Source: Lasiodiplodia sp. COLG20
Taxonomy: Eukaryota > Ascomycota > Dothideomycetes > Botryosphaeriales > Botryosphaeriaceae
NCBI GenBank assembly: GCA_009801085.1
Contig: VNWV01000006.1
Location: 372,001-436,000 of the forward strand
DNA length: 64,000 bases
Reading direction: 5' to 3'
A model generated the notes under the pieces. It had not been told where the DNA came from and did no database searches. It worked only from the letters and a program-made list of their open reading frames with translations. Below are positions 1-64,000 of this stretch, in pieces; the first letter of the stretch is position 1, and each line of letters begins with the position of its first letter. Position numbers and translations under genes: made by a program.

Positions 1-1617
1 GCTTGGAAGTTGAACAGGTGAGTTGCTTAGCTGCATGTGCTGATTCTGAGTTTGGTGAGACATGCGTCGTGCTTGTAGAGTTGGCTGCTGCTCTACTTGA
101 GAGACGAATTGCATCCGGAGGCCGGTTATCTTCTCCAGGTAATACCTTTCTTCGCCTTGCTCCCTCTTCTTAGACTCTTCTATCGTCATGGGCTGCGATC
201 GAAGCTCCGCGAGGCGATGCTGATGGTGTCTGAAAACACTTTCGGCACTAGCAAAGAATTCATTTTGAGGAGTAGTGTTGGGCTCGGGGAAATTGCAAAG
301 ACGCCGCAGGATTGCCCTGTGGAAAATCGACTGAAATATAGGGGAATACACACCCAGTTTCTCTTCAATCTCCACGGCGGTTGGCGGGAGCTTAGTGTCA
401 ATGCAGTGTTTCTGCAGCTTCTCCCATCCTCCGACGGCAGCGCGAGAGATAAATTCGGTACAGCGTGATATTTGTTGGCTGTACTCCTCCGGCCAGTTCC
501 GCTGCATTTCTTGTTTTGGGACAGGGAAGTCTCCAAACCATTGAAGCCATTCCATCGAGACTTCGCTCGTCTGTACTAAGTGATTCAGAAGATCCAGGGA
601 CGTGAGTGCCGCGTGCTGCGTGGCAACTTCCGCAGGTAAGCGAGGAGAAGAAATGGCCTTCATGCACATCAGCTGGTGGAGGTAAATATAGTCGTGATCT
701 CCTCTTTCCACAGCTTCACGGATGAGGTCAACCCTAACGCTTTCAACGGCAGATAGGCCCCTTCCGCCAGCAGAAAAGGCAGGTAGAGTCTGCAGCCTCT
801 GGAAACAGAATTCGGGTGCGAGGCACGATGTAGACGCTCTAGAAAGAGCTGCCGGGGGCTCAGGATCCGGCGGAGCTACAGCAGGAGTATATGGCGAGGG
901 AACATGGCCTGTTGATGCATTGCCCTCAGGGCTTTGTAAGCTTCCCGGCCCCGGTGCAGAGGGCCGTCGAAAAACTTCATCCCGAGGCGTATTTTCCTGC
1001 TCCAGCGAGGCCGGCATGACGGCCGGGAGAGACGTCCTCGTATTGTTTTCGGCCGACGCTAGTGACACGCTCCGCCTATTCGCAGGTGCTTCGCCGACGT
1101 CCAAGCGATTGTCTGTCCGGCTTTCCTCTTCCTCCTCGTCCTCGTCGCCCAGGCTTACGATGGACGTCGCGCGAACTCGGTTACGGGCAGGCTCTTTGCT
1201 CGAGGCGGACGGATGCATGGCCGGGTCTTCGCTCGGAGCGGGCGAGGGCAGGATGTTGTTTTCGGTGGTACTGGAGGCGCGTGATATCTGGGAGGCAACG
1301 ACGTTGGGGAGAGCCGGAGAGGCAGGGTTCGAAGCATTCTGAACGGCGACACTGAGAGGAGGCTGTGGCGCAGCGGTGACACAGGGCAGGTTCGGCGAGG
1401 CAGAGCTCGAAGGAGGATCTTGCGTGGGCTTTGAGGGTCGCTTCGGGGGATCGAAGTCCCTTGGGGCGGGTCTCTTGCGCGAAGGCAGCAGCGGCGAAGC
1501 GTTGACTTGCGGCTGGCCGGTGGTCAGCCAAGTGGGCATGCGCCTGCCGCCCAGGAAGGCATTCGCGGTGGAATTGGAGGTCTGATGCTCCGCGCGAGTA
1601 GGTTCCGACGGCCTCAT
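1..1617 (-). CDS. Large protein, 5'-proximal 539 codons (C-terminus beyond window); possible MIZ/SP-RING-type nuclear protein
   Basis: One uninterrupted minus-strand reading frame runs from an ATG at 1617 (context GCCAGCCATGA) to the left edge with no stop in 539 codons, so the gene is cut by the window. The first ~310 residues are disordered: Pro/Ser/Arg-rich, with a basic stretch RKRPAPRDFDPPKRP and an acidic run (GDEDEEEEES) near residue 158. From about residue 310 the chain becomes ordered and helical (DYIYLHQLMCM, then a segment around HLVQTSEVSMEWLQWFGDFP and RAAVGGWEKLQKHC), followed by Gln-rich sequence at the edge. This layout reminds me of fungal proteins that carry a MIZ/SP-RING (SUMO-ligase-like) finger further C-terminal. 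The finger itself would lie outside the window, so the family call is weak. The gene is head-to-head with the Boi-like gene across an 0.86 kb spacer. An alternative start is the Met at about 1540. Confidence 0.72.
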   Translation of the reverse strand, partial: MRPSEPTRAEHQTSNSTANAFLGGRRMPTWLTTGQPQVNASPLLPSRKRPAPRDFDPPKRPSKPTQDPPSSSASPNLPCVTAAPQPPLSVAVQNASNPASPALPNVVASQISRASSTTENNILPSPAPSEDPAMHPSASSKEPARNRVRATSIVSLGDEDEEEEESRTDNRLDVGEAPANRRSVSLASAENNTRTSLPAVMPASLEQENTPRDEVFRRPSAPGPGSLQSPEGNASTGHVPSPYTPAVAPPDPEPPAALSRASTSCLAPEFCFQRLQTLPAFSAGGRGLSAVESVRVDLIREAVERGDHDYIYLHQLMCMKAISSPRLPAEVATQHAALTSLDLLNHLVQTSEVSMEWLQWFGDFPVPKQEMQRNWPEEYSQQISRCTEFISRAAVGGWEKLQKHCIDTKLPPTAVEIEEKLGVYSPIFQSIFHRAILRRLCNFPEPNTTPQNEFFASAESVFRHHQHRLAELRSQPMTIEESKKREQGEERYYLEKITGLRMQFVSQVEQQPTLQARRMSHQTQNQHMQLSNSPVQLPS

Positions 1618-2479
1618 GGCTGGCGTGGCAAGGTCAGCTCGGCAGGTGGTGTCTGGACTGGAGCATGGCAGAGCGCGGTGGTCAAAGATGGGCGTTTGCT
1701 GTCTGCCCCAGAGGGCGCACGGTGCACACCCGGATTTGGCAGGATGCAGATGAAGGCAAGACGTCGGACGGCGGGCGGGGCTGCGAGGTGAGAGCGTTCG
1801 TCTCGCCGTGCAGAGGCGTTGTGAGCTGGCTGCCAGTAAGCGCGAACTGGACCTGGACGCAGCGCCACGGAGACAATTTCAAACCGCGAGCAACCCGCAC
1901 CGCTCCGCGCGGCCGTGTGCGACGGGTCGCCTCCGCGGCGCGCGCGACGAGACTTGGGCGAAGCTGGAGAGACCCTGTGAGTCCAGAGGGAGATCCGCCC
2001 GTGCGAGAGCCAGGTGCCGCGTGCCTGCGGCTACCGCTACCGCTGTCATGCTGGGATCCGGCGCCCGCGCCCGCTGCTCGCCCATCTCAACTGCCAGCTC
2101 ATTTTGCGCCGTACGACCCTCTGATCGCGCGCCGACCCTGCGTGCGCTCGTCTGCTGCCGCCGCGCGCGCTCTCTGCCCTCCCGCTGAACAGCGCTCCCA
2201 AGCGCCCTCCATGGAGCGATCGCGCATGTGATTGGCCGGCGCCGCTGCATACTATTAACTCAGACGGGGCCCCGAAATTGAGCTTCTCCATACCCGCCAG
2301 GCCGCCGCCACTCCCGTCTGCTGAGCTTGCGAGCCTCCATCGGCCTGGTACGACCCAGCCTCCGGCCACGAACGCGCGATGCCCTTTGCGAGGGCTGCCA
2401 TGAGGTGATCCCCAGCAGCAGCAATCACCCCGACCAGCCCGACCGACCACCACCCCCGCAGCCGCCCAGACTGCACACC
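1618..2479. promoter_or_regulatory. Divergent promoter region between two head-to-head genes
   Basis: 862 bp of very GC-rich DNA between the minus-strand gene starting at 1617 and the plus-strand gene starting at 2480. Reading frames here lack plausible starts and look like composition artefacts. It must hold both promoters and 5' UTRs. No clear TATA element was found. Confidence 0.5.
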
Positions 2480-5400
2480 ATGGCGGCGCGTCCCAATATG
2501 GACCAGGCGCAGCCTGGAGACACTCTCCTGGTCATCCGTAAGTCGCCTCCGCGCCCCGCCCGCGCCGCGACCGCTTCCGCGCCGCTCCCTTGGCTACCTG
2601 CTGATACCTGCCGAGCTACCAGACGAGTTCAACGCGCGCAGCCCCGACGAATTGAGCCTCAAGCGCGGCGACCGCATCGAGCTCATCGAGCGCGACGACG
2701 ACTTTGGCGATGGCTGGTTCCTGGGCCGCCACCTGCAGAACGGGCACACCGGCCTGTTCCCAGAGGGTACGCCAGTCCTCCCGTTCCGCTCGCGGAGAAT
2801 GGCTAACTGAGCTAGTCCAGTCTACACACAGCTGGCCCCGCGGCCAACATTTTCCTCTGTCCTAAATAACCGCCCTGGCGTTGCCTACACTACCAGTCCC
2901 ACCTTGACCACCGGCCCCTCGTTTGCGACTCTCGATGCCGCCCGTCCGCCCGACAGCGACCAACCGCAGTCAACGCCGCCGCAGTCCGACTCCCCTACCT
3001 CTGCCCCTAGCACGGGAATCCAGCGCTCTGCGACCGCCCCAATGGCGCTCTCTGCGATTGCCACCATGAATAACGGCCAGCGGGCGCTTTCAGGAGAGCA
3101 GAGGAGCCCCGTCATGAACGAGACCCTGAGTGTTATCGATGAGCACCTGACCGATATCAACACGCCGCGCGGGAGCGTGCTGCGCGACCTCCGCACCAAT
3201 AACGATAGTGGGAGCGAGTACAGCAGCCATGTGGAGCACCGATTGTCGTACATTAACGGCCAGGAGACCGATGAGGAGGAGAATGGATTACACACTTTGC
3301 ATGAGATCAGGCACTGGACGCCGCTCCACGTCGCCGAGTGGTTGGAGGACGTCGGAGTGGACAGGCGTCATTGCGAAGTCTTCAAGGAACAGGAAATATC
3401 GGGTGAAGTCTTGCTGGGCATGGATCAGGCGTCGGTCTTCATGAAAGAATTCGATCTCGGTCCTATCGGGCCCCGTCTAAAGATCTGGCAGAAGATCAAA
3501 GCCCTCCAGCAAGAGGTAGCCGAAGCGGTGCGTAATTCTCAGAGCATGCAGGACTATTCGGGTTCGGAGCAGGGCTCGAACGCAGGATCCATTCGCCATC
3601 GCAGCACGTCGATTGGAACGGTCCTGCCTCGCATTCCAAGTTTGATGGATTCCAATGGCGCCAGGCCGTCGAGTCGACAGCAGGTAAACAGAGGAAGCTC
3701 GCAGCAATCTGTACCCGGCACACCAGGTTCTCCCCTCAACGACACCAGACGCCCATCTGCGGCTTCTGTGAGAGAGATGAATCACCACCGGAGGCATTCT
3801 TCGGTCGAGTTTGCGAATTTGCCCACAACACCAACCACTCCGAGCAATGTTCACGTAACCCAAGCAACGCCAAACGCACATAAAAAGCAGCCATCCTTTG
3901 ATCGGAACTGGAAAATGGGAGACGCCAATGGGAGGCCAGCTTCCTCTGCGCAAATGCGGCCTGAAACTCCCACTGAAGGCAGTCCACGTGGCGCAGGTCT
4001 GAATGTGGTAACGCCCGATCTCGACCGCGGCTATTTCTCAGGCGGAGAAGTTGAGAATCGCAAACACAGAAATGTCCTGCGCAAGGGTCACAGCCCAAGC
4101 CATTCCCGGACGTCGAGCTCTGGCAACGATGGAAGGCGCCTGTCAGCGTTCAAACGTCACAGCAGAATTGGTAGTAGCGACTCGATGCGGGACACGTCCG
4201 AACCTACCGCTCTGCTTTCCTCTTTCTACAGCCCCGGGACGAAACGCAGCCAGAGTGCGCGCACAGCCAGCGGACCTGAGTTGCGAAGCTCCCCTAAAGC
4301 CATCAGCAAGGAACGATCTGCGACGGTCACGAAGCTGGATTACGGGACGCCAAGTATCGACGCCATTGCTTCGTCGCCGAACCTGGCAGAGGCCGAGGAA
4401 ACGACGGCAGGCGGTCGCGCCTCGCCGCCACCGGCCATTCAACGGTACCCGAAGCCGCGTGCAACGGGTCTTCGAGCCATTTCGGACGCTCTTGCTGGAA
4501 CTCTGAGCGGGACGAAGAACCCTCCTCCTGTCTCTCCCAACAAGGACTCCGCTATGAACTCTCCAGCACGGACCGGATCCAGCACGCCGTCACAGACGTC
4601 GAAGAGCTTCGACTCTGGAGAGGCGCCACCAGATGTTCTTCGCAGCACAACGGGTAACTCGATGACGTCCAGTACCGCTAGCAGCGGACCGAAGAAGAAG
4701 ACAAAGAAGGAAACAAGTGCATACCAGAGGGGCCTGGAGAACAAGCCGCCTTCAGAGACGATACCGGGCTCTGATTACAACGGATGGATGAAGAAGCGAT
4801 CGTCGAACATGATGACAACATGGAAGACGAGGCTGTTCGTGCTCAAGGGCCGACGTCTGTCGTATTACTATTCGGAGTTCGATACGGCGGAGAAGGGTCT
4901 GATCGATATTTCGGGTCACCGTGTGCTACCAGCAAACAACGAACGTATGACGGGCCTCCATGCGATGGTAACTGGGGCCAAGTCATCGCCAACGTCTCCT
5001 CAAAACGCGACCTTGACGACGTCAGCGCAAACGGATGCGGCAAACGGGCTTGATCTCAAGGAAGACCCATCGGGCATGTTCATCTTCAAGCTAGTGCCGC
5101 CTCGGGCTGGGTTGTCGAAAGCCGTCAACTTCACCAAACCAACGGTCCATTACTTCGCAGTGGATAATCTTCAACAGGGACGTCTCTGGATGGCAGCGCT
5201 CATGAAGGCAACAATCGATCGCGACGAAAGCAAAGAAGTCATCAGCACCTACCAGCAAAAGACGATCTCTCTCGCCAAGGCACGGGAGATGCAGCAACGG
5301 CCCCCGGCGCTGATGGGCGAGGACGAGGATGAGGAGAACGTCAATCCCGACAAGATCGACGAAGAGGACGAGGAACGAGGCTTGGCTATATCTGGGCTGG

Positions 5401-5504
5401 AAGACGAGGGCGATTCGGCAGACGATCCGAAGCGATCAGGCAGTGTTGGGACTAGCGAGGCGGCAGCGGCATCGGTGAATAGCGAGGCTGCGAGTAAAGA
5501 GTGA
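2480..5504 (+). CDS. BOI2: Boi1/Boi2-like (Pob1-like) polarity protein: SH3-SAM-PH, 961 aa, 3 exons
   Basis: Exons 2480-2537, 2623-2766 and 2821-5504 (introns 85 and 54 nt) join in frame. The SH3 domain (about residues 15-70) is split by both introns and reads VIHEFNARSPDELSLKRGD, with WF in GDGWFLGRH and a closing GLFPEVY. A SAM domain follows at roughly residues 230-300 (HWTPLHVAEWLEDVGV, LGPIGPRLKIWQKIKAL). A long Ser/Pro-rich linker leads to a PH domain near residues 720-870 (YNGWMKKRSSNMMTTWKTRLF to GRLWMAALMKATI), then an acidic tail. This domain order is that of yeast Boi1/Boi2 and fission yeast Pob1, which link Cdc42/formin polarity and exocyst function at growth sites; PH binds lipids, SH3 binds proline-rich partners. 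The ATG sits in a good context (CACACCATGG). The exact paralogue name is inferred. Confidence 0.93.
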
Positions 5505-8500
5505 CGGGCCGCAGATTGCGGCAGCTGATTGGCAGAAAAGCACGAGGATGGTCCAGGTTCCCTTTTTTGTTCACACTGCTCAACCATTTTCTTTCGGAAC
5601 ATCTTGGGTCAACAGGGGACGGCATTGCAAGGGTAGGCCCTGTGTGGGATTTCTTCAGGGCCCAAAGCAAGCTGTCGGCGATGGGCGAGACATTTTCCTT
5701 GTTTCTTTGCTGGGTCATAGTCCACTTTCTATTAGCATATCTGGACGACGGTTATGAACGTTGGCCTACGGGTTGATTTGGCGGTATAGGATCGAGTACC
5801 CCTGAGTACGTACGGTGCTCATATCTCTTTTGCAGATTTCCTTGTAGTGTTTAGTATAGGTACTTTTCCGCGGGAGCATAATACAGAGCGACTGTCTAGG
5901 AGTGGTTGTGCACAGGATGGTTGAAAAGTACCGTGTCACATTTTGTCTTCGGCTCACGTCAACGTGCAGCTGCGGCTGCGGGCGCGACCGATTTTCGACG
6001 GTGGGATAAGCAGACGAGGATCCGGGTTGATGGGTGAGGGTGTTCAACACGAGGCACAGCGTGCCTCGTAGGGATACGCGTTTCGGCATGGCGGGCTGGT
6101 CGGGAGGGAGAGCGGGCAGCGGAACAACAGGTGTGCGGGGAGAGGGAGAGATACGTCAAGCTTATGTGGAGGGGTGCTGCGGCTAACCGCTTGCCGAGGG
6201 AGCTGCAGGACAGGGCTCTCGCGGAGCAGGGCGTGCTGACCGGTGGTAATGGCAATATAAATAAACTTGCAGGCGCAGGAGCCGGGATGCGGAGGGGTGA
6301 GGGAAGAAAGAATCGTCGGCATCGCATCATCGGCCGTTGTGGCTTGCCCCTTCCGCTCGTCGCGCAGTGAGATCCCATCGGCGGGCATCGCATCGCGCCT
6401 GCACCTGCACGCATCCCCCGACACACCACCACCGCCCGCCCCCGGCCGCCGAGCTGCTGCAGGGTCCCTGAGCTCCGGTGCGGTCTAGTTCTTTCTGCTC
6501 TTCTCCCTCCAGCCCACCCATTTTTCTGCGCGCCGCGACCCGGCCTTTCTGCTGCTTTCCTGTCGCCCCGAGAATGAGCCAGTTGATTCCGCCTCGCCTC
6601 GACTTGACCCTGCTGCACGCTGCATATGCACGCCCGCCAATCTCGTCACCACTCCGTACCTACCGTGAAGTCGTCATTTGCTCGCCCCCAGTCGGCGCGC
6701 CCCATCGCCGTCGCGATCAACCCGGCTCTTGCCTCAGCGCCAGAATCTGTGTCCTGATTTCCACGCTCGTCCAGACTCCACCGCCGGCTCCTCATGCAGG
6801 CCTGCGTCACCGGCCGGCGGCGACAAGCAGGGCAATTGGCCGTCTGACGACTCTCCCGGAGCCGCATCTGCGGCGATGATGGAATTCGGGAACCAAGGCA
6901 GAATAAAAAATTTACGGCAATTGGCATCGACGATTCGTCGAGAAATTCGGTACCGGCAACCATTGGTCGCACGATGATGTGCATGCAGGCAAGCGGCGAC
7001 GAACGAGAGGCTGCATGCATGCAATGCGGTGCAGAGGGTCTCGCCCATGCAAGAAGAAAAGTAGGGCTTGCAGACTGAATACTGTCAAAAACAAAAATGT
7101 GATAGAAAGGCTCGATATACTGAAATAGGCTGTGTCATGCCGCGAACCTCGTATAGCTATCAATCACATACCTCATCAGTCAGTATATGCGGCGACACAA
7201 CATGTAGAGCAGCAAGGAATAGGAGGAACATGCAAGCCGGCGTACAGTAGGCCCCAGCCACCAGGCCAAGCCCGTCAGCAGCAACGACGACGACGACGCG
7301 AAACCTTGCCTCATAGCAGACGAGACAGCGAAAGGGGACCCACTTCGCCTACCCACTTCGGATACACACACTCATCACGCCAGCACGCAAGCCGAAGGCA
7401 AAACGCCTCTGCCGTGCTCCCCGAGATCTTCGCGCGCTTTTGTCCCCTGCCAGGAATGCCTACTTTCACACGCAGCCCATGCACATGTATAGCGGATCCA
7501 TGCCGATGCACGGCGAGTGAAGAAAGTGGAGTGTGTGTGGACAGGTGGGGGATGGCGAAAGAAGAAAGGAAAAAGCAAAAAGCCATTGAACGAGACCAAC
7601 GAAGTGTAATCGCAGTATACTCCGAGAGACTGGTTCCACCAGACGGACGGGAACGGGAAAAGCAAAAAAAAAAAGAAAGAAAAAATAAGGCACGGTACCC
7701 GTCGCGTCGGGCCGCACGGCTGAACGGAGACGGGGAGGAATGGCTCACGTTTTTGGGCCGTTTTCGCGGCCGCCCATGTCGTCTAACCTTCTTGCCGCCT
7801 CCCCGTGCTTTCACATGCATGTGCTTTTAATTCTGCACTGCACACCTGTGCAGTTATTTCTGCACTGCGCAGGGCTTAGGGAGTGCTGCAAGCCACTATG
7901 TATCCCACGTGCATAACAGCCATCTCTTACGACATGTCTAGGAACAACAGGGCCGGCCCCCGGGCAAGAGAGACCCTGATGTCGGTGGCGGACTCGTCTC
8001 CGGCAATCCCCCCTCTTTGTCAGCGACCAAATATCACCAGATCTTACTCATTCGCATCTTCCCCTGTTCCTGCAACCGCTGCTTCTTTTGCTGTGGTTCG
8101 GATCACAGCCGCATCCGTTATCGGCCTCTGAAACCGGCCATCGGCAAGCGGTTGCCAGTGGCCGAAGCGACAACCAATGCGGTAGGTGGGCTTTCGCTGC
8201 ACATTGTCCCGAGGATCCGTCTGAGCATCGCTCCGGAATGAAGTCACTTTACTTAGCGTACCTGGGGTCCAGATGGTTCGAACGGACCCTTTCACGGAGA
8301 TGCCGCCCAATGGACCACTAGATTTGGCGGAGCTCAGGACCGTGGAGTACCCCGCCCCGCGCTGCGGGACAGCACGGTGCGAGGGGGAGGGGCAGAGCTT
8401 GGGGTTGTAAACACACGACACCTACCTTTTTTTTTTTTTTTTTTTTTTTTTGCCTACACACCTGAAAATTTTTTTTTTTTTGGTCCTGAGGCCTACATAG

Positions 8501-8756
8501 CTGAAAACTACACGTGGAGACGAAGTGAACGCCTTTTCCTCTATTCTGAACATATCTCGTTCTGTTCATTTTCATTCATAGATTTTTTTTTTTCTCTATT
8601 CTCTTCCCCAGACCCCGCGCTCCGCGTCCCGACCCCGCCATCGCAGAAAAAAAGGGCCCAAAAGCACCTCCGACAACCACCACCAAACGACGCCCTTTCC
8701 AACATCTCCAGCCGACCGTCAAGAAGCTCCTCCCACCGAGGACATATACAAACACA
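5505..8756. other. Gene-free intergenic region with homopolymer runs
   Basis: 3.25 kb between the Boi-like gene and the rhamnose dehydrogenase. Open frames on both strands lack domain-like sequence and are broken. It contains poly-A/T tracts, notably a run of about 24 T near 8427-8450 and another T run at about 8470-8481, plus C/T-rich sequence just upstream of 8757 that resembles a fungal pyrimidine-rich core promoter. No RNA gene was recognised. Confidence 0.5.
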
Positions 8757-9810
8757 ATGGCAACCGCAGCACCCAAGCTCCTCGTCAACAAGGTCGCCGC
8801 CATCACGGGCGGCGTGACGGGCATCGGGCGCGCCATCGCGCTCGAGTACCTGCGGCAGGGCGCCAAGGTCGCCGTCAACCATCTGGGCGACGACACCTCA
8901 AATGCGCAGTTCGAGTCGATGTTGAAGGAGAAGCCGGCGGACGCGCCGCTCATCGCCGTGCCGGGTGACATCTCCAAGCCCGAGACGGCGAAGCGGTTGG
9001 TCGAGCGGACGGTCGAGGAGTTTGGGAAGCTGGACGTGTTCGTGAGCAATGCCGGGGTGTGCAAGTTTGCGGATTTCTTGGAGTAAGTGCCGAGGCGTGG
9101 ATGCGAGAGGGGTTGGTGCATGGTAGCTACTTGCACCCCGTACCACCTCTACCCTGTCTTCGTTCAACCGGGATGGGAGGGAGATCATTATCTCGGCATT
9201 TGCTATTTTACTTTCTGAAAGCAAAAAGAGAGGGGAAATGCTGACAACATTACGCGTCCTACACAGCCTCGACACCGAGCACTGGGAATTCACGCTCAAC
9301 ACCAACCTCGGCGGCGCCTTCCACGCCACGCAAGCGGCGGCGCGGCAGATGGCGGCGCAGGGCCACGGCGGCTCCATCATCGGCATCTCGTCCATCTCGG
9401 CGCTGGTCGGCGGCGGCCAGCAGGCGCACTACACGCCCACCAAGGCCGGCGTGCTCAGCCTGATGCAGTCGTGCGCCTGCGCCCTCGGCCGCTACAACAT
9501 CCGCTGCAACGCCCTGCTGCCCGGCACCATCAAGACGCAGCTAAACGACAAGGATCTGGCCGACCCGGACAAGAGAAAGTACATGGAGGGCCGCATCCCG
9601 CTGGGCAGGACGGGCGAGCCGGCGGATCTGGCGGGACCCGCGGTCTTTTTGGCGAGCGATCTGAGTAATTATGTGGTGAGTCCCTGCAGGAGGATCCCTT
9701 TCCCCTCTTTTCCCATTGGTTGGTGGTACCGACAGGGGTGGTGCTGACTGGCGACACAGAATGGCGCGCAATTGCTCGTCGACGGAGGCTTGTTTGTGAA
9801 TCTTCAGTAA
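8757..9810 (+). CDS. LRA1: L-rhamnose 1-dehydrogenase (SDR family), 261 aa, 3 exons
   Basis: Exons 8757-9082, 9267-9675 and 9760-9810. The first intron has an ideal CTGAC branch site before acacag. It oxidises L-rhamnose to L-rhamnonolactone in the fungal non-phosphorylated pathway. The N-terminal cofactor motif is ITGGVTGIGRAIA (Gly 18-24), followed by VFVSNAGVC. The catalytic Ser and YxxxK lie in GISSISALVGG and HYTPTKAG. The segment DPDKRKYMEGRIPLGR and the C-terminal NGAQLLVDGGLFVNLQ match the characterised Scheffersomyces stipitis rhamnose dehydrogenase as I remember it, which makes this more specific than a generic SDR call. Length equals the family norm of about 260 aa. The context strengthens the assignment: a lactonase-type amidohydrolase lies 0.5 kb downstream, convergent, and a keto-deoxy-acid aldolase follows. 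Confidence 0.9.
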
Positions 9811-10305
9811 ATACATGCATTATAAAGAATATTCGATTCAGTATCATAGCAATATTACCACGTTTTATTGAATTGAAATTCCAACCCCAGGCACAATGTA
9901 TTATATGAGATCCTTTCGTGGTATGATATGGAGGATACTAGCGAGAGGAATGGCAGGGGTTGACTACAGGGGCCCCAGAATCAATGGCATTTCACGATAT
10001 TCACGAATTATTCGACGTGTGGGCAGTTGAAGCTATCGTCCCGACGCGTATGTAAAATTATTAATTCCACATTTGCTTCCGGATGATAGCTTCAGCTACC
10101 CATGGCATGAACAATAAAAAAAAAAGTGCTATTAGTCTTCGGCTGCAATACCCCTGTATACCCCCAACTATTTGAAGTAGACATCAAAAATAAATCTGAT
10201 TTCCTCAAGCGTGCAAACGAATCTAGACATAAATAGGATCCAATATCCCAGGAGTGGACTCTCAAAAAGGTCAACATCCTTTGCAGCCCCTGCGCCAACA
10301 GAAAA
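9811..10305. other. Short convergent intergenic region
   Basis: 495 bp between the convergent stops of the rhamnose dehydrogenase and the lactonase. It is AT-richer than its surroundings, contains likely polyadenylation sequence for both genes (AATAAA-like runs near 10110-10130) and nothing else that I can recognise. Confidence 0.5.
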
Positions 10306-11583
10306 TCAGGCCTTCGGAGGACTCAAACGATACGCTTCAACGGCCGTGCCGTACCACACGCAATCACGCTGCTCTTCCGTCAAGCCGTACGCATCCAGAA
10401 ACTTCTCCACCGCAGCCACCCAGCTGCTCCACGCCCGCGCGTCGCCAGGGCCGCGGACGTTGCAGACGGGCCAGTCGCTGCCGAACATGATGCGCTCGGG
10501 CGGGAAGGCGCTGAAGAGTACGTCGAGCCAGGGCTTCATGCGCTCGAGCACGCGGTCCGGCGTCCAGGGGGCGCTGGGATCCTGGTCCGCTATTTCGGAG
10601 AAGGCGCCGGACAGCTTCATGTAGGTGTGCGGCGAGCGCGCGGCGCGGCGGATGGCTGCGCTCCAGCGGTCGAAGGCGTCACGCTGAGCTGGCGTGGTTG
10701 GGTGCTGCTCCATGTCTGGCTTGCAGAGGTGATCTATCATCCCGCTGATGTCAGCTCTTGTAACCACCTTTTATCCCTTGCTCTTGTGAGCTCTTCAAGA
10801 AAAAGAAAAGAAGAGGCCCCCCAGCAACACAGAACTAAATGGAAAAAAGAAAAGAGAGCTGCAAGAGAGCCACTCACTCAAAATAAACCTCACCTCCTCC
10901 CCCTCCCTCACCCCATCCCCACCATTCACCCTCTCACACGCCTCCACCGCCCTCTCCACCTGCCACACACCCCCGCTCCTCGCATCCACACCGACATCAA
11001 AACACCACCCCCTCCTCCCGACCTCCCTCAGCGCCTCCGTCCACCCGCCCACCACCCGCCCGAACGCCTCCTCGTCCTTGATCCCCTGCACGAGGAAGCG
11101 CCACCCCACGACCCTGCCCCACGCCTCCGGCCCGGCCGCCTCCTCCGCCGCCGCCAGGTACGCGCGCAGGTCGGCCAACGAAACGTCGACGGGGAGCCAC
11201 GGCACCAGGCCCCAAAGAACGGCGCCGTCGCCGGGCGCGAAGCCCTCGCCGGGCGCGGGCGTGCCGGTGACGAGGCGGCGCAGCCAGCGGAGCTCCTCGA
11301 GGGGCTGCGCGGCGCGGACGAGGATGTCGGCTTTCGCGTCGTTGGCGAGGGTGCGGTCGGTTTCGACGTAGACGGCGCCGCGGACGCGGGGTGGTGGGGT
11401 TGTGGAGGGAGAAGAAGAAGAAGAAGAAGGTGCGGGCGTGGAGGATGCGGCGAAGTAGTCAGACAGCGAGTATTGCTTTGTGAGTGGCCCGCCTGGGGCC
11501 ATCCATGCGTGGCCGGTTGGATTGGTCGAGGTGTGTGGCCAGAGGTGGATGTGGGAGTCGAGAATGCGGGGTGGTGGGGCCAT
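10306..11583 (-). CDS. LRA2: Amidohydrolase-family lactonase, probable L-rhamnono-gamma-lactonase, 377 aa, 2 exons
   Basis: Exons 11583-10878 and 10733-10306 with a 144-nt intron (gtgagtgg...gatag) that joins FIL to NHLCKPDM in frame. The fold is the metal-dependent TIM-barrel amidohydrolase type: DSHIHLW at residues 9-15 (HxH metal ligands), NHLCKPD near residue 236, and FGSDWPV with the catalytic Asp near the C-terminus. Fungal sugar lactonases of the alternative rhamnose pathway belong to this family. They hydrolyse L-rhamnono-1,4-lactone to L-rhamnonate, the product of the neighbouring dehydrogenase. A Ser-rich insertion (SSSSSSP, around residue 55) is probably a loop. The substrate is inferred from the neighbours; a fuconolactonase-like or dicarboxylate lactonase-like activity is the alternative. 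Confidence 0.82.
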
Positions 11584-13464
11584 GGTTATTTTTTTTCGTC
11601 AATGGGATTCTGTATTTTTTTTTCTTTCTTTTTCCTCGATGTTTGATTTTGGCGCTTTTGGGGTACAAAGTTTCACAAAGAGCTTGAATAGGGAGAACTG
11701 AGAATCTTGTGGAGCAGATAGGCTTGATGAATGTGGAGATGAGATAGGCTAAATGGGAAAAGAGAAGAGCTGGAAAATCACATGAGCCATGGGGAAGAAA
11801 ATCCGGGGCAATTTAAACGCGAGTCTCGTAACTTGTCAGCAAACGTGCAGTATTGATGGTGGTCGAGAAGGTTAGGAGCATGCATCTGTCGCAAAATAGG
11901 ACAAAAGATGGAAGGCGTATCAGAGGCTTTGCAATGGTCAGGACAGCAAGGTATGCCGAGCGAGCAAGCGAGCCCCGAGCTAACCCTCCACATCCAAAGT
12001 CTTGGCTCGCGTTTTGCTTGCCCTGCGCCTCTTCAAGTGCAGTCCCCACGTAGGGCAAAACTGACTGCTGGGCACATTCCGTAACGGTTACCGGAAAGCA
12101 AGGTGTCAAGCGATTCGGGCCTCCCTCAGGCCTCGTTCTGGACTCCAAAAATCATCCCACGCTGCGGCGTAGGCGGCGGGGAGAGCTTCGTGTCAAAACG
12201 GGGCCGGGAATAGCTTCCCTCGAAGCGACCAATGGCGGGGTATAGCAGAGGGTTGGAAGAAAGAGCGTCCAAGACAAAATGACGTAGCGGGGGTCAGAGC
12301 GGGCAGGATGCCTGAGCAAAGGAGGCCAGAAAAGAGTGGGAAAAGACACAGAGCAACCGGAGAAGTGCTTGTCGCGAGGTCCCACAAATGCTTGCAAAGC
12401 GGGGCAAGGACCGAAGCCCAACCCACACAAATCAAAACCACTCGCTCCCAGCAGAAAAAATCCACACAAGCGTCGGACATAACGCGGCCGGAGCCAACTC
12501 CTTGGACAGCAGCGTTGAACGACTCGCCAATCTGCACCGGGGTGGGCAAATCGAAGCGCCACATCTAGACTGGGTAAACAGACCTGCTGCCTAGACAGGT
12601 TAAGAGAAAGAGATAGGTAAGACGGAGGGACACTGCGCGCTAGCCACTGAGGCTAACGCAAGTCATGCCCGCCCCAATCGCTGAATCTAACCATGTCTGC
12701 CCCGGCCCCAAACGTTCTCAACCGAGGAATCCATTTGGAAATCTGCAGGCCAACCTTGGGGGCCAAAGTGGAGGAATCCGCATCGCTTTCCCCGATGGCC
12801 TCGATCCTTTTCTTCTTGCTAGCTCCTTCGGCATTATGCGATGCCGGGAATAAGTCTACTAGTGCTGCCATCATCGCAAAACGGCCGGCTTCCGAAAAGA
12901 CCCAGCCAAGTTGCCGAAAGAAAGACCAATGGCAATCCAAAAGAGTGGAGAGGTGAGAGGGCCAGATCAGAGCAGATGCCGAGCCCGCCCGTGATCCATA
13001 ACGCTCGCGCACCGGCCCCCCCTTGCTCGCTGCTGACTTGCACCGAGCAGGTCTGGGGATTGGGGATTGGGGAAAGCTTTCCCCTCTTCCCCCTCACACT
13101 TCCAGCTTTTTTGCGGGTTCGCCCCATCGTTTTCGCTTTCTGGCCTTGCGCTTTCGTCTTTATGAACGCCGATGCACGCACGCTCGCGCCCGTTCGCCGA
13201 AAAACCATGGTCGCACCGGCGGCAAAGTTGCCTTGAGTTGCCGACCAGGAAGATTGTCGCGACGACGACGAAGGCCGGCTAGCAGCCATGGTGAACCGGT
13301 GTCGGGGTGGCATCATTAAATAAGTATTCATCGCGGGGCAACGAGGCGCGGGGTAGATTCTGCGTTTTCCACCTCGATTGTCCTGGGAGCTTGCTGCTGC
13401 CCTTCAGATTATTGTTGTTGTTTTCTTCCATTAGAAGTAGACCGATAGAAACGTTCCGCCCATT
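11584..13464. other. Intergenic region between lactonase and aldolase promoters
   Basis: 1.9 kb divergent spacer. Reading frames inside are short, mutually overlapping and carry no recognisable domains. It must contain the promoters of the lactonase (minus) and aldolase (plus), which may share regulation as sugar-catabolism genes. I see no convincing single operator. Confidence 0.45.
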
Positions 13465-15141
13465 ATGGTCGCCTCTCCTCCCAAGGGCATCTACGTGCCT
13501 GTAAGTACCGAGCTGAGCACGCGACATCGCAACGATGAAGCACGCGAGCATGCTCCCGACGCTCCAACCCCTCTTACCTTCATCGGGAGCTCCAGTATCA
13601 CAAGAAAAGCGGAAGCTGCCTGCAACGCCCGCTGACATTCTCCGCCCTCTGCGGCGAACCACCGCGAACGTAGGTCCCTACCTTTTTCGCCTCCAAAACG
13701 GCCGCCAACTACAATGCCACCGCCGCCCCCGTCGATGTCGCCACGCAGGCCGCACACGCCGTCTACCTGGCCCGCGCTGGTATCCGTGGCCTCGTAATCC
13801 TGGGATCGACCGGCGAGGCGGTGCACATCACCAACGCTGAGCGCTTTGAGATCCTGTCGGGCGTGCGCGCCGAGCTGGATAAGGCCGGCTTCACCGACTA
13901 TCCCATCGTCGCTGGCACCGCCACCCAGAGCATCGAGGAGACAGTCTCTCAGTTGCGCGAGGCCCAGAAAGCCGGCGCCCAGTGGGGCATGGTGCTGGCT
14001 CCGGGCTACTTCGCCAGCGCTGTGTCGCAGGCCGGCGTCATTGCGTGGTTCGAGGCCGTGGCTGACCAGAGTCCGATCCCCATCCTTGTGTGAGTACCAA
14101 TCCCCCCATAAAGCATTATCCGTCAAAGAGATGCGAGACAAAAACGGAAGGAGAGTTGGGGATAAAAGAGACACAACGTGAGCCCTGGCATGCTGTTTGG
14201 GATATATCCAGAGTCAAAGCACATGTTTCGGACGTTGAAAGTGAAGATGCTGATCTTCCCGGATGGATATCTTCCCTCCGGAGCATATTCTGCAATATAT
14301 CTGCATGCCAATGCTCGTTCCTGCATCGGCGAGACCCTGGAAGCCGGGCATTCCGTTAGGAATAAACGATCCAGTGAACGTCGACGGGGAACTGAAGATA
14401 TCCATCCGGGTGGGATGGCAGACGAGGTCGCCCCTGGTCTCTGGCTTGCTGTGCTGCCGTCCGGGTGAACAAGGTCTCTTGCGCACTCTCCACCCACCCT
14501 CAGCAGCTTGCATGCTGCAGGTCCAGCGGAAGGAAGCACATGCAGCCCTAATGCACGATCGAATCCCATCGGTTCCGTGAAGAAAGCCGTCTGCTTGTGC
14601 TAATTAGCCCTCTGCTACAAGGTACCACTACCCCGGCGTTTCCAACAACATCGCCATCGCACCGGAGACGATGATTAAGCTGGCGCAGCACCCCAACATC
14701 GTTGGCTGCAAGCTGTCCCACGGCAACCTCGACGACCTTGGGCTCATCGCCCTGTCACCCAACGTCGACCACGCCAAATTCCGCACCTTCAGCGGGCTGG
14801 GCCAGGTGCTGCTGCCGGTGCTGACGCTCAACGGCGCGGGCGTCATCGACGGGCTGTCGTCCATGTTCCCCAAGACGGTGGTACGCATCTTCGACCTGTT
14901 CGAGAAGAACTCGCTGGGGGCGCTGGAAGAGCTGCGGACTCTGCAACGAAAGGTAGCTGCAGGCGAGAAGATGGTGGGCAAATGGGGCGTTATCGGCGTC
15001 AAGGAGGGCATCTCGCGGCTGAGAGGCTTCGGTGACAGCGATGGCGGCAGGGTCCCGCTGCAAGGCGGTTTTGGCGACGCCGAGTGGGCGAAGTGGAAGG
15101 ATGCGCTTGATGAATTGGAGGCCGTTGAGAGGTCGCTGTGA
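13465..15141 (+). CDS. DHDPS/NAL-family 2-keto-3-deoxy sugar acid aldolase, 323 aa, 3 exons
   Basis: Exons 13465-13500, 13674-14089 and 14622-15141. The first exon encodes only 12 residues. Class I aldolase hallmarks are present: GSTGEAVHITNAER (substrate carboxylate loop), PILVYHYPGVSNN (catalytic Tyr) and NIVGCKLSHG (Schiff-base Lys). Fungal relatives include the L-threo-3-deoxy-hexulosonate aldolase of galacturonate catabolism (LGA1/GaaC). Next to a rhamnose dehydrogenase and a lactonase it could instead cleave 2-keto-3-deoxy-L-rhamnonate to pyruvate and L-lactaldehyde, the last pathway step. I cannot decide between these from sequence. The second intron is 532 nt, about ten times the usual size here, and carries a perfect 17-bp inverted repeat. 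The YHYPGVSNN motif is restored only when the whole 532 nt are removed, so no hidden exon is needed. Confidence 0.87.
14258..14410. repeat. 17-bp perfect inverted repeat inside a long intron
   Basis: CCCGGATGGATATCTTC at 14258-14274 is matched by its exact reverse complement at 14394-14410, with a 119-nt loop, entirely within the 532-nt second intron of the aldolase gene. It could form a stem in the pre-mRNA or mark the ends of a small insertion. Confidence 0.8.
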
Positions 15142-18100
15142 CGAGTCCCTGTAGTACCAGATTCCCCATTCGTGCACCACACCACCCCGCGGGCAGCGAA
15201 AGTATGGCTGGCAGGGGCGGTGCCAACATCATGACGAAAACGAAAATCCTCCGTAGCACGATAATTCATCCGCCTGAAGAATGGGTGCTAGTGCGCGCGC
15301 GAGCCGGTGAGCGGGCGGATTCGATCTCAGCTCGGTGCTAAGGTGCCGCCCGGCAGCCTGCTGACCATGGCAGGTGGACGGCGATGTTCGCCTTGCGCAG
15401 GCCATTGGCGTATCAGTTTAGGGTCTCGCCGGGAGCGATTCGCTTGATCGTGATGTGCCTTGTTTTCCTTTTTCCTCCCGCCGGCTGATCACGCTCGACT
15501 TGGTTGGGCAAAGAACACTCGCATTAGCTTGCGGCTCTGCGCCTCGGTGGCGAATTCGGCGGGCAACACAGCTGTCAGCCGAACATGTGCTTCTGGAGAG
15601 GAGGCGGTGGCTTATCTACAGCCGCGTTAAGCACATGCGCGTGAGCCTCATAGCTGCGAACACCCTGCGATCCATTGACTTTAGGGTTGCTACCACGCGC
15701 TGCACGTCAGAGGAGACCGTCGCGCTTGGCGCTTCCGCGTAGACGCGGCGTAGGGGACGTCTTCTCCAAAGGAGACCTGTCACAGCCATTAAATGTCGCG
15801 GAAGTGGCTGCTGATCGAGAAGCACTAGGGAGATAGCAGCTGTTGCACTGCCATGCTAGACGGTCACAAGCAGTAAATCAGCAGCAGAAGCAGCACGGCC
15901 TTGGACAGAAGTCGTGCTCCTGGCATCAGCCGTGGCCACAGTGGCTGATCAATCCCCCCCGCACTCCGCCCGACGAGTCGCGCACACAATCGATGGCCAG
16001 GCCTTGGTGCCGCTGGCTATGCGCGAGTCATGACTTGGCCCCCCAGTCGCATCTCGACGCGAGGGGAGAGTGAGCGGTAGCGGGTAGCACGAGCCTCGCT
16101 ACCAGCCGTGCGAAGCTTGGGAATATTCCCGCGCTGGCGGCGGCGGGAGCACAGAGGTTGTTGCCAACGAAGGGTGATCAAGCAGCGAAGAGGGTCCAGC
16201 TACTAGACCGCGGCAGCCAGGGAGCCAAAGCGCGATGCGGAATCGGGGCCCGAGCGTGAACGGCCGAGGGCATGGCGATGCCCGCGATTCCATCATCGAG
16301 GGCAGTGTTTGCATACGCAACGGCTGTGGGGGGGCCTTTGTGGGCGCAGTTCAATAGTGCCGTGATTCGCACAGGGGCAGGGCTGGTGTTCCTGAGAGAT
16401 TCGCCTGCGGGAAACATTCCAGTTCGCTGGTGACAAAGGATCGCTTGCTCGATTTGCTGCAAGTCCCGCTGATATTCGGCCAGCAAACAGTCGTGAGGTG
16501 GGTTCGGCGCTGCTCGAGCACTGTTAGCGGAGCGGAGGGATTGATTGCGGAGTCGAGGAGCTAGCTAAAGACGCGCGCCCGAGAGTAAGGCCGTCTCATT
16601 TCGTCCCAGCACCGCACGGCTGGCGGCGGCCAAGCGGCAGTCTGTGTGGACGTGGGCGGCGCTTTGTCCGCGCAGTTGCGCAATGTGGCTACCGCTAGCC
16701 CAAGTGCTGGCTGGCGTGGAGGGTCTGCTGGCATGGCGGCACCCCGGCTGGACCATGAGCTGATGCCGTGATGGGCCCGCCGGTCAGGAAGAACCGGCCC
16801 AAGGCGAGCAGCTGCTAGGGAGGTGCCAACAACAAGAGCAAGCGGCTCGGAGGGTCGTGCTGGTGCTGACGATGACGGAGGCCGCGATTCGCGCACGCAG
16901 GGCCACGGAGGAAAACTCTTGTTCGCTCACGGACGGAAGCGCGGAGCGAACGTCGGGCGGGATCATCCTGTCACGGCGCAGCGCACTGACGAAGCGTCGA
17001 GAGGGACGGCTCGTCCGCGACAAGGGCAGCGCAGGCCTGTCAACGGTTGCGCTGCGCGACAGTGCCCCACCGTGCGCCGCGCCACAGCTGCCTGAGGGCC
17101 TCGAGCTCTGTGGGACGATCTCTGCGCCTGCATCCGACACGGCAAAAGCAAAAAAACGAGGAGAAGGCGAGAGCGGCCGCCTCGTGGGCGTCTTCGATTA
17201 GACGCGTGCCATTGCTTTTGCTGTAATGTATGACACTGCTGCGGTTGTTCCCGCACGACAGGCGTCCCAACGCCCCCGGACCCGGACGGCGGCATATTAA
17301 CTCTATGCCACGCCGCCCGTGCCCGCCCGCTGCCATCAATCCGCGCTGCTGCCGCCGCCGCTAGTTCATGGTATCCTGCACGCTCAAGGGACCGAGAAGC
17401 GCTGCTGGATGATGACAGCCGCACAACGCGTAGGTGGGTCTCTGCCAGAGTGTCCAGGTCTGCGCCGCTCCTTCGCGCCCACACGCCGCGACCCGAGAGA
17501 CTGAGGCCTGCCCTTCGGCTGCTACTCCCGCTGCGCCCACAATCACAATCACACAGCCCGTGCTGCGATCCCTGGCGGGCGAGCGACGCCGGGACGCTTG
17601 ACGGCTGTTGCCGCGGGCAGCCTGCATCAGCTTGCGAGTTGCGTGCGGCCGGCCTGCACTCCGGCAAGGCAATCTGGATGATCGCGATGGGCTCGCCCGC
17701 CATGGATCCCTGGGCCAGACGCTCGCTCGATGCGGTCGGCGGTCGCGAGCATGCTGGCAGGAAGGAGGGCCAACCCAGCCGCTGGCCAAGGCGTGCCGCG
17801 GCTGTTGACACCTGTGGCGCCCAAGAGACCCTTCTCCACCTGGCGGCGATGCAGCCGGTTGTAGCATGCGAAAGCCTAAGGGTACCGCAGTTGTCGACTG
17901 CCGTGACTGGGCCGCACGCGACGCGACGCACAGCGTGGACGCAGGTCGCATGCGCCTATTCTTCAGGGCCCGGCACATGCTGACGAGGGAATCTGCGGTT
18001 CTGATCTCTCGCCTAAACCTTTCCGCATTGCATCTTGAAATTTTAAGAAAATGTGACATGGCGTTTTTTGCCCTTTCGCGGGAACAGCGCAGCCTTTCTT

Positions 18101-19157
18101 CAAGCCGACCCGGCGCTGCGGGCGAGCCCTTTCCCGGTGCGGTCTGCAAGGCATTTCACGCCTCTCTTTTCGGGACTGGAGGCCCTTCGGCATGCCAATT
18201 GGAGCCGTGTGGAGTGGGCTCCAGTGCGCTGATCCGAACACTTTCAGGCCCATGACGTCCGTTACTTTTCGCAGATGGGGCCCTGTGCCCGTTTCCCTGA
18301 AGCAGCCCGCCGGGGGGGATGGGGGCCGCCATCCGGCAGATTTCGGGCGCTGCATAGCCGTAGCGGTAGTGTCTTGCGTGATGCTCCGCTTGGGGCCTCT
18401 TTTTTCGTCTGCATGGCGCCGGACGCGCCGCCAGCTGCCATTCACCAATGGGCAAAATGCCTGCTTTATCGTCGCGTTTCACCACCACGCGCCGTCCACA
18501 AGTTGGCTGGCCATCATCATGAGAGATATGCATAGCATTACTGCTTACTATATTGGTCTTCTTTTTTAACCCGCCCATGAGAAAAGTGTATTATACACAC
18601 AAATCGTGAGATCGAGTCTCTCTCTGGACATGATGCAAGCTGCTGGTGCCCTCTACGCCATCCTGGGATATCGGCAAACACGGTAAAAAAAAAAAAATAA
18701 GGCGGCAAAAATGCAAGAAGAAAGACGCGGCGAAGGAGCTGAGGAACAAGAAAAAAAAAACCAAATCCCCTTCCGCAGTGCAGCGCGACAAATGGCCCAA
18801 GACAATGTGAAGAATGCAAGCCAGCCTCCCGCCTTATTTTTTTCCTTGAGCAAGAAAAAAAAACACCCAGTGCGCAGCCTTCGGCGCCTCCGCCGTGCAT
18901 TGTGGAAAAAAACAAAAAGATGAAGAATAAAAAAAGGGGGGGCGGAAAGATGAACAAGGAAGAAGATAGACGAAAAACCAATGGCACACCTCTTTCGGCG
19001 CGCGACGATCGCTGTGCGACGCATCATCAACAAACCCTAGCCAGCCATGCAAGATTAGATCTCACGCCCCCCCTTTCCAGAAGCGGGCACGAGCGCGGCA
19101 TTATGCGGACAGAAGACCACCAAAGCAAAGCAACTCAAAACAAAAGGCGGATGGTGT
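15142..19157. other. 4-kb GC-rich gene-free spacer
   Basis: Between the aldolase and the GT2 synthase stops. Several long open frames exist on both strands (up to about 320 codons at 16963-17931), but they are Arg/Ala/Ser-rich, overlap each other and carry no domain, as expected of GC-rich DNA with few stops. Poly-A-rich stretches occur near 18680-18960. No RNA gene was recognised. Confidence 0.45.
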
Positions 19158-20704
19158 CTATTTTGAAGAATGCAGTGATAACTTTTCGTTGTCCGAATGC
19201 GCAAAGCCTGCTTGCGCTTTGGGCCGCTCCATTCGGATGGCGTCGTCGGTATCGGCGGCGGGTCTGCTGCCCCAGGTGGTCTGCGACTCCGCGTTAGCAA
19301 CACGAGCAAGGGCGGTGCGGGGTACCGGCATGAACTTACAGCATTGAGCGTGACCAAGCCCCAGAACTTGATCAGGCCGTGGACGTAGCCGAACACGACG
19401 ACGACGGGCAGTAGTAGAATCGTGTCCTCGGGGTGCCGCACGAAGTGAGGCATCAGCTTGGTGCATTTGCTGAAGACGATCCAGGCGGCCAGGGCAATTG
19501 CCCCGGCCATGCTGGTGTCGTAGTGGTAGCCCTCGCTGAGGCTGGCGCGGTACCAGGTGTAGAACAGCGTCAGGTCATACGGCAGGGCCCAGGCGGTCAG
19601 TGTGGTCTGCTGCACGGCGTAGGTGCTCCATGGCTGGCGTCTGCGCGGTCAGGTCAGCAGGTGCGCACTTCAGACAATATCGGGGGACGGCGCCCCGTTC
19701 GGGGAGGGATCTCTTACGTCCAGGTGTGGCGCTCAACGAACATGGTTGTCAGGTTGCTCCGCCAGTTGCTCCGCACCCAGCGGAGGCACTGGCGCAAGTA
19801 CCGCGGGTTGCACTCGAGCGTCGTCTGGACCTCGGCCTCGTGGTGGTACTGGACGGTGGTGTCGAAGCCGTGCGAGACCATCCAGCGGGTGATGAAGTTG
19901 TCGTCGTCAGCATTGAGCGTGTAGCCGTTCCACTTCTCGTTTTGGAAGCCGTGGGTGAAATCGCCGTTTTGCAGGATACGCGCGCGGTAGGCGACGGTGC
20001 GGCCGGACAGGCAGGGGAGACCCCCGTCCATCTGGGTGCAGGCCGTGATATCGAAATTGCGGCGCCGAATGTACATTTCCCCGAGAAACTGCCACAGGTA
20101 CTCTCGGGAGAGATAGCGGATGTCGGGGTTCCTCTTGATCTTCTGGTTGGTGCCGACGCCGCCGATTTTGGGGTCCTCGAAGGGGGCCAGGATCCACGGC
20201 AGCAGGCGTTCGCCCCAGGTCACGTCGTCGTCGGCGAAGATGATGATCTTGGTCTTGACCTGCGGGATTGCGGCGCACATCTGGCGGCGCTTGTTTGCTT
20301 GGGCGACGCTCATAACTCGGATCGTCTTCTGGGCGGCGCCGCCCATGGCGTCTATCATCTTATTGGCCCGGTTGACGTTGGCGTCGATCGTCACCAAAAT
20401 GATTTCTGCAGGCGCGCAGCGCAGGATCGAACCGACGGTCTCCCGCAGCTCGTCGCCATCGCCGTCGATGGAGGGCAGGATGACGGTGACATCGTCGGCC
20501 GTGTACGTGGGCTTCTCGGGGATGGGCGTGGGGCTGTAGAGCGCGTAGAAGGCAATGGCGTTCACGACGGTGCGCACGCCCTTAAGCAGGCTCGGGGACG
20601 GTCAGCGGGGAGGGCGGCATGTGAAGGCGCGGGAGCTCTTACAAGGTCAGGGCGAAGATAGTCAGCCACCAATGCTGGTCGACAAAGGACCAGAGAGCCT
20701 CCAT
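19158..20704 (-). CDS. Type 2 glycosyltransferase, membrane polysaccharide (hyaluronan/chitin synthase-like) synthase, 454 aa, 4 exons
   Basis: Exons 20704-20643, 20590-19718, 19640-19340 and 19286-19158; all junctions keep frame. The N-terminal membrane segment (WWLTIFALTFLLKGVRTVV) is formed across intron 1. The GT2 catalytic domain has ILPSIDGDGDELRETVGSIL, the metal-binding FADDDVTW, the acceptor segment MDGGLPCLSGRTVAYRA, NADDDNFITRW and RQCLRWVRSNW, equivalent to the processive-synthase QxxRW motif. Two to three C-terminal membrane helices follow (for example MAGAIALAAWIVF and ILLLPVVVVFGYVHGL). The domain layout matches the fungal Cps1p/GT2 group; a Zymoseptoria and Fusarium member is needed for hyphal growth on solid surfaces. 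The product polymer is unknown. The C-terminal 43 residues are hydrophilic. Confidence 0.9.
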
Positions 20705-23700
20705 TGCAACGCCAAACGAGGGACGCAACGAGTGTAGGGGAGACGGCGGGACTGCTCGCGTCGATGCGCTTGTCAGGCGGCGCTTCACTTGGGGAGGGGA
20801 GGGACTAAATAGTGCAGCCACATCTGGGAGTGGAATATGACTGGTAATAAGTACGCCGTTGATGGGTTTGAATAGCGCAGCAGCATGTCGTCAAAGAATA
20901 AGTCCTTGTGCATGGCCCGTAGCCCGGGCCCACCAGGCCACTGAGCAGTTCTGTAACTGCCTGCAGCGCGCTTTACCCATCCATCTTAGTCGATCGACAT
21001 ATTTCCGCACCCACACACTGCAGGTCAGGCAGGGCCCAGGTGCAGGGGGGCACTGTCGCCAACGCGCGCCGGCTAGGCGAGGGCACGGCGGGCAGCCATC
21101 GCGCGGCCTCCGATCATGCACCACGCTCGTGCCAGCTCCCGCGCGAGTGGAGGCGCGTTAAGAATAGGCAGGCCGGAGCCTCGAGTGTCTCGTTCTCGAT
21201 TGCTGCGCCGGCCCACTGCCTCCGCGGCCAGCCTTCTGCAAGCGCCGCCGCGTCCCCCCCAAGCAGCGCCCCAGTGCGCTTCGTGGCCGCCGTGGTGTGA
21301 TGCTGGATGGAGACCGACCAGCGCGCCGTCGGCTAATGCCTGTCTCCAGCGCTCCGCCGCCGAAGCCCAGCGCACACGCCCCAGCTCTCTCCACACGCCG
21401 GCGATCAACAACGCCGGAACATGGCGAATTGCTGTGGCGACTAGCCCGTCACGAGCAGCGTATCGCCGCGGTGGCTGACATCAAAGTCTTACATGTCATG
21501 CTCGCGCCATCGATAACTTCGTATGCAGCGCCCGCGCCGCGCCTGCCTGCCCGTCCCTACTAGGGTCCGCAAATCAGCCCTTCCTGCTGTCCTCGCTCCC
21601 GGCCATCCTCCGCGACCGCCCACACGCCTCAAGCGAGCCCGCAGCCTGCACGCAACGTGCGCCGCGCCGTCATCATGCCATGCGGGCTGCATAATCTCCT
21701 GCCGCTGCGTTTTATCCGCACGCTCGTCGAGCTGCAGCAATGATCTGCCCGGGGGCAGCGGGGGGAACGACGCCTCCCGTTCCGATGCATGTCAGGTTAT
21801 TTAGCCAGGCCTGCGCAAGAGAGAAACGGGCAAGTGGCCATTGCTGCGGATATGATGAGCATCGTCCGAACTCCCCAAAGCCCGCCGCCCCGAGCGAGCG
21901 AGGCTCCACCGTCTGCTAAGCACCACGACGAGCCCCCTCGACCGCTAAGCCCGTGTTTAGTCAGAGGGCGCGCGCGAGCTCGCCGGCCCGGGGCGGCCAG
22001 GCGCCGGCTCGATGCGGCGGCTGGAGGTCGAGATAGGGCTGAGCCGCATCGACGTCCTCCATCGTGGCACCCATGCTCCAGAATTGCTTTTTCGTCTTGA
22101 GCTTGTTTCTAACAAGGCCACATGTGTACCACCGCTCTAGCCTCATCAACCCCACGACCGTGTGAAGGGCTTGCAGGCGACCGTGTCTCGGACGACGTTG
22201 CCCAGCGCCTCCACACCGTCCCCAGACGCGCTGCCTGCCGACCATCGCGGAGCGCCTACCAAGCCCCTCCCTCTCCGCAGCCCGCCTCCGCGCCCGCGGC
22301 TGCCGGGCCTATCGGCAGGCACGAAACGAGATCGATCTGCTGCTGCAGGCTGTCGCTGCCCGCCGCGACATGGGTGCGCCCTCGATCTCCGGGTCCTGGG
22401 CCATAAGACCAATGGTATGCCGCCCGGAGGGCTCGCCGCTGCGCCCTCAGCAGCGCGACGGAAGGGAGCGTGACCTGCCCAGCGGCAGCTCCTCCTTCCA
22501 GAAGCCCGCGCGAAGGCGGCTGCAGCTCAGGGCATGCGGCCCGCTCTTTGATCCGACTCGCCATGCCCGCGGCTGGCGTGCCCTCGAGGCCATCCAATAG
22601 AAGGATTCTGTACGAGACGCGGGGCTGCGAGATATCTACCGACAGAGGTCGTCAATCAGGTTCAGCCCGGCTAGGGTTCCGGAGGGGGCGGCGTGGGCGG
22701 TGTGCTGGACATGTCTTTTTAGCTCGATACTTTCCCGTCTGCTCAGTTGGTGCAACTCATCTCCCCTGGGCTCCCTTATTTCGCCTGCTGGTCCCTGGGG
22801 AGGTTACGCGTCGAGAATTGGAAGATGTGCGCCCGTCACTCCACTCCGGAGATAGCGCTTGGAGACCCATCCATCCACATCGGGTATTGCGGCGTCCCGT
22901 CCTCTGCTAATCCTCTCGTAGAAGCCGTCCAAAATTAGCAGAATTTCATTCTCTTACTGTACCGACGCGGAGATGAGGAGTTTGTGGAAAGTACCGATGA
23001 CAATCCCGCGCGCTTTGAGCACTCCGCAGTGCCAAGCCGAGAATAGCATCCTCACCGCGACTGCTGTACTTTGCCCCTGAGCCCAGAACATTGCCTGCCA
23101 ACGGCGTGGTTCCAGAGATGCCTGCCTCGTATCGACCCCATCGTCGACGACTCAACATGCCGGCCAGGCCTTTTTCTCCTTGGTGCGGCGTAGGCGCTTG
23201 CATATGTGGATCGACCGCACAACGGCCCTCCCCGTCGCTGTGAACGGAGCTGATGACAATCTGCTCTAGCCCACCTCGCAATGGCTGGTCCCCCACCCGC
23301 TCTGCTCCCTCGGCAGCCACCCGTGAATAACGCAAGCGCTCGCTATTCATGAGGGAAATGCGTTGTTGGCGTTCCATGGCGGTACTATGGGGACAGGAGG
23401 CCGCGACTCATTGCCGAGATTGCGGTATGACGTCTCTCCGGCACATCTTCATTCTCGCTTCTAATACTCTTCTCTTATGTTTCCACGTCGAGTGCTACTA
23501 TTCGATGCGGTTGCTGATACTCCAGAGGTAATTAGACATTCGGACCAACAGTCCTCGTTTCCCGGTCCGCAACGCCGTTCGGCCAGACTTTCGATGCCCT
23601 GGTGAGGGTTCCATGTCGACTGCGGGCCTATTCGTCTCGATCAATCTATTTCCTTTGACCTCTAATTGCACGCTTGGGTCTTATTGGTCCATTTCGCTTC

Positions 23701-24797
23701 CCACTCTTCTCGGTACTTGGTGGAGCATGAACAAGAAGCTATTCTCCGGGTCCCTATTTGTCAACTGCCAAATTTCCACTGAACGCTCGGTATCTTTTTT
23801 TGGTCAAAATCCCGAACCAAGTAGGGGTTGCGCGTCCCGGAAAGACAGCAAAAGAGCCGTACGAGCAACGCAGTACCCGGATTCGGGTAATGGAAGAGAG
23901 CCTGGGGCAGTGCATGTATGATGTCAACGGAAGCGTACGACGGTCTGGCCGGCGGGGATGACGGATGGGTGGACACGACAGGGTGCAGAAGCCATTGTCC
24001 ATGCCGTTCGACGTTTGTGGTCGTCTTCGTTCTCGACCAGGACGAGTGGACGCATCCAGCCCTTTCATATTGCGGCGTGGGTTCCGTACCGCATGCGTGT
24101 GGGGTCGGCGCGAAGAGTACCGCAACGGTTGAACGTTTTCCATTGGAGGTTGAGTCAGGCTCGACAGCCTGCCAGATATCTTCTCGCACCTGGATGATCT
24201 CCTCAAGCCGCTATGGCTGAGATACTCGACTGATGCAATGCTACATGGACGAGGGTCGTCCGGCACAGGGCCCCCAGCCCCTGAAGGAGTGAAGGGTGGC
24301 ACCGAGGGGTTATGGAGGGTGGTTAGTGCGCGGGATGATGCGGAGAAGATGAGAGGGATGCAGAGCGGTTGGTGAGCGCCCGACGCCGCCAGTCTGTGGA
24401 CCTAGCATGCCATCGGCGGTACCTAGTGACCTGCTCCTGCGTACCTCCTGTCTGGAGGTCAGAGGCTGCCATCCGAGGTTGGGCTGCATTGGGGTTGGGC
24501 CGGATGGATGGAGACATGGTAGTGAACGGCGGCGCGGACGGGACTCCATTAGCGAAATGCGTGCGCAATTGCAGCGCGCTCATTGTGACAGAAAGCAAAA
24601 AGCGTGAAAGTGGTGTGTCGAAGGGCGATGGTGACTGTCGCGCAGAACCGGCATCTCAGCTAGGGTCTTGGCGCCCGAGGCGCTGGAATGGTTTTCCCTT
24701 CGGGCGTGCACGGCAGAGTTGACCTCAACGCCCACGGAGCACGCAGCCTCATCCACCCTCGACACCACCCCATCTCCGCTCCTCCATCGCCGCCGCC
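20705..24797. other. 4.1-kb GC-rich gene-free spacer
   Basis: Lies between the divergent GT2 synthase and ATP synthase subunit g genes. Overlapping open frames of 60-180 codons in all frames are low-complexity and domain-free. Both promoters must lie at its ends. I see no RNA gene, mobile element or repeat array. Confidence 0.45.
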
Positions 24798-25660
24798 ATG
24801 TCCCTCGCTGCCTCTCGCGCCGTGCTGCGGCAATCCCGCTTCGCCGTGCGCCGCCCCGCCGTGCGCCATGCCTCCACCACCTCCGAGGCCGCAAAGGAAA
24901 AGGCCGCTCAAGCCACCTCCAAGGCCTCTGAGGGCCTTGCCCGCGCGAGTGCGACCGGCAGCGCTGCTCTCTCCAAGGCCACCCAGTTCGGCGGCGCCGC
25001 TCTGCAGCGTCTGGCCTCCGCCGGCGGCCGCACCGCCAAGGTTGCCGGCTTCGTCCAGTGTAAGTGCGCCCTGTGTTTTACAGCCCCAGCGTGCGAATTG
25101 GCATGTGCCATTTGGCCGGCTCGTCTCCGACGACATGATGCCACGGCCGCTGGATCATTGGCGCTTTCGATAGTGTTCTAGATGCCTGCAGCTTGCCTGT
25201 CCGTCGGCAATGCTGCAGGCGCGTCCAAAGCCGCGATTGCTCCCGCATGCTTGCGTCAACCCGACTGACATGCGTTCCCCGCAGCTCTCATCCCCCCGAC
25301 CGTCTACTACTCGCGCGTCGCGCTTGAGCTGGGCAAGATTGTCTTCCAGGCCCGCAAGATGAGCCCTCCGTAAGCAATGCCCGGATACAATCTCCGAGAT
25401 GGGCCATACTCATTGACCCTTGCAGGTCCACGCAAACTTTCCAAGCCTACTTCCAGCCCCTCCTCAACGCCCTCAAGAACCCCTCCCAGCTCTCCGGCCA
25501 GACCTCCAACCTCCTGGCCCGCGTCAGGAACGTGAACAGGGCGGAGCTCGCTTCTGCCGGTGTCGTTGCCGCCGAGGTCCTTGGCTTCTTCACCGTTGGC
25601 GAGATGATTGGCCGCATGAAGATCGTCGGCTACAGGTCGAGCGCGCCTGCCCACCACTAA
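24798..25660 (+). CDS. ATP20: Mitochondrial F1Fo-ATP synthase subunit g, 193 aa, 3 exons
   Basis: Exons 24798-25059, 25285-25369 and 25426-25660 (introns 225 and 56 nt). The first ~25 residues (MSLAASRAVLRQSRFAVRRP) form a basic amphipathic mitochondrial presequence. An Ala/Lys-rich helix follows, then the conserved subunit g region PPTVYYSRVALELGKIVFQARKM. The C-terminal membrane segment AGVVAAEVLGFFTVGEMIGR contains the GxxxG-type packing motif region used in ATP synthase dimerisation. Subunit g sits in the Fo sector of the inner membrane and, with subunit e, supports dimer formation and cristae shape. Length is at the upper end for fungal subunit g because of the Ala-rich N-terminal section. 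Confidence 0.92.
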
Positions 25661-26079
25661 AGGATGGAGCCGGCTGCGATGGATGGTAGACAAGTCAGCT
25701 GTCAGTTGGAAGCAGACGGGGCCGGGGACGGATGGAGGTCGAAAACAGGCGGCAAAAGCTGTAGAGGGAGCCGTTGACTAGAGGAGCACACCTTGTTCCA
25801 CGGAGCAAGACACTGTACTACATGCACATATGCTGCTTCTAGATTTTATCCATTTCCTTTGTACTTTTACCCCAATAGGGCAATCGCTGTATGTGCTCAA
25901 GTTTTGGTGATATAGGCGCACGTGATGGCGTGAAGCTTTGACAGCGCCGATAAGTATTTTTTTCGATAGCGGAATTATTGCGCCGCCAACGTTCGTCGGT
26001 ACCGCAAAACTATGCGTCGCCACCATTGATTTCCCGCAACTCCGACACGCTTAAATCTGACCTCACGACGTCTCGAGAC
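25661..26079. other. Intergenic, 3' UTR of ATP20 and promoter of ROK1
   Basis: 419 bp between two plus-strand genes. The frame upstream of the ROK1 start is open but begins with no ATG. Nothing else was recognised. Confidence 0.5.
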
Positions 26080-28323
26080 ATGGACTTCCTCAAGGTGCTG
26101 TCGCGCGGCACCAACGTCGGCAAGGGTGCGACGAAGAATGCGCCCGCGCTGAAGACGCCCTCCAGCGGCGCAAACGCAAATCCGCAGCTTTTCGGCCGCG
26201 ACGCGACCCACGAGAACCAGAGTTCGACGGCGGCTACGCAATCGAAGACGAAGAAGCGCAAAAGGGGCCAGAACCATTCCGCAGCGACCGTTGATCTGCC
26301 GCCCGAACTCGACTTTTTCGGCGATGGGAAGCGGGAGGACAAGAAGGCGGAGCCCGAAGTAGCAGATGCAGGCGCAGAACAAATCAAGGGCGAGGCGAAG
26401 AAGGATCAGCCCGAGGCTGAATCTGCTGATGGTGTGGAACCGGTGACAGAAGAGGAGAACAAGCGCATACTGCGCTCGCACAAGGTCAAGATCACTCTGC
26501 TGGAGGACTACAAGGCACAAGAGGCAGATCAGAAGGTGGCGGATCGGAAGTCCAAGAAGCGTAAGAAGTCAAAAAAGCAGGAGGTGCCGCAGAAGAAGGC
26601 AAAGGTTCAGCTTTTCCCGCAACCGCTCACGTCCTTTAACCAACTGAGGTCGCGGTTCAACGTTTCCAGGAGACTGGCGGAAAATATCGATGCGCAGGGC
26701 TATACCATGCCAACGGAAGTGCAGCTTGCCAGTCTGCCACTGCTATTGGATGCTACGGACCCAGAAAGCAACGGAGTTGACCTTCTAACAGTGGCTCCTA
26801 CCGGTAGCGGGAAGACGCTGGCCTTCCTGATTCCTGTCGTTGAGTCACTTTTGCGGAGGCGTAAAGCACGGAACGGAGAGGATTCACCCGCCAAGGAGGA
26901 CGAAGGGATCAAAGCAATCATCCTAGCTCCTACCAAGGAGTTGGCCAGTCAAATCGTCAACGAAGGACGGAAACTCAGCCTAAAGACAGGAATCAAGGTT
27001 TCCCTCATGCGTAAAGGTATGGAGGTCCTAGAGCAATCCGCGGAAGAGGAGTCTAAGCCAAGTGACGATGATTCTGGCTCCGAAGAAAGCGACGGTGAGA
27101 GTCAGGGCGATTCTGCCTCAGAAGGCGACAAAAACTCCAAGACAAAGAAGCGCAAGAGAGGCCAGCTGGTTAAGTCAGACATTTTGGTCTCAACGCCCCT
27201 TACTCTACTACACGCTCTCCAAATCGCGGACGGAACTGGCTCTCTTCCCTCAGTGAAGTATTTTGTCTTAGATGAGGCAGATGTACTCCTCGACCCTCTA
27301 TTCCGGCAACAAACTCTAGATATCTGGAACGCTTGCACAAACCCGCTTCTACGGGTAAGCCTTTGGTCGGCCACCATGGGATCTAGCATCGAAGAACTAG
27401 CAAAGAACACTATCACGTCCCGCTGGTCGTCCATCCAGACCTCAGGTGTCACCAGGCCCAATCTTGTCCGTCTCGTCGTTGGCCTCAAGGATTCAGCCGT
27501 TCCCAACATCCACCACCAGCTCACGTACGCCGCCACGGAGCAAGGCAAACTCCTCGCAGTCCGCCAGCTGCTCCACCCCACCACCTCTAAGAGCGACAAC
27601 ACGACACCTACCTTGCGCCCACCCTTCCTCATCTTCACGCAAACCATCCCCCGCGCGCAGGCGCTCTACTCGGAGCTGCAGTACGACATCCCGCCCGAGG
27701 CGGGCGGGTCGTCGCGCATCGCGGTCCTACACTCGTCGCTGTCGTCGTCGCTACGCGACGGCGTCATGGCGCGCTTCCGCCGCGGCGAGGTGTGGGTGCT
27801 GATCACGACAGACCTGCTGGCGCGCGGCGTCGACTTCCGCGGCATCAACGGCGTCGTCAACTACGACGTGCCGACGTCGGGCGCGGCGTACGTGCACCGC
27901 GTCGGCCGCACCGGGCGTGCAGGTCGCGAGGGCGGCGTTGCGGTCACGCTGTACACGGAGGAGGACATCCCGTACATCAAGAACATCGCGAACATCATCA
28001 AGGCGAGCGAAGCGTTGAGGGGCAAGGAAGGCGCGGAGAAGGCGACTATTCAGCAATGGATGCTAGATGCGTTACCCACGCCTAGTAAGCGCGATAAGAA
28101 GCTGCTAAAGAAGAGGGGCGTTGAGGCTAGAAGGGCTGGCGTCGAGCTCACGCAAGGCAGGGGCAAATGGCGCACGCAGATCAGCACAAAGCCGGGCTTT
28201 GAGAGGAAGGTCGAACACAACAGGAAGGCGGCAGTGCAGGCGAGCAGGAAGAGGAAGGAGAGGGAAGGACTAGCGAAGGGTGGTGAAGAGAGTGAGGGGG
28301 AGTTTGGGGGGTTCGATGATTAG
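26080..28323 (+). CDS. ROK1: DEAD-box ATP-dependent RNA helicase ROK1, 747 aa, intronless
   Basis: The start is the ATG at 26080 (MDFLKVLSRGTNVGKG); the open frame upstream lacks an ATG. Helicase motifs in order: Q-motif region YTMPTEVQLASLPLL, motif I APTGSGKT, Ia PTKEL, motif II VLDEAD, motif III SAT (LWSATMGSS), motif V region TTDLLARGVDF and motif VI HRVGRTGRAG. The N-terminal ~190 residues are Lys/Glu-rich and nuclear-type. An acidic insertion (SDDDSGSEESDGESQGDSASE) interrupts the first RecA lobe between motifs Ia and II. ROK1 (DDX52 in animals) acts in the nucleolus in 18S rRNA processing and 40S assembly with Rrp5. The MDFLKVLSRGT start is characteristic of this subfamily. The C-terminal tail is basic. 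Confidence 0.94.
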   Translation: MDFLKVLSRGTNVGKGATKNAPALKTPSSGANANPQLFGRDATHENQSSTAATQSKTKKRKRGQNHSAATVDLPPELDFFGDGKREDKKAEPEVADAGAEQIKGEAKKDQPEAESADGVEPVTEEENKRILRSHKVKITLLEDYKAQEADQKVADRKSKKRKKSKKQEVPQKKAKVQLFPQPLTSFNQLRSRFNVSRRLAENIDAQGYTMPTEVQLASLPLLLDATDPESNGVDLLTVAPTGSGKTLAFLIPVVESLLRRRKARNGEDSPAKEDEGIKAIILAPTKELASQIVNEGRKLSLKTGIKVSLMRKGMEVLEQSAEEESKPSDDDSGSEESDGESQGDSASEGDKNSKTKKRKRGQLVKSDILVSTPLTLLHALQIADGTGSLPSVKYFVLDEADVLLDPLFRQQTLDIWNACTNPLLRVSLWSATMGSSIEELAKNTITSRWSSIQTSGVTRPNLVRLVVGLKDSAVPNIHHQLTYAATEQGKLLAVRQLLHPTTSKSDNTTPTLRPPFLIFTQTIPRAQALYSELQYDIPPEAGGSSRIAVLHSSLSSSLRDGVMARFRRGEVWVLITTDLLARGVDFRGINGVVNYDVPTSGAAYVHRVGRTGRAGREGGVAVTLYTEEDIPYIKNIANIIKASEALRGKEGAEKATIQQWMLDALPTPSKRDKKLLKKRGVEARRAGVELTQGRGKWRTQISTKPGFERKVEHNRKAAVQASRKRKEREGLAKGGEESEGEFGGFDD

Positions 28324-30027
28324 ATATGGAGGGGCAGTAAAGGATAGGTGTGTAAGAGAGTGGTTGGAGAGAATCACAAAAAAAAGTTAATATTTGTCTT
28401 TCAAACCGTGTCGAAGTCATGGAGACTGGTATTACTATGTCAAGGTTGCATATGTGGCGTAGACTCTTCTCGTCCGACATGCTTATGTTAACTTCTTGTG
28501 ATAGCTCTCTTTTGGAAGGAGATAGAGAAGGGTCAAACCGTTTTGTCTCTCCATGGCTCGGTAGAGACGGCGCTCTCCACATTGGCATTTGAAGTAAACA
28601 TCCAGATGCATATAGAAGCATCTAGATTCTTCAACTGCCGAGGTAATCAGGGAGCAATATCTTTGGTCAGACAGGCTTGAGAGACCCAAATATATTTTCG
28701 AAATGGTGGCAGAAGTTCAAGCTGACGTACACTTGCATAGAAGGACAGAAACGCATGTGAACATGGGTCATAGTCTTCCACGAAAGCCACTCATCGCATG
28801 TATGCAACCCCTTATTAGCCGCCTTGCGTAGTGCAAGCCAAGCTTAAAAGAAAACAAAAACGGTACGATGCGGTCAACCGCTTATCCGATCTTCCCGAGT
28901 CTGGCGTAGTCCTTTCTACTTTTCACATGGGAGGAGAAAGAAGGCTGCAAAGAATCCGGGCACTGAAGCATGGCCGGCGACGGTCCCACGAATGGCCATC
29001 GGCCGATTGTTTTCTTTGCTGCCACATATGTGGGGGATGCAATGCAGCTTACATGCACGACATCATGCAGGATAGAACGGGAGAATGTATCCAACCGATC
29101 AATCAAGCCACAAACTGCACGTTCGTTCAATGAACGCTTGACGCGCCCCATCCCTGCAACTTTCGTCATTTATCGACTTTCCGATCGCTAATTTGGCGTC
29201 GAGAAGCACGGAGATAGCACCGGTCGGCTTCTGATTGAGCAATTTGATGGTGAGAACGGATCCGACCCAGGCATGGAGGTTACAGAAGAGGGATACCGAA
29301 GCTCGGCGCATTCAGTTGCGCTATTTTAATGTGAGTCTTCAGTTCCTACTCATCTCCTTCGACAACGAATGGCTCGGTAATTTGAACTCGGAAATATACG
29401 TCCGGGGATTAAATACTAGTGCGCGTGGTACATGGCAAGCTGTATTTTTCCTTCAAGGCTTACATATAACGATGATACAGAGTTCAGGCTATCAATCGCG
29501 ATGTGAGCGTTTTTCTCGAACCGGTTCTGGGGGAAATTTGTTGCTCTAGCGGGTGAAGTAGCTCGTTTTTCAAAAGACGGGCTTGAGGAGAGGTTGGTCT
29601 GTTACCAGTTTGAACAGAGACTCGAATTCAAATTCGTAATACTGAGGGGTGGTAACGGTTGCTTTGGCCTCAAGTTCCATAGCCCTGGATGTTATTATGA
29701 GCAAGCATTGCCATATTCAAGACTGTGGATTGCTCTTTCTCAATACGTTAGGACTAAGTTGTGATTACGCGTCTTGCATCTATCTACCTTTTTTTCTGCT
29801 TCCCGACTGCGCTGCGTCAGCGTCGCACCCCGGCCCTACGGCGCAGCCGACGGTCTCATTGCCATGTCAGCTACCAACAGTGAATTCTAATGCCTTCCTC
29901 AGGCAATTGAAATGATCGCTGTTCATTGGGTACTAAAATGCTCATAGTAAAAAAAAAAAAAAAAAAAGATAATAATCGCAAAGGACAAAACGAGGTCTGT
30001 GCTTCCCGGGCCCAAAAAAAAGGCAAA
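28324..30027. other. Gene-free host flank left of the 5S gene
   Basis: 1.7 kb of intermediate base composition between ROK1 and the 5S rRNA gene. Only short frames without domains occur. It has a poly-A run near 29950-29967 and an A run at 30014-30021 next to the 3' end of the 5S gene. Confidence 0.45.
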
Positions 30028-30144
30028 ACGTACAACAGCCGGGATTCCCCAATGGTCACCCACTTGAGTACTAATCGGCCGGTTCGCAGCTTAAGTACGG
30101 CTGAGCGGACGGGAAGCCCTGCATTCTCTTGTCCGGTCATACTG
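30028..30144 (-). rRNA. 5S rRNA gene, 3' three-quarters recognisable; 5' part divergent or replaced at the element junction
   Basis: On the minus strand the stretch GGGCTTCCCGTCCGCTCAGC (loop B/helix III region), then GTACTTAAGC, GATTAGTA, GTGGGTGACC and the end GAATCCCGGCTGTTGTACGT are unmistakable fungal 5S rRNA. T-runs follow the 3' end. The retained part covers the region where the internal promoter of 5S genes lies. The first ~27 nt are not normal. The helix II partner strand CTGCGAACC should face GGTTCGCAG, but the sequence there reads GGACAAGAGAATGC. The outermost GTATGAC can still pair with GTTGTAC, so either this is a diverged full-length copy (117 nt) or the true 5S is broken near 30118-30122 and resumes beyond the mobile element. 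Confidence 0.85.
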
Positions 30145-30224
30145 ATTTTTTTTGTGATCCGTATATGGTCAATTAGTCGCGCGCATAAATTCCGAAAATG
30201 GGAACCCTAGTCACCCCCCAGTCC

Positions 30225-30300
30225 GCTAATTAGCGAACATTATTTTCGTTTTAGCGAAACGGATCTGTCACGTTTTAGGAAAACGTAAAACGTGCAACAA
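30225..30300. repeat. Cluster of short palindromes near the element's 5' end
   Basis: CGCTAATTAGCG (perfect palindrome), CGTTTTAGCGAAACG (arms CGTTT/AAACG) and ACGTTTTAGGAAAACGT (7-bp perfect arms), followed by ACGTAAAACGT, lie within 76 bp between the 5S gene and the captain. They are candidates for recombinase-binding subterminal repeats. Confidence 0.6.
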
Positions 30301-30448
30301 TATCCTGGCCGCCAAACATGGAATCCCGCTCCCGTATTGCCAGACCTCGAGTATCTGTTTCGGGTCTTCGAATTTTCGGTCAGTGTCGCATTTCGCCGTC
30401 CACGCCTCCCACAGTGGCGGTCAGCATCCACTACAGCGGGTATTCAGG

Positions 30449-30456
30449 TATATATA
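30449..30456 (+). promoter_or_regulatory. TATA element of the captain gene
   Basis: TATATATA lies 86 bp upstream of the captain ATG at 30535. Three other genes in this region (starts 33978, 38941, 48606) have similar elements about 100-140 bp upstream. Confidence 0.55.
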
Positions 30457-30534
30457 GCTTGCGCGCCGCCGACGATGCTACCCAAACTCATCACTCCAGC
30501 ATTTCTTGTTGAATTCTCACTTTTTTTTGCCAAC

Positions 30535-33203
30535 ATGGACAACAAGTATAGTGATCTGATTGCACTTGCAAACCAGTCACAGCCTGCAGACTCCAACGAG
30601 CTGGCCTTTCTTGACTCCTCCCGGGTCAAGGTACACGTCAAACGATGGAAGGAGTACGGTGCTCTCGCATTCATGCAACACTGCTATCTGCTGACCTCTA
30701 CAGATTCGAGAGCGTCGTGTTTTCCCGGGGAGGATCTGAGCCATTTTACCAACCACCAAGCCTCGGCCAGTTGCAAAGCTTCTTCACATGGCTCGTCAGA
30801 GAGAAGAGGGGCGTCCGGGGCAAGCTGTGTATTCGGACACTTCGCAAATGGTGGTGTGATTTGAAGCGTGTGATCGGCTTTCGCGCGAACCACATATATA
30901 CTAAGAAAGAAGACACAATTATGAACGACGTAAGAAGGCTACCCTGCTCGGCGAACGTATTTTAACATACTACTAGTTCATCGACGGCCTAGACGTGAAG
31001 GAGGGTGCAGTAACAAAAGGCGCACCGAAGCCTATGGCAACCTGGGCAGTAGTTGAAGATTTGCTATACTATCTATGGGCATGTGACGAGCATGTTTTCA
31101 AACATCCTCGCATGCGCCTGCAGCTAGCATGGTCCATCCTACTGTCCGGATATGCGGGCGTGCGGCCCGGTGAATTCATCGAATCCAGCCGTTATCGTGG
31201 CACAAATCAAGGCCTTAAATACGGTGATGTTGAGCTTTTTCGCATTGAGAAGGAGGGGGTCCCTTTAATCCATCTCAAGATCACCTTTAAGCTGCGGAAG
31301 AACCAACGGCGGGATGAATCCAAGTAGTGAGTAAAACACCATAGAAAAACCGCTCATGGCTGACACGAGTTTTTACAGTATATCGCTCTCCTTTTATGAG
31401 GAGCCCACGCAGCGTGATGTATGCCCAGTCACAAACTTCCTCGCATTAGCTATTGCTGATGGGGCGATCGATCAAACGGACGTCTTGAACGAAAAGAGGA
31501 TTGCGCCTGGCATGAAGTCGGAGAGGATCCATGTTAAGGAAGCTGTGGCAGAGGTCCCGATTCTCCGTGCGATCGAGAATCAGTGTAAAATCTCGTCAAC
31601 CCGCATACTCAAGTACAGCTCGTTGAACCACTTCCTTGGCCAACTGGGTAAGCGAGCTGGATATGAGGATAACTTGACTTCTTACTGCTTCCGGAGAGGT
31701 GCTGGAAATCAGTTTGATGGTAAGAACGCCGCTGTTTATATACTCTTCTTTGCTCTTTACTTACTTGGACAGAAAACGTCACTTCTGCACAGCGGCAGCA
31801 GCTGATGGGACATGCAAACGAAGCTGTTTTCCAATACTACATTTCGCGGACCTTTGGTGGGGATCTGCAATCGATCATCCTCGGAAGAGAGCAGCAGAAA
31901 GACACTATGAATCTACTACGCTCTATGGAGCTAACGAGGGACCGGCGGGCACCTGGTGAGCCCAGCTCAGAGCTTATCAAATCAGGCGTTCGCGTCGTTG
32001 GCAAAGCAGCTTCTCGTCAAGAGTATGAGCTACAGCGCGCTCGTAAAAAGAAGGAAATGGTCCACATCCGGCAACAGTTCTTCAAACAGTCTCCTCGTAG
32101 TCCATCTCCGGATCCTCAAAAGGCCATGGATGTTGAAGAAACCAAACACTACGTACGCCCGCGCCCTTCGAGGTGCCTCGCCGCCCTTCTCAAATACGAC
32201 CACTCCAGAGACGCTGTTGTACAGAACTTTTACCGGAGAGAGTCTCAAGGGCCTCTCCCGCTCCGGGAGGCTCTCAAACCACTCATTGAAATAGCCAAGC
32301 CCGGCGCCTGGTTTGCCTGTTATCCTCGCGCAAATGCAGAAGATGACGAATGCCCTGTTTGCATGACGAAGTTCCGACCGAAGTAAGTCGCACCATCCTA
32401 GCTGTAATGAGACCATCTTAACTTTTATTAGGCAGGGGAGGTGGAGCTTCAATGATCATCTTATTAAGTGCTGCAAGCGAAGTCAAGAAAAGAAGAGAAA
32501 GGAGAGGCTCAGAACCCAGCCTTACCTACGGCCGATGGAAGCATCTCCAAAGACCTTCTCTAGGCTCAGCGCGGAGGCTATGGACCAGAAGACACAACTT
32601 CGTGGGTCGCACAGGTGTGAGTGGCAGGGGTGCACGGAATCCTTCATATGCCAATCACTCGATGCGGTCACATCTCACATCTCACACCATGTCCACCGCT
32701 CACGGAGCTACCGTTGCCTGTGGTCCGGGTGCTGGACCGCAACTGCGACCCACGTTGACTTGAGTATCCACATGCTCAAGTCACATGGTATGATCTCAGA
32801 GTATACGCTGGACTCTAAAGCATACTACTGTTACCAGTGTGCGGAGTGGTATGAGTCTGATTATGAGTGGGATTCTCACTGCCACGGCCATGTCCAAGAC
32901 GTCGGGGATATGTTCTGTGGAGCTGTCAAGAGGCACGGGATCACAAGCACCGCAGCGCTGTGCCCTTTTTGCCTCGGTGCTCCTGGAAGGCCATCTCACC
33001 GCTACAGGCAATTTCCAGACGGTGGGTCAAGCCTCAAAGAGCACCTTCAGAACCACCATCTTCGACATATCTGTAAGGCGTTCACCTGCCCCCATCCGCG
33101 CTGTCAGACAGAGATAAGTAGTACCGACGAGCTTTTCAGCCATTTTACGGAGGTGCATGGGATCGTTTTTGGGTCTGAGAAAGAAGAGGGAGACGTAGAG
33201 TAG
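30535..33203 (+). CDS. DUF3435-type tyrosine recombinase (Starship captain) with C-terminal zinc-finger region, 805 aa, 6 exons
   Basis: Exons 30535-30653, 30704-30929, 30977-31326, 31379-31719, 31773-32382 and 32432-33203; five 47-53 nt introns restore one continuous frame. The N-terminal part is the DNA-binding/core-binding region (VKRWKEFESVVF, SLGQLQSFFTWLVREK). The catalytic domain shows box I SGYAGVRPGEF (Arg about 178), box II SYCFRRGAGNQF (Arg about 337) and QLMGHANEAVFQYYISR, where His 359 to Tyr 368 has the spacing expected of a tyrosine nucleophile. The family is that of Starship captains, which integrate and excise the whole element. From about residue 540 a Cys/His-rich half follows: CPVCMTKF...HLIKCC, then CEWQGC, CLWSGC, CYQCAEW, CPFCLG and CPHPRC segments of C2H2 type. 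It looks intact, with no stop or frameshift. It is the first gene after the 5S junction and reads inward. Confidence 0.88.
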
Positions 33204-33977
33204 CGTTCAGATTGAGACTTCCGTGAATTTCAATAGGAATTAGTTGTATTCATTTATGTGATGGACAGATCTGTATTTTAGAAGGCTCTTCGTCTTGAGT
33301 GGAGTCATCTTTTAAGTGATACTGACACTCGAGGGATTACTCCTAAGAATTATGAGTTGGACATTAATAAGCTGCATCTCTGGCGCAGCCTTCCTCGTGA
33401 AACTGGATACTACACGGCCAAGTGATTCATTCTATGGAGAGTGCTAGGCAGTGTCAGCTCGCATAGGTAGCCCTTTCGTATACCAGAAACGCCAACAAAT
33501 AAACCAATCAATTGACTATTTAATCGATCAATGAACATTGAACTGCTTAAAAGTGCCCGAGAAAAAAAACACTAGAGCTAGTGATGGGTGGTAATACTGT
33601 CCAAGGTTTTTCGGCGTTCTGTGGAGGGGACCGAGGTTTTAAGGCCGAGTACGCATCCAGAGTTGCATGCTGTCAAATAATTACTCGTGCAGCACACTCT
33701 GATTATGCACAGTGGGTCCATCCAAAGCACCAGTAATCTCCTTAGAGCACTCCGAACCAGCACTATCCGCTGTGCCGCATTCTGTTATTGGCGGATAACC
33801 GGCCAATAGGACCGTTCCATTCATAGCCAGATTGGTACTCATGTCAAAGGCATGCACGGCCCGGACTAGAAGAACATATAAGGCCTCGTGGCTCCCACAT
33901 TCACTCTCCATCACACCCTCATCTGATCAGGAAGACTTCTCTCTCATTCAACATCACCGACCAAGCCCATCCTCAAA
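33204..33977. other. Intergenic, promoter of the chromodomain gene
   Basis: 774 bp, AT-rich, no gene seen. A TATAAG element at about 33877-33882 precedes the next start by 96-101 bp. Confidence 0.5.
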
Positions 33978-35017
33978 ATGAGTTCCCAGCCTCTCTTTGC
34001 GCATTCTACAGCTCCAGTATATCAGCCTGAACCTACGTTTTCCCCTCCATCAACAAAGACGGTATTCCAAGGTAAAATCCCACCACAGCTCGAGCTTATC
34101 GCGCTGTTATCGTTTAGCGACTTTCCAAATATTCTTCCCGCTTACCCTGTGCAGAGAAGCCATTTTCCGATAGAGGCGTAATAGACTTGACGGTCTACGA
34201 TACTCCTGATCATAGAGGGGCGATTTTGGGTGTTGGTGCGAGTGTCGATGCCGAAGAAGACGATGACACCCTCCCGTCTATTGGTACCGTTATCCGGGAA
34301 TGCAAGGCCCGAAAGGATCCCACTATGAAACCCGACTCGTTATACCGCAGTGTACGAAGCCATAGCCGTAAGGATTGCCTCTTCCCTACTTCTTTTGATG
34401 GTCGACCGAATGCTAAGACAGCATTAGCGTCCATGCGCAGAAATAAAAATGGCTTATCTGAAAACTCAATGCTTGAAGCGGATGCCAAAAGCTCCAACGT
34501 AGGATTGCACCCCTTCACGGAATCTGCACTACCTTCAATCACTCAAGATGGTCCGGATCTCGACTGGCGGAAGTACGACGCTAGAGAACCTCAATTCGAC
34601 CACAGAAAGGGCTCTCCGGATGCCTCCTTACTCAGCAACCGCGCGGCTGTCTCTTCTCACTCCGATGCCCCACTGTGGACTGCTCCGACCCCTGTCGCTT
34701 CCGCAGCCAATAAAGGCCTCAGCCGGGGTAAATATATATGGGACCTAACGGACATTGCCGGCGAGGAGCCTCGACTGATCAAAGCCACTGAATTGGCACG
34801 GGAGTTGTCAACAATTAAGGCTAACGCAGACGGGAGTGAGGTTGAACGCCTGATTAAATATCGCTCTCGAAAGCGTCCCGGAGGGCAACGAAGAGTACGT
34901 AGCTATTACGTTCAGTGGAAGGGATACGGTCCGGAGTTCAACAGCTGGGTCACTCGGAGACGGTTAGGTCGCATTAGTCCCTCTCTTCTTCGTGAGTTCG
35001 AAAGCAGGCGGATTTAG
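33978..35017 (+). CDS. Chromodomain-like protein, 318 aa, 2 exons
   Basis: Exons 33978-34071 and 34155-35017; the 83-nt intron joins KTVFQ to EKPFSDRG in frame. The first 240 residues are polar, without a known domain. The C-terminus from about residue 255 resembles a chromodomain: VERLIKYRSRKRPGGQRR, then SYYVQWKGYGPEFNSWV, with the conserved YxVxWxGY...NxW pattern. Chromodomains of this type occur at the ends of retrotransposon integrases and in heterochromatin readers; they bind methylated histone tails. Here it stands alone, with no integrase or reverse transcriptase nearby, so it is not a simple retroelement relic. Directly downstream of the captain it could influence element silencing or target choice, which is speculation. 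Confidence 0.75.
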
Positions 35018-35546
35018 GCTCTCGGGGATGACCGCCAGTTTTTCATTACCACACGAAGACTGATCATTGATTACTGGAAGATTTTGGAATCATATTTTTA
35101 TTCTTTTTTTATGCATCCGACCGCTTTTCCTTTGCTTCATGCTCTTAGGCTCATGGCACACTTTTGAGCGTACATTCCATTCTCCTTCCTTCTATGCAAC
35201 TCACCATAACGCATCCCACCACCAACACTGTTTTTCGGCGAAATTATAAGATTTTGTATGCAGCTCTCGCATCCTACCGCATACCAACTGGGTCCTCTCT
35301 CCCATAATTTCCAAAAACAATCATTATTTCTAGCTGCTGAGTGAACAAACTGGATGGGATGGCTGTGTGCTCTTGCAGTCAACGGCGATGGATTTGTATC
35401 AGGAGACTTTCCTGTTAGTAAATGAAGATCAAAGGCTTTTAGCTAAACGCAGAGCGCTAGAAGGATTTATTGGTCTATCTAGTTGGGACTGAACTGTATT
35501 TATGTATACAGCCCAATGATGTAAGGTTGCAACTCGCCATAAGAAA
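35018..35546. other. Convergent intergenic region
   Basis: 529 bp between the convergent ends of the chromodomain gene and the minus-strand 135-aa gene. Nothing recognisable. Confidence 0.5.
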
Positions 35547-36045
35547 CTATTGACTATTTCTGAGGTGACGCAAACCAGTTGCAGCAATCTTCTTCCATCC
35601 GTACGCTGTAAAGTCAGCAATGAGGGATTAACGGGTCGCATAGCACTTACCTTGGATTCTTCCCTGCAAATCCTTTACAATGCGGTGAGTGAGTTGTAAC
35701 GCCAGTCCTCTGGCAAGCTCTTTCGTGGATGGCAAAGCTACGGTCGTTGACTGGCCTAAAATGGCATCATCTGTTTCACGTGGCCTAGTGGGTTGGTCGG
35801 AGGCATTGCAGTGTTCTCCGACGACCTTGTTGTTGGTTGCGATGCTGTCGACAATTTGTTGGCGTAGTTTTTCAAATTGGAACATTATTTCTTGATGCCG
35901 GTACTCCTCCAGTTTGACGAGCTCCTCAATATGAGCTTCAAGCGTTCCTAGAATGCGTTAGATTGCCATCTACTATCTAAAGGTAGGCATTACCTGGAGA
36001 GGTTGGCTTGCTGGAATTGCAGGAGCGTGACCGTCCCCTTGACAT
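35547..36045 (-). CDS. Small coiled-coil-type protein of unknown function, 135 aa, 3 exons
   Basis: Exons 36045-35994, 35947-35651 and 35605-35547, each junction in frame with canonical GT..AG. The N-terminus is Arg/Ser-rich (MSRGRSRSCNSSKPTS). A charged helical segment follows (EAHIEELVKLEEYRHQEIMF, FEKLRQQIVDSIA) that could form a short coiled coil. A second helix ALQLTHRIVKDLQGRI precedes a basic C-terminus. I do not recognise the family. It is supported only by splice consistency and the good ATG, so moderate confidence. Confidence 0.6.
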
Positions 36046-36379
36046 TTTCTTTGTTGCAAACTTGACATTGTGGCCATGGTGGCTCTATAAAAGGGGCCGT
36101 CATTATCAGTAAACAGGGATTTGTTTTAACAGATTTGTGACAGCTAGATAAACGCTGGGCACAGAGGACATCCTGTTCGCGTAAGCACCATTTAGCATAA
36201 CAACTAGTTCACCGCCATCACTCCTTCAATTATTAGCCTATTATCTCCTAATATGCGCTTTTAGTGCTCATGCGTAATAGTTCCCCGTATCGTGATACAA
36301 GGATGCATCCAACGCTTAAGCCCTAACATGGTTGGAGGTGCAATTCTCTGCGAGTAGCATGGCCCCGGAATTTTAGATG

Positions 36380-36480
36380 TTAACAATGGAAAAATTGTTA
36401 GAATAAATGTTAATAGTAATAATGCCGTTGGTAATGTTAAAAGTGTTGGAAATATTGATAATGTTGATAATAAAAATAAT
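36380..36480. repeat. AT-rich low-complexity island
   Basis: About 100 bp built from AATGTTAA, GATAATGTTGATAA and similar words. The same vocabulary, on the other strand, recurs at about 54130-54260 and 61910-62045. It is immediately followed by a GC-rich palindrome block. Confidence 0.6.
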
Positions 36481-36499
36481 TTTGAAGAAAATCTGCAGC

Positions 36500-36960
36500 T
36501 CTAAGCGCCAACTGCACGTGCGGCCCTTCTTCCCGCGCGGGAACCCAGTCTCCCAGTCATTTTGCTGCATTTGCCGCTAATCATCCTTGTACGTTGGCCC
36601 GTAGGGGAACATCTCCCACGCTGGCTACCAATTAGGTAGGATCCGCGGCGTGTAGGGGCCCCGATCCCATGCTCTCTGAATTCCCGCACGGGAATTGTTC
36701 CCGCGCGAGGTTCCAATTAGGTAGGATCTGCAGCGGGTAGGGGCTCCAGTCCCTTGCGCTACGAATTCCCGCGCGGGAATCGATCCCGCAAAACTTCGTC
36801 TTCGCCGAAATTCCAGTCCCGTGCGGGAAGACAAGCCCTACGGGCCCAATCGCCGTGCGGCATCCGATCCCCTGTGGACTGCTGATTCATCGAGGTTATG
36901 GCGTAGAAGAAGCCCGTGCGGGCTCTTGAACCGCGCGGGATCAGACATCACGTGTGTCGT
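36500..36960. repeat. GC-palindrome cluster with an 85-bp tandem repeat
   Basis: TTCCCGCGCGGGAA (36530-36543), ATTCCCGCACGGGAAT (about 36680-36695) and ATTCCCGCGCGGGAAT (36765-36780) are palindromes or near-palindromes. Similar CCCGTGCGGG cores recur near 36815 and 36912. An 85-bp unit starting CCAATTAGGTAGGATC begins at 36628 and again at 36713, diverged but clearly duplicated, each copy ending in the GAATTCCCGC palindrome. No gene lies here. Confidence 0.8.
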
Positions 36961-37028
36961 GCACGACTTTAAAATGCAGTGCGATGCTACACGAGCGCAT
37001 CTAGAAGTCTAAGCCGCTTCAGAAAACA

Positions 37029-38007
37029 ATGTTATTTCACTTCAGACAGCGTCGAACTTTCCGGCGGACGAAGACCTATAAGTGTATCCTTGCAGCCTGC
37101 GCCCTGTTATCCTGGATCAAAGTCGGCTTCCTGTTCTTAAACGACTACACAGCTGAGAAGAGCAGTGGGCATCCTGAGAACTGTGAGTATAAGAATGAAG
37201 CACATCATCTTACCGTACGGCTAACTTCGATAAGTCCCCAGGAAGATTTGGCAAATCTTCCATTATCATCAAGGCCACAAGCAGGATTTCGTCGATGGCC
37301 AGGCGCAATGGGCGCTGGCAAATCCCGGCTACCAGTATGAGTGTCTAAATGAAGACACCGAGGACATTTTTGTGCGTCAAGCTTTCCGATACGAGGAGGG
37401 GATCCGCAAGACGTACGATATCATCAAGCGGGACCCAGTGACCCGTGCCGATTTGCTCCGATATCTGGTCCTCCTTGCAGAAGGTGGTGTCTACGTGGAT
37501 GTAGACATTCGACCGATACAGCCAATCGATGATTGGGTACCTCCAATATATGTGGACCAAGCCAACCTAGTTCTTGGGATCGAGCTTGACAAAGGTCTGG
37601 GACCTCTGTGGGAGGGCATGCCATGGACAGTACAGATTTCACAGTCCACGATTATGGCAAGGCCCAATCATCCTCTTATCCGGCGCATGGTGAAAGAGGT
37701 TGAAGTTGAAGTTGCTGCATTTATTAGGGAGCGAGACCCTATGCAAGCAACTCCTCAAATTGTTTTCGACGATCTAATCCGCCCTACAGGGCCCCAGATT
37801 TTCACTAAAGCTGTTTTTGAGCATCTCTCGGAGATTATAGGACTAAGTATGACTGGTGACGAAATATCTGGACTGGACTCTCCTTTCCTAATCTCAGACG
37901 TCCTGATCATGCCGATCAATGCATTTGAAAGCGGTCAGGAATATTCGCAGTCTGGGACAGCATATGATAGGAAGGCACTAGTTTCACACAGAGGGAATGG
38001 TAGCTAG
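37029..38007 (+). CDS. GT32 (OCH1/capsular-type) glycosyltransferase, 307 aa, 2 exons
   Basis: Exons 37029-37186 and 37242-38007. The 55-nt intron rejoins HPENC with EKIWQIFHYHQ, the family's entry motif. A type II membrane anchor lies near residues 20-40 (CILAACALLSWIKVGFLFL) after a basic cytosolic N-terminus, so it is probably Golgi-resident. The sugar-binding region is TRADLLRYLVLLAEGGVYVD followed by VDIRP, giving the DxD nucleotide-sugar motif in DVD. Family members transfer sugars such as mannose to glycans using GDP- or UDP-sugars; the substrate is not determinable here. An alternative donor four bases upstream (GTGAGT at 37183) would create an immediate stop, so the GTATAA donor was chosen. 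Likely cargo of the element. Confidence 0.85.
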
Positions 38008-38168
38008 GCTTAACCGCATCCTCATGAAGATTCTTAATATTCCTTATTCACACGCTCTAACTGGTCTGTAAAATATGGTATAGACTATCTCCAATTTTGT
38101 GGAGTAGCCATGATTTTCATTGTTCTATATACGATGTGATCTATGTCCTCTCCGAGACTACACCCGTT

Positions 38169-38705
38169 CTACATAAAATGAGATACCAGTAACATCCAGC
38201 TGAGCAATAGATATCGGGAACGATTTGCGTTCATTGCATCGTTCGATAGCACTGGGGTTGGGAATGTTGGAGTCGAAGATGGCGTGGAAATTGGTGGCGT
38301 GGAAAATGATGGCGTGGAAACTGATGGCGTGGAAGCTGATGGCGTGGAAATTGTCGGCGTTGAATCTGTTGAGGTTGAAGGCATAACAGACTGGAGGTCA
38401 TTGCTCAGGGCAATTGAGATCGACGAGATGGAGGAATGGGTTGACGATAGGCTTGGAGCATCATTGCTTGCCTGTGGAGCCCCGTAACATATTCCAATAG
38501 GAGTGCTTTGGTTTTGCAGGGATGTTGTCGTTGAATTAGAGGTATTCCAGCTGCGCTGGCCACTCCACATATCAAAAGAGTTGATGGCACCGAAAGACTT
38601 GACCGGCGCCGACATCAGCAGCACGGTTACAGCAAGAGGCAACATGGCGTATGTGAAGGTATTGAGCTGGCTGGTCTTCGCCTTATAGCCAGTGCTAGCT
38701 GCCAT
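38169..38705 (-). CDS. Secreted Ser/Thr-rich repeat protein with GPI-anchor-like C-terminus, 178 aa
   Basis: The start is the ATG at 38705. A hydrophobic signal segment (FTYAMLPLAVTVLLM) lies at about residues 17-32. The middle is Ser/Thr/Asn-rich with several N-glycosylation sites (NTSNSTTT, NQST). Next comes a run of five to six five-residue repeats of the type xxSTP (for example SVSTPSFSTPPISTP), and the chain ends in a short hydrophobic tail (YLLLSWMLLVSHFM) preceded by small residues. This is the layout of fungal GPI-anchored wall or surface mucin-like proteins. No catalytic domain. The repeat is encoded by near-identical 15-bp units on the DNA (38275-38365), so length may vary between strains. 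Confidence 0.65.
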   Translation of the reverse strand: MAASTGYKAKTSQLNTFTYAMLPLAVTVLLMSAPVKSFGAINSFDMWSGQRSWNTSNSTTTSLQNQSTPIGICYGAPQASNDAPSLSSTHSSISSISIALSNDLQSVMPSTSTDSTPTISTPSASTPSVSTPSFSTPPISTPSSTPTFPTPVLSNDAMNANRSRYLLLSWMLLVSHFM

Positions 38706-38801
38706 CAAGGCACGTGCGGCGGCACCGGAAACGTGTTTTCGGAAACCGGATTTCGAATTCAGTACAACCTTTTTACGGAATTATTTCACACCCAACATAC
38801 A

Positions 38802-38808
38802 TATAAAA
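38802..38808 (+). promoter_or_regulatory. TATA element upstream of the 765-aa gene
   Basis: TATAAAA, 139 bp before the ATG at 38941, in the spacer that separates this gene from the divergent GPI-type gene. Confidence 0.5.
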
Positions 38809-38940
38809 GCAGCTGCCCATCACTTGCAATTAGAAAGCAGAACATCAGCAGTATTACACTCAAGTTGAGCAGGATCTCAGCAGCATACTTTATTACTCCT
38901 TACTACCTTCGAGAGACGACACGCGTGCCTCTAGTTCGCA

Positions 38941-41238
38941 ATGGCATCTGAAGCAACCGAAAACCCCCATCAGGATACGCTCGAAAGCCACGGAGGTTCG
39001 GAGCCCAAACTTAGCGAACCGTCAAAGAATCCCGAAGCCAAGAAGGCGATAGCTGATCCACCTAAGTCATCGAATGGTAACAAAAAGGCGAACGCCTACT
39101 CGGAGGCAAAAAATGCGTCAGACGTCGAATTTGACGAGCTTCTCAGTCAATGGGGCCCAAACGCTGTATCAACCGATGAAGAAGACAAAAAACTGTCTGA
39201 AACGGAAAAAATACGGAAGAAAATAAAGAAGCTTCAGAAGGTTCTAAAAGGTCGGGAGAAGGACAACTGGGAGCCTGAGAAAGGTGGAGACGACAGCTCA
39301 GCCGATGAAATGGACTGGAAACGTGCCACAATGCTCAAGAGTGGTGGCAAGAGCGCGATTAGTAACATACAAGGATGTTTCCGTGAAACTCCTCCCGAAT
39401 TCCTTGACGAGTACCGGAAAGCATATACCATCATCCGTAGACTTTGGCACAACAGCCTGACCGAGGATCACAAGAAAAAGCTCGATAATATCAACGAAAA
39501 AATCAAGGAAATTACGGAAAACAACCATCCCGACCAAGCAGAGGATTATTATTTATTCCCCTGGAGAGACCTAGGCAGTCTCATAGAAGGTTTCAAGATG
39601 AAGTACAACGTGTTCAAAAACTCTGAAGGCGAGACGAGAAAGAAAGCGGCGACTGAGATCCTTAATGGTACAAGGCAGTATGAGGTTGCATTACTAAAGA
39701 AAGGGATCCCTTTTAAAATGCTAATCCCCAAGGACATCGTTTCCCTATTCATAGAGGTTTTACAAACTCCAGAAGCAAAAGACTTTCCCGAGGAGTTTCG
39801 AAGCATGTTCACTAGGCCTACCCCGTACCAGTTATCTGTACTGGAGCCTGCCGAGCAGTTGGTACCAAAGTTCGTCAAAGATTCTTTGGACGGGAATGCG
39901 AAGAGGGCAAACAATGGGCTTAAAAAGATTGAAGAGCTCAACAAGCTTCTTCGGGGTGTTAACAAAAAACATGGTCTAGCTGCTGATGATCATACACTTC
40001 CTGAGTATGAATTCCAGTTAATCATGCGAGACCTGCGCGATGAAGAACAAACGGAAGAGGATACCGAGAAAAGCGTTCGCAAGCACCTGGCAAGAGCTCA
40101 AGGCAGGAACGCTATCGCTGGTTTCCCTTTCGCATGGATTCCAGACATAGATCCTAACTTGTCGGACTCAGTGAAAAAAGCTTACACAGACAAGCTAATG
40201 AATGCTACTGTGGACATTGAGATTGAAGAAGCCTCGAGTAGGGAGGCAGCGGCAAAACCCAGGAAAACCAGCGCTGAGACGAATAAGGAACCCCAAACAA
40301 ATGATAGAAAACGGCATCGGAGTCCTAGTCCTGAGCCCGAGCCCATGGATGTCGTAGACAAACCAGCGGTTAACACGACACGCAAACAAACGCGCAATCC
40401 AACGCAAGGCTCGGCTTCCCTAGTCAGCTCCAAGTTTAGGCCCAAGTACTCTGCCTTTTTCGGACCTGAGATAAAGAATGGAATTACCCCATATGGAAAG
40501 ATTGTTCAAATTCGTAAAGCAGGAAGAGGTTTGTACAGGGCCTGCGTTAACGTTGGGACGGACGAGCTCCCTTATTATTTCATGAGGCCCAGTTCCGACT
40601 TCCCAAAAGGAGTAATCGAGGAATTGTACCCTAAGCTCGGAAATGTCAATGAGTTGCCTCCGGACACAACTTCCTATGAGGTAATATACGCCACATGCTT
40701 GATGGTTGGGAAGGCCCCTGAAAGCGGAAAGCGAGCTGCCCCTCAGTGGTTGTCCGTGCGTACTATCCAAAATCCAGATAAAGATTACTTCACGACTATT
40801 TCTGGTCTCGGAAGTATAATAGGTCAATCTCAGGCAAGGAGAATGAGGGACGAAGTAAAATCGCCAATGGAGGAGGTCAAGGAGGCACTTCTTAAGTCCA
40901 GAGAGTTGAACGAACACCCAGAAACGGGTGAACCGCTTTCGGAAACAGATAGGTCGGAGACGCCTTGGCTATTCTCAGATGCTCCCAACCCATGGGCAAG
41001 CAACGGAGGAAGACGGGTATGGAGCCCTCCTATCCGAAAGAGAAAAGGCCCAGGTAACCTCTCAGATGACCTCTCAGATGACCTCTCAAGTGACAACTCA
41101 GAGGAAGAGGAAGAAGAGGAAGCATTTCCGCCTCCAAGAGTCAAGGCAGCTAAAAACAGAAATTCTTTCCTCCAATTAAAGGAGTTGATGGATCAGCACA
41201 AACTATCCGCAAAAGACTTAATAGCGGCATTTCGATAA
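38941..41238 (+). CDS. Large hydrophilic protein of unknown function, 765 aa, intronless
   Basis: Complete frame from an ATG in good context (CGCAATGG) to the stop at 41238. I do not recognise the family. Visible: a charged, Lys/Glu-rich N-terminal 120 residues with a likely coiled coil (ETEKIRKKIKKLQKVLKG); a helical middle (about 150-430); a basic, Ser/Pro-rich linker (about 440-500); a compact region with many aromatic residues from about 500 to 630 (SAFFGPEIKNGITPYGKIV, LYRACVNVGTDELPYYFM); and an acidic run of Ser/Asp/Glu near 715-740 before a Lys-rich end. The basic and acidic blocks suggest a nuclear or nucleic-acid-associated protein. It lies in the cargo region, and the absence of introns contrasts with most neighbours. 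Confidence 0.75.
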   Translation: MASEATENPHQDTLESHGGSEPKLSEPSKNPEAKKAIADPPKSSNGNKKANAYSEAKNASDVEFDELLSQWGPNAVSTDEEDKKLSETEKIRKKIKKLQKVLKGREKDNWEPEKGGDDSSADEMDWKRATMLKSGGKSAISNIQGCFRETPPEFLDEYRKAYTIIRRLWHNSLTEDHKKKLDNINEKIKEITENNHPDQAEDYYLFPWRDLGSLIEGFKMKYNVFKNSEGETRKKAATEILNGTRQYEVALLKKGIPFKMLIPKDIVSLFIEVLQTPEAKDFPEEFRSMFTRPTPYQLSVLEPAEQLVPKFVKDSLDGNAKRANNGLKKIEELNKLLRGVNKKHGLAADDHTLPEYEFQLIMRDLRDEEQTEEDTEKSVRKHLARAQGRNAIAGFPFAWIPDIDPNLSDSVKKAYTDKLMNATVDIEIEEASSREAAAKPRKTSAETNKEPQTNDRKRHRSPSPEPEPMDVVDKPAVNTTRKQTRNPTQGSASLVSSKFRPKYSAFFGPEIKNGITPYGKIVQIRKAGRGLYRACVNVGTDELPYYFMRPSSDFPKGVIEELYPKLGNVNELPPDTTSYEVIYATCLMVGKAPESGKRAAPQWLSVRTIQNPDKDYFTTISGLGSIIGQSQARRMRDEVKSPMEEVKEALLKSRELNEHPETGEPLSETDRSETPWLFSDAPNPWASNGGRRVWSPPIRKRKGPGNLSDDLSDDLSSDNSEEEEEEEAFPPPRVKAAKNRNSFLQLKELMDQHKLSAKDLIAAFR

Positions 41239-41382
41239 GATATACTGAACCATTCTTAGCGTTTCAACATAATTTTCTAGATAAAATCAGCATTTTGAAA
41301 GACTCCGCTACCGAGCAAAAGAAGTAACTAGATGTTAAAGACCCGATTTAGATATTCAATTGTCTATAGATATAATATTAGA

Positions 41383-44367
41383 TTATCTCTTCTCATAACG
41401 TCCCCTATAGGAAGAGACAGCCACGATCAAGAATATTAACGGTATAACCATCCCGGGCTCAACGAAGTTATGTGTGAGAACTACCAAAACTAATCTAGAG
41501 GTTGGAGCGGAAAGAGCTGTGTACAAAGTCCGACCAGTATGATCCCAAGCCAGCAATCCAATACTTACAGCCTCCACTCAAAGAACGGTTTCTCACCTTT
41601 TCAAGAGACTGATGCAACTTCCGGCCGTCTTGAACAGCCTTAGGGTCCCCAGACTTGAGGAGAACCTGAGCCATGGAGTAGCTAATAACCTCAGTTGTAT
41701 CACCTTTAGTTAGATCAAATTGGGACAATATCTCTGACGCGTTTTTCCAGTGCTCAAGCGCTTGACTCCAGTGGCCTTGAAGGTGATGAATCCGGGCCAG
41801 AATTGTGGTAAGCCGCAACTTTGCAAACCTTGAAAGACGGGTACTGCTATGGAGTACGCTACAACAAAGCTGCTCTGCATCGTGGAATTTCTCCTCTTGA
41901 AGTAAAGCCTCTGCCAATGCCAACTTCAGACGTGCAGAGCTCGTAGAACGACCTCTCCCCTCATTTTGCAGTTTCTCTATCTCTGGATCGAGCAGTTTTC
42001 TGGCTTGAATCGGTGCTCTTAACTCGGAGTAGACATCGGCGAGGTTGCAGAAAACATCATCGCGAACCTCTTGGTAAAAGTTTTGGTCCACTGACTCCAC
42101 TCTCGATTGAGCCTTTTGAAGGGATGTCAAAGCTTCACAGAAACGGCCTTCATAGCGGAGAAGCCTTCCGTGTTCTACCTCAACATGGTAAAGAACGATT
42201 CGTCCAAGTGTAGAAGGTAGGTCATGGTTGATTGGCTTCCAGCTCAACAGTGCATCCTTTGCTTCCACAATTTCGTCTCGCTGGACTTTATTGAGAGCTG
42301 ACGAGACGTTGAGAAACCCAACTTGTGACTGAGCTCGTGGGCTTTCGTGATCATCGTATTCCCCGCGCTGGAGTTTGTGGAAGAAGTTGTGTAGAACTTG
42401 GGTTGAGGCCTCGTTTTCTCTCCTGACTCTCAGAAAAGTACTCTCCCGGTATGCCATACAAGCTTGAACGTAACAGTCTTTGTCATGCAGGAGGACATCT
42501 TTCGCTTCGTTGATCGCAAAACTTTTCTGATTCCCGGGAAGCTCGGATGCTGCAAGAAGGCCGAGCGCAATATCATGTCGTGAAGCAATGGGTAGAGTTC
42601 GGTATTCGCCGTGGTTTCGGTATTCTTGGAGCGTGAAGAACAAATTGGCCGCGAGTAGTCGCCCAAGGTCTCCTGATCTAAAAGCTACGTCAGCTTGAAT
42701 CATGGCAAGTTGGTGAGCCCGACAACTTACTGCGGTACAAGATGCTTTCGAGGGAAGCAATATGCGGCCCAAATAAGAGCTTGTCTTCTCCATGCGTTAT
42801 GTGCTGCATAATCGAGACGGGCCATGGCGAGAGTCTTGGCACGTTCGTCGATTACAAATGGCGAAGTTGCTGATGATCTGTCATTGGTCCAAAGAAGAGA
42901 TGACTGAAGAAGTTCGTCGATAGCACCGGAAAGCCTTGGAACATCAAGTAGAAGTGATTCAAGACAGAAATCCAGCCCAAAGAGATGCGGCGGCAGCACC
43001 TCCGGCTCTCCCATCCGGTTCCAACGAGTTTTGCCCGATATCTGAGAGGAAGAGATGTTGAACAGGTGTTTCGCAATCTCCGATTTTCCAAGGAAATAAA
43101 TAAAAATCAGTAGCATGTTGGAGTCGCACGAGGACAATCCAGTGATACCTGGAAGAGATTCCTTAATAGAATCCCAGTCGATTTCGGATGCCGATGGTCT
43201 CATGTGCTGCACCGACTTGGTGCTAAGTGCATTGATCGACATTGCCGTAATAGACTTCGCACCACCAGCTGTTTGGCCCTTCATACCATTCGGGTTTGCA
43301 ACTGCTGCATCTTTCGTGGGGCTGCCTGCTTCTTGACTGTGGCCTATGCGTGTGGTACTCCCCGACGTAGAGGTTTGCCATTGATGGTCGAACTTGCTGG
43401 GCCGCCAAGCGGTCGCCATACCTCCCTCCTGTGCCGACCTAACAGATTCGTTGACAAAGCAGGCTCCTGTATCTTTGTTAAAAGGAGCAGGTCATTTAAC
43501 CATACCAAGCATACCTGACTTGACATCATCAAGGATGCCGTTGATGAAGGAACTGTGATCTTTGGCCTCTTGGAACAGCTCGGTGGCTTTTCCCAGTTGC
43601 TTTACTGCAGCTTGCGTCTCTTTCGCTGACGAGTTCTCCCATCTGTTGCTGGATGAGTGAGAGGTGATTTCTGGCGCATCTATTGCACTTACACATTCCC
43701 CTTTCCGAGGAGGCACATAATACCGGTTAGATCCTGCTCAGGTATGCAAGACTCTTTGCTGGAGTAGCTGACGATGTCCTGCCATTTATAGCCGACACGG
43801 AGGCTTCTGTAAACCGTTTCCTTGATTTTCTTGGGAGTCTCTTCAAAGAGCGGGTTTATCTTAGAAACGATGGGTGTAATGTCTGTGTTCCTCGGGTGCA
43901 ATGAACTGAAAGCATAACACCACGCCCGCTTCAAGATCTTGTTCATCGTGCTTTTGCGGTTGAGTTGCTCCAGGGTTGAATAAATGAGGATGTCGACGTC
44001 AGTGCACTTGATCGGAATGGGACATTGAGGAACCGGCTCTGATCTCCACAACTGATGAAGTCCAGCATCAGGGTAGGATTTCAAGAGGGCTGCATAATTG
44101 TGTTGTCGCTTTCGCTTCTTGCCGTCGGATGCGGCAAATAAGTGCGGGGCTTGCTCAAGGGCTTTCTGGAGGACAGCCACCTGTGTCATGGGTATCAGTT
44201 GCCGACGCGAAATCAAACCAATATTTGACAGTTACCTCCGATGGAGTGATGTCACTAAATTGCTCTTTCCTCAATTTGTTGCAGAGACAGGACATTATTG
44301 CGTCGGATGAGAACCATTGAAAGGTGAAAAGGTGGATGGGTGGGGAGACTGCGGGGCGGTTCATCAT
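41383..44367 (-). CDS. TPR-type helical-repeat protein, about 890-910 aa, 5-6 exons
   Basis: Exons 44367-44236, 44180-43693, 43642-43515, 43466-42731 and 42677-41569 join without frame loss. A last intron (41568-41517, strong GTAAGTAT donor) would add exon 41516-41383 and give 908 aa ending after a hydrophobic segment (GMVIPLIFLIVAVSSY). If that intron is not used, translation stops at 41495 (888 aa). The N-terminal third has no known domain; a short helical segment (AAVKQLGKATELFQEAK) is followed by a Ser/Thr-rich linker. From about residue 500, repeated helix pairs of TPR type occur (EALTSLQKAQSRVES, DDVFCNLADVYSEL, ARLKLALAEALLQEEKFHDA, TTILARIHHLQGHWSQALEH). The architecture resembles the repeat half of fungal STAND/NLR-like proteins, but no NACHT or NB-ARC P-loop is visible. 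An internal start at 44295 is possible. Confidence 0.72.
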
Positions 44368-44394
44368 GTCAGCTTATCTGAGGATCGTGGAGCT

Positions 44395-44447
44395 AACTTT
44401 ATCGGGGTGAGGTTGTCAAGTCAAGACAACCTCGTCCCAATAAAGTT
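44395..44447. promoter_or_regulatory. 23-bp imperfect inverted repeat in a divergent promoter
   Basis: AACTTTATCGGGGTGAGGTTGTC (44395-44417, split here for reading as AACTTTATCGGGG + TGAGGTTGTC) is matched by its reverse complement at 44425-44447 with three mismatches and a 7-nt spacer. The inner 9 bp (GAGGTTGTC/GACAACCTC) are perfect. It lies between the start of the TPR gene (minus) and the C2H2 gene (plus), so it could be an operator for both or a transcript hairpin. Confidence 0.7.
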
Positions 44448-44709
44448 TAGTGTCATGTAAGGATCCCGGGGGTGCCTCTCACGCACCGCCGTCCCAATGC
44501 GGCAGGCGGCAAAGACTCAGGGCTCCGCCGCCGACGATAATGCACACCCAATCGCAAACGACATGATGCCAACAAATGCGGAGGAGCTCACTTGCCGGGG
44601 TATGGTGGCAAATAAAGCGACCCATGGGGTGAAACATTCCCATTTCCTTCAGTGTGATCCCGTTCGAACATCAGTTTGATTCAGTTGTTTTTGGGTTCCA
44701 TTGAGCTCG

Positions 44710-45839
44710 ATGATGTCGCTACACAACATGAACGAAAATCATTCTTACCGGGACGGCTTGGCGCAATCCATGATCAACCCTGTCTGCGAACCCTACAACC
44801 CAAGAAAGAGACGAAGGGGAATGGAAGGGTCGCAAAATGACATTGCGTGCCATTGGTTGCAAAGAACAATCAGCACAATGAGTCAAGAGATAGAAGAATT
44901 AAGGAACAGGGTTCTGAAACTCGAAGAGCATAACAGTAAGGCTACGATGAAGAAAAGTGCTACAATGAAGGAAAGCGCCACAACGAAGGAAAGCGCCAAC
45001 TACGATTGTCCAGTCCAGGGATGCGAAAAGTCGTTTAACCGCTCAGATTCTCTTTTTCGACATGTGATGAAGCACTCCGGCAGAGGACACAAAGAGTTTG
45101 CTAAAAGATGGAAGAAGAGGCGTTGCTGCGGAAAAGAATATCAGAGGGCCTGTGATTACTTTCGCCATCAGCGGCAAAGGCACACAACTCCTGACTTAGA
45201 TGAAGCCCTTGATGGAGAAAAACGCTGTGAGTACACGATATCTATTATCGAACGGATCTTACTTACAGTGGATTGGATCACTGGTACAGTGAAGCTGACA
45301 AAGTTCTCGACGTGGAAACATTACATTCAACAGAAGGCGTACCGGTGCTAGATTTTGATGAGGGCGAGAGGGACCAAGTTCACTTTGGTCCGACGGCTGC
45401 AGATGAGCACAACGTCGACGATGATTCCGTCATTCAATCTTCGGATATCGATGCGGACGCTGCGGACCATTTCCTCCTCGGTGGAGGCTCGATGGAACAA
45501 CCTCGTTACGTACATCCGCCTCCGCACAGCACTGAGATAGCTTCAAACAGGTTCAGCCCATCGGTCAGCTTCGCATCCATCCAACCTTGTGAGCCACATG
45601 GGTCACAAGCACCTTATCTCAGCAATACAGAGCACAACAATTGGCCACCTACACACAGGCTGTTCGCCGCGGTATCGGAAACGTGTCTAGTTTCGCAATC
45701 ATCTGATGATTCTCCCGCCCAAGCATTGTCAGACTCCCCCATCAATTTTCAGGATTGTTTTCAGTCGTTCGACACGTTCAGTGCAGTCCCATTTAATGCT
45801 CCAGTCATGCGGTATCATGGTGCGGACACAGCTTCGTAG
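44710..45839 (+). CDS. C2H2 zinc-finger protein with leucine-rich coiled coil, 363 aa, 2 exons
   Basis: Exons 44710-45230 and 45269-45839. The donor GTACAC, two codons after the alternative GTGAGT, is the one that keeps frame. A basic patch (NPRKRRRG) may be a nuclear signal. A coiled coil follows (TISTMSQEIEELRNRVLKLE), then a short near-repeat KESATMKESATTKESA. A classical C2H2 finger CPVQGCEKSFNRSDSLFRHV begins near residue 100 and ends in H-x5-H. A second Cys/His unit (CCGKEYQRACDYFRHQRQRH) looks atypical. The C-terminal 190 residues are acidic and disordered, plausible as an activation domain. Probably a DNA-binding regulator encoded as cargo, divergent from the TPR gene. Confidence 0.78.
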
Positions 45840-45919
45840 CTTATATCGGCGAAGGACTTTTACTGCTCCTTTTTAGAATTTTTGGAAACCACCTTTTCGA
45901 TCTGGTTCACTGATTTTTC

Positions 45920-46716
45920 TTACTTTTTTGCTTTCCATACAAGATAATCGCCTGTTCGTACACAATCTTCTGCCAATTCATTCTTGCCATCAAGTGGTTG
46001 ATACACACGCTTCAAATATCCGGTCCATATGTAGGAGACATGGACTGTAAGGGCTTTCATGGGAGGCTCTCCCTCAAGAAAGGGCGTTGATCGCAGGAGC
46101 CAATGGTGACACATGAAGCTTAGCGTTTGTTAGCAAAATGGAAATACTCGGCTCGGGAGTTCTTACATATCACCTCCATTGGCCTTCACGGCTACTACCT
46201 CGCTAGCAGAGCTGTTGCGAGAACTCTTGTCGACATCGACTCTCCATGAGACGCTCGTATCGCCTCCAAGGTGAACGCACATGGCCCCAACGAACCCTTC
46301 ATCTGAAAGCATCTGTTTCCATGAACCATCACGGCCGATCTGTCCGTTTTCGACACCAGCTTCGTACGGGTAGCTGCCGGTAATCAAAAAATCATCGTTA
46401 CGAGCCGCAAAAAGAACCACTCGAACCGCCTACAGCCTTGTCAGCTCTTCTGATGCCACAATATGTAAAAACGAAAAAGAAAAAAGAGGAGGAAGAGGAA
46501 ACAGCCAGCTTTCACCTCGTTCAGTATGATTTCTCGACGGGTCCCTATCCCAGATGCATGCGTATCAGAGTCCCGATCCCAAAGAACGCTACCTGGCACC
46601 GAAGTGGCCTGTCTTAGAACTATGCAGCCATCGGCTTCGAAAGCGCGCAGTACTCCCTTCAGATCATTTCTCAGCGAGATCTCTTCTCCATCCAGCTTTG
46701 CCACCTTTAAGTCCAT
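45920..46716 (-). CDS. Conserved-looking protein of unknown function, 220 aa, 3 exons
   Basis: Exons 46716-46516, 46429-46167 and 46118-45920, all in frame. No domain recognised. The first exon ends REIILNE and continues AVRVVLFAARNDDF. The second exon holds a Gly/Asp-rich stretch (VGAMCVHLGGDTSVSWRVDV). The last exon is aromatic and basic (MCHHWLLRSTPFLEG, SYIWTGYLKRVYQPL). The sequence looks like a folded, cytosolic protein rather than random translation: even composition, no low complexity. Convergent with the C2H2 gene, 80 bp apart. Confidence 0.6.
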
Positions 46717-47066
46717 GTGTGCTCTCTACACTTGGTGAGTGTCTGCTTCGTGGGGCTTCCTGATCAAAACTCGTATTGGTGTTGCGGGGGCTATAGAAGT
46801 GGGGTAAGAGAATTTCACATTACGTAATTCGCTCGGTTGGCGAAGTTAATCTGCGCTCCCAGAAGCTTCGTAGATACTATTGCGGGGAGGAAAATAGAAG
46901 TAGGCGTAAACACTCAGGTCAAAGAAAAATAAACACAGCTAAAAAAAAAAAAAGCATATAGAGTACAAGAGCAGAAAACAAACGGCTGTTTCATCCATCC
47001 GGTATTATAACAACTTCAACTCATATAGTATAAGCGTAAACATTGGAACCAAGCAAATCAAAGAAG
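46717..47066. other. Intergenic, AT-rich
   Basis: 350 bp upstream of the 220-aa gene and downstream of the membrane-protein gene; A-rich run at about 46939-46952. Nothing recognisable. Confidence 0.5.
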
Positions 47067-47763
47067 TTAAAGCCTACAGTCATCAGCACTGCCCTTTCTC
47101 CAGTTCTTCGTACTCACCCAAAGTGGCCGTATTGAACACCAAGCTTCCTCAAAGGGCAAGCTAAGAAGAGATATCAGCGACCCACACGTCATGATGACGT
47201 AGAAGCAGCATTGATACAGGCTTCTATCCAGAAGAACCGACGAAACTACTGTAAGCGAGAGATATTGTGCTGTGACTTCAGCGAGGAAGACGCCCATTAG
47301 AGAAGTTGTATGGTAGGGTTGCGTTCTATACGTCGTCAGTCATGTTATTTCAGCAGGACTCGAAGACCAATTATTGGGTTTCTATGCATTTGCCTTACCC
47401 GAGTAGGAATGCTAAAACGAATTGCGTGACAGTAAGTAGACGAGCGGTCTGAGTAAGCTGGAAGATGAGCGCCGAGTATTTCCGTGGAACAAACATTTGG
47501 TTCAGCTGTTCGAACTGCACCAATTAGCTTGTATTACGGATAATATAGATGGAGAATACCTGAGCAAGAACGGCCGTACTAATCAGCAAGGAAAGAAGAG
47601 TAAATAGAAGTCCATCAACGTTCGGCTGGCATGCACTTGTAATTGATGCGACTACAAGAAAGCTGATGTTCAGATCGTAGCCTATAGTAGCGATCGGGTG
47701 CTTGCGTTTCTCAAGCCACGCAGAAGTAGCCAGCGTACAAACAAGTAAAATCAAAAGAAACAT
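47067..47763 (-). CDS. Small multi-pass membrane protein, 189 aa, 3 exons
   Basis: Exons 47763-47560, 47505-47399 and 47325-47067. The start is the first in-frame ATG after the upstream repeat array (MFLLILLVCTLATSAW). About four to five hydrophobic segments are visible: residues 1-17, IGYDLNISFLVVASITSA, GLLFTLLSLLISTAVLA, VTQFVLAFLLG and CCFYVIMTCGSLISLLSL. No signature of a transporter or receptor family was recognised. It could miss an upstream exon because the sequence before the ATG is also hydrophobic in frame but lacks an ATG. Function unknown. Confidence 0.58.
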
Positions 47764-47902
47764 AGTTGTAGATATCGTAGCAAGGCGTGTGAGGTTAAAT
47801 CTTAGCAATTAATTAAATAGCTTGCGAGGAAAACTTCTAGCCGTTGTATTATAGATTTTAGTTCCGTTCCGTCTACCCTTCATTCTCGTACCCATTTTAG
47901 CC

Positions 47903-48143
47903 TCATTTTGGACCACGTTTTAGACCACATGTTGGTCCACATTTTGGTCCACATTCTGGTCCGCATTCTGGTCCACATTCTGGTCCGCATTCTAGTCCAC
48001 ATTCTAGTCCACATTCTAGTCCACATGTTGGTCCACATTCTGGTCCACATTCTAGTCCACATGTTGGTCCACATGTTGGTCCACATTCTGGTCCACATTC
48101 TAGTCCACATTCTAGTCCACATTCTAGTCCACATTCTAGTCCC
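47903..48143. repeat. 12-bp minisatellite, about 20 units
   Basis: Tandem units of the type GGTCCACATTCT with variants at a few positions (GGTCCGCATTCT, AGTCCACATTCT, GGTCCACATGTT). The unit is a multiple of three, so all frames stay open and both strands can be read as MWTR/LVHI peptide repeats; I regard those as artefacts. Degenerate units occur at the left end (TTTTGGACCAC). Confidence 0.92.
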
Positions 48144-48495
48144 TAGCCGCTACCTGTTTAGTACTTGTTTGTCCTTAATTATTATTCTAACGATTAAGAA
48201 ATTATGTTTTCTCTAATCTTGTAAGTATTATCGGGTACGAATTCGAGACTATTAGATAATAAGGCGTAGTATATGTCTTATATTAACGCCAACATTCGCA
48301 TTTCTGACTAGTATGGAAATAAAGACAGCATTTGTCATCATGTAACGACACTAAAAGAAAAAAGCGGTAGATTGAAATGAAGAATTGAATGCACCGTCGA
48401 GGGTGGTTGATCGTACTGCAGTATGTTGCGGTACACCATCTGTAACTGGCTGCTTTTTGTCGCTGTTCTGATTTTCCTCTTACTCGATTCGCTGA

Positions 48496-48502
48496 TATAT
48501 AA
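48496..48502 (+). promoter_or_regulatory. TATA element for the small Cys protein gene
   Basis: TATATAA, 110 bp upstream of ATG 48606. It lies inside the longer open frame beginning at 48423, which argues that translation starts at 48606 and not upstream. Confidence 0.5.
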
Positions 48503-48605
48503 GGACGGCCAGACCCGACAAAAATCTATTCATTCAAGCACCTTCGATAACAACTCCCTCAATTTGCCGCTTTCAAATTCATCCATTTTCACGACAGCCT
48601 TCACC

Positions 48606-48899
48606 ATGTGCTACATAGAGCCAGCAACACCAAGAACCTACAAGTGCGGACACACCGTGAACGATCCACCGAAAGACACAGAAAGGATGTGCCAAGATGC
48701 CATTGCAAGAGGCACGTGGTGTGAAGGTCCGTTCGAGAGGGCGAGCAAGGGCTCAAGCCATACCCGTCAATTTTATTGTCCCGGATGTCGCCCCAGCAAA
48801 AAGGAGCCTGGCCCCAAAGATGACAATGAAGGCACGGGTTCGGGCGGGTCAACCTCCACCATGCAGGTGCAACAGCCAGGAATCACCTCTAGTGCTTAG
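48606..48899 (+). CDS. Small Cys-rich protein of unknown function, 97 aa
   Basis: The ATG at 48606 has a strong context (CTTCACCATGTG) and follows a TATA box. The protein (MCYIEPATPRTYKCGHTVND..) has Cys/His positions spaced like a small metal-binding or disulfide fold: C2, C14-x-H16, C30, C39, and CPGC near residue 59. A disordered Gly/Ser-rich tail follows. Small proteins with a YxCGH...C...C...C..C pattern are common in Pezizomycotina and uncharacterised. No signal peptide when started here. The same frame is open 61 codons further upstream with a hydrophobic segment, so a longer membrane-anchored form starting at 48423 is the alternative. Confidence 0.6.
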   Translation: MCYIEPATPRTYKCGHTVNDPPKDTERMCQDAIARGTWCEGPFERASKGSSHTRQFYCPGCRPSKKEPGPKDDNEGTGSGGSTSTMQVQQPGITSSA

Positions 48900-49960
48900 T
48901 TTGCCAGGTATAGCAACCCTCGGATCATCACAGCGCCAAGCTAACAATATTACGTCAAGAATCATGTAGATCGATATTCTTCAACTCTGACAGCCATTTC
49001 TCGGCCGTTTGTTTCTTTCCTTTTCCTGAGAAGTGTTTGACAGTGCAGTCAAGCGGAAGGCGATTAAATTGAGTCTACTTGAGCGAGTGTGCGGACATTT
49101 CGGATCTTCTTGTTTTTACTTACATCGCTCCTTTATCAAATATTTTCCATAGTCTTAAATCTCATTTTTACAAACCAGTACTTGATACTAGTCGTTGTCT
49201 TTTGGGTTTGGAGAGTAACGCGGCACTGCAGGGGCTGAAAGCAAGAGACAAACTCAATTTGCTCTCAGACCCTGAGTACAGATTTGTAGCACGCACATGT
49301 GCCGCATATCGCGCATGGTGTAGAAATCTAAAGCGCTCGTAGCCTTCATGTGCGTTGGCTTCATTTCAAGTGACTGCTCGCTTTGCACGTACTAGGAAAA
49401 TGAGGCAAACAAGCGAACGAGTGGCCAATCGCGGACTAAGCCGAAGAACCTTGGTAGAGAGTCGGCTAAAGTCTGAGAACATATGCGCGCTGCTTCTTAC
49501 AGGCAACAAGGCAGTCGTTCGGGAAGTCTGACACTGCAGTAGTGTGCGCAGGTGGTCTGATTTAGGGTGAGATGCGTTAGGACTAGTTTCCTTGGGGATC
49601 AGCCAGCCATGTTAGGTGGGGACAAGGGGATCCTTGCGCCGAGCTGGAAGCTACCTAGGCTCTAGGCGGCGCAATTACCGTTCGAGCTCCCAGTCACGCG
49701 AAAGATCAACAGAGCGGGCGGTCCCAGGCAACGGAAGACCAGGATTCGGTTTTAAGTACTCAGCAATGGATAAGCGCAGTAAGAGGCGATTGTGATGACA
49801 GATGCTTGCTAGGCACGCCGTCGTAGCGCCAAACGACTTTCGGGCGTTGCGCACGCGCCGTTGCCCGCAAATACCCAAGAGCTGTCTCGGAGGAATATTA
49901 ATCCGAGGTGACCTGCCACCGCTTAAGTAGCGCCATCTGCTGGCGTTTTCTTTGTCCACC
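48900..49960. other. Gene-free spacer
   Basis: 1.06 kb. One 87-codon frame (49079-49342) lacks any ATG and is not supported. No repeats or RNA genes seen. Confidence 0.45.
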
Positions 49961-50728
49961 ATGCGGCAAACCAAGCAGGTACACGACCTTGTACTTCATT
50001 CTTCTCCAAACATGGCTTCCCCTCAACGTTTGCGCCTCGTCGGCATGGGATCATTTGCGGATGTCGTAAAGATCTCAGATGGTCGAGTCCGAAAGGTACC
50101 GAAAATTTATCCCGAAGACGATCCCGAGCTGGCCTATTCCAATTTCGTAAACCGTGAAGAACTCAAAAACGAAAAGACAATCTACGAGCGCCTGGAGCAT
50201 CACGATGGAATCATTCGTTGCTTCAAAGCCCTGGACGGATCGATCGAGCTGGAGCTGGCAACTCATGGCGACTTGGAGAAATATATCCGAACCAAGCCCA
50301 TGCCATCTCGGTCATTCAGACAGAAATGGATCCGATCACTGGCAGAGGCCTTTGCCTACGTGCATGCATGCAGGGTAGTTGTCCAAGATGTCGCCCTCCG
50401 CAATATTCTCGTCCATCATGCCGCTTTAAAACTTTGCGATTTCGGCGACTCCTCCTTACTACCAAAGGATACCGACATGTCACGCTTTTGCGCGAGCCAG
50501 ACCACGCCACAAATTGAGATTCTTCATGTAGGGTCCGTCTTCTATTCCATCGCCAGTTGGGAACCTTTTATGTACGACTATTACGAGAACGAGCGTTTTC
50601 CAGAAGCCAAAGAGCTACGTCCGACAGATGGCCTCCCGTTCGCGAATGTCATACAAAGGTGCTGGAATGGGGAATATGCCAGCATGGAGGCTTTGAGAAA
50701 GGACGTCCTTGATACGAAAGAGGAATGA
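49961..50728 (+). CDS. Small protein-kinase-fold protein, 255 aa
   Basis: Intronless, start at ATG 49961 (alternative 50012). Kinase features: glycine loop LVGMGSFADVVKI, candidate Lys in GRVRKVPKIY, catalytic-loop equivalent VVQDVALRNILV (the His of HRD is replaced by Gln, Asp and Asn are kept) and CDFGDSS for the DFG motif. The C-lobe is shortened and ends after CWNGEYASMEALRKDV, so the protein is at the lower size limit of a kinase domain. Such minimal kinases are frequent in fungal accessory regions. Catalytic activity is possible, because Lys, Asp, Asn and DFG are all present. Substrate unknown. Confidence 0.82.
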   Translation: MRQTKQVHDLVLHSSPNMASPQRLRLVGMGSFADVVKISDGRVRKVPKIYPEDDPELAYSNFVNREELKNEKTIYERLEHHDGIIRCFKALDGSIELELATHGDLEKYIRTKPMPSRSFRQKWIRSLAEAFAYVHACRVVVQDVALRNILVHHAALKLCDFGDSSLLPKDTDMSRFCASQTTPQIEILHVGSVFYSIASWEPFMYDYYENERFPEAKELRPTDGLPFANVIQRCWNGEYASMEALRKDVLDTKEE

Positions 50729-51006
50729 GCGCCATTTATGTAGTTGAGTATAAATGATGAGTTCTGCCAACCGGAATCTTGATCTGTCCATGAACGAAAC
50801 AGTCTTTCGTTTCTATCGTTCCATGGCGCGTTCCACTATGATTAAAAAAAGAAAGTTCTTTAGCAATTGCTTCTCACATTACACTAATGATATATGCAAG
50901 TACATAAATTTGTACTACAACGCATGATGCGAAACGTGGTAAACCATTCAAAGCTACATTGCCTAACCCGCAGTAGAAATATGATGAAAACAACGATTCA
51001 TAGTCT

Positions 51007-51710
51007 CTATGACGAGCTTTGAGAATACTCCGATGTAGGAGACCGGACCGAGGACTTTGAGCCATTCTGCAGCTTGGTATACGTTGAAGAAGAGCCCTCT
51101 AAGATCCTATTAAGTCGCGATAGCTTACGTCGAAGGACCTGTATCTGGCGCTCCTTAGGTGCAGATGCGTCCAGGTTGAATTTTTCCTATGCAGACGTTA
51201 AAATATAGGTCGCTAAGGATGTTGCGGACTTACTTTGTTCTCTAGCCGTTGGATCCTACCACTCAATATAAAGAGTCTAGTCTCAAGTGACTTCTTCTCA
51301 TCATAACACTGCCGCAGCTGGCCACTGCATCTTTGGTATGCCGCAGCCCAGTTGGCCGCCATACTTTTTTGGTAGCACAATTCCCCCTCCAGTTCCTTGT
51401 TTTTCTGGTTCTCTACTTGGAGAGCTAGCAGTGTTTTCGCATGCGACTCCTTTTCCAGCTCAAGCTCTGCAGACAGGGAGTAGGAAGAAGACGCATCAAA
51501 CCAAGAACTGTACACTTCAGGCTCCGCTCCAAGGGCGAGACCGTTCGGCAATGCCATTTCGTTCGAGTATGGATGGTCATATGCTGGTGGAGACCCGATA
51601 AGAGGGCACGACTCGGTGTCATCGGTCATGCTTGAACGTGAATAACTGCGGCTCGGCTGAAGTGGGTGGAGATGAGGGTGTTGCGGAAATCGAATCTCTG
51701 CCCTCGGCAT
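51007..51710 (-). CDS. Coiled-coil protein, 218 aa, 2 exons
   Basis: Exons 51710-51234 and 51186-51007, phase-0 junction (RLENK to EKFNLDA). An N-terminal Pro/Ser-rich disordered part (about 1-80) leads into a long heptad-type helix: SLSAELELEKESHAKTLLAL, NQKNKELEGELCYQKSM, YDEKKSLETRLFILSGRIQ. After the intron the helix continues (ERQIQVLRRKLSRLNRILEG) and ends in a Ser-rich tail. Probable homo- or hetero-oligomer scaffold; no family recognised. A shorter start at the Met of MTDDTESCPL is possible. Confidence 0.65.
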
Positions 51711-52048
51711 ACCGGTGTTCCTGTTGTGCGCACGTAGATTTTCCTTCTCTTAAATAATTAGTATAATAATAATGATTCTGACTAAACATCTAGTTTGTAG
51801 CGCCGTTTAAGCGCTGGGGCGAGATTGCAGGGCTCCGTGGCGGCTTTTAACCGTGGCCCCACTTTCCATCGCCCCAAGCGCCCGATTTCCCCCCAGTCTT
51901 TCACGTACCGCGCGGCTTCATAGAACAGAGCGGGACACTGCTTTCCGGATACCCACCTTCAGTACTGAGATAAGCCTCTAGCACGACGATAATTTGTGTT
52001 GCACGCCCCCCGACTGTTCTCTTGCTTCCACGCCAGTCTTCTGTTGCA
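51711..52048. other. Divergent promoter region
   Basis: 338 bp between the coiled-coil gene (minus) and the pseudokinase gene (plus). No element identified with confidence. Confidence 0.45.
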
Positions 52049-53220
52049 ATGGATTCAACCGTCATTCAAGATGCATTCAGTCGCCATCCTCGACCACAAG
52101 CTCCGTCTGTACCTACACACAGTGCCCTTCTCCGCCAGAAGGTAAACTCCGAACCGCCTAAGGCTCTCCAAAACCCCCCTGTGGCATACATACCACCGAA
52201 AATTTCTAGTGATGAATCCGCCGTGCTCATACGCGAATACACCAAAAGCCTAGACATTCCAAGTCCATCTTCTGAAGTGGAAACCGTCAGCAACCGTGAT
52301 CCGTGGACGAGCCTCGAACGTCTGGGAACTTTAATGCAAGGAAATCTGAAGCTAATTCTTTGCGTTACGCGACACGCTCCACAAGCACTGAGGATGCTAA
52401 AAGTGCTTTGCGATAGTACAGCTCTGGAAGAGGTCCGAATAGTCCAAAAATCCGCTCATCCAAACATCATTCGCCTGTTGGATGCTTTCCGCCATGAATC
52501 GGATATCTATCTTGAGCTTGAATACTCCAGAATTACATTGGAGGATATCTTGAGTGTCAGCAAGCGCCTGGAGGAACCTCACGTCAAATTCATTGCCTAT
52601 TCAGTGAGTACTCTCTGTGTATGATAAGAAATGCGCTAACTCGTACGAGCTCTTCTCTGCACTGAAACACATATGCTCCCAGGCGATTTTACATGGAAAT
52701 ATTACCCTCCGAGCAGTGAGGCTAGTTAATGGCATGAGAATAGTCCTCTGTAAGTAATTCATCATCTTAACTTGGAAACAAGTGAAAATTACTACGCTGA
52801 CTAGCTTGTAGCGGACTTCAACCAAGCTCAAGAGTATACCGGTACACTCCCAAACACTGATTTCGATGATTTTGGCCTGGTCCTCCTGCAGTGTATGGAT
52901 GGCGAGGTAGACAGGTTCAAAAGAGATGTGAAGAGCGTCCGTAAGCAGAGAGCTGCAAACAAGGTATTTGGCCTTCGAAACCCTGAGCCCTGGAGTGGCT
53001 CCAAGCAGCTGGTAGACTTCCTGGACGAGCTGTTCAACCAGGATAAAAGCGTCATGATGAAGATTGAAAAACCAGTAAGTCCAAATGCGTTGACCAATTT
53101 CACAACCTCAGCTAAACAAAGAAGCATCCATATGTTCGGAACGAGAGTCAACCGGTGGACATGTCTCATTTTATTGAATTGGCCATGTTGGAATGCTTTT
53201 CCCATTGGACACCGGCATAG
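52049..53220 (+). CDS. Kinase-like protein, probable pseudokinase, 338 aa, 4 exons
   Basis: Exons 52049-52603, 52650-52749, 52812-53074 and 53122-53220; introns 46-62 nt, all phases consistent. A disordered Pro-rich N-terminus (about 1-80) precedes a kinase-fold domain: ALRMLKVLCDS (VAVK position), ALEEVRIVQKSAHPNIIRLL, DIYLELEYSRITLEDIL. The catalytic loop reads LHGNITLRAVRLV, so the HRD Asp is Asn. The DFG position reads LSDFNQA, lacking the Gly. The C-lobe ends KHPYVRNESQPVDMSHFIEL. Loss of the catalytic Asp makes catalysis unlikely, so this is probably a pseudokinase. It lies 1.3 kb from another small kinase-like gene in the same region. Confidence 0.75.
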
Positions 53221-53559
53221 CCAGAAACGTTTGTACCCCGAGTAGCGCAAACAACGTCAGATATTGTCTAGCTAGTACTAGGTGGCTCATCTATGAGGAA
53301 TTGAGATTCACAAGTAGCACTTGAAACTGCATTGCGTACGTCTTTATTGACGTCGAATTCTACATCCAAGATCCACCGCTAGCCATTGTCGTTCACTCTC
53401 AGTTCCAGCATACTTGAAACTACATTCCCTTGGAGTGGGAGAGCCTGTCTACGAGAGAATACACAGCATGCCATCGACACTGTATGTTATAGAACTTAGC
53501 TGCGAATCTTAAGGTGTACAAGTAATTGACATTTGCAACTACAGTGAAAGTACGTTATT
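53221..53559. other. Convergent intergenic region
   Basis: 339 bp between convergent genes; no feature seen. Confidence 0.5.
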
Positions 53560-53886
53560 TTATTCCATATCAACCTGCAGTCCTATGAAGATACCAAGTT
53601 CGCGTCGCTTCATAAAAAGTCGCCTTGAGTCGCTCATTTGTCGAAACGCCTCTTCGTCCCAGTTCATACGACGAGAATACAGACAAGTAAACATGTCTGG
53701 TTCTGACTGCGAGTAGAACAGTGCCATACTGTCTATGTCGGCTTCATTTAAAAGCCAAAATTCGAGTATAGTCTTTGGAAAGCGTGGGTGGGGGCACCCA
53801 ATTGGTAAGCCGATAACTGGATGAAGTCGAGTCTTTAGGAATTCAATTCTAGTGGAGAGGTCTGAATCATCCGGCGAATTTTGCAT
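53560..53886 (-). CDS. Small conserved-type fungal protein, 108 aa
   Basis: Start at ATG 53886 (MQNSPDDSDLSTRIEFLKTR). The C-terminal half, with an aromatic FY...MNWDEEAFRQM segment followed by RRLFMKRRELGIFIGL, resembles a motif I associate with many uncharacterised Dothideomycete and Sordariomycete accessory proteins (Trp-Asp-Glu ... Lys-Arg-Arg ... Gly-x-Phe-Ile-Gly-Leu). In those the segment forms the C-terminus of longer proteins, so this copy is either a short paralogue or a fragment. Function unknown. Confidence 0.55.
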   Translation of the reverse strand: MQNSPDDSDLSTRIEFLKTRLHPVIGLPIGCPHPRFPKTILEFWLLNEADIDSMALFYSQSEPDMFTCLYSRRMNWDEEAFRQMSDSRRLFMKRRELGIFIGLQVDME

Positions 53887-54409
53887 AGTAGACAATTAAC
53901 GAGCTGATTTTATCGTATAATAGCAGCTGAGGAATCACAGTCGGTTGATACGGGCAGATATAGCTGTTGATATAATGTATCTTAAGCGTCAATTTATTCT
54001 CTATTATATACTCGTAGAGAGAAATCCGTTTTTCGTTATTTATTCAGCCTGTTTCTAATTATAACGTATAAACTATCTCGTCGTAGAACTATCTATTTTT
54101 GTATAGCCGCTTATAAGCGTAGTTTAAAAATTTTATTATCATATTTATTCTGAATATAGTTATTATAATAATTAACATTATCATTATTAACATTATCATT
54201 ATTATCATCATTATCATTACCGTCAACTTTATTATGATTATTATTATTATCAACAATTAAACCCATCCTGACGGCGCTTACTACGTGGCAGATATATTTG
54301 TAAAGTATATTTAAAGAAGGGTAGAAATGTTAAATAAAGGTAAGTAGACTTAGACTTTACGCCGCTATCAACCCACCAGATTGTATCTTCAAGAGCCAGC
54401 GGTACAGCA
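53887..54409. other. AT-rich spacer with a low-complexity island
   Basis: 523 bp. Around 54130-54260 the sequence consists of ATTAACATTATC/ATTATCAAC-type words. Remaining sequence is AT-rich with TA-rich degeneration that could reflect RIP. No gene. Confidence 0.6.
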
Positions 54410-54940
54410 ATGGAGAATCCCAAGAACGACAAGCCCTCAGAAAATTCTGGAGAACAGACTATACCTCGCATTGAAACGGAGACCTTTGTTGCGTGGTCCC
54501 CCTCGAACGAATTTTTCGGCCAAGAGTTCAATACTATGGTCCCATTTTCTCCCAACGAATTCGCTCGATTCTGTAATGCGCTCTCATCCGAGGTCGATTG
54601 GACACAAGAAGCACTCAAATCACCCGGTGGAAATAATGCTCTCCAGGGTGGTGGGCAAGACAAGAGGGATGAAACTGTAGAGGAACTGAAAAGGTATGGT
54701 CAAATAGTCAAACAGCTGAATTGCACAGCTAACAGGAGCAGCGAGCTTCGTCGAACCAAGGACGAGCTCAACTCTCTCCGACAGGAAATGGAAAATGTTC
54801 ACACTTGGATGTACCAGGTCGAGAAGTGGAGCGAGTCTATTAATGAGCTTTGGGTTTTGCTCGGAGATCAGAAAGAAACGCAAAGCACTTGTACAAAGCC
54901 AGGATGTACATGCCAATGGGAAGGCGAAAAAGAACCGTAG
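54410..54940 (+). CDS. Coiled-coil protein with Cys-rich C-terminus, 176 aa
   Basis: Intronless, ATG in good context (GCAATGG). A polar N-terminus, then a region with FxP motifs (EFFGQEFNTMVPFSPNEFAR), and a helical coiled-coil segment (VEELKRYGQIVKQLN, SELRRTKDELNSLRQEMENV). The end has three Cys in TKPGCTCQW. I do not recognise a family. It has the same general build as the 218-aa coiled-coil protein at 51.0-51.7 kb but no obvious sequence identity. Confidence 0.62.
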   Translation: MENPKNDKPSENSGEQTIPRIETETFVAWSPSNEFFGQEFNTMVPFSPNEFARFCNALSSEVDWTQEALKSPGGNNALQGGGQDKRDETVEELKRYGQIVKQLNCTANRSSELRRTKDELNSLRQEMENVHTWMYQVEKWSESINELWVLLGDQKETQSTCTKPGCTCQWEGEKEP

Positions 54941-55117
54941 ATAACTAAGTGTATTCTTAAACAATGGAATACTGAGAAAGGAGAGTCAGTATAAATTTAA
55001 ACGTTTTTCTTTCCTTAAAAAAAAAAACAAAAACGGATGGGGACTTCTTAGACGTCTGTCTATTTATATTTTTTTATAGAAGCTATCTTTAAGGTGCTAT
55101 AAACGCTAACACGAATA

Positions 55118-55504
55118 TTAAGACGTCTCTAAATTACTATTTTCTGGTATGGTAGGTAGCCTGCAGATGTCGTAGCTTCGTATTGGTTTTGGGCGTCTGG
55201 CAGTAGAAAAGTCGTGCTTTTGAATATGCATCTCATGCGCAGACCGCTTGCAGTCAGAGGAGGTCGACGAGGGGTACATGGTAACTTTTACATCCCTCCG
55301 TCCCGGGATTGCATCTATCTCAATTCGGTTCTGAGAAAAAAGCAAAGCGATCGCTTCAATACGTCGGCAGAGAATCTTGCCAGCAAGGCGGATACGAAGC
55401 GGTTCATCAAGATCTGCGTCATCTTGGATTTTCATAGCGATGCCTTTAGATGGGACAGTGAAGTGGAAAGTATCGCCGGAACGTGTAAACGTAGGGAAAG
55501 ACAT
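55118..55504 (-). CDS. Small protein of unknown function, 128 aa
   Basis: Intronless minus-strand frame from ATG 55504 (MSFPTFTRSGDTFHFTVPSK). The first ~75 residues have alternating hydrophobic pattern (TFHFTVPSKGIAMKI, RIRLAGKILCRRIEAIALLF) compatible with a small beta/alpha domain; the rest is basic and polar. No signal peptide or known domain. It is head-to-head with the secreted-protein gene at 55718 across 213 bp. Confidence 0.55.
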   Translation of the reverse strand: MSFPTFTRSGDTFHFTVPSKGIAMKIQDDADLDEPLRIRLAGKILCRRIEAIALLFSQNRIEIDAIPGRRDVKVTMYPSSTSSDCKRSAHEMHIQKHDFSTARRPKPIRSYDICRLPTIPENSNLETS

Positions 55505-55717
55505 TTTTGGTCTCTTCGAGGCACAGTGGGATCGAGAGATATATAGTTTTCATACAGTATCTATTTTAAGACTGGTTCGGTAAAGCGCGTAGACGAAAAC
55601 AAGTTTAGTTTTTTGTAAAACGGATTCCGTGTCGCGACGTTATAAAAAGAAACCTGATTCCCATTAAGCCTGATTCCCGAAGCAAAAGCCAATCCACCTG
55701 CAGTAGTCTCCTCTAAG

Positions 55718-56297
55718 ATGCGCGACGTCGTATTTCTTCTGAGTCTATCTGTACTCACCATTGCTCAAATTATTCCTTTTGACCAACCCCTACCATGTAT
55801 GATCGCACCGATTCCTGAGATACGGGCAGGGGAAGATCTCGTATTCCAGTATGTAATTCCATTAAACGGCAATCATAAGGCTAATTCGGTAGGCTGTTCA
55901 ATTATAAAAATACTACGTGTGCAGCGACAATAGAGTTTGAAGATCCTAAGTACCTCTCGCTATCTGTTATTGCGAAGCCGCGCAGCTGTGCTGGTGATCA
56001 AGATGCGTACATCACTCTTCCAAACAGCGTTCCTAATGGAAGAGTTTTGGTCAAATGGTTAGTGCATTTATATATCAGCAAACACTCGGCACCAACTAAG
56101 GAACTTTTAGGGAGTGCCTCGGACCCGCAGCAACATCGTGTGCAATAGCCAATGTTTACGGTGGCGACTCAAACTATCATCAATATCAATTGGACGCCAG
56201 CAGCATCCAGGCAGACGTCAGATGCATCACGAAGGCACCTACGGATGACCCAGAGATGGCACCTGGTGAGGTATTCGTAATCGTGTCAGAGTGTTGA
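55718..56297 (+). CDS. Small secreted cysteine-containing protein (effector-like), 160 aa, 3 exons
   Basis: Exons 55718-55848, 55893-56057 and 56111-56297; introns of 44 and 53 nt with GTATGT/GTTAGT donors and CTAAT/CTAAG branch-like sites. The N-terminus MRDVVFLLSLSVLTIAQ is a signal peptide. The mature part has Cys in LPCMIAP, TTCAAT, PRSCAG, WECLGPAATSC and DVRCIT, an even number fitting disulfides, and a beta-rich look. No enzyme motif. Fungal small secreted proteins of this build are often effectors or surface proteins; nothing here proves that. A further intron near the stop is possible (a GTGAGG donor just after DPEMAP), which would change only the last few residues. Confidence 0.66.
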
Positions 56298-57770
56298 TCA
56301 CTAAGTGTTCAGGCCAATAACATCAAGTTACTGTACATAGTATAGCCAAATACCTAAACCGCCTTATTCCATCAAAATGGTTACAGTCTGTGCGGGCACC
56401 AGCATGTTTAGATGTTCGTATGCGCATTTATCCCTCATTTGTCTTTAATATTATTTTCCATACATCGTTCGCAACGCGACCCTGGAGCGACAGTTGCTCG
56501 TCCCCGGAATAGGGAGAAGTCACATCATCCAACGGGTTACCCGCGGGATAGAGTAGCCTTAGAGTGCGGGAACTTATGCCGTTGAAAATTTCCTTCAAGC
56601 AATTTGAAGTATAAAGAAACGTGGTAATAACTAATTTACTGCTGAACATCTGAAATAAGGGAAGCCATGTTTCAAAACCATCGGATCAACTCGAGTGGCA
56701 ATCTCTTGCTGGACTTGATTTAGGCTGGTAGCCGAAGAATGCGCCTGACTACTGCGTGCCGCAGCATTTGTCACGGTGAGACAAGAGGTAGAGAGTAGCT
56801 GACGGTGTGGATGACATTTTGATCCTTGACTGCTTCGGTAGGAAGTTCTGCCACCGCTGCGGCTAGCTACGCGGCATGCTCACGCAGCATGTAGATGCAG
56901 CATGCACCCGCTCTATGGCTTGTTGACTTGTTTCCAGCTCTGCAAACATAATTTCTCCATTATCAGACTTGCCAACGAGTGATAAGTGGGCAGTGACGAC
57001 TGTGCCCCTGCTGCTCACGCATGAGATATTCCTATGAGAGTTATCCGTGAAGACGGCGACCTTGGGTTTCATGTGAGAGTTGACCCAAAGCTTCACTGCC
57101 CATCGAGGCTCGGATTGAGGCAAAATAGGTTGATCGTTTCAGGCGCATCGGCATCGGGTGATCACGGTCACCGGCCGGGATCCCGTAGTATCACGTGATA
57201 TCCAACGAGGATTCATAAATACCTGTACTAGATTTCAGCAGTGTATAAAATGTATGCACAAAAGAATGCAACCGTAACAATAAACATCCTTGCTCGTTCT
57301 TTCCGTCACGTGCTACGAAGTACACACTTGTGGGCGGGAAAATAGGCGAAGGTGTGTACACCGTATTGAGCTAAGCGTAAGCCCTGAGAGTACTCATGAC
57401 GTGGCCGTTGTGGTGAGGTCTGTGCACCTTCGCGTAACTGCTGTCGCCTTCTCTTTCAAGCGCGCAGAACAACAACAGATGCTTGGTGAGAATGCTTTCA
57501 CCATCTCCATCTACACGAAACTATGAAGCAGCCATCGTTGAACAGTCGAGTCAAAGATTGTTCAAAACACGTTGAACGTGTCAAAGTGGGGATTTACCTA
57601 CATTTGCCAGGTACTGAAGCTGACTGCTGCAGGCTTGGCTGCTCGACTTTGAGGCTGCGCATTCGAACTCCCTGGCGGGAGGCCAACTCTTTCTGTCACG
57701 AAATGACGCGAAACAATGGAAACTTGCTATCTACTCAGCTAGAGCCATCGCTTCTTTCGCGGAAAATGCC
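56298..57770. other. Gene-poor spacer upstream of the JmjC gene
   Basis: 1.47 kb. Minus-strand frames at 56428-56649 and 56863-57123 were considered; the latter lacks an upstream ATG and has only an internal Met. It contains the palindrome TATCACGTGATA at 57189-57200. The 57523-57770 stretch may hold a 5' exon or UTR of the JmjC gene. Confidence 0.45.
57189..57200. promoter_or_regulatory. Palindromic CACGTG (E-box) site
   Basis: TATCACGTGATA is a perfect 12-bp palindrome around a CACGTG core, the target type of fungal bHLH regulators. It is 571 bp upstream of the JmjC start. Confidence 0.4.
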
Positions 57771-60491
57771 ATGCGAGTCGCCTCACGATCGCAGAATGAC
57801 ATGAAGGAAGCAAAGGGTAAGAAGGGTGTGAACGGGAAAAAAGAGAAGAAAGAGACAACTATTCCGCCCACTACGAAGCAGGGCTATGTGTCTACAAAAT
57901 TATCCATTGGCCGATGTTCCCTAATTTGGGATATCGATACCGTTCGAAACTTGCCGTCCATGTTTACCTCATTCCAGACGAGCGGCAAGATTACCGAGAC
58001 CGATCTTGCCCGAGGGTTCCTGCGAGTGAAGGTTTCCGGCTTGCCTTCTCGAGATGAGGCTATTGGAAGAGCCGAGATAAGTGCCGATGAGATTGAAAGC
58101 TCCGCATTTAGACTATCGCGATGTCGAAATTTGACGAAACCCTCGTCGCCGCATCTTTTGGAAGCTCGAAAAGTCCTGTCAGCCCACCGGGGTACAACGA
58201 TTGTTCAACACGCAGACGAAGGGTCAATACTCCACCTCCCAGCTGACCAGAAAGCTGAAACCCTGTGCACCTGGCTATCAAGCCTGATAGAAGACTTTCC
58301 AAACGGTGCGTTGCCGTTGAAGCCCATGCGGTATCTGATTGTGGACATCGAAGAAGCAGCAAGCAGGCAGAAGCTTAACCTCCCTGAACCAATCCTTAGC
58401 TGTGGTTCAAGAATGATGCAGACGAAGGATCAGATACCTGGGATACACACGCCATACGCTTACATCAGCGGCTCCGTATCGACCTTTAGCATGCATATCG
58501 AAGATGCCGGCCTCGCCTCTGCGAACATCGTTTACGCCGGCCATGCAAAGGTATGGGTTATTGTGTCGCCTTGCCACCAGTCAAAGCTGGAGAAGAACCT
58601 GAAAGATATGTTTTGCTCGACTCAGAGCTGCGCGCAGTTCGTACGACATTTGGCACCAATAATCTCACCCCGAAAACTCGCCGAGTGGGATATAGACTTC
58701 TCAATCGTTGTGCAGCAACCTGGAGAGCTAGTCATCACTCTTCCATTCGCATACCATTTTGGCTTCAACCTGGGACCTAACAGAGCCGAGGCAATCAACC
58801 TCACTCTTGACCCGGAGTGGCGGCCACCAAAGGAATACAGATACTGCAACACACATTGCACATCTCAACCAATCACTTCAGACATGCTTGAAATTAAAGA
58901 GTTCCCCGTGCCGCCAGATTCAGTCGACAATATCGCTTCGCCCGACGCGTCAACCCACAGTAATGTATCATCGCCGAACATGGCCCATGTATCACGAAAC
59001 AAGCATTCGAAGCCTTTAGGAGCCGCGGCCCTGCCATTTCTGCGGCCGCTTGAAAGACAGAAATCCGAGCCACCTTGTCCCCTCTCCACAGAGCCTGGAC
59101 CGGCGGTACCAGAACGGAAAAGGAGTCCACTGCTTTCCTCGGAACGAGGCGTTGCTGCAGCAGCCAAGTTGGTGGGGGTATCTGAAGAGTCACTCTCCAC
59201 TCAACGCAGCAATCAAGAGACATTACAAAAGGAATTGCTGGATGCATACGGACTAGAGCCTCATATGGCAGAAACAACACCACTCCCACCCTGGGAAAGT
59301 GAAGACGAGAAAGAAGCTCATTCGGAAAGATCTGACATGGATATCGTTCCGAGTGCTGCACATCACGTGGATCACACGAGTCTTGAGAAAGAGAACCATA
59401 CAGTAGAAGATGTTGTCTTGAGGTATCTTCGTGCCTCTGCCTTCGTCTGCAACCGTCTTGATGAGAGGACCATAGACATGATTTGGCATTCGAGACCAGC
59501 GGGCGTCCCGGCCAGTCGAGCCATCAGAGCTTTTCAGATTGCAGTCGATATTGCCAACCCAAGAGTCCTTTTAGATATAAGGACCGCGCTACGCCATCAC
59601 GAAGCCAACTCCAGAATCATAATAGGAGATGTGAAAACACAAGGACCGTGGGCTAGGAGACTCGCCCATGCGCACATGGCCGCGAGCAACCAAACCGGGT
59701 TCATGCCTCACGCAGCGGTCATTGGTGGAGCTGTGGCACAGGCTCATTATTTCATGACTTACGAGGCTGCCCGCGCGAAGCTAAGAGAGAGAATCAATGA
59801 AAGCAGACAGGAAAAAAACAGGGCGAGACGGAGCAGACAAAAGGCCACACCCATTACAGATGAGCTGGACCGTGAGTGCCAGCAACTTGGAATTGGTACG
59901 CAAAGAGATGCCGCAGAGATACTAAGGACAGGTATCGTTCAAGAGCTGATCAACGTCGGCTTCGCATACGATCGCCTCGACACTCGCGAACGCGTGAACG
60001 TCTTTCTGAAACAAGGAGAAGTCTTATGCCGAATTCTAAGCGCCTACGAGAACGTCGAGGGTTCTAACAAGACGTCAGCGAGAATGACTGTAAGCACTGC
60101 GCTCATCATGCTTTTCCCAGGTGAAGCCAGAGAAGAGCCGGAGCTGGCCATGTACGGGGAAACTCTTGATACGGATTTCTCATTGATGAACGCAGTCACA
60201 ATGAAAGAGTAAGCATGGTCACATGGAGATTCAGGAATGTGTTGCTAATGTTGTAGAATACTCAATTTGCCGCTCACTCTAGCCTCTTGGTTGGGTGGAA
60301 TCCTTAAGCTAATACGCCCAGAGCTACGGGATGTGGACCTGTCCATTCTCCCTCAGCTGATTAAGAAAACTCGGAACGTAGAGGGCGACATAGCTAAGCT
60401 TGCGCTTGAGCAGAAGACAGACGCCGAGATCCGTCTAGCCTACATGGAAGGTGGAGAGGCATTTCAGAAGCTCTTCAAACGTAGTCCATAA
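57771..60491 (+). CDS. JmjC-domain protein, 890 aa, 2 exons
   Basis: Exons 57771-60208 and 60257-60491, joined MKE-ILNLPLTLASWL in frame by a 48-nt intron. The N-terminus is Lys-rich. The JmjC domain spans about residues 205-350: IPGIHTPYAYISGSVSTFSM, then HIED with the HxE iron-binding pair (His 242, Glu 244), YAGHAKVWVIVSP, GELVITLPFAYHFGFNLG with the second His near 329, and AEAINL. This is the layout of JmjC Fe(II)/2-oxoglutarate oxygenases such as KDM4/KDM5-type histone demethylases, but no JmjN, PHD, ARID or Tudor domain is visible. The C-terminal half is polar, then helical, without known domain. Substrate unknown; chromatin modification is the natural guess. Confidence 0.86.
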
Positions 60492-60554
60492 TACGAGCCG
60501 GACTTCCGCCGGCGAGGGAAAATGGAGGAACATTCTACCATCAGTTAGTTTCTA

Positions 60555-61773
60555 TTACGTGTAGCTTTGGCGCTTGGTCGATGGGATTACCTTTCTCACC
60601 AGCGAGCCCGCTGCTATCGTTGAACCCCGGCAGATCCTCACACCTGGAAAAATCGTAACGTTTCCTTCAATGCACACCTCATCCTCGATGTAGACATCCA
60701 TTCCGTAAGCACCCGTTTTGCACCCTCTTCGGCCCTTGGGATTGAAGGTGAATTTTTTGCCGAATATGTTTACATTAGGCCCGATGAAGCACCTCGAGCC
60801 AATGACAACTCTTGATGGATCAACAATGTTGCAATTCGGTCCAATGTAAACTTCGTCGCCAATGCTAATATTGTACCCATACTCGCAAGTGAAAGGGGTA
60901 TCAATCTGCGTATCTGAGCCCAACCAGCTGACCAGTTGTCGCATGGCATTCAAACGGTCAGGCTCACCGAAAGTGTTATTCAGCCGCCACAGCACTCTAC
61001 GGCATTTTTCTCTGTCCTGGACCAGCTGGGGATCTGCTGAGTTGTAAGATCTTCCAGAGAGCATATTGGCTTTCTCGGGAGAGATGCCAAATGGTAATGG
61101 AGTTCCCTGATTGAAAGTTGGGTATGGGATCAAATTTGGGCTTCACTCATTCTTAGTACGTTTCTGAAACAATTACTTTACGACGTGGAACTTACTATTT
61201 CTCGAAATACCTTTGCGTAGTCAGGTGTGCCATAGTCGCTTTCGGGGCATCTGTTAGGTACGACGGGCTGCCCGGTTTTTCCTCTATGAATATGGGATTC
61301 GTGATGCTGCCAATGGCATTGTTGTTTGTAGGATGATCTGATCGTTTCGGGCCTGTCTCTTTTGGGCCAACTTTGAATTGAGCTGACACCATATCAATGG
61401 GTCGGAAATCTAAGTCGCACGAGAGATTGAAACGTCGGCATTGGCTACCTAATAAGCTAGTCAGCGATGTGAGTTAAATCAGGTCTCAGTAGATAAAATA
61501 CAGATGGGTCGCTCTTCATCACACTTCTTCCTACGGCGCCGACAACTGAGACAGCCAGACGTTGTGCGTTTCTGTAACTTTGCGCTGGGTTAACAATTGA
61601 GGATCGTCGTGAGGCGATGTGCATACCTGTCTTTTTGTCTCGGTCTCGTTGTCGCCAGTGAAACATTCCACGGATCCAGTCCTGGACGCAGTGCATTCTG
61701 CGTCTTGTTCCAACGCAGGTGCTGAGACTGCGCTTGAGCAACTATCAGTCAGACTTTCGATTCCCTCCGCCAT
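60555..61773 (-). CDS. Zn2Cys6 DNA-binding domain fused to a maltose O-acetyltransferase-like domain, 351 aa, 4 exons
   Basis: Exons 61773-61627, 61571-61502, 61448-61196 and 61140-60555. The zinc cluster is assembled across intron 2: CLSCRRRRKKCDEERPIC followed by SQCRRFNLSC gives exactly CX2CX6CX6CX2CX6C (about residues 56-85). A linker of about 70 residues follows. The second half begins with the maltose-acetyltransferase N-terminal segment (MLSGRSYNSADPQLVQDREK) and then a left-handed beta-helix hexapeptide domain (ISIGDEVYIGPNCNIV, IGPNVNIFG, VYIEDEVCIEGNVTIFPGV, STIAAGSLV). The His in the usual active site GHDV/FIH position is not obvious. Acetyl-CoA-dependent sugar acetylation combined with DNA binding suggests a sensor-type regulator, an inference. 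Known fungal relatives carry the same fusion, as far as I recall. Confidence 0.83.
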
Positions 61774-62356
61774 TTTTTCCCCGATCGCTTGAGCGTGTTC
61801 TTTGTTTGCTATTTAGCAGATAATATATATTACGTAGTGCTGGTCAGTGCTCTTCCGAACCACAGCTAGGCGCCTGTGGCGCCTATAGTGGGGCGCGTAG
61901 GATTAGTTCTATCAACTTTATCAACATTAATTTTATCAACATCAACTTTATCAACTTTATTATTTTAATTATTTTTTTTAAGTTTATAATCTTTATCATT
62001 TCTAACATCTCTATTTTCTCTACGAATTTTATTAATTTTATTTTTATTACTGTTGCGAATGCAGCGGTGTGGAGATAATTTTAACCAAGACGTTTACTTT
62101 CTTCTACCTACCGTAGCCACGTGCTGAACTAGCCCTATCCGAGAATGCTTGGCGCCCCTCACTCTCCAGCCCGCTTTGGCCTGCAGCGGGCCGCTACAGG
62201 GTAGTTCACCCTGCAGCAGCCTATACCAGGTAGCAACACGCATATGTAGACTGTTTTTCTCAACAATTATTACCATTATAGTTATTTATTTATTAAAACG
62301 ATAATGCTACACTGGTTAAAATTGTAATAGATATAGCTACTAATTTATACATCTGA
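61774..62356. other. Spacer with AT-island and GC-hairpin sequence
   Basis: 583 bp. 61905-62045 is AT-rich with TTATCAAC repeated five times in a short distance. 61870-61895 contains AGGCGCCTGTGGCGCCT, and 62160-62225 contains GCCCGCTTTGGCCTGCAGCGGGC plus CAGGGTAGTTCACCCTG, both able to form hairpins. No gene. Confidence 0.6.
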
Positions 62357-64000
62357 CTAAGGGAGAAATCTTGGCCGTGCAACGGCAAGACGACTATCAT
62401 ATGACTCATCAGGCCGAAACGCAGGAGTAGAAAGGTATATATTGTATGGTAGACCGCGCAGGGCTCTTCGAACGCCATTTTCGAAACTTGGGGGTCCGCA
62501 TACTGTCTCGTAAGTCAGATTTAACAAAAGGATAATATTGACCAAACTCACCACTTATTGCCATGTTTCCGGCATCGGCTTGCCATTCCTTTTGCAAGAC
62601 TGAGGAGATTTCGAAAGGTGCATTGGTGACGTAGGAATTTTGGCGTTCTTTCTTAACTTCCATCTCAATCCCAGTAGCCTCGGTTGCAGAGGAGCCGTGA
62701 GACTGCGGCACGTACTTTATGATGTTGAGAACGTGGCGGTGGTCCATATCCAAGAGCTCATTTAAGAAATCTTCCACCCATAGGACGTCGCTACGCGAGT
62801 AGAGAAACCATATCAAGGTGATTCTTCGAACGCGGGCTGTACTTTGGTTGTGCGCTTCGAGAAGTTGTCGGACTTGAAGCAACTGTGCAGTGATGCCAAT
62901 ACCACAGGCTAAGAACAGCACCTTATCGAACGTGTAAAGGCTGGCTTGCCTACCGTAAGGGCCGTCTATCATAATTCTAACCATATCTTTTCTAGAATCG
63001 AGAAGACTTTGGCTAAAGCCATCGGCTCCTTCTAAAATCATCGTGATATACTGCTTCTGTGCTTCTTTGGTTGACCAAGATACCGTGTATGGGTGGGCCT
63101 GGAGAAACCCTAGTTTTCTTCGACTGATTTCCGGGATGGTTATGTAAACATACTGTCCGGGGAGAATTTTCCATGGCCTAACCAGTTGGATGTCAAGCCT
63201 TGCCGCTACTACACCTAGGCCACGTTGAAGAGGAACGACTGTGCTGCAGTTTGCTGCGTGTAGTCCGCGGTTTCGATATATCAACAAAGCCAACCAAATA
63301 AGTTTCTGAAATAGCCATAGTGAAGAAGCCATGGTCAGGCAAATAAGTGGTATACCTCTATGAGAAGTATGGATCCAGAGAAGAGCAAGAAATGCCGGGC
63401 CTGAACAGGTATGTGAAAGGAGAAACATCTCGTAAAACCGTCGACGGATATACAGGATAGATATTACGGCGATAGAGAGGGATATAGAAAGAAGCTTTGA
63501 GGTTGTTAGAAAGGTTTCCAAGGTATGGAACTTCAACTTACTGTTATGTTGATTGTCGACATGTTCGAGGCGTCCTTGGAGTAATGTGTGATAGCGTGTC
63601 CTAATGCGTAGATGAGACACATTCGACCGATCCATCTGTGCGCAAGAAGGTAACGATCAAGACTCATACCGATGGCTCGATCAACCATGTAACTCGTGCG
63701 CCCTCCGATGTATAAGGGGACTAGGTTGATAAAGCAAAGCATTCCCAGTCTTTTACTAACATCAGTTATGGTAGACACACCAAGAAAAGAAGCGAACGCG
63801 TTTGCCACTATGTATATAGTGAGTACCAGGGCCGCAAAGATGCTTATATCACTGCTTCCTGATGGTCGTTTAAACAGGAGAGTGTTCAAGACCCATTTTC
63901 GTACTAGGGGCTCGAGGTAAAGGTTTATGCATGTAGCCAACATTCGGTAGAATCGACGAACCACAAGCATTCCCAGCAAGGCACCAAAAAATATCGAATA
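62357..64000 (-). CDS. Ferric reductase (FRE/NOX-like), N-terminus beyond window
   Basis: The frame is open to the right edge, so the start lies outside. Internal introns: 63541-63495 and 62551-62503; the second restores the C-terminal NADPH motif ISVCGPPSFENGVRRAL. Visible: membrane helices with the heme-binding His region (LAHRWIGRMCLIYALGHAIT; FLLSHTCSGPAFLALLWIHT), the FAD-binding segment AHPYTVSW, the NADPH-binding DGPYGRQ and LFLACGIGITAQLLQV. The enzyme moves electrons from NADPH across the plasma membrane to reduce extracellular ferric (or cupric) ions. Ferric reductases are one of the gene families repeatedly found as Starship cargo. The last ~30 residues differ from the usual aromatic C-terminus, so a further 3' intron is possible. 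Confidence 0.88.

Follow-up and report, generated by a model that had tools for sequence, protein, structure and literature searches.

The window analysed here comprises 64,000 nucleotides (positions 372,001-436,000 of contig C56) of a 43.5 Mb genome of a Lasiodiplodia-like fungus, which protein similarity identifies as a Lasiodiplodia or a close relative. A 5S rRNA gene within it is split by an insertion of approximately 72.2 kb (table 1): 72,155 bp lie between two exact copies of a 12-bp direct repeat, with the 3' part of the 5S gene on the left and its 5' part beyond the right end. The first-pass annotation had placed a probable Starship between position 30118 and the end of the window at 64000, with its 3' end and a matching direct repeat expected farther along the contig. 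Both were found when the contig was extended rightward (extended positions are numbered on from the window), but the left repeat begins two bases earlier than proposed, at 30116, and the right end lies at extended position 102282, or 102294 with the repeat. No exact terminal inverted repeat of at least 9 bp was present within the terminal 500 bp of each end; inverted repeats are given for 18 of 20 elements in the available text of one study (PMC12153272) and are described as optional in Starships in that of another (PMC12134995).

Table 1. Coordinates of the features at the locus (window positions unless marked as extended)
Feature	Position	Strand	Basis
3' part of split 5S rRNA gene, left flank including left direct repeat	30027-30127	-	Rfam RF00001, comparison with intact copies, joined flanks
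Left direct repeat GCCCTGCATTCT	30116-30127	+	Comparison of left and right ends
Starship (almost certain), part within the window	30128-64000	+	Runs on to extended 102282 (C56:474282)
Right direct repeat GCCCTGCATTCT	extended 102283-102294 (C56:474283-474294)		Junction sequence inspected
Captain, DUF3435 tyrosine recombinase, 805 aa, 6 exons	30535-33203	+	Pfam PF11917, splice model, relatives, motifs
Captain exons	30535-30653, 30704-30929, 30977-31326, 31379-31719, 31773-32382, 32432-33203	+	Splice model
Chromodomain ORF (C-terminal domain)	34118-35014	+	PF00385, E 5.2e-9
DXD glycosyltransferase ORF	37234-38004	+	PF04488, E 2.8e-13
767-aa ORF	38935-41235	+	No Pfam match at E 0.01
Probable TPR protein	41498-43491	-	PF13424, E 6.5e-9 on ORF 41498-42796; ORF 42730-43491 without match
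C2H2 zinc-finger ORF	44680-45348	+	PF00096, E 3.5e-6
Protein kinase-like ORF	49931-50725	+	PF00069, E 1.1e-16
Second kinase-like ORF, partial domain	51974-52621	+	PF00069, E 1.4e-9
JmjC-domain ORF, 862 aa	57624-60209	+	PF02373, E 2.6e-24
Putative fusion of Zn2Cys6 and maltose-type hexapeptide acetyltransferase	60558-61589	-	PF00172, PF12464/PF00132, reading frames
Ferric reductase, two ORFs	62412-64000, on to extended 64177	-	PF08030, PF08022, PF01794

Captain and cargo

The first gene after the 5S fragment reads inward and matches the DUF3435 profile, as the first-pass annotation had stated. Its spliced frame is open over the full length, and the blocks RPGE, FRR-G-GN, MGH-N and Y-I-S are conserved in relatives; the profile match to XerA is weak (E 0.021). 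The highest identity among the scored database proteins was to a protein of Lasiodiplodia theobromae (99% over about half of the query). The DUF3435 proteins of Bipolaris maydis and Exserohilum turcica (P0001-P0003), compared as proteins alone, display 36-39% identity to the captain and have the motif blocks in common. A pattern search detected five C2H2-like motifs in the C-terminal third of the captain, and visual inspection added a sixth; three of the motifs are spaced C-x4-C. Two AlphaFold models (mean pLDDT 38.7 and 31.9) were too poor to use, and the zinc-finger tail is therefore recognised by motif spacing, one sub-threshold Pfam match and partial conservation, its last stretch being common to two of the three Bipolaris and Exserohilum proteins.

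A total of 51 ORFs were scanned in the element (50 of the 179 ORFs of at least 90 aa and one short exon), and only the captain was modelled as a gene. The ferric reductase, JmjC, TPR and kinase-like matches announced in the first-pass annotation were all recovered (two matches in the case of the kinases), as was a Zn2Cys6 exon beside a hexapeptide acetyltransferase ORF. The exon (61482-61589) matches the first half of the PF00172 profile (E 7.1e-6) and lies just upstream of the acetyltransferase ORF (60558-61142), with which it probably forms one fusion gene. Similarly, we infer that the two ORFs assigned to the TPR protein belong to one gene. Among the frequent but non-obligatory accessory genes of Starships, DUF3723 and the ferric reductase (FRE) scored above the Pfam cut-off and the patatin (PLP) remained below it (26.7 bits, cut-off 27.7 bits), and no NLR domain was detected among the 51 ORFs.

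The split 5S rRNA gene and probable older insertions

The 5S gene at the left edge had been described as disturbed, and its Rfam match (RF00001, 30027-30144, minus strand) indeed reaches 43.5 bits, compared with 68.3-79.8 bits for the remaining 34 listed matches, all of them full-length. The genome contains at least 35 such matches (47 of 2186 candidates were scored). From AGAATG onward the split gene has the same sequence as two intact copies, and its first part departs from both. An empty site, which the first-pass annotation had hoped to find in other strains, was recovered within this genome: joining the flanks yields an intact 5S gene, which aligns locally with an intact 5S locus over 130 positions, 129 of them identical. 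The form of the site found here is present in 26 of the 34 other 5S copies according to an 18-base pattern search.

The ends of the element bear some resemblance to the arms of the 5S gene: close to its left end the element has GGTCATAC, compared with GGTCGTAC in 5S, and close to its right end GAGCGG. With a register shift of at most 3, the resemblance is matched or bettered by 5.5-5.7% of 10,295 element windows at each end and by 1.1% at both ends jointly; if the register is not limited, the figure is 24-26%. It is marginal and is not claimed here because it was noticed only after looking, but such mimicry may be the reason that the Rfam match to the split gene still covers 118 nt. The idea that the left end of the element repairs the 5S gene is not supported; the split gene is predicted to fold differently from the intact one.

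A search of the genome for second copies of either end identified two decayed right ends, each adjoining a 5S fragment, a single decayed left end, and no others. The 5S fragments of these relics were recognised by sequence identity, since cmscan of the three loci (L029-L031) gave no Rfam match at E values up to 0.5. No element end is recognisable beside a fourth orphan 5S fragment (C56:815270), and a further locus (C67:2631567) displayed no similarity to the element ends or to a 5S context. We propose that the relics represent earlier hits on 5S genes in this lineage by related elements.

Nature of the element and alternative explanations

Starships are defined by a DUF3435 tyrosine recombinase captain that is the first 5' gene and reads inward, and range from 15 to 700 kb in length (both PMC12134995, available text). 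The element at this locus has such a captain in that position, direct repeats at both ends that belong to the target site, an empty site defined by the joined flanks, and accessory cargo within a length inside that range. The sequence itself shows both boundaries with the 12-bp repeat, a target that is restored when the flanks are joined, a captain that lies at the 5' end and reads inward, and cargo domains typical of Starships, and these support the layout proposed in the first-pass annotation. There is thus very little doubt that one of the dispersed 5S rRNA genes of this Lasiodiplodia-like fungus has received a complete Starship, a giant tyrosine-recombinase transposon that carries cargo.

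The identification can probably be refined further: the element would belong to the Voyager lineage, reported from Macrophomina phaseolina, sharing its 5S target and captain and having diverged together with the host family. The repeat GCCCTGCATTCT is one base apart from the Voyager site as printed, GCCCTGTATTCT (PMC10128009, available text), and an unsplit 5S copy in this genome (C45:3033824) carries the printed form. Among the matches listed, a partial DUF3435 protein of M. phaseolina ranked second in identity to the captain (76% over 49% of the query); this is the species to which Voyager is tied in print (PMC11623301, available text), and the host ROK1 helicase is likewise 76% identical to that of M. 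phaseolina. However, the M. phaseolina protein carries no Voyager-captain label, and the 5S target does not decide between Voyager and Enterprise because Osiris, of the Enterprise family, inserts in 5S rDNA too (PMC12153272, available text).

It is highly improbable that the region is instead a chromosomal accessory block, produced by rearrangement or introgression, with a DUF3435 gene merely at one edge. The base composition would fit such a block, since its shift does not coincide with the boundary, as had been supposed, but extends from roughly 1.8 kb outside the left end (GC 0.47 at 28.3-30.1 kb) to about 8 kb past the right end (GC 0.49); other stretches farther right are equally low in GC (e.g., 0.485-0.49 at 132-140 kb). 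The junctions contradict it, with their exact 12-bp repeat and a 5S gene that is rebuilt from the joined flanks, and two of the relics show the same type of junction. Scarcely credible is an assembly artefact in which two 5S loci were mis-joined: dispersed, near-identical 5S genes can mislead an assembler, but the contig is continuous across both half-genes, the 264 kb read contain no N, neither half adjoins its other half, and a mis-join would be expected to leave a whole or hybrid 5S gene rather than a 12-bp duplication with a captain at its edge.

For the Starship reading, integration can be envisaged as follows. The captain would recognise a 12-bp site within the 5S gene and bring about recombination between this site and the identical 12 bp where the ends of an excised circle are joined, which would leave one copy of the 12 bp on each side and a split 5S gene, the cargo being carried along with the element. 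With at least 34 other 5S copies left, the host would tolerate the loss. TFIIIA is the host nine-finger factor that reads the 5S gene, and the zinc-finger tail of the captain could conceivably find the target by reading 5S DNA in the same fashion; we regard this as unlikely, although such a tail would explain the fixation of some Starships on one essential, multicopy gene.

The captain is slightly closer to the L. theobromae protein (P0004, 386 of 389 aligned residues identical) than the host ROK1 is to its match (P0006, 724 of 747; Fisher p 0.012). Horizontal transfer is not claimed because the two database proteins may stem from different strains and a single host gene was compared. A two-index test for repeat-induced mutation (RIP; thresholds of 1.1 and 0.8, chosen by us) gave no positive window among the 263 windows of 1 kb.

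Comparison with known Starships

Both the kind of element and its 5S landing site are already known, and the general picture of Starships is unchanged; what is new is a well-delimited example. The genome holds not only an apparently intact Starship but also its target, its two ends and older relatives of it, and the locus supplies exact substrates for testing the choice of the 5S site by the captain. No report of a 5S-targeting Starship in a Lasiodiplodia-like host was found in the literature searched, and as far as that literature shows the present element extends 5S-targeting Starships to such a host.

According to the available text of PMC12153272, 5S targeting is associated with direct repeats longer than 6 bp, mean element lengths are 38-138 kb, and Osiris, an Enterprise-family element of Aspergillus fumigatus, inserts in and fragments 5S rDNA. 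Osiris differs in its host and in its cargo, since the Osiris types listed there carry, for example, putative biosynthetic clusters, whereas none was recognised among the scanned ORFs of the present element. Voyager has a 5S-gene target as well, with a printed site (AGAATACAGGGC) one base from the site found here (AGAATGCAGGGC), and resembles the element, by its description rather than by comparison with Voyager sequence, in combining DUF3435 with DUF3723 (both PMC10128009, available text).

Element boundaries within a split 5S rRNA gene

The host assembly comprises 43.5 Mb in 88 contigs, and the window (C56:372001-436000), lengthened by 200 kb to the right, gave 264 kb of sequence without gap letters. 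Left of the insertion lies ROK1, an ordinary host gene, which is identical to that of Lasiodiplodia theobromae at 724 of 747 positions, with Diplodia seriata (86%) as the next full-length match (among the 120 of 2105 matches listed). Judged by this identity, the host is placed beside L. theobromae, as a Lasiodiplodia or close relative.

The first-pass annotation had described a disturbed 5S gene at the left edge of a probable Starship, and this gene scores 43.5 bits against 68.3–79.8 bits for 34 other 5S matches (at least 35 matches, 47 of 2186 candidates scored). From AGAATG onward it is identical to two intact copies right to the gene end; ahead of AGAATG it diverges from them. Right of 64 kb, where a 3' end and a matching direct repeat had been suggested, both were found: the absent 5' part of the gene lies there in the same orientation, next to a second copy of the repeat GCCCTGCATTCT, and the right junction reads ...GGTGAAGAT-GCCCTGCATTCT-GCGACCTATGG. 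When the flanks are joined, 130 of the 170 bases align locally with an intact 5S locus at C56:509 kb; the single difference lies in an A-run past the gene, and the remaining 40 bases, upstream of the 5S start, fall outside this local alignment. That two sites 72 kb apart rebuild a whole 5S gene to the base is, we infer, no chance match, so the element is an insertion into the 5S gene. The repeats enclose an element of 72,155 bp, or of 72,167 bp when one repeat is counted.

Features of the element, its left flank and related loci ("ext.", window numbering carried on rightward into contig C56)
Feature	Position	Strand	Evidence
ROK1 ATP-dependent RNA helicase	25954-28320
Split 5S gene	30027-30144	minus
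Direct repeat, left	30116-30127
Captain, six exons	30535-33203		splice model
Captain ORF	30977-31324		DUF3435 24.8 bits, cut-off 25.8 (Pfam)
Captain ORF	31724-32383		DUF3435 above cut-off (Pfam)
DUF3723	ext. 67496-71265	minus	Pfam
Patatin-like ORF	ext. 72250-72927		26.7 bits, cut-off 27.7
DUF7924	ext. 75143-76627		Pfam
DUF7492	ext. 83821-84543	minus	Pfam
Half Zn2Cys6 ORF	ext. 91482-92492 (excerpt L011:7482-8492)	minus	motif
Direct repeat, right	ext. 102283-102294
5S 5' part	ext. 102293-102312
Right-end relics, DNA matches	C1:7322762-7322877; C1:6767435-6767521
Right-end relics, excerpts	L030 1877-2067; L031 1874-2084
Decayed left end	C1:41788-42308
Orphan 5S 5' fragment	C56:815270 (excerpt L032 ~761-801)
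DUF3435/DUF3723 region	C45:1058186-1373160 (parts in excerpts L001-L006)
DUF3723 gene	C44:32566-34093

Captain and cargo

The proposed DUF3435-type recombinase was borne out by the Pfam match, and its exons, separated by GT-AG introns, give an open frame of 805 residues; in a whole-genome DUF3435 search three captain stretches score 57.9, 49.9 and 22.8 bits. Tyrosine recombinases share the plan R...HxxR...H...Y, and the blocks common to the captain and its relatives, RPGE (residue 178), FRR-G-GN (336), MGH-N (357) and Y-I-S (368), are in line with it. A profile from four captains gave a weak match to XerA at residues 240-298 of 317 (E 0.021). A pattern search identified five distinct C2H2-like motifs within residues 539-791, and a sixth with wider spacing, from 726, was spotted by eye; Pfam reports one finger only in this region, under cut-off, and an AlphaFold model of it gave no usable structure.

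A first protein search returned at least three captain matches, in Bipolaris maydis and Exserohilum turcica, and an alignment-based search at least five, gaining L. theobromae (99%, 386/389, 48% query coverage) and M. phaseolina (76%, 49% query coverage) among the matches listed. Further relatives may exist, since each search scored the approximately 8,000 candidates sharing most words.

The cargo scan covered 50 of 179 element ORFs of at least 90 aa, mostly the longest, and one short exon located by motif; the 129 ORFs outside it include many that overlap one another. A Pfam family scored above cut-off in 16 of the 51. Matches in the window comprise the ferric reductase, JmjC, TPR, kinase-like (two matches) and Zn2Cys6 types named in the first-pass annotation, the last adjoining a Mac/hexapeptide acetyltransferase, together with a chromodomain, a DXD glycosyltransferase and C2H2. 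Cargo functions, read from domains alone, are putative. Among ten minus-strand ORFs scanned at ext. 77.6-99.2 kb, none but the DUF7492 ORF exceeded the Pfam cut-off; two paralogue pairs occur there (86484/88631, 36%; 81122/97518, 25%). In a further cargo ORF a half Zn2Cys6 motif, KPSCLECRKRKxRC, occurs twice in tandem, and the only Zn_clus match of this ORF lies below threshold.

Relics and related loci in the genome

The DNA copy search covered both ends of the element. Its first 6 kb have no second match in the genome, and its last 4.3 kb have two weak matches on C1 (each 73% identical, across 217 and 194 positions), both of which cross the element end, then the repeat, into a 5S 5' fragment. 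In these decayed Starship right ends the 14-base 5S start motif is intact within stretches merely 73% alike. A decayed copy of the left end, which includes captain exon 1, aligns at 64% over 530 positions, with no 5S part found alongside. Exact matches to the motif number 38 (34 unsplit genes, the element, two relics and one orphan fragment that adjoins no recognisable element end); seven more with one mismatch were left uninterpreted because a reversed control gives 25 at up to one mismatch. As the captain frame of the element is unbroken, its two repeats are identical and the 5S halves show no decay, we infer that it is the youngest among itself and the relics and may be mobile.

Three more DUF3435 genes (~1.058, 1.200 and 1.372 Mb) lie on contig C45, which also has DUF3723 matches at 1.225-1.266 Mb; together these probably represent one or more other Starships. 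The DUF3723 gene on C44 lies near the contig start, with no DUF3435 match reported on that contig.

Comparison with known Starships

A literature search for Lasiodiplodia or Botryosphaeria with Starship, with most subscription journals outside its scope, found no report of such an element; of the matching papers, PMC13041039 does not treat one in the passages found and PMC11905480 is on Gaeumannomyces. The element may already be catalogued, as predicted-Starship databases and most subscription journals lay outside the search. In the sources, which also supplied the Starship definition (PMC12134995), Voyager has the target site AGAATACAGGGC (PMC10128009) and is linked to M. phaseolina (PMC11623301), 5S rDNA is an insertion site of Osiris, and direct repeats longer than 6 bp go with 5S targeting (PMC12153272). 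The element, delimited with unusual cleanness, is an ordinary member of a remarkable, already known kind.
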